31,723 bases of DNA, from the IMG/VR virus record IMGVR_UViG_3300028025_005247, positions 1-31,723 of that record. One strand, written 5' to 3'. The notes beneath the pieces are model-generated. The model did not search any database. It was not told the DNA's origin and saw only the letters and a program-made list of their open reading frames with translations. Each line of letters starts with the position of its first letter. Position 1 is the stretch's first letter. The DNA is from a virus. A program made the translations under genes and the position numbers. Positions 1-31,723 of this stretch are shown one piece after another.

Positions 1-758
1 ATTTACCATCAAATGTTAGCATTCGTATATCCGATGCTAATTCACCAATTCTGGACATACACAAAATAATTGGCGAAAACCCACAAAACTTCTATTTCCC
101 TGTGGTTGGTGTGCGTAGTGAAGCAGACCAAAACGATATTAAACGATTTGATTCACTTAGCAAAAAATACACTAACTTTAAAACCATCGTATTGTCTGGT
201 GACCCAGACATTAGTGGAACTAAAGCACGCCAAGCATTAATATCCGGTAACTATGAAGCATTCAAACACTATCTACCAGATGCGTTGAGTGATGCTGAAA
301 AACAACAAGTGGTAGACATACTTAACCCACAAACCACAGTAACCGAAACAGAACAACCCACCGATTCACGCCAATTACTGTTAGGATACATCCAGTCATT
401 AAACGAATATATGGTTAGTGAGGGAATGAACGTACAACCATTACCACGCGTAGAGATAATTGACAACGATACCAAAAACGCTAGTAATTTCTTCGGTAAA
501 ACCGCATACTACAATCCAGGTACAATCACTGTCACTTTATACACACTGGATAGACATCCAAAAGACGTGATGCGCTCTTATGCACACGAAATGGTACATC
601 ACATCCAAAACTTGGAGGACCGTTTACCCCAAATATCCACCACTAATACAAACGAGGACGGTAAATTGGAAGAAATCGAACGCGAAGCATATGAACGCGG
701 CAACATTACATTCCGAAAATGGACTGATTCAATTACAAACAAAAACGTGCCAAACTAA
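1..758 (+). CDS. Nucleotidyltransferase / HExxH metallopeptidase-like fusion (5' truncated)
   Basis: The frame is open from position 3 with no stop, so the gene starts before the window; about 251 residues are visible. The first ~95 residues look like the C-terminal half of a cytidylyltransferase/NMN-adenylyltransferase-type protein. The key element is ISGTKAR followed by SGNYEAFKHYLPD, the nucleotide-binding ISxTxxR motif of that superfamily; the N-terminal HxGH motif would lie upstream. Residues ~115-250 are a second domain carrying HEMVHH (His at about residue 195) and a downstream EEIEREAY, which fits a zinc metallopeptidase HExxH plus distal Glu ligand. A GTG at 102 is an internal codon, not the true start. 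The substrate of either domain cannot be read from the sequence. Fusion of these two activities, or a two-domain protein where the HExxH part is structural or regulatory, are both possible. Confidence 0.75.
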   Translation, partial: LPSNVSIRISDANSPILDIHKIIGENPQNFYFPVVGVRSEADQNDIKRFDSLSKKYTNFKTIVLSGDPDISGTKARQALISGNYEAFKHYLPDALSDAEKQQVVDILNPQTTVTETEQPTDSRQLLLGYIQSLNEYMVSEGMNVQPLPRVEIIDNDTKNASNFFGKTAYYNPGTITVTLYTLDRHPKDVMRSYAHEMVHHIQNLEDRLPQISTTNTNEDGKLEEIEREAYERGNITFRKWTDSITNKNVPN

Positions 759-782
759 ATCTGGGTACGTATATTCACAGTT

Positions 783-1322
783 ATGCAAACATTATTAGAT
801 TTATACAAGATCATTAGGGAAGAGGAACACCCAAAATACATCATATTTTGCGATATGGATGGCGTGTTAGTTGACTTCGACAAAGGATACTACCAATTAA
901 CAGGTAAACCAACCCACCACGCCGATGTACAAGTTAAGAAAGAATTTTGGCGTACATTCAATAACGCCATATCATCCCAAAACACATCTGAATTCAAATA
1001 CTGGTCTGAACTCGAGTGGATGTCGGACGGAAAACAACTGTGGAGTTACATCAAAAAATACAACCCATACATCCTAACCGCACCTACATTCAATCCAGAG
1101 TCAAAAGAAGGCAAATCGCTATGGGTCACTAAACATTTAGACAACGTACGTAAATTGTACTTCAAATCATCCTCCACCAAAGCTGACTATTCACGCAAAA
1201 ACCGTATACTTATCGACGACAGAGCGACCACAATAGACGATTGGAATGCTCGTGGTGGTATAGGCATTCTACATGTAAGTACCCAAGACACAATAAAACA
1301 ACTTAAACAACTCGGACTATAA
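783..1322 (+). CDS. HAD-superfamily phosphatase/5'-nucleotidase-like
   Basis: This 179-residue protein has the HAD signature. Motif I is CDMDGVLVDF with nucleophile D24 and D26, motif II is ILTAP around T99, and motif IV is ILIDDRATTIDDW with D145/D146. The short cap region fits a 5'(3')-deoxyribonucleotidase or small-molecule phosphatase, and the family is common in T4-like phages, where a role in nucleotide pools or in trimming 3'-phosphates is usual; the substrate here is unknown. The first 16 residues precede the HAD fold and contain LYKIIREEE, a motif shared with many proteins in this window (see findings). The stop overlaps the next start by one base (TAATG), suggesting translational coupling. 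Confidence 0.85.
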   Translation: MQTLLDLYKIIREEEHPKYIIFCDMDGVLVDFDKGYYQLTGKPTHHADVQVKKEFWRTFNNAISSQNTSEFKYWSELEWMSDGKQLWSYIKKYNPYILTAPTFNPESKEGKSLWVTKHLDNVRKLYFKSSSTKADYSRKNRILIDDRATTIDDWNARGGIGILHVSTQDTIKQLKQLGL

Positions 1323-1903
1323 TGTCAGTACTAAAAAAGCAATTCGCTGAACGTGACGTACAGCGTATCCGTAACCTAGTAAAAGGTAAAAGTGGTGAAC
1401 GTACCACACACGGTATAGGTTATACTAAATCGGAAGAAGACCACGTTGAAGGTGACGTGTGGACAGAGGACGGGAAAAAATGGACCATTCGCGACGGTAT
1501 ACGTGAGAACATCACCAAATTAGACAAATTCAAAAAAGTAGCTGTTCCGTTATTCTGCCCATCGTGTAAACAAGTAATGGACAAACAACTGGATCCACAC
1601 TACTACAAATCGTATGGCACGTGTTTAGACTGCCGTACTGAATTTGAAACCAAACTCAAACTGGAAGGCAAGTGGGACGACTATGTGACCGAAGCATACA
1701 ACCAAGAAATTGACGGATACATCAGCGACTACAAAGCATATATGCAAGATGCATTAGCCGAAAGTAATGAAGGATATATTACCGAAGCTGGTGACATCCA
1801 GAAATGGGTAGGCGGTATAGACAAGGACCGTGTTGCTCAATCCATGCAGGAATCAATCGAATATTTAAACAGTTTAAAACGTAAACCAAATACCAATGAG
1901 TAA
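1322..1903 (+). CDS. Zinc-ribbon phage protein of unknown function
   Basis: The protein has 193 residues. A zinc-ribbon is visible from C79-x2-C82 and C101-x2-C104 (CPSC...CLDC) in a basic/aromatic context. The N-terminal 60 residues are charged and include a GDVWTEDGKKWTIRDG segment; the C-terminal part is acidic and probably helical, ending KRKPNTNE. I do not recognise a named family with a known role. It starts within the TAATG overlap after the HAD gene and its own end overlaps the next ORF by 8 bases, so it belongs to a tightly packed operon. Zinc ribbons of this type in phages mediate DNA or protein contacts, but nothing here decides between them. Confidence 0.7.
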   Translation: MSVLKKQFAERDVQRIRNLVKGKSGERTTHGIGYTKSEEDHVEGDVWTEDGKKWTIRDGIRENITKLDKFKKVAVPLFCPSCKQVMDKQLDPHYYKSYGTCLDCRTEFETKLKLEGKWDDYVTEAYNQEIDGYISDYKAYMQDALAESNEGYITEAGDIQKWVGGIDKDRVAQSMQESIEYLNSLKRKPNTNE

Positions 1904-2108
1904 ATTTGACGCACATAAATGGTTCAAGGCGCAGTACCTAATGGAATCACCACTTGAATTAACACTACCTGAAAAAATATATGGTCGTTTAGATTCGATA
2001 CTAATGGATTTGGAAAACGTAAACGAAAACGAGGTACCATTTGATGCACAAGCATTGCGTGAACAGGTTACCCAAACATTAGCAGTACTTAAGCAAAACC
2101 GCAAATAA
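1896..2108 (+). CDS. Small hypothetical protein (70 aa)
   Basis: A short protein starting MSKFDAHKWFKAQYL, with a predicted amphipathic helical C-terminus (ALREQVTQTLAVLKQNRK). It overlaps the end of the zinc-ribbon gene by 8 bases, is in a different frame, and has the same codon habit as its neighbours, which supports a real gene. No domain or catalytic motif is visible. It closes the first polycistron: the next gene is preceded by its own promoter-like site. Confidence 0.6.
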   Translation: MSKFDAHKWFKAQYLMESPLELTLPEKIYGRLDSILMDLENVNENEVPFDAQALREQVTQTLAVLKQNRK

Positions 2109-2122
2109 CACATACTTATACA

Positions 2123-2131
2123 TATTTATAC
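2123..2131 (+). promoter_or_regulatory. Late-promoter-like site TATTTATAC
   Basis: TATTTATA ends 15 nt before the ATG at 2145. The 17-base string ATATTTATACTAAAACA recurs at 24418-24434, before the PhoH gene. The site sits in the only sizeable gap in this stretch (2109-2144). The same core stands before most of the other transcription units in the window. Confidence 0.55.
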
Positions 2132-2144
2132 TAAAACATATATA

Positions 2145-2648
2145 ATGAACGATAATTTTGACTTACGTAAATTTTTGGTGGAAAATAAATCCATTGAAAA
2201 TATGAACCCTGTTTTCCGCCAATTGAACGAGAACACAGAAAACACAACAACCGAAACTACAGAAACAACTGAAACTACAACTGCAATCACTGAAAATGCA
2301 TTACGCGCTAAAATCCGCGAAATGGTATTAAACGAATTGGGTGGTGGTGAAAACGAATCAGAAATGATGGAGAACGAAGACGAGTTGTATGAGGCTAAAA
2401 AAGACAAAGAAGAAGAGCTACCTGCAGACGATGCTGAATTAGATCCAGACATGGCTATGGACGCAGAAATGGACGCTCCTGAAGACGAATTAACTGCTGC
2501 TGCATCTGGTGCTACTGGTGATGCTAAAGAATTAATCAACCACTTGATGACGTCATTAGATACAGCTAAAGCAATGGGTAACGAAAAATTAACCACACAA
2601 ATATTAAACACACTTAAATTCGCTATTGACCAATCAATGGCTCAGTAA
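2145..2648 (+). CDS. Acidic Ala/Glu-rich head-core-like protein
   Basis: A 167-residue, strongly acidic, low-complexity protein. The N-terminus MNDNFDLRKFLVENK resembles a T4 capsid-targeting peptide (hydrophobic-x-E: FLVE). A Thr/Glu tract (residues ~31-50) is followed by ALRAKIREMVLNEL (52-65), the recurring motif of this window. The centre is a Glu/Asp/Ala run typical of prohead core or scaffold-like proteins, and the C-terminus (KELINHLMTSLDTAKAMGNEKL) is helical. It has its own promoter-like site. Composition and motifs suggest a minor internal head or core protein; that is inference, since no named family is recognised. Confidence 0.7.
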   Translation: MNDNFDLRKFLVENKSIENMNPVFRQLNENTENTTTETTETTETTTAITENALRAKIREMVLNELGGGENESEMMENEDELYEAKKDKEEELPADDAELDPDMAMDAEMDAPEDELTAAASGATGDAKELINHLMTSLDTAKAMGNEKLTTQILNTLKFAIDQSMAQ

Positions 2649-2675
2649 TATATAAACAAACAAACAATAAAATCT

Positions 2676-2849
2676 ATGAACACAACAGAAATCCTAGACG
2701 CGATAAACGCGGCTGTAGAAGTTTTAAACACAGAACACACAAAAACAACAAAAGTATCTCGCAACAGAGCACGTAGCGCAGCAAACGACATCAAAAAATT
2801 AGCTGCTGACTTCAAACGTACATCTACTGCAGAAGACAAAGCAAACTAA
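2676..2849 (+). CDS. Small basic histone H1-like protein (57 aa)
   Basis: An open frame of 57 codons from ATG 2676 to TAA 2847-2849. The N-terminal half is a helical segment (TEILDAINAAVEVLNTEH), and the C-terminal half is basic and Ala-rich (SRNRARSAANDIKKLAADFK). This layout recalls the Hc1-type small histone-like proteins of Bacteroidota, in which an (S/T)R-x-R segment is followed by a lysine-rich helix. It lies 27 nt after the acidic gene and ends one base before the next ATG, has an A-rich leader, and uses neighbour-like codons. A DNA-binding role is inferred from charge and pattern, not shown. Confidence 0.6.
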   Translation: MNTTEILDAINAAVEVLNTEHTKTTKVSRNRARSAANDIKKLAADFKRTSTAEDKAN

Positions 2850-2850
2850 A

Positions 2851-3522
2851 ATGCCATACAAACGAATCGGAAAAACTGTATACAAAAAGTTACCCAACGG
2901 AAAATTAAAATCCGTTGGTGTATCTGATTCTGTGGACTTAGCTAAAGCACATTTACGTGCACTATATGCTGCTGAAACAAATGAATCATTAACCGAAGGC
3001 CTATCGCCCGAAGTATCCAAAAAAGCAGTAGCTATATTTAAATCCATGATTGCGGACAAACGCGATTCATTATTTAAACGATATGGTGCTGATGCTGAGA
3101 AAGTGGCTTATGGTCACGCCATAGCAAAAGCCAAACAAATTAACGAAAAACAAACCATGCAACAAACAGACAAACTCCGTGAAATGGTGCGAGCAGCATT
3201 ATCCACACCCATGGACGAAATTAACTCAACCACATATATCAACGAACGTGAATCTGTAACCGAAGACGACTGGATGCAACCAGACGACGAAAGCGACATG
3301 GCAAAATCCCAACTACACAATTTAATTAAAGACGCGCAACGTCTTGAATTCATGATTGCAGACGGTGAACAATTAGATGCATGGGTACAATCCAAACTAA
3401 CCAAAGCACAAGACTATATTAATTCAGTACACAACTATTTAGGTGGTGAACAATCAACAAAAAAACACGTGGACATTGAATTAACTGAGCGTATATTCAA
3501 CCGCATTAAAAATCGAATGTAA
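2851..3522 (+). CDS. Head-associated hypothetical protein with multi-module layout
   Basis: A 223-residue protein built of recognisable pieces. Residues 1-42 form a basic module, MPYKRIGKTVYKKL through SVDLAKAHLRALYA. Residues ~55-90 are a helical module, AIFKSMIADKRDSLFKRYGADAEKVAYGHA, resembling short modules often found in T4-like structural or core proteins. Residues 108-121 are the recurrent KLREMVRAALSTPM motif, which shares ALSTP with the N-terminus of the 4976 gene. The C-terminus is helical with an RLEFMIADGEQLDAWVQSKL segment. It starts one base after the small basic gene and its stop overlaps the next ATG (TAATG). The function is unknown; a core or internal head protein is the best guess. 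Confidence 0.7.
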   Translation: MPYKRIGKTVYKKLPNGKLKSVGVSDSVDLAKAHLRALYAAETNESLTEGLSPEVSKKAVAIFKSMIADKRDSLFKRYGADAEKVAYGHAIAKAKQINEKQTMQQTDKLREMVRAALSTPMDEINSTTYINERESVTEDDWMQPDDESDMAKSQLHNLIKDAQRLEFMIADGEQLDAWVQSKLTKAQDYINSVHNYLGGEQSTKKHVDIELTERIFNRIKNRM

Positions 3523-3989
3523 TGACTAAAGATGAACTAAAAGCACGCATTCGCGAATTAGCAAAACAGGTATACAAAGCAAAACAGCAAGATGTACTAC
3601 CTGATGTTATCGAATACGATGAATTAACCAAATTCCCTGAACTTAAAGCGGTTTTGGTTGATTTATTGACTAACGAATACGACAATTTTCTGTCATCAAT
3701 TGACTGGGTTGCCCCACGTCCAACTACATTTCGCATTAATTTAAAAAACAACCAAGAATTTTACCTCATCTACGGCACACGTAGCTGGATAGCACAAATC
3801 GAAGGTAAACGCTACTATTTGGCCAACCTACCAGAAGAGGAACGCGCAGCTGAATCTATTGCTCGCATATTAAGATATGGTACTAAAGAGGAAGCAAGCG
3901 AAACCAACGACGGATTCGACAATTTCCCCGACGAAAAACCAGCAAAAGAAAAAACACCACCAACTGAACCTGAAACACCTGAAGCGTAA
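3522..3989 (+). CDS. Hypothetical protein with N-terminal IRE motif
   Basis: This 155-residue protein begins MTKDELKARIRELAKQVYK, a version of the motif shared by many proteins here. The middle (PTTFRINLKNNQEFYLIYGTR, then GKRYYLANL) looks like a small beta-rich fold, and the C-terminus is a disordered Glu/Pro/Thr tail. It is coupled by TAATG overlaps at both ends (3522 and 3989). There is no catalytic motif. I recognise the general type from T4-like phages but know no assigned function. Confidence 0.65.
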   Translation: MTKDELKARIRELAKQVYKAKQQDVLPDVIEYDELTKFPELKAVLVDLLTNEYDNFLSSIDWVAPRPTTFRINLKNNQEFYLIYGTRSWIAQIEGKRYYLANLPEEERAAESIARILRYGTKEEASETNDGFDNFPDEKPAKEKTPPTEPETPEA

Positions 3990-4972
3990 TGGACGTTATT
4001 GAAACATTTTTACATCGCATATCATATAAATTCCCTAAGGGCTACCCAGACATGAATAGCCCACAGGATGTTACGTTATTGAACGAAATCATATCTAATT
4101 TAACTGAAGAAACACCTACATCTACTGGTGAAGACGCCAAATACGATAAATTAATTCGAGACACATTGGGTGTCAAAGAAGGAGAATCTATCCCAAAACC
4201 AAAAGGCACATATTCATTAAAAGGCGGTACATTCATGGAACAGGTAAGCCCTGGAGACATGAACGAATTCAACAAACTATACAATACAGCACCACCTAAA
4301 GTTGGCGAAGAAGAAGGCGAAACAAAGGGTGTGGGTAATGGCGAAGTAGCATTATATTGGCTATACAAATATTCAGGAAGCGACGTTAAAGTAGGTAGAG
4401 CTGGTGATGACCCAGATTTATTCATTAACGGTAAGGGCGTTGAGGTTAAAGCATATAAATCCCACACTGGTAAAATTGGTTTGGGACGATTTGGTACCGA
4501 TAAAGACAATTTACAATTACTAAGCATCATATTTGGTATTAAATCATTGAGTGAAGCATTGGGTAGCATGGAAAAAGGCCCTGCTGTTAACCCAACCAAC
4601 TTTAAAGGTACTGACCTAATACCAGCATTCGAACAAGTACTTGAACTTGAACGTATACCTGATTTAGACAGACTTGCATCACAATACAATGTATTCGCTA
4701 CTATTAAAGAAAACATAGACGCATTAAACAATACATTAAATAATCCCACCGAAGCTAAAGAAGGAGCTACGGCCATGGCTGCCAAAATGATTGAATCCAA
4801 ACTAAGTAGAAAACCAGGTAACGAAAACTACTTAGCAAACGTATTGAAAAACGGCAGCATTAAATTCTTCTACATAGACTTTGAAAAATTCGAAACCAAT
4901 GAAAACCTACTAGACAATTTCGCAGCAAAACAAAGCGCAATATATCTAGATTTCGGAAAAATATTTGGATAA
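3989..4972 (+). CDS. PD-(D/E)XK nuclease-like protein
   Basis: The protein has 327 residues. Residues 139-154 read GDDPDLFINGKGVEVK: P142-D143 and E152-V-K154 form the PD...(D/E)xK signature of restriction-endonuclease-like nucleases, with D143, E152 and K154 as the likely catalytic set. A helix with GEVALYWLYKYSG precedes it, as expected for the fold. The N-terminus (HRISYKFPKGYPDMNSPQD) is a separate short module, probably a docking or targeting tag. The start overlaps the previous stop (TAATG). It lies among head-type proteins rather than replication genes, so a role in packaged DNA, host DNA attack or repair is open. Motif-level evidence only. Confidence 0.65.
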   Translation: MDVIETFLHRISYKFPKGYPDMNSPQDVTLLNEIISNLTEETPTSTGEDAKYDKLIRDTLGVKEGESIPKPKGTYSLKGGTFMEQVSPGDMNEFNKLYNTAPPKVGEEEGETKGVGNGEVALYWLYKYSGSDVKVGRAGDDPDLFINGKGVEVKAYKSHTGKIGLGRFGTDKDNLQLLSIIFGIKSLSEALGSMEKGPAVNPTNFKGTDLIPAFEQVLELERIPDLDRLASQYNVFATIKENIDALNNTLNNPTEAKEGATAMAAKMIESKLSRKPGNENYLANVLKNGSIKFFYIDFEKFETNENLLDNFAAKQSAIYLDFGKIFG

Positions 4973-4975
4973 ACC

Positions 4976-6097
4976 ATGAACAGACTAGAAAAACTCATTC
5001 GCGAAGCACTATCCACACCACCATCCAAAGACAAATGCAATTGTGGATGCCACGACTGCGACAATGTTGGAAATCCAGGCGTAGTAATAAATGAGTCACT
5101 TAGTACACCAATAACAATGACGGAAAATCTGCGATATCACGTGGAAAATAAATTGCCACTCACAGAGAACACATTCCGTTATGGTTCAAAATCGTTCCTC
5201 GATTTATGGGCAGAGGCTCGCTACCTATACCTACGCGAAGCAATTCACGTAAACGATTTAGACAAAGAAATACTCGCTGAAACCAATTTAGGCGAATATG
5301 GTATGTTTGAAGGTAACCGTGTACCACTGGACATGCCTATGGAATATAAAAATCCATATGAACCAATACTAGAAGACATTCTGGTATATGGTAAAATATA
5401 TGAATCCGTAAATATAGACAATTCATACAAACTGGACGATATTAAATCAAACGAGGTAGGGAATGAATTTATATTCACCGATAAACACGGTATTAAACGT
5501 AAATTGTTATTTTTGTTGGGGAATAGCGTTAAACTGTTATGGTTTAACCCATCCACTCAAGAATGGACAACAGACGATATACCACGCAAATACGAAGACG
5601 AGAAAGTAATGAACACATTTGGCATGCTGCTGGTTAAAGTAATATTACCAAAATATGGTTCATTCAATTTACAAGCGTTAAGTATGGCTCGCTACCGTTT
5701 GTTTCGTGCATTAATATACAATAATCTAGATACATCCAAATACGAGATGGACTACGATGACGATACCAGAACAATCGATGTATATAAAATAGAGAACATC
5801 AACGAGGCAGACAAAAAAGACCCACCAATTGGCAAACCAAAACGTGGTGGTTCAGGCGGTAAAAAATACTACGTGTATGTCCGCAACCCAAAAACTAAAC
5901 GCGTTAAAAAGGTGTCATTTGGTGATGCTGGTGGACTTAAAGCCAAAATTAACAACCCAGAGGCACGTCGAGCATTCGCCAAACGACATGATTGTGCCAA
6001 TAAAAAAGACCGTACTAAAGCGTCATACTGGAGTTGTAACCTACCGAAGTATTCATCTTTGTTAGGTATAAAAAGTACTTTTACCGGTTTTTGGTAA
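4976..6097 (+). CDS. Head/core structural protein with N-terminal Cys cluster and conserved C-terminal basic domain
   Basis: The protein has 373 residues. It begins MNRLEKLIREALSTP, which carries an I-x-E site, followed by a compact Cys cluster C21-x-C23-x-C25-x2-C28 that probably binds metal. The middle part (~60-270) is acidic with no clear domain. The C-terminus (~290-373) is a basic module, KKYYVYVRNPKTKRVKKVSFGD through HDCANKKDRTKASYWSC, widespread in T4-like structural proteins. Its end (LPKYSSLLGIK...FW) looks like a natural terminus, so the endonuclease gene that follows has not visibly truncated it. It starts 4 nt after the nuclease gene. The exact function is unknown. Confidence 0.7.
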   Translation: MNRLEKLIREALSTPPSKDKCNCGCHDCDNVGNPGVVINESLSTPITMTENLRYHVENKLPLTENTFRYGSKSFLDLWAEARYLYLREAIHVNDLDKEILAETNLGEYGMFEGNRVPLDMPMEYKNPYEPILEDILVYGKIYESVNIDNSYKLDDIKSNEVGNEFIFTDKHGIKRKLLFLLGNSVKLLWFNPSTQEWTTDDIPRKYEDEKVMNTFGMLLVKVILPKYGSFNLQALSMARYRLFRALIYNNLDTSKYEMDYDDDTRTIDVYKIENINEADKKDPPIGKPKRGGSGGKKYYVYVRNPKTKRVKKVSFGDAGGLKAKINNPEARRAFAKRHDCANKKDRTKASYWSCNLPKYSSLLGIKSTFTGFW

Positions 6098-6126
6098 ATC
6101 CAATATTTTATAATATGTATTATCGT

Positions 6127-6777
6127 ATGACAACGATAATTTATTATTTACATAGGGGGGATAAAACTCCATTTTATGTTGGAAAAACAAAAAACCACCC
6201 TAAAAAAAGAGAAAAATCTCACCAAAATAGACTAAATGATTCTACTATTATTTTAGAAATAATAGATTCTGTAGATGATTGGAGATACTGGGAAAAACAT
6301 TATATTAATTTATTTAAACATTTAGGTTATAATCTTATCAACCGAAATTCAGGAGGTGGGGGGCCAGAAATTGTTAAAGACTCTACCAAACAAAAAATTA
6401 GTCAAGCTAACAAGGGAACCATTCACCCTATAGAAGGTAGATTATCTACTAGTAAGAAATTAACAGGTCGTAGATTGTCAAAAGAAACATGTATGAAGAT
6501 ATCCCAAAAGAAAAAAGGATCTACTACATCCAAAAAAGGAAAACCTGATGGACCCAAACCCGGGACCTCAGCAGCCCATAAAGGCAGGATCAGCCCCAAT
6601 AAAGGTAATGGAAATTTAGTAGCTTTATATACAATAGAAGGAATATATGTAAAAACATACCCTAATTATACTTCTCTAGCTATAGACCTCAATATTAATC
6701 CCGAAACCGTAAGATGCCAATTAATAGGAAAAGCAAATACTATATGTAATAAACAATATAAAGCACAGTATGTATAA
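6127..6777 (+). CDS. GIY-YIG homing endonuclease with NUMOD modules
   Basis: The catalytic GIY-YIG domain is at the N-terminus: IIYYLHRGDKTPFYVGKTK with the KKREKSH helix carrying the conserved Arg, then an E in RYWEKHYI. It is followed by NUMOD3-type helices (STKQKISQANKG, SKETCMKISQKKKG, AAHKGRISPNKG) and a NUMOD1-like C-terminal DNA-binding module (LVALYTIEGIYVKTYPNYTSLA). I chose ATG 6127 because it places the first strand of the fold at the start; ATG 6115 is possible, and the frame is open back to 6091. Codon use (AGA, ATA, TTA, ATT) differs from its neighbours, suggesting recent arrival. It sits between two head-type genes as a free-standing insert, about 216 aa long. Confidence 0.85.
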   Translation: MTTIIYYLHRGDKTPFYVGKTKNHPKKREKSHQNRLNDSTIILEIIDSVDDWRYWEKHYINLFKHLGYNLINRNSGGGGPEIVKDSTKQKISQANKGTIHPIEGRLSTSKKLTGRRLSKETCMKISQKKKGSTTSKKGKPDGPKPGTSAAHKGRISPNKGNGNLVALYTIEGIYVKTYPNYTSLAIDLNINPETVRCQLIGKANTICNKQYKAQYV

Positions 6778-7155
6778 ATGATGGATAGACTACAACAACT
6801 CATACAAGAAGCACTTAAAAACAGACCAGGTCTGTGGGTAAACATTCACACTAAACGTGAACGTGGAGAAAAACCTGCACGTAAAGGCAGTAAAGCATAT
6901 GCTACGGCCGTGAAAGCGGGTAAAGCAATCAACAAATTAAACGAAGAAACTACACCCAACCTACAATTCCCCGATGGTTTTCAACCAGCAAAATCCGTCC
7001 CAAACGGTGGTGCTATGTGTGCTAATTGCGCTAAATGGAACAAATCAACACAATTGTGCGAAGGTCAATACTATATTGACTGGCATGGAAACGGTGAAAT
7101 ACCAGCCAAACCAACAGAATATGTTTGTATTTGGTGGGTAGGCGAGCAAAAATAA
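6778..7155 (+). CDS. Small Cys-rich phage protein with LIQEA N-terminus
   Basis: The protein has 125 residues. It starts MMDRLQQLIQEALKN, a copy of the shared motif. Next comes a basic module, GLWVNIHTKRERGEKPARKGSKAY, and then a domain with C81-x2-C84, C94 and C117 (MCANCAKW...LCEGQ...EYVCIWW). The four-Cys layout suggests a bound metal or small Fe-S site, as in HiPIP-like phage domains, but this is not proven. The start directly abuts the stop of the GIY-YIG gene, showing that the insertion replaced the original leader. The function is unknown. Confidence 0.65.
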   Translation: MMDRLQQLIQEALKNRPGLWVNIHTKRERGEKPARKGSKAYATAVKAGKAINKLNEETTPNLQFPDGFQPAKSVPNGGAMCANCAKWNKSTQLCEGQYYIDWHGNGEIPAKPTEYVCIWWVGEQK

Positions 7156-7165
7156 ATCCACACAT

Positions 7166-7318
7166 ATGATTAAACTACTAGACCTGCTAAACGAAATAGT
7201 AACCGCTACACAAGTAATATGTGACAATTGTGGTCATTCATGGGATATTGTAGACGGCGGAGACGATTTATATATTTGCCATAAATGTAATCACGACAAT
7301 GCACCCGAACCACATTAA
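7166..7318 (+). CDS. Tiny zinc-ribbon protein (50 aa)
   Basis: An open frame from ATG 7166 to TAA 7316-7318. The protein starts with a short hydrophobic helix, MIKLLDLLNEIV, and then has a complete zinc ribbon, ICDNCGHSWDI ... DLYICHKCNHDN, giving C19-x2-C22 and C38-x2-C41. It sits 10 nt after the previous stop and ends 2 nt before the next ATG, with the same codon use as its neighbours. In related phages this ribbon is often found fused to the end of larger proteins; here it stands alone behind a leader helix. The binding partner is unknown. Confidence 0.7.
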   Translation: MIKLLDLLNEIVTATQVICDNCGHSWDIVDGGDDLYICHKCNHDNAPEPH

Positions 7319-7320
7319 AA

Positions 7321-7584
7321 ATGACCCCATACACCGACATAGAGACAACCGATACATATATTATTCGTGAATTCAACGAAAATATAAACCCGATTGAACT
7401 AATGTGGCATATGGACAATGAATCACGCACCATCGAAATACTAGAGGACACAAATTGGCAAATTCAGTTGGACAATAACTTGCCTACCTCACTGAAAGAA
7501 CATATATTTATACCTAAACACCACTATCACCGTTTAATTAAAGGTGATGGTACGTTACTACTAAAAATACATAAACATGAATAA
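7321..7584 (+). CDS. Small cupin-like protein
   Basis: This 87-residue protein has beta-strand-rich sequence: ELMWHMDNESRTIEILED, WQIQLDNNLPTSL, HIFIPKHHYHRLIKGDGTLLLKI. H30 with nearby acidic residues, and H70 in the final IPKHHYHRLIKG, resemble the two halves of a cupin metal site. Proteins of this kind are common as small orphans in T4-like phages and have no agreed function. It lies 2 nt after the zinc-ribbon gene and overlaps the next start by 8 bases. Confidence 0.65.
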   Translation: MTPYTDIETTDTYIIREFNENINPIELMWHMDNESRTIEILEDTNWQIQLDNNLPTSLKEHIFIPKHHYHRLIKGDGTLLLKIHKHE

Positions 7585-8260
7585 AACAGACATCCGTCGC
7601 ATTATCAAAGAAGAAATATCCCGCGCCATAACTGAAAACAAACCTAAATTTAAACAAGGTGAGCATTTCAAATACATGGGTACTGATCACGAAGTAATCG
7701 ACGACAATGGATTTATAGTTACAGCAATGACTAAAAATGGTAACCGAGTTAAGTTAAACCACAACCAACTTAAAGCCATTAACGAATCATATCCAACCAC
7801 TAAATTACCAACACCTGGAACGTATAACGTTACATTCACTACAGAACGTAGATCGTCATTTGACGAGGTAGAACTTGACGTTACCGAAAACGACATTGAG
7901 GATGCTCGCCGTAGAGGTAGTAATGGATATAATTTTTGGAGAGATATAATCCAGCCATACGCGCCATTCTTTACTAGTCAAGACCGCATTAGTACAGTTG
8001 AAAAAGTAATCGAAAATAAAAAATCAACTAAATTAAACGAAGCATCCAATCCATTTTTAGATACAGAAGAAGGTGGATATATGAGAGAATATATTAATGA
8101 TGTAGTTGAAGATAGTATGGGTGGACCTGAAGATTTAGATTTAGATTACCGTTCTGATTTTAATATAGCTTTTGATTTAGCACTAACTCGACTTCAACAT
8201 GATCATCCTGAATTAGATTTCGATACTATTAAAGCCAATAAAGAAGCTTTTTGGCAATAA
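7577..8260 (+). CDS. Hypothetical protein with IIKEE N-terminus and added acidic C-terminal domain
   Basis: The protein has 227 residues. The start MNKTDIRRIIKEEISRAITEN is one of the clearest copies of the shared motif. Residues ~25-70 form a small beta module (KFKQGEHFKYMGTDHEVIDDNG) and ~80-150 a second mixed module. From about residue 153 (position 8035 onward) the DNA switches to T-rich, AGA/GAT/GAA codons, and the protein becomes an acidic helical domain (EYINDVVEDSMGGPEDLDLDY), which suggests a later-gained domain. It overlaps the cupin-like gene by 8 bases and is the last gene before a hairpin terminator. The function is unknown. Confidence 0.6.
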   Translation: MNKTDIRRIIKEEISRAITENKPKFKQGEHFKYMGTDHEVIDDNGFIVTAMTKNGNRVKLNHNQLKAINESYPTTKLPTPGTYNVTFTTERRSSFDEVELDVTENDIEDARRRGSNGYNFWRDIIQPYAPFFTSQDRISTVEKVIENKKSTKLNEASNPFLDTEEGGYMREYINDVVEDSMGGPEDLDLDYRSDFNIAFDLALTRLQHDHPELDFDTIKANKEAFWQ

Positions 8261-8312
8261 AATACATATAGACCGATTCATAGCCGGCCGATTTAATTAA
8301 CTTATGGAAGCT

Positions 8313-8350
8313 GTGGCTCCTTATACGAAAGTATTTGGAGCCACCTTTTA
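8313..8350 (+). terminator. Hairpin terminator with GAAA loop
   Basis: GTGGCTCC (8313-8320) pairs with GGAGCCAC (8337-8344). An inner stem ATAC/GTAT (8323-8326/8331-8334) closes a GAAA tetraloop, and a U-rich run CTTTTATTTT follows. This sits in the 121-nt gap after the small-gene operon and before the 8382 gene. Confidence 0.65.
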
Positions 8351-8359
8351 TTTTGCGTA

Positions 8360-8368
8360 TATTTAAAC
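8360..8368 (+). promoter_or_regulatory. Variant late-promoter-like site TATTTAAAC
   Basis: TATTTAAA ends 15 nt before ATG 8382, the same spacing as the TATTTATA sites elsewhere. It follows the hairpin directly, as expected for a new transcription unit. One base differs from the usual core. Confidence 0.4.
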
Positions 8369-8381
8369 ATAAATAAAAGTT

Positions 8382-8855
8382 ATGAATATATTTTACATTG
8401 ACGCTGACCCGAAACAGGCAGCACAACAACTTGCGGATTCCCATATCTGCAAAATGCAGATCGAAAGTGCACAAATGTGTAGCGTTGCCCATTGGGTAAC
8501 CGGCTCAACTGCGCCATACAAACAATCCCACACCAATCACCCATCAACAAAATGGGTACGTTCATCAATCCACCACTACAGATGGACGATTCAACACGGT
8601 CTAGAGGTATGTGCTGAATTTGAAAAGCGCTACGGTAAGCGCCATAAAACACAAGATGTGCTGGAATGGTTACGCGACAATGAACCGCGTTTACCTGACG
8701 TTGAATTCGTTGATCCTCCGCAATGTATGCCCGATCAATTCAAACAACAAGACACTATACAAGCATATCGTACATTCTATGTACAAGATAAAGTTAAAAT
8801 TAAACAATTAAAATGGAACAAACTAAACAATCAACCAACATGGATAAACGAATAG
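8382..8855 (+). CDS. Pyr_excise-like (pyrimidine dimer glycosylase family-like) phage protein
   Basis: The protein has 157 residues starting MNIFYIDADPKQAAQQLADSHICKM. The pattern, an N-terminal strand with Asp, a DxHxxKM helix, HPSTKWVRSS, a YGKRHKT segment, PPQCMPDQFK and a final YRTFYVQDK, matches the family that phage annotations place near pyrimidine-dimer DNA glycosylase (Pyr_excise). The proper T4 DenV active-site Thr2 is not present, because residue 2 is Asn, so glycosylase activity should not be assumed. It has its own promoter-like site and overlaps the FAD oxidoreductase gene by 16 nt from ATG 8840 (43 nt from ATG 8813), implying coupled translation. Confidence 0.65.
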   Translation: MNIFYIDADPKQAAQQLADSHICKMQIESAQMCSVAHWVTGSTAPYKQSHTNHPSTKWVRSSIHHYRWTIQHGLEVCAEFEKRYGKRHKTQDVLEWLRDNEPRLPDVEFVDPPQCMPDQFKQQDTIQAYRTFYVQDKVKIKQLKWNKLNNQPTWINE

Positions 8856-10147
8856 TATACATTGGTGCAGGTGTATCCACACAGTACGCCGTATTACATC
8901 TACTTAAAAATGGGTATGATGCTACTAAAATTACCATTATTGATAAAGGAAAAGACATCCATACTCGACTACCCGAGGATGTTATGACTGGAGCCGGTGG
9001 GTGCGGTACATGGAGTGACTTTAAGGTTATTCCATCATTCAACCAAGGAGGTATATTTTACCCACACTACTGTACTAACCAAGAATATGCTGAACAATTA
9101 TCCAAACAGCTATATGATTATATCGTAGAATACCATCCAGATGCATCTAAAATCATGTATACGGAACCAACGGATGAACCACAATATATCAAGGATTCAC
9201 CATTTGAGTTGCGTCAATCACCATGTTACCATTTAGGTACTGATTTTGGGCAACAACAAGTGAAAGCCATATTCGAGTACTTCGAGCAATGCGGTGTATA
9301 TCAAATATATAATGCTGAAGTTACTAGCATAGACGCACAACACAATCGCGTTATGTTTGATACTCAATACGCTGGGGAAACTGTACATAACTATACTGAC
9401 TACGATATATTAATTGTTGGTACAGGTAAATCGGGAATGGACTTCTTGTCGGATTTAATTGAGCAATACGACTTAGACACTACACCCAAACCAGCACAAA
9501 TTGGTGTACGTTACGAAACAGACGGAAAATATTTTACCGAACTAAACAAAATAGCATACGATTTTAAACTATACAAGAAATTCGGCGACGACAGTGCCCG
9601 CTCATTCTGCACAAACAATTTCGCTGCATTCGTAGCTGAGGAAGAAACATACGGAATGAAATCATTCAACGGACACGCTCATAAAGACCCAGACAAATAC
9701 AACGGCTTAACCAATTTCGGTATATTACTAGAGGCACGCGGAATCGAGGACCCATTTACATTCAGTAAACAATTAGTGGAATTCTTCCAAACCGAAGGCA
9801 AAGCAGCGTATTATTCACCTACAGACAGAACACCATCACAAACCGACCAAGGTGGATCTGTACCTGGATATAAAATTACGTTGGATAAATTCAAGGAAGG
9901 GTTCGGTAAATATGCCGACTACATCATGGAATTTATATCCGATTTAAACACAACATTTGGTATTGACGACAACTATATATTCTATTGCCCTGAAGTTAAA
10001 TTCTTAACCAACGAAATCACCCTAAACAAACACGATTTATCGCTACCAAAATACCCAAACATACATTTGCAGGGAGATGCAGCTGGTGCTCGTGGAATAT
10101 ACATTTCAGCCCTACACGGAATATACATCGCAGATTCGTTAATTTAA
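8840..10147 (+). CDS. FAD-dependent oxidoreductase
   Basis: About 435 residues from ATG 8840. The N-terminus MDKRIVYIGAGVSTQYAVLH is a Rossmann dinucleotide-binding fold (G9-A-G11-x-S13), with the acidic end of strand 2 in ITIIDKG. A substrate/FAD segment, VMTGAGGCGTWSDFK, follows, and the C-terminus has LQGDAAGARGIYISALHGIY, the second FAD-binding GD motif. This fits the uncharacterised FAD-dependent dehydrogenases related to geranylgeranyl-reductase-type flavoproteins. An upstream in-frame ATG at 8813 would add nine residues before the fold; 8840 is preferred because the fold begins at residue 4. The substrate is unknown. It is an unusual auxiliary gene in a head-gene region, cotranscribed with the Pyr_excise-like gene. 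Confidence 0.8.
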   Translation: MDKRIVYIGAGVSTQYAVLHLLKNGYDATKITIIDKGKDIHTRLPEDVMTGAGGCGTWSDFKVIPSFNQGGIFYPHYCTNQEYAEQLSKQLYDYIVEYHPDASKIMYTEPTDEPQYIKDSPFELRQSPCYHLGTDFGQQQVKAIFEYFEQCGVYQIYNAEVTSIDAQHNRVMFDTQYAGETVHNYTDYDILIVGTGKSGMDFLSDLIEQYDLDTTPKPAQIGVRYETDGKYFTELNKIAYDFKLYKKFGDDSARSFCTNNFAAFVAEEETYGMKSFNGHAHKDPDKYNGLTNFGILLEARGIEDPFTFSKQLVEFFQTEGKAAYYSPTDRTPSQTDQGGSVPGYKITLDKFKEGFGKYADYIMEFISDLNTTFGIDDNYIFYCPEVKFLTNEITLNKHDLSLPKYPNIHLQGDAAGARGIYISALHGIYIADSLI

Positions 10148-10159
10148 CCATATTTATTG

Positions 10160-10187
10160 CCATAACCCCTCAATACTTACGTTATGG
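10160..10187 (+). repeat. Inverted repeat, copy A of a two-copy element
   Basis: CCATAA (10160-10165) and TTATGG (10182-10187) flank a 16-nt loop starting CCCCTCAATA. A second copy at 19708-19737 has the same loop length and the same first ten loop bases. A TATTTATT string lies just before it (10151-10158). The ATG inside the right arm (10184) opens a 13-codon frame ending TAG 10225, too short to claim as a gene. Confidence 0.5.
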
Positions 10188-10238
10188 AAAATGAATGGGA
10201 ACAAGGCGATACTATCGAGTTCTAGTTAAACAGTATTT

Positions 10239-10258
10239 GGAGCCCCAATTGGGGCTTC
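10239..10258 (+). terminator. GC-rich hairpin without clear U-tract
   Basis: GGAGCCCC pairs with GGGGCTTC around an AATT loop (10247-10250). The bases that follow, ATATATTCAC, are not a strong U-run, so this may be a weak terminator or an mRNA-end/processing hairpin. The preceding AGTATTTGGAGCC matches the right arm of the hairpin at 8330-8342. Confidence 0.45.
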
Positions 10259-10286
10259 ATATATTCACATTAAAATAATAAGTTAT

Positions 10287-10829
10287 ATGGCTAAAATTGG
10301 TTTCACAGGAAGTGTATCTGTAGGTAAAACTACACTCGTAAACGCACTCAAACAACTACCTGAATTTGAAGGATATACATTCACCACTGAACGCTCAAAA
10401 TACTTACGTGATTTAGGTGTACCATTAAACACTGATTCGACAGTTAAGGGACAAATCATATTTGCTGCTGAACGTGCTAGTGAATTAATGTGCCCAAACA
10501 TTATTACTGACCGAACAATAATTGACGTAATAGCATTTACTGAATTATCCCGATCAATACCATTCTATCAAAAAGCAGATTTCCGCACACTAGCATATAA
10601 TTTAATTTCGGAATATGACTATATATTCTATATATCACCTGATGGCGTAAACATCGAAGACAACGGTGTACGAACAATTGACCCAGTATACCGAACATCC
10701 ATAGACAATGAAATTAAAAGCATATGTCGTAAACATGTAAGACAAATAAAAAACTACGCAGAATTGACGGGTTCCGTTGAGGAAAGGGTGCGCAAAGTTA
10801 AACAGACAGTATTCCCCACATATTTATAA
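10287..10829 (+). CDS. P-loop kinase, NadR/AAA_28-like
   Basis: This 180-residue protein starts MAKIGFTGSVSVGKTTLVNAL, a Walker A motif (G8-x4-G13-K14-T15). It then has TERSKYLRDLG, a central ITDRTIIDVIAF strand with Asp-Arg typical of nucleoside/ribosylnicotinamide kinases, and EYDYIFYISPDGV. The nearest recognisable family is the NadR-type or AAA_28 small kinases. A role in phosphorylating nicotinamide riboside or another nucleoside is possible but not fixed by the sequence. The partial nucleotidyltransferase at the window start could supply the second step of NAD salvage. The 3' end of the gene contains the promoter-like site for the next gene. Confidence 0.7.
   Translation: MAKIGFTGSVSVGKTTLVNALKQLPEFEGYTFTTERSKYLRDLGVPLNTDSTVKGQIIFAAERASELMCPNIITDRTIIDVIAFTELSRSIPFYQKADFRTLAYNLISEYDYIFYISPDGVNIEDNGVRTIDPVYRTSIDNEIKSICRKHVRQIKNYAELTGSVEERVRKVKQTVFPTYL
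10821..10828 (+). promoter_or_regulatory. Late-promoter-like site TATTTATA
   Basis: The site lies inside the last codons and stop of the kinase gene, ends 18 nt before ATG 10846, and has the exact core. The overlap with a stop codon means the coding sequence has been accommodated to the site or the reverse. Confidence 0.5.
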
Positions 10830-10845
10830 TTAAAAATATATTCAA

Positions 10846-11826
10846 ATGAAGAAAAATTACTTAATGGAAATCATCCGCGAGGAAATATCTAGTTACTTAG
10901 GCGAAAACGAGTCAATGTACGATTCACCACAAACACAACAGCGTGAAGTATACAGTATGTTGGATCAAGTAGAAAACTTAAAAAAGCTACGTGCTGACTT
11001 AGACGAGCAAATTGCACAATTAGAAGCTATTGCAAACACGTTTAACGTAAACGAAGATGCAGCAGCAAACAAAGCAGCAACTGACGCTCAACGTATGGCT
11101 ATTGATAAAAAAATCACCGCGTTGAATAAAACCAAACAAGAATTATCTAAACCGGGTGTTGCATTAGAAGAAGAGCAACTTGATGAAGAAACGTTAAACG
11201 AAATGCCATTCATTGGTGGTGAGAAAGGTGCAGAATTATTCGCAGCAATTAAAACAGCATCTGAGAAATTAAAAGACAAATTCCCAGACGCAACAGCAAA
11301 AGACATTTCAAAAATCATATTAAGTAAAAAGAAACGCCCTGAACTTGCACCTGAAGTAGAGGACGCGTTAATGGCACAAGAAGAAAAATATGGTGATGAC
11401 CCAAAATACACAGCTAATTTAGGTGGACCACAAACAGAAAAAGCAGTAGCTAAAGCATTGGGCGAATATGAGCCAGGACAACGTGGACGTAAAGCAACTG
11501 AAAAACCTGCAGTTGAACCAAAAGCAGCAAAAGCAAAAACAGCTCCTGCCGCTAAAGCAGAAAAATCTGCAGCCGAACCAACTACCACTACTACTGAACC
11601 AGTAGACAAAGAAGACGCAGCAGCATTAAAAGCAGCAGCAAACGTTAAAGGTGGTGCATTAACAGCTGGTGAAAAATACGGTAAGTTAAAAGCATCGTTG
11701 GACACTAAAACAGCTGAACTTAAAGCATTGGCTGGTTCAACTGACATGGAAAAACGTAAAGCATTAACCGCTGAAAAAATGCGTATTGAGGCTGCAATTG
11801 AAAAATTGAAACAAGTAAAAATGTAA
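10846..11826 (+). CDS. Ala/Lys-rich coiled-coil head-type protein
   Basis: The protein has 326 residues. It starts MKKNYLMEIIREEISSYLGEN, a strong copy of the shared I-x-E motif. Residues ~30-70 are a coiled coil (REVYSMLDQVENLKKLRADLDEQIAQLEAIA). The middle has a small module (PFIGGEKGAELFAAIKTASEKL ...AKDISKIILSKKKRPELAPE). Residues ~215-260 are an Ala/Lys/Thr low-complexity linker, and the end is again helical (AALKAAANVKGGAL, then MEKRKALTAEKMRIEAAIEKLKQ). It has its own promoter-like site. Composition and N-terminal motif suggest an internal or core head protein. The long reverse-strand open frame underneath is a compositional shadow. Confidence 0.7.
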   Translation: MKKNYLMEIIREEISSYLGENESMYDSPQTQQREVYSMLDQVENLKKLRADLDEQIAQLEAIANTFNVNEDAAANKAATDAQRMAIDKKITALNKTKQELSKPGVALEEEQLDEETLNEMPFIGGEKGAELFAAIKTASEKLKDKFPDATAKDISKIILSKKKRPELAPEVEDALMAQEEKYGDDPKYTANLGGPQTEKAVAKALGEYEPGQRGRKATEKPAVEPKAAKAKTAPAAKAEKSAAEPTTTTTEPVDKEDAAALKAAANVKGGALTAGEKYGKLKASLDTKTAELKALAGSTDMEKRKALTAEKMRIEAAIEKLKQVKM

Positions 11827-11832
11827 CAATAC

Positions 11833-12186
11833 ATGAACGACAGGGTAATCCATATTAATTTATCAACGGTAATACTATTATGTATTACCCTTGTTGTTTT
11901 ATTCATATCAACCAAATCATGCGGTTCAAACCCAACTGATTTAACCAATCAACAAACACAAATAGACAGTATATCTGGGGTTATCAACCAACTACAGTTA
12001 AAGCAACACAAACTAGATGGCACTCTAATCCACCACACTCGAAACATCGACTCACTCAACCATGCCATCCTAAATACCCAGCAACAAATATTAGACACAC
12101 GCTCATATTATGACAATAAAATTAAGGATATTAACCGTTATACTTTTACTCAACTCTATAGTTTTTTCGCAAACCGATACAAATAA
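11833..12186 (+). CDS. Candidate inner-membrane spanin-like protein (Rz-like)
   Basis: This 117-residue protein has a single N-terminal membrane segment (STVILLCITLVVLFIST, residues 11-27), then a long polar periplasmic part with coiled-coil character (QIDSISGVINQLQLKQ, NIDSLNHAILNTQQQILDT). This type II membrane layout, of this size, next to a second membrane/secreted protein that overlaps it out of frame by 77 nt, is the arrangement of i-spanin/o-spanin gene pairs used in phage lysis. No sequence family was recognised, so the call rests on architecture. Confidence 0.55.
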   Translation: MNDRVIHINLSTVILLCITLVVLFISTKSCGSNPTDLTNQQTQIDSISGVINQLQLKQHKLDGTLIHHTRNIDSLNHAILNTQQQILDTRSYYDNKIKDINRYTFTQLYSFFANRYK

Positions 12187-12538
12187 AATTTGTTTCCCGT
12201 ACCCTACCGCAAAACGTATAGCTATTGATCTAGTTAAAGGCGATTCAGCCATGGCTGAATTGAAACATACTCATGTACTTGTAGAGCAATATAAACAATC
12301 CCTAGTTGAACGTGATAGTGTAATTGACACATACCGTACTAAAACAGCAACATATATTCAAGAAATATCGTTGCGTGATACTACCATTTCACTTCAAAAA
12401 TACATGGTATCTGAACTCAAATCGGATGTTGAAAAAGCAAACATCCAATTAGACATATACAAAACAACCACTAAATATTTATCCGTAGGTTTAGTTGGTA
12501 CACTAGCGGTTATTTCATTTTTATTTTATTTAAAATAA
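12110..12538 (+). CDS. Secreted/membrane partner protein, spanin-like
   Basis: This 142-residue protein begins with a signal peptide (KLRILTVILLLNSIVFS, likely cleavage before Q21). It continues with ICFPYPTAKRIAIDLVKGD, a helical coiled-coil section (~45-115), and ends with a C-terminal membrane segment (YLSVGLVGTLAVISFLFYL). There is no clear lipobox Cys at the cleavage point, so it is not a standard o-spanin. An N-terminal export signal with a C-terminal anchor resembles u-spanin topology without the lipid. Its first 77 nt lie inside the preceding gene in another frame. I kept the early ATG because it gives the complete signal peptide. It ends one base before the terminase start. Confidence 0.55.
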   Translation: MTIKLRILTVILLLNSIVFSQTDTNKICFPYPTAKRIAIDLVKGDSAMAELKHTHVLVEQYKQSLVERDSVIDTYRTKTATYIQEISLRDTTISLQKYMVSELKSDVEKANIQLDIYKTTTKYLSVGLVGTLAVISFLFYLK

Positions 12539-12539
12539 C

Positions 12540-14120
12540 ATGCAAGACAATAAAAGTTTACGCCAAATAATAAAGGAGGAATATATCAAATGTGCATCGA
12601 GTCCTGCATATTTCATGAAGAAATATTGCTATATCCAGCACCCAAAACGCGGACGTATACAATTCCAACTATACCCATTCCAGGAAAAGGTACTTACCCT
12701 ATTCCAAGAAAATCCATACTCAATTGTACTTAAATCAAGACAGTTAGGTATATCTACCCTAGCATCTGGATACTCAGTATGGTTAATGCTATTCCATCAA
12801 GACAAAAATATACTTTGTATTGCCACTAAACAGGACACTGCAAAGAACATCGTAACCAAGGTGAAATTCATGTACGACAATTTACCTACCTGGCTACGCG
12901 AAAAAGACAAACCCATTGAGGACAATAAACTTACATTACGTCTTAACAACGGTTCACAAATTAAAGCAACCTCTGCATCATCCGATGCTGGTCGATCCGA
13001 AGCAGTATCTTTGCTGCTAATTGACGAGGCTGCATTCATTAACAACATCGGCGAGATATGGGCATCAGCTCAACAAACCTTAGCAACTGGTGGGGGCTGC
13101 ATCGCATTATCCACTCCATACGGTACAGGTAATTGGTTCCATCAAACATGGTTAGGCGCTGAAATGGGTGACAATTCATTCCTACCCATCAAATTACCGT
13201 GGAGTGTTCACCCTGAACGAGACCAGTCATGGCGCGATAGACAAGATGCGGATTTAGGTCCACGAATGGCGGCACAGGAATGTGATTGCGATTTCTCCAC
13301 ATCCGGTGACACTGTATTCACACCTGAGGACTTAGAGTTTTATTCCAAAACATATATCCGCGAACCACTAGAAAAACGTGGTGTCGACCAAAACCTGTGG
13401 ATATGGGAACCAGCTGACTATTCCCGTAACTACATGGTAGCAGCTGACGTTGCCCGTGGTGATGGTAAGGATTTCTCCACATTCCATATATTTGACGTTG
13501 AAACATTCAAACAAGTGGGTGAATATAGAGGTCAGTTAACCACAACTGAATTCGGACATTTACTAGTTGGTATAGCAACCGAATACAACAATGCATTACT
13601 AGCTGTAGAGAACGCATCCATTGGTTGGTCAACCATCCAAACCATAATTGATCGTGGATATCCAAATTTATACTACACACCAAAGGGATCTGCAGTTAAT
13701 TCATATTTCGACCCAGTAATGGATACAAGTAAAATGGTTGCTGGATTTAATTTAAATCAACAGAATCGCCCAGTAGCCATAGGAAAGTTCCAAGAAGCTA
13801 TGAGGGAACGAAGTGCTGTCGTATATTCATCTAGGTTATTTGAGGAAATGAAGGTATTCGTTTGGAAAAATGGCCGCGCTGAGGCACAAACCGGATACAA
13901 CGATGACCTAGTAATGGCATTTTCAATTGGTTGTTATTTAAGAGACACATCATTTAAAATGCGACAACAAGGAATGGACATGTCCCGAAGCATATTAAAC
14001 AGCATAAACACAACCACAAACCCATATGCAGGTGGATACATGAACGGTTCAAACCAAAACCAATTTAGTATACCAAACCCATACGGAAACGGTAGCGAGG
14101 ACATATCCTGGCTACTTTAA
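12540..14120 (+). CDS. 17: Terminase large subunit (gp17-like)
   Basis: The 526-residue DNA-packaging motor and nuclease. The ATPase half has a Walker A variant SRQLGIS (66-72), Walker B LLLIDEAAF (D162, E163) and a coupling motif ALSTPYG. The nuclease half has D303 in VAADVARGDGKD, E357 in AVENASIG and D455/D456 in NDDLVMAFS, the RNase H-fold acidic triad of gp17-type terminases. The N-terminus, MQDNKSLRQIIKEEYIKCA, carries the same motif as the small proteins upstream, before the start of the ATPase fold. It is close in length to T4 gp17 (610 aa) but shorter at the C-terminus. Portal follows after 21 nt with no gp18/gp19 between. Confidence 0.95.
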   Translation: MQDNKSLRQIIKEEYIKCASSPAYFMKKYCYIQHPKRGRIQFQLYPFQEKVLTLFQENPYSIVLKSRQLGISTLASGYSVWLMLFHQDKNILCIATKQDTAKNIVTKVKFMYDNLPTWLREKDKPIEDNKLTLRLNNGSQIKATSASSDAGRSEAVSLLLIDEAAFINNIGEIWASAQQTLATGGGCIALSTPYGTGNWFHQTWLGAEMGDNSFLPIKLPWSVHPERDQSWRDRQDADLGPRMAAQECDCDFSTSGDTVFTPEDLEFYSKTYIREPLEKRGVDQNLWIWEPADYSRNYMVAADVARGDGKDFSTFHIFDVETFKQVGEYRGQLTTTEFGHLLVGIATEYNNALLAVENASIGWSTIQTIIDRGYPNLYYTPKGSAVNSYFDPVMDTSKMVAGFNLNQQNRPVAIGKFQEAMRERSAVVYSSRLFEEMKVFVWKNGRAEAQTGYNDDLVMAFSIGCYLRDTSFKMRQQGMDMSRSILNSINTTTNPYAGGYMNGSNQNQFSIPNPYGNGSEDISWLL

Positions 14121-14141
14121 TAAACATAATTAAAACTATAT

Positions 14142-16040
14142 ATGGCTAACACAAATTTACTACCCCGATTAAAACGATTATTTTCTACCGATGTCATCAT
14201 CCGTAATGACGGCGGTGTAGGGTTAAAAGTAATGGACGTTAATAAAATCCAGCAATCCGGTAAATACGAAACCAATTCACTAGTGGATCGATTCAGTAGG
14301 ATATGGACCAACACCCATACATCAATATATGGTTATCAAAGTAGTTTTAACTACCAAACATTGCGTCCTACATTGTACTCTGAGTACGATGCAATGGATA
14401 CAGACGCTATCGTAGCATCAGCACTGGATATTATTGCGGATGAAAGTACATTAAAAAACGACATGGGCGAAATATTGCAGATCCGTAGCCCAGACGAAGA
14501 CATACAAAAAATACTGTACAATTTATTCTACGACGTTTTAAACGTTGAATTTAATTTATGGCCATGGGTTAGAGGTATGTGCAAATACGGTGACTTTTTC
14601 CTTAAACTAGAAATATCTGAAAAATTCGGTGTATACAACGTAATACCATTTAACGCATTCCACATTGAAAGACAAGACGGATACGATTCAGACAACCCAT
14701 CCGGAGTACGTTACAAATTCCAACCAGATGGCGTTTCCTCACCATCTAACTATGGCTACTACAATGTACCTAATTCAGCTAATCAAGCAAACGAGGTATA
14801 TTTTGATAACTACGAAATGGCCCATTTCCGCCTATTAACCGATACTAACTTCTTACCTTACGGTAGATCGTATTTGGAACCAGGCCGTAAATTATTCAAG
14901 CAATATACAATGATGGAGGATGCTATGTTGATTCACCGTATTGTAAGAGCACCTGAAAAACGTATATTCTACATTAATGTAGGAAATATTGCTCCTGCCG
15001 AAGTGGAAAACTTCATGCAGAAGACCATTTCAAAAATGAAACGTACCCCGTACATTGACCAACAAACGGGTGACTACAACTTGAAATACAACATGCAAAA
15101 CCTACTTGAGGACTTCTACATCCCAGTACGTGGTAATGACCAAGCAACAAAAATCGACACTACTAAAGGTTTAGACTATGCTGGAATAGAGGATGTATCG
15201 TACCTACGTGACAAATTATTTGCTGCGTTAAAGGTGCCGAAAGCATTCATGGGTTACGAGAAAGATTTAACTGGTAAAGCAACATTAGCCGCTGAAGATA
15301 TTCGTTTTGCACGTACAATTTCACGTATACAAAGCATCATGGTATCCGAATTAACTAAAATTGCTTTAGTACATTTATATTCACAAGGGTATACTGACGA
15401 GAACTTAACCAATTTCGAATTATCATTAACCAACCCATCAATCATATTTGAACAAGAGAAAATCGCATTACTTAAGGAAAAAGTAGAGTTAGCTAATTCA
15501 ATGATGGAGAATAAATTACTCCCATCTGATTTCATCTACGAACATATATTCCAGTTCAGTGAAGATAAATTTGATGAGTACAAAGACTTGATAATGCAAG
15601 ATGCTAAGCGTAAATTCAGACTAGCACAAATTGAGAACGAAGGAAACGATCCACTTGAAACTGGCAAGTCATATGGTACACCACACGATTTAGCATCGTT
15701 ATATGGTAGAGGTAGATATGAAGATACGCAACTACCTGATGGATACGACGAGAAAAATCCACTTGGACGCCCTGAAGAAAAAGTAACCAACCGCAATACA
15801 CAAGACAGCCCATTTGGTAAAGATTTACTTGGCGCTATGGGTATGAAAAAAGACAACGACGAATCAGATTCAATTAAACCTACATACAAAGGTGGATCTC
15901 CGTTAGCACTTGAATCAAAAAAGACACCAAAACGTAACGCTGATTTACTTAACCAAATCAACAAAAACAAAAAACGCATCATATTCGAGTCGGATGTCAA
16001 CGGGAATTCGCTACTAGATGAATCACAAATACGAGAGTAA
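14142..16040 (+). CDS. 20: Portal vertex protein (gp20-like)
   Basis: The 632-residue dodecameric portal through which DNA is packaged and to which the neck attaches. Diagnostic segments include YSEYDAMDTDAIVASALDII near residue 80, the FMQKTISKMKRTPYID region near 300, LLEDFYIPVR (321-330), and YLRDKLFAALKVPKAFMGYE with KATLAAEDIRFARTISRIQ, all matching gp20-type portals. The last ~100 residues (LGRPEEKVTNRNTQ to the end) are a charged, probably flexible tail. It is longer than T4 gp20 (524 aa), mainly because of this tail. It lies immediately after the terminase, the classic 17-20 order with the tail genes absent. Confidence 0.93.
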   Translation: MANTNLLPRLKRLFSTDVIIRNDGGVGLKVMDVNKIQQSGKYETNSLVDRFSRIWTNTHTSIYGYQSSFNYQTLRPTLYSEYDAMDTDAIVASALDIIADESTLKNDMGEILQIRSPDEDIQKILYNLFYDVLNVEFNLWPWVRGMCKYGDFFLKLEISEKFGVYNVIPFNAFHIERQDGYDSDNPSGVRYKFQPDGVSSPSNYGYYNVPNSANQANEVYFDNYEMAHFRLLTDTNFLPYGRSYLEPGRKLFKQYTMMEDAMLIHRIVRAPEKRIFYINVGNIAPAEVENFMQKTISKMKRTPYIDQQTGDYNLKYNMQNLLEDFYIPVRGNDQATKIDTTKGLDYAGIEDVSYLRDKLFAALKVPKAFMGYEKDLTGKATLAAEDIRFARTISRIQSIMVSELTKIALVHLYSQGYTDENLTNFELSLTNPSIIFEQEKIALLKEKVELANSMMENKLLPSDFIYEHIFQFSEDKFDEYKDLIMQDAKRKFRLAQIENEGNDPLETGKSYGTPHDLASLYGRGRYEDTQLPDGYDEKNPLGRPEEKVTNRNTQDSPFGKDLLGAMGMKKDNDESDSIKPTYKGGSPLALESKKTPKRNADLLNQINKNKKRIIFESDVNGNSLLDESQIRE

Positions 16041-16052
16041 CACCTCTCCATA

Positions 16053-16060
16053 TATTTATA
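16053..16060 (+). promoter_or_regulatory. Late-promoter-like site TATTTATA
   Basis: This exact core lies in the 40-nt gap after the portal gene, ending 21 nt before ATG 16081. It would drive the prohead core genes. Confidence 0.5.
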
Positions 16061-16080
16061 ATTAAACTAAACTATATAGA

Positions 16081-16944
16081 ATGAATCTCATAAAACATTC
16101 GAAGTATAAAAATACGGGAATATTATTTGAACTATTGGTCCGTCAAATTACATCTGACACATTAGATGGTAAGGATTCACCAGTGAAAGGCCTACTAAAA
16201 AAATATTTCGTAAAAACCGAGTTAGGGCGTGAGTATAAACTATATGAAACGTTATTGAAAAAGACATCATTAACGGAAACCAAAGCAAATATAGTAGTAA
16301 ATACATTAGCTGAGTCATCTACATCGTTAAATCGTGGTGCTATCAAACGCCAAAAATACAATTTAATTAAGGAAATCAAGGAACACTACGATTTAGAAAA
16401 ATTCTTCAACCACAAATTACCTAACTACAAAGTATTTGCTGCATTCTACACATTACTAGAAACATATAATACACCACCATTATCAGTTGATCCTGAACAG
16501 ATAATTAACAACAAAGTAACTATACTTGAACATTTAACGGCGGCACCAATTACTGAGAAAAAAGTAAAAGACGACGTAATGGATGCGTTTATTGGTTCGG
16601 ATAAAGATGTACGTTTATTAGCATATAGAATGTCATTGGATAAATTCAATAGTAAATACAACAATTTCGATTCCAACCAAAAAGCAGTACTTAAAGAATA
16701 TATTAATTCAGTAGACAACAGTACACGTTTACGTGAATTTTACATTGACAAAACAAACGAAATCAAAACTCAACTAGTTGAAATTAACCAACTTACTAAA
16801 AACCCAGTAACCAAAATCAAAATTGACGAAATAATCAATATGATTACTGTACCTAGTAAGACACACAAAATCAAAGACAACAATATAGTTGACCTGTTGC
16901 AATATTACGATTTAGTAAAAGAACTGGAACATGCTAACAGATAG
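16081..16944 (+). CDS. Conserved head-region hypothetical protein (287 aa)
   Basis: A helical, Lys/Asn-rich protein starting MNLIKHSKYKNTGILFELLVRQ, an opening I recognise only as typical of the gene next to portal in non-enterobacterial T4-like phages. No enzyme motif is visible. Helical segments around residues 55-110 and 180-240 suggest an assembly factor. Its position between portal and core/protease genes points to prohead assembly. It overlaps the next gene by 14 bases. The function is unassigned. Confidence 0.7.
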   Translation: MNLIKHSKYKNTGILFELLVRQITSDTLDGKDSPVKGLLKKYFVKTELGREYKLYETLLKKTSLTETKANIVVNTLAESSTSLNRGAIKRQKYNLIKEIKEHYDLEKFFNHKLPNYKVFAAFYTLLETYNTPPLSVDPEQIINNKVTILEHLTAAPITEKKVKDDVMDAFIGSDKDVRLLAYRMSLDKFNSKYNNFDSNQKAVLKEYINSVDNSTRLREFYIDKTNEIKTQLVEINQLTKNPVTKIKIDEIINMITVPSKTHKIKDNNIVDLLQYYDLVKELEHANR

Positions 16945-17392
16945 AATACGCGAGATAGTTAAAGCTAAACTAAAAGAAACTAGTGCCACCTCACAGGGTG
17001 GTGCCTCATTTTCACCCGGTGCCGGTGAGCAATACGCTACACCTAAAGCATTTAACAAAAACAAAAACGCAAAAGGCGAAGCAACTAAATACTACTACAA
17101 ATTGGGATATAAGCCAGTACCGGATAAAATCAAGGGATCTGGTTTGGAAGTAAAACAGTTATTTGAAACTGAACCTATCAACGAAACCAGCGACTTCCAA
17201 CGCGAGCGCATAGCTGCGTTCGACGACATAGAAACGCGTTTAAACGCGCTACATCCACTTGTATCCAACGCAAAAAATGAAACCGCAGAATACTACAATG
17301 AACATCCCGGATCATACGACATATATAAACCAACCGAAATGATTTTAAGTTACCTTAAAAACATTGAACAACTATTAACTGCACCAAAATGA
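16931..17392 (+). CDS. Small prohead/core-like protein sharing a peptide with the capsid N-terminus
   Basis: This 153-residue protein starts MLTDRIREIVKAKLKETSAT. A putative prohead-protease site LKE16|T17 is followed exactly six residues later by QGGASFSPGAGEQYA (22-36). The major capsid protein shows the same peptide (QGGATFSVGQGEQWA) at the same distance from its own predicted cleavage site. Residues ~37-75 are a Lys/Asn-rich module (PKAFNKNKNAKG..., YYYKLGYKPVPDKIKGSGL), and the C-terminus is helical (FQRERIAAFDDIETRLNALH). It overlaps both neighbours (14 and 4 nt). It is probably a minor head/core protein in the place of T4 gp67/gp68. Confidence 0.7.
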   Translation: MLTDRIREIVKAKLKETSATSQGGASFSPGAGEQYATPKAFNKNKNAKGEATKYYYKLGYKPVPDKIKGSGLEVKQLFETEPINETSDFQRERIAAFDDIETRLNALHPLVSNAKNETAEYYNEHPGSYDIYKPTEMILSYLKNIEQLLTAPK

Positions 17393-18954
17393 AAAAAACA
17401 CTACAAGACCAATACTTATTACTTAAGGAAGGAAAAGGACACAAAGGTGTATTCTTAACTGAAGCAAAACGTCAATTCCCAAACCTTATCCCTGTTAATG
17501 CTGATGTTGAATTAACTACACGCATATTAAAAGACAAAAATGTCATTAGCGAAAATATAGTTGGTTTACAAGCAATCAACCAAATGATTCCTACTAAAAA
17601 AGAGTCATTTGAAACTGCATTTGAATCGTTCTTGAAAGAAGCAAAGAAAAAAGAAGCGACTGACAAAGCCGAAGCAAAAACCGTATCCAAATCCGTTGAA
17701 GACAAGCAAGAACACGCGCATGACAACGCAGACGAGAAAAACATCGACAACGTTATATTTGACCAAGTAATGATGGGTTACTACGCGGAAATGAAAGACC
17801 CTAAAAACGCGGACAAAACAATGGAGGAATTAAAAGCCATTGTACTTAAAAACCTACAAAAAGATCCTATCCACTATACTAAAGAAGGACAATTCGGCGT
17901 TAAAGAATTAGGTTACACAACTGAACATCCAGGTTTAGGTACACCAAAAGAAGTAAAAGGAAAATATGCATCTGGCGGTATGGAACCAGTTAAGTTAAAT
18001 GAGTCAATGGATGAAGCATACCAAATGACTAATGTTAATGTTCACAATACAAAAACAGGAGGGAAAATATTCGTACCAGAAAAATTACCAATATTACCAA
18101 TAATCATTAAACGATTTGGTGAACATATGGTATTTGATGCTGCTAATAATATAATGTATATTTCTGCTATATTGTATAACAACCTAATAAAAGGATATGC
18201 AGATCAACCAGCAATTAAAAAACTAATAATGGACATACCACCAATGGTTAAACAATTGCTAAACAAAACACAAAACTATGGTAAACCTAAAACGTTGGAT
18301 GGTTATAAATTTAAACAATATTTCCCATTTGCGGGTGATGTAGAAATAGCTGAAGACGATAAATTCAATAAAGACGGTACTAAAAAATACTATTCAAAAG
18401 GTAATTACCTATTCCAAAACCTAAACAAACAAAACGCCCTAGAAGAAGATATGTCAATCAACGAATCAAAGTTACGCGGAATCATTCGCTCAATCATCGC
18501 TGAAGAAATGAGCAAAACACCATTAAACGAAAATATCCACAAACGTTTAAAAGAAATTGACGGTGAAGTAGCAAACGAAGTAATCCAGTCTAAACTTAAC
18601 AAAGTACAGGAAGAAATCGAAAAACGTACAAACCAATTAAACATGATTGACGAGAACGAAGACTTGAAAGACTTAACAGACGGTAAGAAAATTAAAGCAC
18701 TTCAGAAAGAAATCAAGTTACTAGAAAAAGCGAAAGCAAAACTTGAAAAATCCATGAAGGGCAAGAAAAAAGAAGTACTTGACGAAACTGAAAACGTAGA
18801 CGAAGCATCACCAGAATACATGGCTGCTAAGCAAGACGCTGAAGATCGTTACAATGAAGGAGAAGATATCGACTCAATCATAGCTGACTACCCTCAATTC
18901 AAACGCGAATTATACAATGATATAATTGGTGGATTTGAAGGAATGGATTACTAA
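17389..18954 (+). CDS. Large prohead core-like protein with central insert
   Basis: The protein has 521 residues. The N-terminal ~200 residues are a helical acid/lysine-rich core type (LTTRILKDKNVI, ESFETAFESFLKEAKKKEA, MMGYYAEMKDPKNADKTMEEL). Residues ~205-345 (about 18000-18425) are a more ordered, hydrophobic block (LPILPIIIKRFGEHMVFDA, NIMYISAILYNNLI) with a different codon style, apparently inserted. The C-terminal part begins with a second copy of the shared motif, INESKLRGIIRSIIAEEM (~357-374), then a coiled coil (LNKVQEEIEKRTNQLNMIDE, IKALQKEIKLLEKAKAKLEKS) and a short C-terminal module (AAKQDAEDRYNEGEDIDSII). It ends just before the protease gene, so a prohead core protein is the likely role. 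Confidence 0.7.
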   Translation: MKKTLQDQYLLLKEGKGHKGVFLTEAKRQFPNLIPVNADVELTTRILKDKNVISENIVGLQAINQMIPTKKESFETAFESFLKEAKKKEATDKAEAKTVSKSVEDKQEHAHDNADEKNIDNVIFDQVMMGYYAEMKDPKNADKTMEELKAIVLKNLQKDPIHYTKEGQFGVKELGYTTEHPGLGTPKEVKGKYASGGMEPVKLNESMDEAYQMTNVNVHNTKTGGKIFVPEKLPILPIIIKRFGEHMVFDAANNIMYISAILYNNLIKGYADQPAIKKLIMDIPPMVKQLLNKTQNYGKPKTLDGYKFKQYFPFAGDVEIAEDDKFNKDGTKKYYSKGNYLFQNLNKQNALEEDMSINESKLRGIIRSIIAEEMSKTPLNENIHKRLKEIDGEVANEVIQSKLNKVQEEIEKRTNQLNMIDENEDLKDLTDGKKIKALQKEIKLLEKAKAKLEKSMKGKKKEVLDETENVDEASPEYMAAKQDAEDRYNEGEDIDSIIADYPQFKRELYNDIIGGFEGMDY

Positions 18955-18971
18955 AAAACACATTTATACCC

Positions 18972-19604
18972 ATGAACAAACAATTATTAATTGAAACACG
19001 ATACTTTAACCCATCACCTGTCCGTCTAGTAGAAGGGCAGGGAAATGGTGGTAATGTATTTGTAGAAGGTATATTAGCAACCGTTGAAGTAAAAAACGGA
19101 AACGGTCGTTATTACCCACGCGAGTTATGGGAACGTGAAATTGATAAATTCTCACAAAAAATCAACCAACGCTCAACTGAAACATGTGGTGAATTAGACC
19201 ACCCAGATTCACAAATCATTAACCTCCAAAATTCATCTCACGCCATACGTAAAATTTGGTGGGATGGTGATAAAATCATGGGATTAATAGAGATATTCTC
19301 GGACATGGGTGAAAAAGGAACAAACGCAGGTCGTATAGCTGGAGCATTAGTTAAAAACGGACTGAATATTGGTGTATCATCTCGCGGCATGGGTTCACTT
19401 AAACAAGTAGGTGAAATCATGGAAGTACAAAACGACTTTGAACTATTGACATGGGACATAGTATCTAACCCATCCAACCCTAACTCATGGATGACCCCAA
19501 CATCACTAAATGAATCCAGAACTACTACACTGGATTCATATAACAAAGTTAATTCATTAATTACCGAAATAATGTGTGCTAAAGGCACATGCCCTATATT
19601 TTAA
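18972..19604 (+). CDS. 21: Prohead core protease (gp21-like)
   Basis: A 210-residue serine protease of the herpesvirus-assemblin-like family, almost the same length as T4 gp21 (212 aa). Visible motifs are NGNGRYYPRELWEREI (42-57), CGELDHPD with catalytic H77, and GVSSRGMGSL (134-143) with the catalytic Ser at 136 or 137, then LLTWDIVSNP. In T4 the enzyme matures the prohead by cutting core, scaffold and capsid proteins after I/L-x-E. CATTTATAC lies immediately upstream (18961-18969) but is too close to the ATG to be a standard site. A terminator follows 33 nt after the stop. Confidence 0.93.
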   Translation: MNKQLLIETRYFNPSPVRLVEGQGNGGNVFVEGILATVEVKNGNGRYYPRELWEREIDKFSQKINQRSTETCGELDHPDSQIINLQNSSHAIRKIWWDGDKIMGLIEIFSDMGEKGTNAGRIAGALVKNGLNIGVSSRGMGSLKQVGEIMEVQNDFELLTWDIVSNPSNPNSWMTPTSLNESRTTTLDSYNKVNSLITEIMCAKGTCPIF

Positions 19605-19636
19605 AAATATTTAAGATTGCAAACCGGTCAAAAATC

Positions 19637-19661
19637 GCTCCCTATTGTGGGGGCTTTTTTT
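19637..19661 (+). terminator. Rho-independent terminator after protease
   Basis: GCTCCC (19637-19642) and GGGGGC (19649-19654), with one G-U pair, enclose the loop TATTGT and are followed by seven T. The 201-nt gap 19605-19805 contains this terminator, the inverted repeat at 19708-19737, a hairpin at 19759-19775 (ACGTTT/AAACGT), and no gene. Confidence 0.75.
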
Positions 19662-19707
19662 GTCCTCTGCGACTTTAATTATCTCCATACATACGTATAC
19701 TCCGAAT

Positions 19708-19737
19708 ATGCCATCCCCTCAATATATTATATGGCAT
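19708..19737 (+). repeat. Inverted repeat, copy B of a two-copy element
   Basis: ATGCCAT (19708-19714) and ATGGCAT (19731-19737) enclose a 16-nt loop beginning CCCCTCAATA, the same loop length and first ten bases as the element at 10160-10187. It lies between the protease terminator and the scaffold gene. Confidence 0.5.
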
Positions 19738-19805
19738 CCAATTAATTTATATTCTATTACGTTTCAAATAAACGTACTTTCCCAACAAAACATAATTTAG
19801 GAAAA

Positions 19806-20834
19806 ATGGCAACAAACAGAGACATGCTTGCAGAAGCAATCGCTGACGCTAAAGCAGTAAAAGACATGGCTATAGCTAACGCAAAAGCAGCTCTGGAAGA
19901 AGCATTCACACCTCAACTAAAATCTATGTTATCGTTAAAACTTCAAGAAATGGCTGACGAATATACGTCAGAAGAATCAGTAGAAGAAATGTACGATGAA
20001 GTAGAAGAAGGATTTGGTGAATTCGATACCCCTGAAAACACAGGATTCGGCGAAATGGGTAAAAAAGCCCTTGACGAAGAAGATATCGACTTAGAAGAGC
20101 TACTTGCAGAGATTGAATTAGAAGAAGAAATCGACGAAACTTTAAACGAAGCTGAAGAAGCTGGTGAATCTGAAGAAGAGGAAGCAGGTGAAGAAGAAGA
20201 GGAAGAAGGCGAGCCGATGAAATTAGAAGACATGACTGATGAAGATTTAAAAGCAATGATCGAAGACGTAATCGCGGATATGGTTAAAGCTGGAGAATTA
20301 GAAGCAGGACATGAAGAAGGTGAAGGTGAAGAAGGCGATGAAGAAATCGACATGGAAATGGACGGTGAAGAAGAAGACGTAGACTTAGCTGAATTGTTAC
20401 GCGAAATTGAAGAAGATACAGTTATGGAAACAACAGCAACAACTACAGAAACAACAACAGTAGACACTACAGCATTAACTACAGAATTAGAAAATGCATA
20501 TACTACAATCAACACGTTACGTTCAGAACTAAACGAAATCAACTTACTAAACGCTAAGTTACTTTACACTAACAAAATATTCAAAGCTAAAACTTTGAAC
20601 GAAGAACAAAAAGTAAAAGTGTTAAGTTCATTTGACAAAGCTACTACAGTTAAAGAAGTAAAATTGGTTTATTCAACTTTAAACGAGGGATTAAAAGTTA
20701 AAAATACACCAATTCGCGAAAACTTAGGTAGAGCATCAAAAGCAACAAATACACCAGTTGTAAACACTAAACAGCCAATCGTAGAATCAAACGCAGTGTT
20801 TGACAGAATGCGTAAATTGGCTGGATTAATTTAA
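19806..20834 (+). CDS. 22: Prohead scaffold protein (gp22-like)
   Basis: This 342-residue protein has a very acidic, Glu-rich middle (residues ~50-215) flanked by helical ends. The N-terminus (NRDMLAEAIADAKAVKDMA) is a coiled coil with an L-x-E site (MLAEA). After a Thr tract (~218-235) comes a helical C-terminal domain (ELENAYTTINTLRSELNEINLLNAKLLYTNKIF), and the end is VFDRMRKLAGLI. Placement between protease and capsid, high acidity and a conserved hydrophobic/basic C-terminus are the hallmarks of the T4 gp22 scaffold core, which is degraded after assembly. The leader has AGGAAAA before ATG, one of the few SD-like sequences here. Confidence 0.88.
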   Translation: MATNRDMLAEAIADAKAVKDMAIANAKAALEEAFTPQLKSMLSLKLQEMADEYTSEESVEEMYDEVEEGFGEFDTPENTGFGEMGKKALDEEDIDLEELLAEIELEEEIDETLNEAEEAGESEEEEAGEEEEEEGEPMKLEDMTDEDLKAMIEDVIADMVKAGELEAGHEEGEGEEGDEEIDMEMDGEEEDVDLAELLREIEEDTVMETTATTTETTTVDTTALTTELENAYTTINTLRSELNEINLLNAKLLYTNKIFKAKTLNEEQKVKVLSSFDKATTVKEVKLVYSTLNEGLKVKNTPIRENLGRASKATNTPVVNTKQPIVESNAVFDRMRKLAGLI

Positions 20835-20854
20835 TTTAAACTTAAAACAAACAA

Positions 20855-22522
20855 ATGTCAACAATTAACGAATTATTAGAAAGCTCAGCTGCAGGTTGGA
20901 AAAACTTGCAAAGCGATGCAGCCAGAATGGCTACAAAATGGGGAAAAACAGGCCTATTAGAAGGTGTTAACTCAGAAATTGAGAAAAACAACATGGCAAT
21001 GATCCTTGAAAACCAAGCTAAGCAATTAGTTATGGAATCTAACAACACAAACCAAGGTGGTGCTACATTTTCAGTAGGACAAGGCGAGCAATGGGCAGGA
21101 GTAGCTTTACCATTAGTACGTAAAGTATTCGGTTCTTTATCAACTAAAGAATTTATGTCTGTCCAACCAATGAACTTACCTTCAGGTCTAGTTTTCTTCT
21201 TGGATTTCGCATTCGGTCAAAACAAGAAATTGAATTTCGGACCAGCAGGTGATATCTACGGAACAGGTTCATTATACGGTGTTACTAACCCAGGTGCTGC
21301 AAACGATCCAAATGGTGGTTTATACGGTGCTGGACGTTTTGGTTACACAATCAACCAATTCTCAGCATCTGCTACAACTACAGTTGCTACTGCATCTTGG
21401 GCGGACGTTAACTATGCTGCTGAATTGTCTGCATCTGTTGCTGCTGGAGCATATACGAAAGTATCTGTTGCTGCATCTGCATTAACTCGTCCTGACTTGA
21501 AAGGTGTTAGAGCATTTACATTAGCTTCTGGATCAACTTTGACTCCAAACACAAACGCTAAAGTATTACCTCAATTCACTAAAACAGACGGAACAAACGT
21601 ATCATTCATCTATGTAGGTGCTGTTGCTTCTGCTGACGTTCCTGCTGCAGGTGCTGGAAACGTTGTATGGTACAACCAACAACCAGTTGATAACAACAGA
21701 GGTGATTTCGAAGATGCATCAGGTGCTGGATACGCAAACGCAGGATCTACAGCAGCTGATCAATTAGCTATCCCATCTATCGATATCAAATTGAAATCAG
21801 AAGCTATTGTTGCTAAAACACGTAAGTTAAAAGCACAATGGACTCCAGAGTTCGCACAAGATTTGAACGCTTACCAATCATTGGATGCTGAAGCAGAATT
21901 AACATCAATCATGTCTGAGTACATCGCATTAGAAATCGATTTAGAAAACTTAGATATGTTGATCCAAGACGCTTCTGCAGCAGATGAGTACTGGTCAGCA
22001 GTAAACAACAAGTCATTAAATTCAGCTAAAACTGGATATGATAACTTAGGTTTCTACAATACACAAGGACAATGGTTCCAAACTTTAGGAACTAAATTCC
22101 AAAAAGTATCTAACAAAATTCACCAAAAGACATTAAGAGGTGGTGCTAACTTCATGGTATGTTCTCCAGCTGTAGCAACAATCCTTGAGTCTATCCCAGG
22201 ATTTGCTTCATCTTCTGATGGTGATGTAACTAAAGCAAGCTACGCTTTTGGTATCCAAAAAGCAGGTAACTTGAACAACCGTTACACAGTATACAAAAAC
22301 CCATATATGACTGAAAACGTTATCTTAATGGGATACAGAGGTGCTCAATTCTTGGAAACAGGAGCTGTATTTGCGCCTTACGTTCCATTAATCATGACGC
22401 CACTTGTATATGATCCTGAAACATTCACACCAAGAAAAGGTCTATTGACTCGCTACGCGAAAAAGATGATAAGACCGGAATTTTATGGAAGAGTGTTTGT
22501 TTCTGACTTAGCAAGCATCTAA
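20855..22522 (+). CDS. 23: Major capsid protein (gp23-like)
   Basis: The 555-residue HK97-fold capsid protein. The first ~61 residues (MSTINELLESSAAGW ... ILENQAKQLVME) are a propeptide. Cleavage is predicted after E61 (V-M-E|S), close to the known T4 gp23 site at E65. The mature arm then shows QGGATFSVGQGEQWA and LPLVRKVFGSLSTKEFMSVQPM, a strongly gp23-like run. Further matches are SEAIVAKTRKLKAQWTPEFAQDL, GGANFMVCSP and the C-terminal PLIMTPLVYDPETFTPRKGLLTRYAKKMIRPEFYG, including the family's RKGLLTRY. Codon use is biased to GCT, GGT, GAA and TCT, as for highly expressed genes. The leader is A-rich with no SD. A strong terminator follows. Confidence 0.96.
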   Translation: MSTINELLESSAAGWKNLQSDAARMATKWGKTGLLEGVNSEIEKNNMAMILENQAKQLVMESNNTNQGGATFSVGQGEQWAGVALPLVRKVFGSLSTKEFMSVQPMNLPSGLVFFLDFAFGQNKKLNFGPAGDIYGTGSLYGVTNPGAANDPNGGLYGAGRFGYTINQFSASATTTVATASWADVNYAAELSASVAAGAYTKVSVAASALTRPDLKGVRAFTLASGSTLTPNTNAKVLPQFTKTDGTNVSFIYVGAVASADVPAAGAGNVVWYNQQPVDNNRGDFEDASGAGYANAGSTAADQLAIPSIDIKLKSEAIVAKTRKLKAQWTPEFAQDLNAYQSLDAEAELTSIMSEYIALEIDLENLDMLIQDASAADEYWSAVNNKSLNSAKTGYDNLGFYNTQGQWFQTLGTKFQKVSNKIHQKTLRGGANFMVCSPAVATILESIPGFASSSDGDVTKASYAFGIQKAGNLNNRYTVYKNPYMTENVILMGYRGAQFLETGAVFAPYVPLIMTPLVYDPETFTPRKGLLTRYAKKMIRPEFYGRVFVSDLASI

Positions 22523-22555
22523 TCGCGCGTAAAATCGCAGATTTCACGCTAAAAA

Positions 22556-22584
22556 GGGCGCCGGTTTCGGCGCCCTTCTTTTTT
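22556..22584 (+). terminator. Strong Rho-independent terminator after capsid gene
   Basis: GGGCGCCG (22556-22563) pairs perfectly with CGGCGCCC (22568-22575) around a GTTT loop and is followed by TTCTTTTTT. It is the most GC-rich hairpin of the window and ends the capsid transcript. The rest of the 165-nt gap carries the promoter element of the next gene. Confidence 0.9.
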
Positions 22585-22642
22585 CCCATTACCCTTTACC
22601 CACACATATAATCACTTATTTTCCCCTTATGCTTGTCCCCCC

Positions 22643-22675
22643 TATGTTCCTTTAGTATATTTATACCGGAACATA
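22643..22675 (+). promoter_or_regulatory. Promoter-like site enclosed by an inverted repeat
   Basis: TATTTATA (22658-22665) ends 23 nt before ATG 22688. It lies within TTTAGTATATTTATAC (22651-22666), which occurs again exactly at 24412-24427. Here the site is flanked by TATGTTCC (22643-22650) and GGAACATA (22668-22675), a perfect 8-bp inverted repeat around the site. That layout suggests an operator or an mRNA hairpin controlling the endonuclease gene. Confidence 0.5.
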
Positions 22676-22687
22676 AGGTACATTAAT

Positions 22688-24391
22688 ATGAAAAAAACAG
22701 GCATATATAAAATCACATCACCATCCAACAAAATATATATTGGTCAATCACTGGATATAGACAAACGTTGGTACCATTACCAAAATTTACGTTGCAAAGG
22801 TCAACCACAACTGTACAATTCACTCATTCACCACGGTATAAACAACCATATATTTGAGATACTTGAGGAATGCAACCCAGACATACTGGATGAACGTGAA
22901 ACACACCACAAACAAATCCACGTAGACATATATGGGTGGGATTTATCCATGTTTACCATGTTAAACGATGGTAAAGGTGGTAACAAATCATCTACCACTA
23001 AACAGAAAATGTCCATTTCATCCATCAAAAACACACGTGCCGTAAATGTATACAAACTGGATGGTACATTCATAGCTAAATTTGATTCACCATCACAAGC
23101 CAAAACCATATTATTCCCGGACATCAAAGACACCACAGGTGGTATTATCCAGTCATGCAACCAATCCAAACAAAAAACATTCCGCGGCTGTATATTCCAG
23201 TGGTCGGATGACGACAACATACAACAAATACTAACTGGGTTGCAAAACAATGTAAAAATCAAACAACAAACTGTATTGCAATACGATTTGGAAGGTACAT
23301 TCATTCGTGAATACCCAAATAGTTACTATGTCGAAAAAGAATACGCTAAACAAGGTATACGCATCAACTCCACCGACATTCGAGCATGTTGTAATGGCAA
23401 ACAGAAAACATGTGGTGGATATAAGTGGACATACGGTACATCACTAATAGAGAACACCATCAAAGAATACGATTTAAACCACATTGAAACACAAAAACAC
23501 ATACACAACCAATACAAACACGAATTAACCAAACACAAACCAAACATATTTAAATTAACAGCATATATATCCAGTCTATACACCGGAAATATATTACATA
23601 ATTACCATAGCGAAATAGACATATACATGCCTGATTTGGGGTTGGGTATCAACGTAGTTGATTTAAAGGACAGCACGTTATATGAAAAAAACTATACCCG
23701 CAATTTATCCACCAAATATAACCAGTTAAACATTAAACTCATACAAATATTCTCGGACGAATTACTAAACAAAAAAGACATTGTGTATTCACGAATACAA
23801 AACGAACTAAAAGCAAATCCCACCACTATATTTGCTCGTAAATGTGAAATACGTGAGGTAGCACCCAACATTAAAAACACATTCCTCGACCAAAACCACA
23901 TTCAGGGGCGTGACCAAGCATTCTACAAATACGGGCTATACTACCAGAACGAACTGGTATCCATAATGACATTCAGAAAACCACGCACCGCAATAGGTAA
24001 AACAAACGTAAACAATGGCGACACCTGGGAACTTATTCGATTTTGCAACAAAAAATACACCAATGTAGTTGGTGCTGCCTCACGTTTACTTAAACATTTC
24101 ATCCGTGAAGTAAACCCACAACATATATATTCATTTGCAGACAACAGATGGTCATCACCTGTAAATAATTTATATTTAACTTGTGGATTCACACATGTAT
24201 CAACATCCCAGCATGGGTATTGGTATACTAAAGACTATATGAGCAGGGAACACCGATTCAATTACAATAAAGGTGCACTTAAGAAAATGGGTATGGACAC
24301 TGACAGCCATACCGAAGTAGAATTAATGCGAAATATGGGTTACCACCGTGTATGGGATTGTGGTGTAACTAGATTTGAAATGGTACTTTAA
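22688..24391 (+). CDS. Large composite GIY-YIG homing endonuclease
   Basis: The protein has 567 residues with several domains. Residues 1-110 are a GIY-YIG nuclease (TGIYKITSPSNKIYIGQS, KRWYHY, a catalytic Glu in the LDERETHHK region). Two NUMOD1-like modules follow, starting at AVNVYKLDGTFIAKF and TVLQYDLEGTFIREY. Residues ~300-370 resemble the Vsr-like EDxHD nuclease fold (EIDIYMPDLGLGI, E309/D311, then LNIKLIQIFSDELLNKKDIV), but the usual GIE...WH residues are replaced by GINVVDLKDS, so activity is doubtful. The C-terminus (~375-567) is the GNAT-like domain often seen in phage endonucleases (FLDQNHIQG, ELIRFCNK, SFADNRWSS, LYLTCGFTHV). It sits between capsid and PhoH genes. Confidence 0.82.
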   Translation: MKKTGIYKITSPSNKIYIGQSLDIDKRWYHYQNLRCKGQPQLYNSLIHHGINNHIFEILEECNPDILDERETHHKQIHVDIYGWDLSMFTMLNDGKGGNKSSTTKQKMSISSIKNTRAVNVYKLDGTFIAKFDSPSQAKTILFPDIKDTTGGIIQSCNQSKQKTFRGCIFQWSDDDNIQQILTGLQNNVKIKQQTVLQYDLEGTFIREYPNSYYVEKEYAKQGIRINSTDIRACCNGKQKTCGGYKWTYGTSLIENTIKEYDLNHIETQKHIHNQYKHELTKHKPNIFKLTAYISSLYTGNILHNYHSEIDIYMPDLGLGINVVDLKDSTLYEKNYTRNLSTKYNQLNIKLIQIFSDELLNKKDIVYSRIQNELKANPTTIFARKCEIREVAPNIKNTFLDQNHIQGRDQAFYKYGLYYQNELVSIMTFRKPRTAIGKTNVNNGDTWELIRFCNKKYTNVVGAASRLLKHFIREVNPQHIYSFADNRWSSPVNNLYLTCGFTHVSTSQHGYWYTKDYMSREHRFNYNKGALKKMGMDTDSHTEVELMRNMGYHRVWDCGVTRFEMVL

Positions 24392-24411
24392 ATTTGGCTA
24401 TCCACCAACCA

Positions 24412-24427
24412 TTTAGTATATTTATAC
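24412..24427 (+). promoter_or_regulatory. Late-promoter-like site before PhoH gene
   Basis: TTTAGTATATTTATAC repeats exactly the string before the endonuclease gene. The core ends 15 nt before ATG 24441. GTATATTTATAC is itself a palindrome (GTATA-TT-TATAC). Confidence 0.55.
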
Positions 24428-24440
24428 TAAAACAAGTTAT

Positions 24441-25136
24441 ATGACTGACTATAACCGTACTCCGGAAGCACAAGATGTATTCAAGGAAAAACGCAAACCT
24501 AAGGGACCCATTAAATTCAAAATGTCCCTTAATGAAGAACAAAAAGAAGCAAAAGACATCATCCTAAACACACCCGTAACATTAATCAAGGGTATGGCTG
24601 GTAGTGGTAAAACATTATTAGCATGTCAGATAGCACTGGATTTGGTATTCCGTAAGGAAATGGAAAAACTAATCATCACCCGACCTACCGTAGCAAAAGA
24701 GGACATTGGTTTCCTTCCTGGCGACTTGAAGGAAAAAATGGACCCGTGGTTAGCACCCATATACGCCAATCTATACATGTTGTACGATAAGGAAAAAATC
24801 GACAAGTTAATTGCAGACGGCGTAATTGAAGTAGTACCATTTGCATTCATGCGAGGCCGCACATTCCCCAATTCATTCGTAATTGTAGACGAATGCCAGA
24901 ACATCACCCACCCACAAACCGAAATGATTTTGGGCCGTTTGGGTAAAGGTGGAAAAATGGTATTTTGTGGCGATATATCCCAGGTAGATTTACGTTCCAA
25001 AAAAGAATCCGGTATATCATTCTTCAACCGCTTGGAAGAACGCACACCCACAGTTAAAGTGGTTACCCTTAAGAAAAACCACCGCCATGAGGCCGTAGAG
25101 GACATACTTAAAATATACGAAGAATTTCGTGATTAA
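24441..25136 (+). CDS. phoH: PhoH-like ATPase
   Basis: The 231-residue protein is the standard PhoH P-loop ATPase, common in marine and freshwater phages. Walker A is GMAGSGKT (51-58) and Walker B is FVIVDECQN with D150/E151. The family signatures TRPTVAKEDIGFLPGDLKEKM and GDISQVDL are complete. The first ~28 residues are a charged leader before the domain. The cellular role of phage PhoH is not settled (an RNA-related function has been proposed). It has its own promoter-like site and lies directly after the homing endonuclease. Confidence 0.93.
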   Translation: MTDYNRTPEAQDVFKEKRKPKGPIKFKMSLNEEQKEAKDIILNTPVTLIKGMAGSGKTLLACQIALDLVFRKEMEKLIITRPTVAKEDIGFLPGDLKEKMDPWLAPIYANLYMLYDKEKIDKLIADGVIEVVPFAFMRGRTFPNSFVIVDECQNITHPQTEMILGRLGKGGKMVFCGDISQVDLRSKKESGISFFNRLEERTPTVKVVTLKKNHRHEAVEDILKIYEEFRD

Positions 25137-25148
25137 CCTGTTTACCCA

Positions 25149-25157
25149 TATTTATAC
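25149..25157 (+). promoter_or_regulatory. Late-promoter-like site TATTTATAC
   Basis: The exact core ends 15 nt before ATG 25171, in the 34-nt gap after the PhoH gene. Confidence 0.55.
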
Positions 25158-25170
25158 ATAAACAAAATAC

Positions 25171-26421
25171 ATGCCCAATTTAACATTACGCTCAACCAAA
25201 GGAGCACCATTAACTCATGATGAACTAGACGGCAACTTTGAGTACTTTACGGGCTCAATTAACGCAATAAACGCGTCAACCGGTTCATTCCTAACTAGTG
25301 CTGCTACATCATCAATGAACATCTCAGATACATTGTATACTGTTAATACTGCACTAAGCGCTAGTGGGTCAACACAATCCACAACTTCAGTGTGTTCGTA
25401 TGGTGTAAACGTATTCGAATATGTTACATTAAGTAATATTGCTGCTAAATTACCTCAACCAGTAACTGGTAAAAGTGTAAAAATAATTAACCTTGGAAAT
25501 ACATTATTAAAAGTGTATCCATCAAACGTGGGTGGTCAAATCAACAATTTACCAATCAACGAACCAGCAATCATCCCACCAGATGGAAATTTATACGAAT
25601 TCATTTGTATCAAAAATCCATTACCAGGAGCGTGGACATTCTCAACCCCAGCTACTGGGCAATACGATAGTGGTGAGATTAGTATATCTATTGATTCATC
25701 AAACCCTAATTCAGTAGTAACTGCTATAAACTCTGAAAAATACGGTTATATCAGTGGAGGTGCTGGTGGTACAATGAACAATAATTCAAAAAACAAACCA
25801 CCCCAATGGTTACCTTCCGGCTTTGTCCTAGGTGAATATAATCCTGGTTTACTAGGCCTTTATTTCAGACCAGATACTCCATGGAATGGTATTAGTAAGG
25901 TCAAGGTATATACTAACCTTATACAAGCATACGATGAATATGGTGATGAAATATCTATGGGAGGTGATACTAGAATTCTAGCCGCTGGTAGATATGAGTA
26001 TTATAGTCTAACAAACCCTACACAATTAGTGGGAAATAATGGAGGAGCAATATCCACCCAAATTATCGAATTATCCACAAACAAAACCATTGGTGGAACC
26101 CCAACAACAGGTAGTACAGAATATACATCAACAAATATAGGTGACCCAGGTACATTGTGGGGTGAATTCATAAAAGCAGAAACCACATCATCATATTATG
26201 TAGGAGTTGATGCTGGTAGTATAGGTAATGAATACGAGGGCACATTTATAGGTAATAAATCACTAGGTACTGTGCCTTACCCATTCACATCCCCAGTATC
26301 CCAAGGAACCCCAGTAGAATATTATTATTCATCGTATATTTCATTCCAGATGGATGTATTACCGTATGATAATGTAGGTACCATAGATCTCAAATTCAGA
26401 TTCGTAATCGAATATTATTAA
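25171..26421 (+). CDS. Virion fibre/whisker-like structural protein
   Basis: This 416-residue protein opens LTLRSTKGAPLTHDELDGNFEY, the N-terminal attachment element found in many T4-like fibre, whisker and head-decoration proteins. Next come a Ser/Thr/Ala-rich helical spacer (~30-75), a beta-rich domain with VNVFEYVTLSNIAAKLPQP and GKSVKIINLGNTLLKVYP, and a long Gly/Asn/Tyr-rich C-terminal part (~190-416) with TIGGTPTTGSTEYTST and a terminal LKFRFVIEYY strand. The C-terminal part uses AGT, AGA and TAT more than the N-terminal part, suggesting an exchanged receptor-type tip. The exact position on the virion is unknown. Confidence 0.65.
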   Translation: MPNLTLRSTKGAPLTHDELDGNFEYFTGSINAINASTGSFLTSAATSSMNISDTLYTVNTALSASGSTQSTTSVCSYGVNVFEYVTLSNIAAKLPQPVTGKSVKIINLGNTLLKVYPSNVGGQINNLPINEPAIIPPDGNLYEFICIKNPLPGAWTFSTPATGQYDSGEISISIDSSNPNSVVTAINSEKYGYISGGAGGTMNNNSKNKPPQWLPSGFVLGEYNPGLLGLYFRPDTPWNGISKVKVYTNLIQAYDEYGDEISMGGDTRILAAGRYEYYSLTNPTQLVGNNGGAISTQIIELSTNKTIGGTPTTGSTEYTSTNIGDPGTLWGEFIKAETTSSYYVGVDAGSIGNEYEGTFIGNKSLGTVPYPFTSPVSQGTPVEYYYSSYISFQMDVLPYDNVGTIDLKFRFVIEYY

Positions 26422-26427
26422 TAAAAT

Positions 26428-26453
26428 ATGGGCTCTTAACTGAGTCCATTTTT
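26428..26453 (+). terminator. Hairpin terminator after fibre-like gene
   Basis: ATGGGCTC pairs with GAGTCCAT (one G-U) around the loop TTAACT, and the T-run (ATTTTT) overlaps the end of the stem. It precedes the promoter-like site at 26459 by only 6 nt. Confidence 0.6.
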
Positions 26454-26458
26454 GTCAA

Positions 26459-26467
26459 TATTTATAC
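26459..26467 (+). promoter_or_regulatory. Late-promoter-like site TATTTATAC
   Basis: The core ends 14 nt before ATG 26480. A terminator and a promoter packed within 40 nt give a clean unit boundary. Confidence 0.55.
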
Positions 26468-26479
26468 ACAAACAATAAA

Positions 26480-26926
26480 ATGGCATCTACCTTAACACCC
26501 ACTACATTCAAAATACACATCATTGAGGAGCAAATAGTAAGAAACAGCGTAAACAAAAACGAAATCACTTACACTATCCCAAACGTAAGCAACGTTGACC
26601 ACAGGATACTTACTTGCCCCGCTACAACTTCGGTTGATTTATTCAATTTAAATGGTGTGAATCCGGGAGCGGGTGTATTCCCATCTAGTAGTTTAAAATA
26701 CGCGCGTATATCTAATTTAGACGACGCAACATCTATCGCTATTACCGTTAGTGGATCAAAAGGTGGATATACACAAGAATTACTACCTACCTCATCCATA
26801 TTTATTGTTTCACCTAACATTACCTCAAGCATATTCTCGGGTTCATTCGGCGATACAATTCAATCCGTTTCGGCATATGCAATAACAGGTAGAGCAGACA
26901 TAGAGTATACACTAATTAACGCATAA
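26480..26926 (+). CDS. Small virion-type hypothetical protein (148 aa)
   Basis: A Thr/Ser/Ile-rich, beta-strand protein (FKIHIIEEQIVRN, YTIPNVSNVDHRIL, YARISNLDDATSIAITVSG, SIFIVSPNITSSIF). It resembles a single-domain capsid-decoration or neck/tail accessory protein, but I recognise no family. It is the first gene of the unit that contains the two neck proteins and stops 4 nt before the gp13-like gene, which supports a virion role. Confidence 0.6.
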   Translation: MASTLTPTTFKIHIIEEQIVRNSVNKNEITYTIPNVSNVDHRILTCPATTSVDLFNLNGVNPGAGVFPSSSLKYARISNLDDATSIAITVSGSKGGYTQELLPTSSIFIVSPNITSSIFSGSFGDTIQSVSAYAITGRADIEYTLINA

Positions 26927-26930
26927 CGTC

Positions 26931-28082
26931 ATGAACATACCTATTTACGCGGGTTCATCATCATTCCAGCCAGGTAAAACACCATTTGGCTTCTACGATG
27001 CTGACTTTCAATTTCAAACCGATTCAGACAAATTCACTACATTTGCTTCACGCAGATTGGGTTACCCAATCATGGAGGTAGAGTTGCAAGACTTAAACTT
27101 CTATGCTGCATTTGAGGAAGCAATCACCACATACGGAAACGAGTTATACGCATATCAAGTTGCTGAAAATTTGTTGTCATTTCAAGGCGCACCTACAACT
27201 ATAAACCCAGGAAACAATGAATTGGTACAGGATAATTTGGCTGCTATGGTTCGCTTATCGAATCAGTACGGAACAGAGGCAGGCGTTGGTGGAACTATTG
27301 AATATCATACGGGTTCGATTGTACTTAATGGGGGTCAACAGACGTACGACTTAAACGAGTGGGCAGCTCAAAACGGTATTAGTAGCGCAATTGAAGTAAA
27401 ACGTGTATTTTACGAAGCATCTCCGGCCATCACACGTTACTTTGACCCGTACGCAGGTACTGGTACTGGTATGATGCAAATGATGGACAGTTTCGGTTGG
27501 GGTGGATATTCACCAGCAATTAACTTTTTGCTAATGCCTATGAATTACGATATTCAGAAAATACAGGCAATTGAGTTAAACGACCAAATTCGTAAATCGC
27601 AATACACATTTGAATTGGTGAACAACAAATTGAAATTGTTCCCTATACCTAAAACATCATCCATCCAGATACTATACTTCCACTACATACTAACTGACGA
27701 CCGTAATCAACCATATGTTGATCGCAATGGTGCTAGTATAATTACTAACGTATCTAATGTACCATACAATAACCCAAACTATACACAAATCAATTCAATT
27801 GGTAGACAGTGGATATTTGAGTACGCATTAGCTATAGTTAAGGAAATACTTGGATACGTTAGAGGTAAATACTCAACCACACCAATACCTGGATCCGAAG
27901 TAACATTAAACCAGGGCGATTTAATTACTGCAGCAACTGCAGAAAAAAACGCGTTAATTGAACGTTTGAGAGTATATTTAGACTCAACATCACGTACCAG
28001 TTTAATGGAGAAAAAAGCAAACGAAGCGAAATACCAAAACGACACAATAGCACAAGTACCAATGAACATATTTATTGGGTAA
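26931..28082 (+). CDS. 13: Neck protein (gp13-like)
   Basis: The protein has 383 residues. Segments FASRRLGYPIMEVELQDLNFYAAFEEAITTYGNEL (residues ~38-72) and RQWIFEYALAIVKEILGYVRGKYS (near 290-315) are the conserved regions by which T4-like neck/head-completion gp13 proteins are recognised. A beta-rich middle part carries IEVKRVFYEASPAI and KLKLFPIPKTSSIQILYFHYIL. It is longer than T4 gp13 (309 aa). It lies upstream of a gp14-like gene, as in T4 and cyanophages. In T4, gp13 and gp14 form the neck that seals the filled head and accepts the tail. Confidence 0.75.
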   Translation: MNIPIYAGSSSFQPGKTPFGFYDADFQFQTDSDKFTTFASRRLGYPIMEVELQDLNFYAAFEEAITTYGNELYAYQVAENLLSFQGAPTTINPGNNELVQDNLAAMVRLSNQYGTEAGVGGTIEYHTGSIVLNGGQQTYDLNEWAAQNGISSAIEVKRVFYEASPAITRYFDPYAGTGTGMMQMMDSFGWGGYSPAINFLLMPMNYDIQKIQAIELNDQIRKSQYTFELVNNKLKLFPIPKTSSIQILYFHYILTDDRNQPYVDRNGASIITNVSNVPYNNPNYTQINSIGRQWIFEYALAIVKEILGYVRGKYSTTPIPGSEVTLNQGDLITAATAEKNALIERLRVYLDSTSRTSLMEKKANEAKYQNDTIAQVPMNIFIG

Positions 28083-28093
28083 TATATTAAACA

Positions 28094-28600
28094 ATGGCAA
28101 TTTTTGGCTCACAGAGAGACATATCATTCTTCAGACACATCAACCGCGAATTACTTTGGGATGTGGTTACACAACAATGTGCTGTGTATAAACTTAAACT
28201 AGACCAAACCAAAGTAAACATATATGGCGAGGCATCTGGAGACAAGTTTTATTTCGACCCGGTACTAATTAACGCGTTAATTCAACGTGGTGAAAAAACA
28301 CAATCCTCCGGCGATATAGGGGTAGATATGTCACGTGAGATGGAATTCCGTTTCTTCCGCGACGATTTAGTAGATGCTAAACTTGTACCTGAAGTTGGCG
28401 ATATCATTCTATACCAAGAAAGTTACTTTGAAGTAGACAATGTAAACGACAATCAACTATTCGTAGGTAAAGACCCAGACTACCCATACAATGACAACCC
28501 ACTCAATCCAGGACTAGAAGAATTTGGTACTAATTTATCCATTATTGTCCAAGCACACATTACTTCAGCGGATCGTGTACAAATAACTCGTGAACGATAA
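28094..28600 (+). CDS. 14: Neck protein (gp14-like)
   Basis: The protein has 168 residues. It starts MAIFGSQRDISFFRHINREL. The features VNIYGEASGDKFYFDPVLINALIQRG, EFRFFRDDLVDAKLVPEVGDIILYQESYFEVDNV and GTNLSIIVQAHITSADRVQI match the short gp14-type neck proteins of non-enterobacterial T4-like phages. It is shorter than T4 gp14 (256 aa). It follows the gp13-like gene by 11 nt and precedes a fibre-like gene by 3 nt. Confidence 0.75.
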   Translation: MAIFGSQRDISFFRHINRELLWDVVTQQCAVYKLKLDQTKVNIYGEASGDKFYFDPVLINALIQRGEKTQSSGDIGVDMSREMEFRFFRDDLVDAKLVPEVGDIILYQESYFEVDNVNDNQLFVGKDPDYPYNDNPLNPGLEEFGTNLSIIVQAHITSADRVQITRER

Positions 28601-28603
28601 GAC

Positions 28604-29392
28604 ATGGCAGAAAGCGCACCATCAATCCCATTCCGCAAGCTAAACCAATTTAGAAATGGTGGCTTAGCACTCGAATATACTAATAATTCATTTAATACAG
28701 CTGTAACCGAAATAGCAAATATTGGTGCTACAACATCATCGTCTATTGCCGCTATTGGTACTTCAACTAGTACAGCTATAACCACAATAGCTACCTCAGT
28801 ATCCCAATCAAATGCTACTACCCGAAACACAGTAACAAACATGTCTAGTTCTGTTTCGTATACGCTGGATCAACAAAACATAGACATTGCATCACTTGAG
28901 AATGCCGTTGTTAGCGCGGTACGTACATCCAAGGTATTCATAAGCAAAGAAATACCTTACGGTGCTGTAGATGGTGTAAACACTACATTCACATTAGAAC
29001 ATGCACCAACCCCTGGCAGTGAACACTTGTATTTAAACGGTTTACTCGTGGAGGAAGGCGCGGACACCGATTACTTCATATCTGGTAATACAATCACATT
29101 TAGCGAGCCGTTACTCGCAGGTATGCAACTACAATGTACATATCACTACAATGCAGAACAACTAACAAATGTATTCGTAGACAAAGAAATACCCTATGGC
29201 CATGTTAATGGCACAAACAAAACATTCACACTAGCTGACAATCCAGTTTTGGGTAGTGAGCATTTATACCTGAACGGGGTGCTCCAGCAAAGTGAAGGCA
29301 ATGACTATGTAATAGACAATAACGTCATTATATTTATCGAGGCGCCGTTAGAGGGGATGGTTTTGCGTTGTACTTACTACTACAACATATAA
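28604..29392 (+). CDS. Fibre-like virion protein with duplicated C-terminal domain
   Basis: The protein has 262 residues. Residues 1-30 are a short attachment segment, and ~31-108 are a Thr/Ser/Ala-rich helix, probably a trimeric coiled coil (TAVTEIANIGATTSSSIAAIG, SLENAVVSAVRTS). The rest is two tandem copies of a ~73-residue beta domain beginning at V111 and V190 (period 79). Each contains KEIPYG, a TFTL strand, GSEHLYLNG and a closing CTY.YN. The layout suits a small whisker, neck fibre or tail-fibre connector. It sits directly after the neck genes. The exact role is inferred. Confidence 0.65.
   Translation: MAESAPSIPFRKLNQFRNGGLALEYTNNSFNTAVTEIANIGATTSSSIAAIGTSTSTAITTIATSVSQSNATTRNTVTNMSSSVSYTLDQQNIDIASLENAVVSAVRTSKVFISKEIPYGAVDGVNTTFTLEHAPTPGSEHLYLNGLLVEEGADTDYFISGNTITFSEPLLAGMQLQCTYHYNAEQLTNVFVDKEIPYGHVNGTNKTFTLADNPVLGSEHLYLNGVLQQSEGNDYVIDNNVIIFIEAPLEGMVLRCTYYYNI
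28934..29389 (+). repeat. Tandem duplicated domain inside fibre-like gene
   Basis: Two copies start at 28934 (V111) and 29171 (V190), spaced 237 nt. Shared residues include KEIPYG, NxTFTL, PGSEHLYLNG or LGSEHLYLNG, and LxGMxLxCTYxYN. The copies have diverged, so the duplication is not recent. Confidence 0.8.
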
Positions 29393-29466
29393 TTTCACCT
29401 TACTTTCACTATTCCCAAATTTCCGCAAAAAAACGCCATACGTATAACGAAAATAATTTACATACA

Positions 29467-29697
29467 ATGAGTCTTGAAACATATTCAACATCAGATTTAT
29501 ATTTAACAGCCTACCTTAAAATTAAGGGGCACCGTTTCACAGTGGAAAAATCTGCAAAGAAATCCACATTCATGTTTAACCAAACGCCCGATTTACTATC
29601 AAATGTAGATGAATATTTAACGGAAACAGGTTCGTGCGAACCTTTAGCATTCACAAATGCTATAAAGAACTTGAAGAACTTGCTATTTAACCGATAG
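29467..29697 (+). CDS. Small DUF5659-like protein (76 aa)
   Basis: I chose ATG 29467, not the upstream in-frame extension, because the conserved part begins MSLETYSTSDLYLTAYLKIKG and the preceding codons are unlike protein. The sequence ends CEPLAFTNAIKNLKNLLFN. Opening TSDLYLxAYLxxKG and closing PLAFxNAxxNLKxLL are the pattern of the DUF5659 family seen in phages and mobile elements of several phyla. No enzymatic motif is present and the function is unknown. It sits between fibre-like genes; the 74-nt gap before it holds no clear promoter core. Confidence 0.65.
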   Translation: MSLETYSTSDLYLTAYLKIKGHRFTVEKSAKKSTFMFNQTPDLLSNVDEYLTETGSCEPLAFTNAIKNLKNLLFNR

Positions 29698-29758
29698 TAA
29701 TTTCACGAGATAGTTCAACTAGTTAACTATTTAATTAATTTCTTTAAATCTACAAAGA

Positions 29759-31723
29759 ATGAGTAAAATTACCAAAATCGTATTGGACAAACAGTCCGAC
29801 TTGATCTTAACTAATGCTACGTTGACAACACCACAAGGTCTTGTAAAAAGCGACGTTTCAGGATTAGTTACTGATTTGGCAAACTTAGTTACTGCTGATT
29901 CAACTGAAGCTGCTGCCCGCATTGCTGGTGACGCTGCTTTGTCTGCATCTTTAGCTACTGAGGTTGCTGCACGTATCGCAGACGTTGACGCTGAAGAAGC
30001 TGCACGTATCGCTGCGGTAACAGCTGAAGAAACAGCACGTATCGCTGCTGACGCTGCATTGAGCGCATCATTGGCTACTGAAGTTGCTGCTAGAATCGCT
30101 GACGTTGATGCTGAGGAAACTCGCGCATTGGCTGCTGAAGCTACATTGTCTGCTTCTATCGCTACTGAGGTTGCTGCACGTATCGCTGACGTTGATGCTG
30201 AGCAAGCAAGAGCTGAAGCTGCTGAAGCTGCATTAAGCGCATCATTGGCTACTGAAGTTGCTAACCGTATCACAGATGTTAACGCTGAGGAAACTCGTGC
30301 ATTAGCTGCTGAAGCAGTATTGTCTGCATCTGTTGCAACTGAAATCGCTGCACGTGAATTAGCTGTATCTAACGAAGCTACTGCTCGTATCGCTGGTGAT
30401 ACTGCATTGTCTGCATCATTAGCTGCTGAGATTACTTCTCGTTTAGCTGCTGACGCTGCTGAAGTTGCTGACCGTATCGCAGGTGACGAAATGTTGCAAG
30501 ACAACATCGACGCTGAAGCTACAACTCGTGCTAATTCAGACATCGCGTTACAAGCAAACATCAACACTGAAGTAACACGTTCACAAGCTGCTGAAGCTGT
30601 AATCGCTGCAAACTTAGCAACAGAAATCACTGACCGTATCGCAGATGTAAACGCTGAAGAAACACGTGCATTGGCTGCTGAAGCAATTTTGTCTAGCTCT
30701 ATTTCAAATGAAGCAACAAGAGCAATCGCTGCTGAATTAGTATTGTCTGGATCTATCGTTGACCAAAAAGTACGTATCGATGCAATCTTATCTGCATCTA
30801 ACGCTGACTACGATCAATTCGTAGAAATCGTTAATTTAATCAACTCTGTTGACACTGCAAACGACGAGGCATTCGCTGGATATGTAACTTCAAACAACGC
30901 TTTCAATGCTGCATTATCTGCATCATTAAACGCTGAGGTTGCTGCTAGAATCGCTGACGTAGACGCTGAAGAAACACGTGCATTAGCTGCTGAGGCTGCA
31001 TTGTCTGGATCTTTAGTAAACGAAATCGCTCGTGCTACTGCATTTGACGCTGCTATTTCTGCATCATTGGATGCTGAAGCTGCAAACAGAATCGCTGGTG
31101 ACGCAACGTTACAAGCAAACATCAACACTGAGATTACTCGTTCATTAACTGCTGAGCAAGCGCTTCAAGCAAACATCGACACTGAGGTATCTCGTTCACA
31201 AGCTGCTGACAACACATTCACAGCTGATTTATCAACTGAAACTGCTGCTCGTATCGCTGCTGACTCAGCTGAGGAAGCAAGAGCAATGGCTGTTGAGGCT
31301 GCACTTTCTGCATCATTAGTTGCTGAAATCGCTGCTCGTATCGCTGACGTTGACGCTGAAGAAACTCGTGCATTAGCTGCTGAAGCTACATTAAGCGCAT
31401 CTTTAGCTACTGAGGTTGCTGCAAGAATCGCTGACGTTGACGCTGAAGAAGCTGCTCGTATTGCTGCTGTAACTGCAGAAGAAACTGCACGTATCGCTGC
31501 TGACGCTGCATTGTCTGCTTCATTAGCAACTGAAATCACTACTAGAACTGCAAACAGTGCATCTTTAGCTGCTGGTTTAGCTACTGAAATCACTGCTCGT
31601 GCTGCTGCTGATACTGCAAACTCTGCATCATTCGCAACGAGAATGGCAACTGAAACTGCTGCTCGTACTGCTGCTGATACAGCTAACAGTGCATCTGCTG
31701 CTGCTGGTTTAGCTGCTTGTGAA
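29759..31723 (+). CDS. Giant Ala-rich coiled-coil virion protein (3' truncated)
   Basis: A + strand frame from ATG 29759 stays open to the window end: 655 codons with no stop, so the gene continues beyond the window. A short N-terminal segment (MSKITKIVLDKQSDLILTNA ... GLVTDLANLV) is followed by a repetitive Ala/Glu/Arg/Ile helix built of 29-residue units (LSASLATEVAARIADVDAEE, then TRALAAEAT), with 11-residue extensions. Hendecad (11) spacing predicts a long, nearly straight or right-handed trimeric coiled coil, as in phage tail fibres or head/tail appendages. Codons are GCT, GAA, CGT and TCT biased, as in the capsid gene, suggesting high expression. The long reverse-strand open frames here are shadows. 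Fibre identity is inferred. Confidence 0.85.
   Translation, partial: MSKITKIVLDKQSDLILTNATLTTPQGLVKSDVSGLVTDLANLVTADSTEAAARIAGDAALSASLATEVAARIADVDAEEAARIAAVTAEETARIAADAALSASLATEVAARIADVDAEETRALAAEATLSASIATEVAARIADVDAEQARAEAAEAALSASLATEVANRITDVNAEETRALAAEAVLSASVATEIAARELAVSNEATARIAGDTALSASLAAEITSRLAADAAEVADRIAGDEMLQDNIDAEATTRANSDIALQANINTEVTRSQAAEAVIAANLATEITDRIADVNAEETRALAAEAILSSSISNEATRAIAAELVLSGSIVDQKVRIDAILSASNADYDQFVEIVNLINSVDTANDEAFAGYVTSNNAFNAALSASLNAEVAARIADVDAEETRALAAEAALSGSLVNEIARATAFDAAISASLDAEAANRIAGDATLQANINTEITRSLTAEQALQANIDTEVSRSQAADNTFTADLSTETAARIAADSAEEARAMAVEAALSASLVAEIAARIADVDAEETRALAAEATLSASLATEVAARIADVDAEEAARIAAVTAEETARIAADAALSASLATEITTRTANSASLAAGLATEITARAAADTANSASFATRMATETAARTAADTANSASAAAGLAACE
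29939..31534 (+). repeat. Array of 29-residue coiled-coil repeats
   Basis: Successive LSAS-to-LSAS units are 29 codons long (at least five in a row in the first half), with one 40-codon unit (29+11). A 48-residue block beginning LSASLATEVAARIADVDAEE occurs twice with identical protein sequence, at 29939-30082 and 31391-31534, but with many synonymous base changes. Confidence 0.8.

Follow-up and report, generated by a model that had tools for sequence, protein, structure and literature searches.

Short N-terminal peptide tags are shared by otherwise unrelated proteins encoded in the 31,723-nucleotide stretch of viral DNA analysed here (IMG/VR record IMGVR_UViG_3300028025_005247; hereafter the window), which belongs to a T4-like phage genome and contains gp17, gp20, gp21, a gp22-like gene and gp23. 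These tags are real, N-terminal, portable, linked to gp21 and mostly restricted to viral contigs. The best explanation of their common motif, to which we assign a probability of roughly 0.88 from sequence comparisons, is that it forms the core of CTS-like propeptides that would direct proteins to the capsid and be cleaved by gp21. With these tags the T4 CTS system takes on a variant and much larger form, and no earlier description of them was found in the literature searched.

An N-terminal motif in the window

The motif was defined as [LIVMF]xx[LIVMF][LIVMF]xE (Φ-x-x-Φ-Φ-x-E), starting within the first 18 residues. It is present in eight of the 37 window proteins, whereas the internal rate predicts 0.93 (binomial p = 2.8e-6); none of 2000 per-protein shuffles reaches eight (mean 0.98). 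The first-pass annotation had reported an LxxIIREE-type motif on at least ten proteins, mostly near the N-terminus, and all 11 of the strings that it quoted are found in the genes named, eight of them inside the first 20 residues. A motif search testing for N-terminal enrichment found it both in the window and in about 150 related contigs; the observation is confirmed, and its extent is far larger than first noted.

The copies are not equivalent (Table 1). The strings in the 3522 and 16931 genes are present but weak, and do not match the core spacing; relatives of the 16931 protein read MDKLRQMVKDALSE and MDKLKEIIRKKLKE. Internal copies in the 2145, 2851 and 17389 genes are also present but lie amid further [LI]xE sites, and alone are no evidence of tagging. 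N-terminal tags in the 2145 and 7166 genes and a weaker one at 1896 had been overlooked, the weak tag-B-like call on the last being based on 125241 of Flavobacterium phage immuto 2-6A (vB_FspM_immuto_2-6A; hereafter immuto), which reads MENNFDIHKWQAKFLKES. An arrangement comparable to that of the 2145 gene, with tag B at the N-terminus and SKLRERVKAEILSALKE inside the protein, is seen in G015 99990. In the HAD protein a helix predicted by AlphaFold at residues 2–15 precedes the domain, and HAD/NT5C homologs have tag C (MIKLxDLLxE) in the equivalent position.

The terminase copy had been raised as evidence against packaging. It corresponds to the conserved N-terminal helix of gp17, relatives of which conserve IKQIVAQEYIKCAxDPAYFMKKY, and terminase is ruled out as cargo; because the copy is a native gp17 helix, the objection to capsid targeting falls.

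Table 1. Tags, other motif copies and head genes in the window.
Feature	Coordinates	Strand	Remarks
HAD/NT5C deoxyribonucleotidase tag MQTLLDLYKIIRE	783..821	+	core LYKIIRE; HAD domain from residue 17
Weak tag-B-like N-terminus MSKFDAHKWFKAQYLME, followed by S (also given as MSKFDAHKWFKAQYLMES)	1896..1946	+	[LI]xE at residue 17
Tag B MNDNFDLRKFLVE, 2145 gene	2145..2183	+	N-terminal
Internal tag-A-like segment NALRAKIREMVLNE, 2145 gene protein	2295..2336	+	after ITE
Internal copy KLREMVRAAL, 2851 gene	3172..3201	+	alone no tag evidence
Weak tag-A-like N-terminus MTKDELKARIRE	3522..3557	+	core spacing not exact
Tag-A-like N-terminus MNRLEKLIRE	4976..5005	+	more [LI]xE sites until residue 64
Tag-A-like N-terminus MMDRLQQLIQE	6778..6810	+	on RPGLWVNIHTKRERGEKPARKGS protein
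Tag C MIKLLDLLNE	7166..7195	+	on 50-aa zinc-ribbon-like protein
Full tag A MNKTDIRRIIKEEISRAITE	7577..7636	+	both [LI]xE sites
Full tag A MKKNYLMEIIREEISSYLGE	10846..10905	+	motif in 23/23 homologs of relatives
Terminase copy LRQIIKE	12558..12578	+	gp17 helix, no tag
Presumed prohead core protein	16081..16944	+	family [LI]xE observed/expected 2.78
Tag-like N-terminus MLTDRIREIVKAKLKE	16931..16978	+	followed by segment resembling mature gp23 N-arm
Internal copy LRGIIRSIIAEEM, 17389 gene	18472..18510	+	presumed core protein, [LI]xE-rich
Prohead core protease gp21	18972..19604	+	conserved GELDHP and GVSSRG segments
gp22-like scaffold, [LI]xE-rich	19806..20834	+	family observed/expected 1.46
Major capsid protein gp23	20855..22522	+	

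Four families of tags

There are four types of tag, and all four end in the gp21 rule [LI]xE. Tag A (MKKSELKQIIKEEISKVLNE) is 20 residues long, tag B (MxNFDLKKFLVENKLTxNSKLLxE) about 22, and tag C (MIKLxDILxEI) 10–11; tag D reads QKLAGIITE. Most A and B tags are closed by a second [LI]xE, which lay outside the search pattern: conservation of tag A beyond the pattern comprises L18 (77%) and E20 (77%) with none after, and tag B is conserved to residue 22, including [LI]xE. Matches to tag B are inside the first 8 residues in 77 of 84 cases. For tag C the search pattern ends exactly at the tag boundary, and the sharpness of that edge is therefore not independent.

Relationship to known capsid targeting sequences

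In the T4 CTS, MKTYQEFIAE, mutation has assigned targeting to positions 4 and 7 and cleavage to positions 8 and 10, with gp21 following the rule L/I-x-E (PMC9026906). The corresponding positions in tag C are L4, I/L7, L8 and E10, and tags A, B and D have the same spacing, shifted. There are several likenesses to the T4 propeptides that gp21 removes from IPI, IPII, IPIII and Alt. First, these are short, N-terminal and end in [LI]xE. Second, one tag precedes unrelated bodies. Third, a gp21 homolog is present and the IP bodies are poor in [LI]xE. Finally, the Φ-x-x-Φ-Φ-x-E spacing of the tags is shared by the T4 propeptides of IPII, IPIII, Alt and gp24; that of gp24, MAKINELLRE, has ten residues and looks nearest to tag C (MIKLxDILxE), although gp24 is a shell protein and not cargo. 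The differences from T4 are that there are four tag families with no clear sequence identity to MKTYQEFIAE, that tags A and B extend to 20–22 residues with two cleavage-rule sites, that tagged genes cluster upstream of gp17, and that each related genome has 12–23 tagged proteins (0.9 expected) rather than a handful. Phages phiKZ and SPN3US also have N-terminal propeptides, with several sites in each, that a gp21-related protease removes from head proteins, some of which are injected. However, the cleavage rules differ (S/A-x-E in phiKZ, A-x-E in SPN3US), and their propeptides are often longer than 100 residues and mostly unshared between proteins.

A T4 tag is sufficient to bring a foreign protein into the head, as shown for T4 only, and the selection of proteins for the T4 scaffolding core has been described as still mysterious (PMC9958956). 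For the tagged proteins, for which the papers searched yielded no virion proteomics, we infer a docking partner, packaging, cleavage and injection as follows. The hydrophobic Φ-x-x-Φ face of the tag helix would dock on the prohead core, and the protein would be carried along into the head during its assembly. Once activated, gp21 would cleave behind [LI]-x-E (for tags A and B, often behind the second L/I-x-E some 10 residues further), and the cut would free the mature body to be injected with the DNA at infection. Tag families A–D would perform the same job and be exchanged between bodies. T4-style capsid targeting with gp21 cleavage after I-x-E had been suggested in the first-pass annotation, and it is supported independently by the CTS spacing, the second [LI]xE of tags A and B, the gp21 homolog and the avoidance of I/L-x-E in tagged bodies.

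A probable protease footprint in the tagged bodies

Depletion of IxE and LxE is expected if the bodies must survive the prohead protease, and when 1300 residue pairs were scanned without bias these two proved the most depleted in tagged bodies (z of −7.7 and −5.7, respectively), the reversed pair E-x-[LI] being unchanged (1.19 vs 1.17). With one representative per family the value is 0.66, whereas 1000 length-matched draws never fall below 0.85. T4 serves as a positive control: the bodies of IPI–III are without [LI]xE and the degraded core proteins gp22/67/68 have an observed/expected ratio of 2.35; Alt is not depleted (0.97). Some tagged proteins (10846, 4976 and 2145) have [LI]xE within the body, so the depletion is statistical rather than absolute; the few bodies longer than 400 residues do not show it.

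This footprint bears on the possibility that the tags are docking signals that are never cleaved, with the helix holding the protein in or on the head and [LI]xE merely a part of it. The Φ-x-x-Φ face alone would suffice for targeting, and the T4 CTS with Asp at position 10 retains targeting but loses processing (PMC9026906). Nonetheless, uncleaved docking predicts neither the specific depletion of IxE and LxE in bodies nor the independently conserved second [LI]xE that ends tags A and B, and we consider it unlikely.

Distribution in related genomes

Several features connect the tags with the head. Across the approximately 150 related contigs, the motif clusters at N-termini and in genes immediately before gp17. 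Its loose form is present in 126 of 593 proteins (53 of 167 clusters) upstream of gp17, with about 2% expected, and in 9 of 350 proteins downstream of gp23. Restricting the pattern to Lxx[IV][IVL][KRQ]E, its strict form, leaves 47 of 593 and none of 350, respectively. The window gp21 is a homolog of T4 gp21 (PDB 5jbl, E 2e-31), and the gp23 N-terminus has [LI]xE at residues 9, 36 and 52 that are kept in 88–96% of relatives. gp21 is present in 48 of 97 tagged records, and in all 14 of those that reach 150 kb or more; no homolog was found in the 36 control records, nor in three tagged records of 105–118 kb, which are perhaps fragments. A few tagged genes lie away from the head cluster (e.g. immuto 1803, 24569 and 25061), as might be expected of a signal for another phage structure, the host membrane, a replication site or a chaperone, with no link to the head. 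That role is more doubtful still, given the crowding of tagged genes just upstream of gp17 and their near absence downstream of gp23, the association with gp21, and the depletion of gp21-rule sites in the bodies.

The tag A pattern matches viral contigs in at least 120 stretches, with none for a codon-shuffled control, and bacterial and archaeal genomes (257 billion bases) contain only three, all in one uncultured bin. A tblastn search of annotated phages with the 20-residue tag A gave no match, because low-complexity filtering probably masks the query, and a search with tag B matched immuto phages only. At the DNA level, the exact pattern of tag A is absent from T4, immuto, Mel-JY01 and the 484-kb phage LR756508; tag variants in immuto and LR756508 were recovered by PSSM and regex scans. 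In Mel-JY01 the overall N-terminal enrichment is weak (12/4464 vs 92/52899 positions), and tag strength is therefore uneven among relatives.

The tags are combined freely with what follows them: 376 tagged proteins fall into 217 body families, about 20 of which have more than one tag type, and homologous bodies differ in tag (the 6778-type body has tag C instead in L519 and L583). A shared stretch at the gene start with bodies shuffled behind it could also be a DNA or RNA element, such as a translation enhancer or recombination site, translated by happenstance. We reject this as highly improbable, since synonymous codons vary widely in the tags (Ile10 is ATT/ATC/ATA in 40/15/12 cases), so that selection acts on the peptide, and four different peptides occupy the one place. 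Chance, amphipathic helices being common at N-termini and the loose motif occurring in about 2% of proteins as background, is refuted by the window p value, the strict-form counts and the codon-shuffled control.

Proposed cargo and significance

Pfam matches are lacking for most tagged bodies, and cargo function is therefore known for a few only; the types include ADP-ribosyltransferase-like proteins, zeta-toxin-like kinases, an Acb1-like anti-CBASS protein and nucleotidases. Targeting by CTS-like propeptides probably constitutes a general delivery system in which capsid signal peptides of at least four interchangeable types load host-takeover and anti-defence proteins into the virion, the cargo being fast-changing and amounting to a dozen or two proteins per genome. 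Capsid loading of the kind described for a few proteins of T4 appears extended here to a large and mostly uncharacterised cargo. Hundreds of natural tags that follow one spacing rule on many bodies define a targeting code that is testable. If this is true, hundreds of unknown phage genes would be recognisable as injected cargo by sequence alone, the tag together with the [LI]xE footprint predicting which uncharacterised phage proteins are injected, and anti-defence and host-takeover functions would probably be found among these.

A T4-like head region with a recurrent N-terminal motif

By its predicted gene content, the 31.7-kb window is a piece of a T4-like phage genome. Its terminase is nearest to those of Flavobacterium phage vB_FspM_immuto_2-6A (immuto; 58%) and Microcystis phage Mel-JY01 (51%), with further relatives in an uncultured 484-kb phage (44%) and Rhodothermus phage RM378 (34%).

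Features of the window and of related records (window genes by start where no end is given)
Record	Position	Feature	Remark
Window	783	Motif-positive gene
Window	2145	Motif-positive gene
Window	4976	Motif-positive gene
Window	6091-6777	GIY-YIG-like gene	Probably homing endonuclease (by eye)
Window	6778	Motif-positive gene
Window	7166	Motif-positive gene
Window	7577	Motif-positive gene
Window	10846	Motif-positive gene
Window	12540	Terminase gp17	Motif-positive
Window	14142	Portal gp20
Window	16081-16944	Probable core protein
Window	16931-17392	Gene with tag-like N-terminus
Window	17389	Probable core protein
Window	18972	Prohead protease gp21
Window	19806	gp22-like scaffold	From position and composition
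Window	20855	gp23
Window	22688-24391	GIY-YIG-like gene	Directly after gp23; probably homing endonuclease (by eye)
Window	29750-31723	Open frame running past window end	Long Ala-rich repeats (ARIADVDAEETRALAAEATLSASLATEVA); fibre-like
LR756508 (L373)	30446-41608	Tag-A-like gene series	e.g. MKIQEQKLRGIIKEEIKKIVNE
immuto	81525	MKxDxLKKLIKEAVKEAIxEEL protein	Also at G018 start, G015 79958 and G037 132673 (related genomes)
T4 NC_000866	18966-19130	Gene 61.1 (L160)	Starts MKTFKEFIKED
T4 NC_000866	76061-76885	Gene 2 (L161)	Starts MAIFQIINES

The first-pass annotation had listed an LxxIIREE-type motif on window proteins; every string it quoted is present, and the list overlooked the N-terminal tags of genes 2145 and 7166. 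Under a fixed definition ([LIVMF]xx[LIVMF][LIVMF]xE, starting within the first 18 residues), 8 of 37 window proteins match against 0.93 expected (p 2.8e-6), a count reached in none of 2000 shuffles. The terminase copy is ruled out as a tag by homology: it is a conserved gp17 helix, and terminase relatives carry IKQIVAQEYIKCAKDPAYFMKKYCYIQHP at this position. The 16931-17392 protein continues after its tag-like N-terminus as SQGGASFSPGAGEQYATP, resembling gp23 just past the presumed cleavage site (NQGGATFSVGQGEQWAG), and the two may bind the capsid at a common site.

Four portable tags

About 150 related viral contigs were retrieved via gp17 and gp21 and not via the motif, giving an unbiased set. 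Upstream of gp17 the N-terminal motif is present in 126 of 593 proteins (53 of 167 clusters), a roughly tenfold excess over the internal rate, and downstream of gp23 in 9 of 350; for the strict form (Lxx[IV][IVL][KRQ]E) the counts are 47/593 versus 0/350. Four tag types were recognised on reading the sequences: A (MKKSxLKxIIKEEI), B (FDLKKFLVENKL), C (MIKLxDILxEI) and D (RMQKLAGIITES). Genome-wide scans with position-specific scores (cut-off 0.1% false positives per tag) identify 12 tagged proteins in immuto and 13, 20, 23 and 19 in four uncultivated genomes of 149-160 kb, against 0.9 expected, with some false entries among the weak matches. Many tagged genes are located in the roughly 25 kb that precede gp17, and some elsewhere. 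The tag-A-like series of the 484-kb uncultured phage LR756508 sits about 10-20 kb downstream of gp17. A small conserved protein with a weak tag A score adjoins baseplate genes in immuto, and might simply be an ordinary ortholog that bears no tag.

A DNA pattern for tag A residues 1-14 matches at least 120 stretches of viral contigs, and a control with the same codons in shuffled order matches none. The only matches in bacterial and archaeal genomes are on three contigs (L642, L643 and L644) from a single uncultured bin; these are probably phage sequences that were grouped with a bacterium during binning. On this sequence evidence the tags are portable, and they occur almost exclusively in viral contigs. 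Their codons are variable, so it is the peptide that selection keeps. Among 74 non-redundant proteins, conservation of tag A extends to residue 20 (L18 and E20, 77% each) and drops afterwards, this second L-x-E lying outside the search pattern; tag B is likewise conserved to residue 22, with [LI]xE, and the boundary of tag C is the end of its search pattern and thus not an independent edge.

The 376 tagged proteins comprise 217 families by their bodies (the protein beyond the tag), about twenty of which have more than one tag type, though some groupings may reflect low-complexity similarity. A clear swap is that of the ADP-ribosyltransferase-like family (GKQVGTLYHFT), which occurs with both tag A and tag C. 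The window HAD nucleotidase and its homologs differ in their tags and share an invariant Glu shortly ahead of the domain; AlphaFold predicts the window tag as a helix of its own preceding the HAD fold (pLDDT averages 90, and about 74 within the tag).

Relationship to the T4 capsid targeting sequence and gp21

The T4 capsid targeting sequence (CTS), MKTYQEFIAE, directs targeting mainly via residues 4 and 7, and cleavage via residues 8 and 10 (PMC9026906). Tag C has L4, I/L7, L8 and E10 at these positions, and tags A (LKQIIKE), B (LKKFLVE) and D (LAGIITE) keep the spacing, as do T4 IPII/IPIII (YQEFIAE), Alt (ITELFDE) and gp24 (INELLRE). When 111 tagged proteins are aligned as a mixed set, the only nearly invariant residues are M1, L4 and E10 (first-row numbering). 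The tag system agrees with the CTS in every sequence-level membership test that was run, and differs in its four distinct peptides and far larger cargo. In T4 itself, gp61.1, annotated only as hypothetical, starts with a CTS look-alike, and the gp2 start has the same spacing.

The gp21 profile, which matches T4 gp21 (PDB 5jbl, E 2e-31), is found in 21 of 48 tag-A records and 27 of 49 tag-B or tag-C records, among them all 14 tagged records of at least 150 kb, and in none of 36 control records retrieved with an unrelated pattern, which are shorter on average. With the comparison limited to records of 28 kb or longer, the counts are 42 of 72 tagged versus 0 of 13 control (p 8e-5).

Depletion of the cleavage motif in tagged bodies

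The gp21 protease cleaves by the rule L/I-x-E (PMC9026906), a motif present in the N-terminal region of the clade gp23 at residues 9, 36 and 52, and the mature bodies of proteins held in a prohead with active gp21 are expected to avoid it. In 531 non-redundant tagged bodies (from residue 36) there are 608 [LI]xE versus 923 of the reversed motif E-x-[LI]; the counts are 4132 versus 4116 in 1822 untagged proteins from the contigs that encode them (p 8e-14). IxE and LxE are the two most depleted of 1300 residue-pair and gap combinations (z -7.7 and -5.7; observed/expected 0.66 tagged versus 1.13 untagged, and 0.89 versus 1.22). The depletion is present in each tag type and at body lengths below 400; with one representative per family [LI]xE is at 0.664 (99% interval 0.55-0.79), and length-matched untagged draws are all at least 0.845. 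Composition, disorder or secondary structure might produce such a deficit, but E-x-[LI] is unchanged in tagged bodies, which argues against all three.

T4 serves as a positive control: [LI]xE is absent from the bodies of IPI, IPII and IPIII, is neither enriched nor depleted in Alt, and is abundant in gp22, gp67 and gp68, core proteins that are degraded (observed/expected 2.35). In the clade the values are 1.46 for the gp22-like protein, 1.63 for the 17389 family and 2.78 for the 16081 family; this richness makes the latter two probable degraded core proteins, the extreme 16081 family likely being one like T4 gp67/gp68.

Given the CTS spacing, the gp21 association and the depletion in bodies, capsid targeting followed by gp21 cleavage, as first proposed from the motif, is the best explanation of the tags (probability roughly 0.88). 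We infer that tagged proteins would be packaged, cleaved and injected.

Predicted cargo

That T4-like phages use the CTS to load various proteins has been proposed for T-even phages (PMC9026906, PMC12373910); an earlier description of tags A-D was not found in the literature searched, most subscription journals and preprints being outside its scope. Most tagged bodies have no Pfam match. Those that do include zeta-toxin-like kinases, a thioesterase, nucleotidases and an Acb1-like anti-CBASS protein (L614, E 1.9e-7); a further match, to ADP-ribosyltransferase, is weak (E 6e-4). These predicted functions are in line with T4 Alt and the IPs, which are known to be injected and to act in host takeover and against restriction (PMC9958956, PMC12373910).
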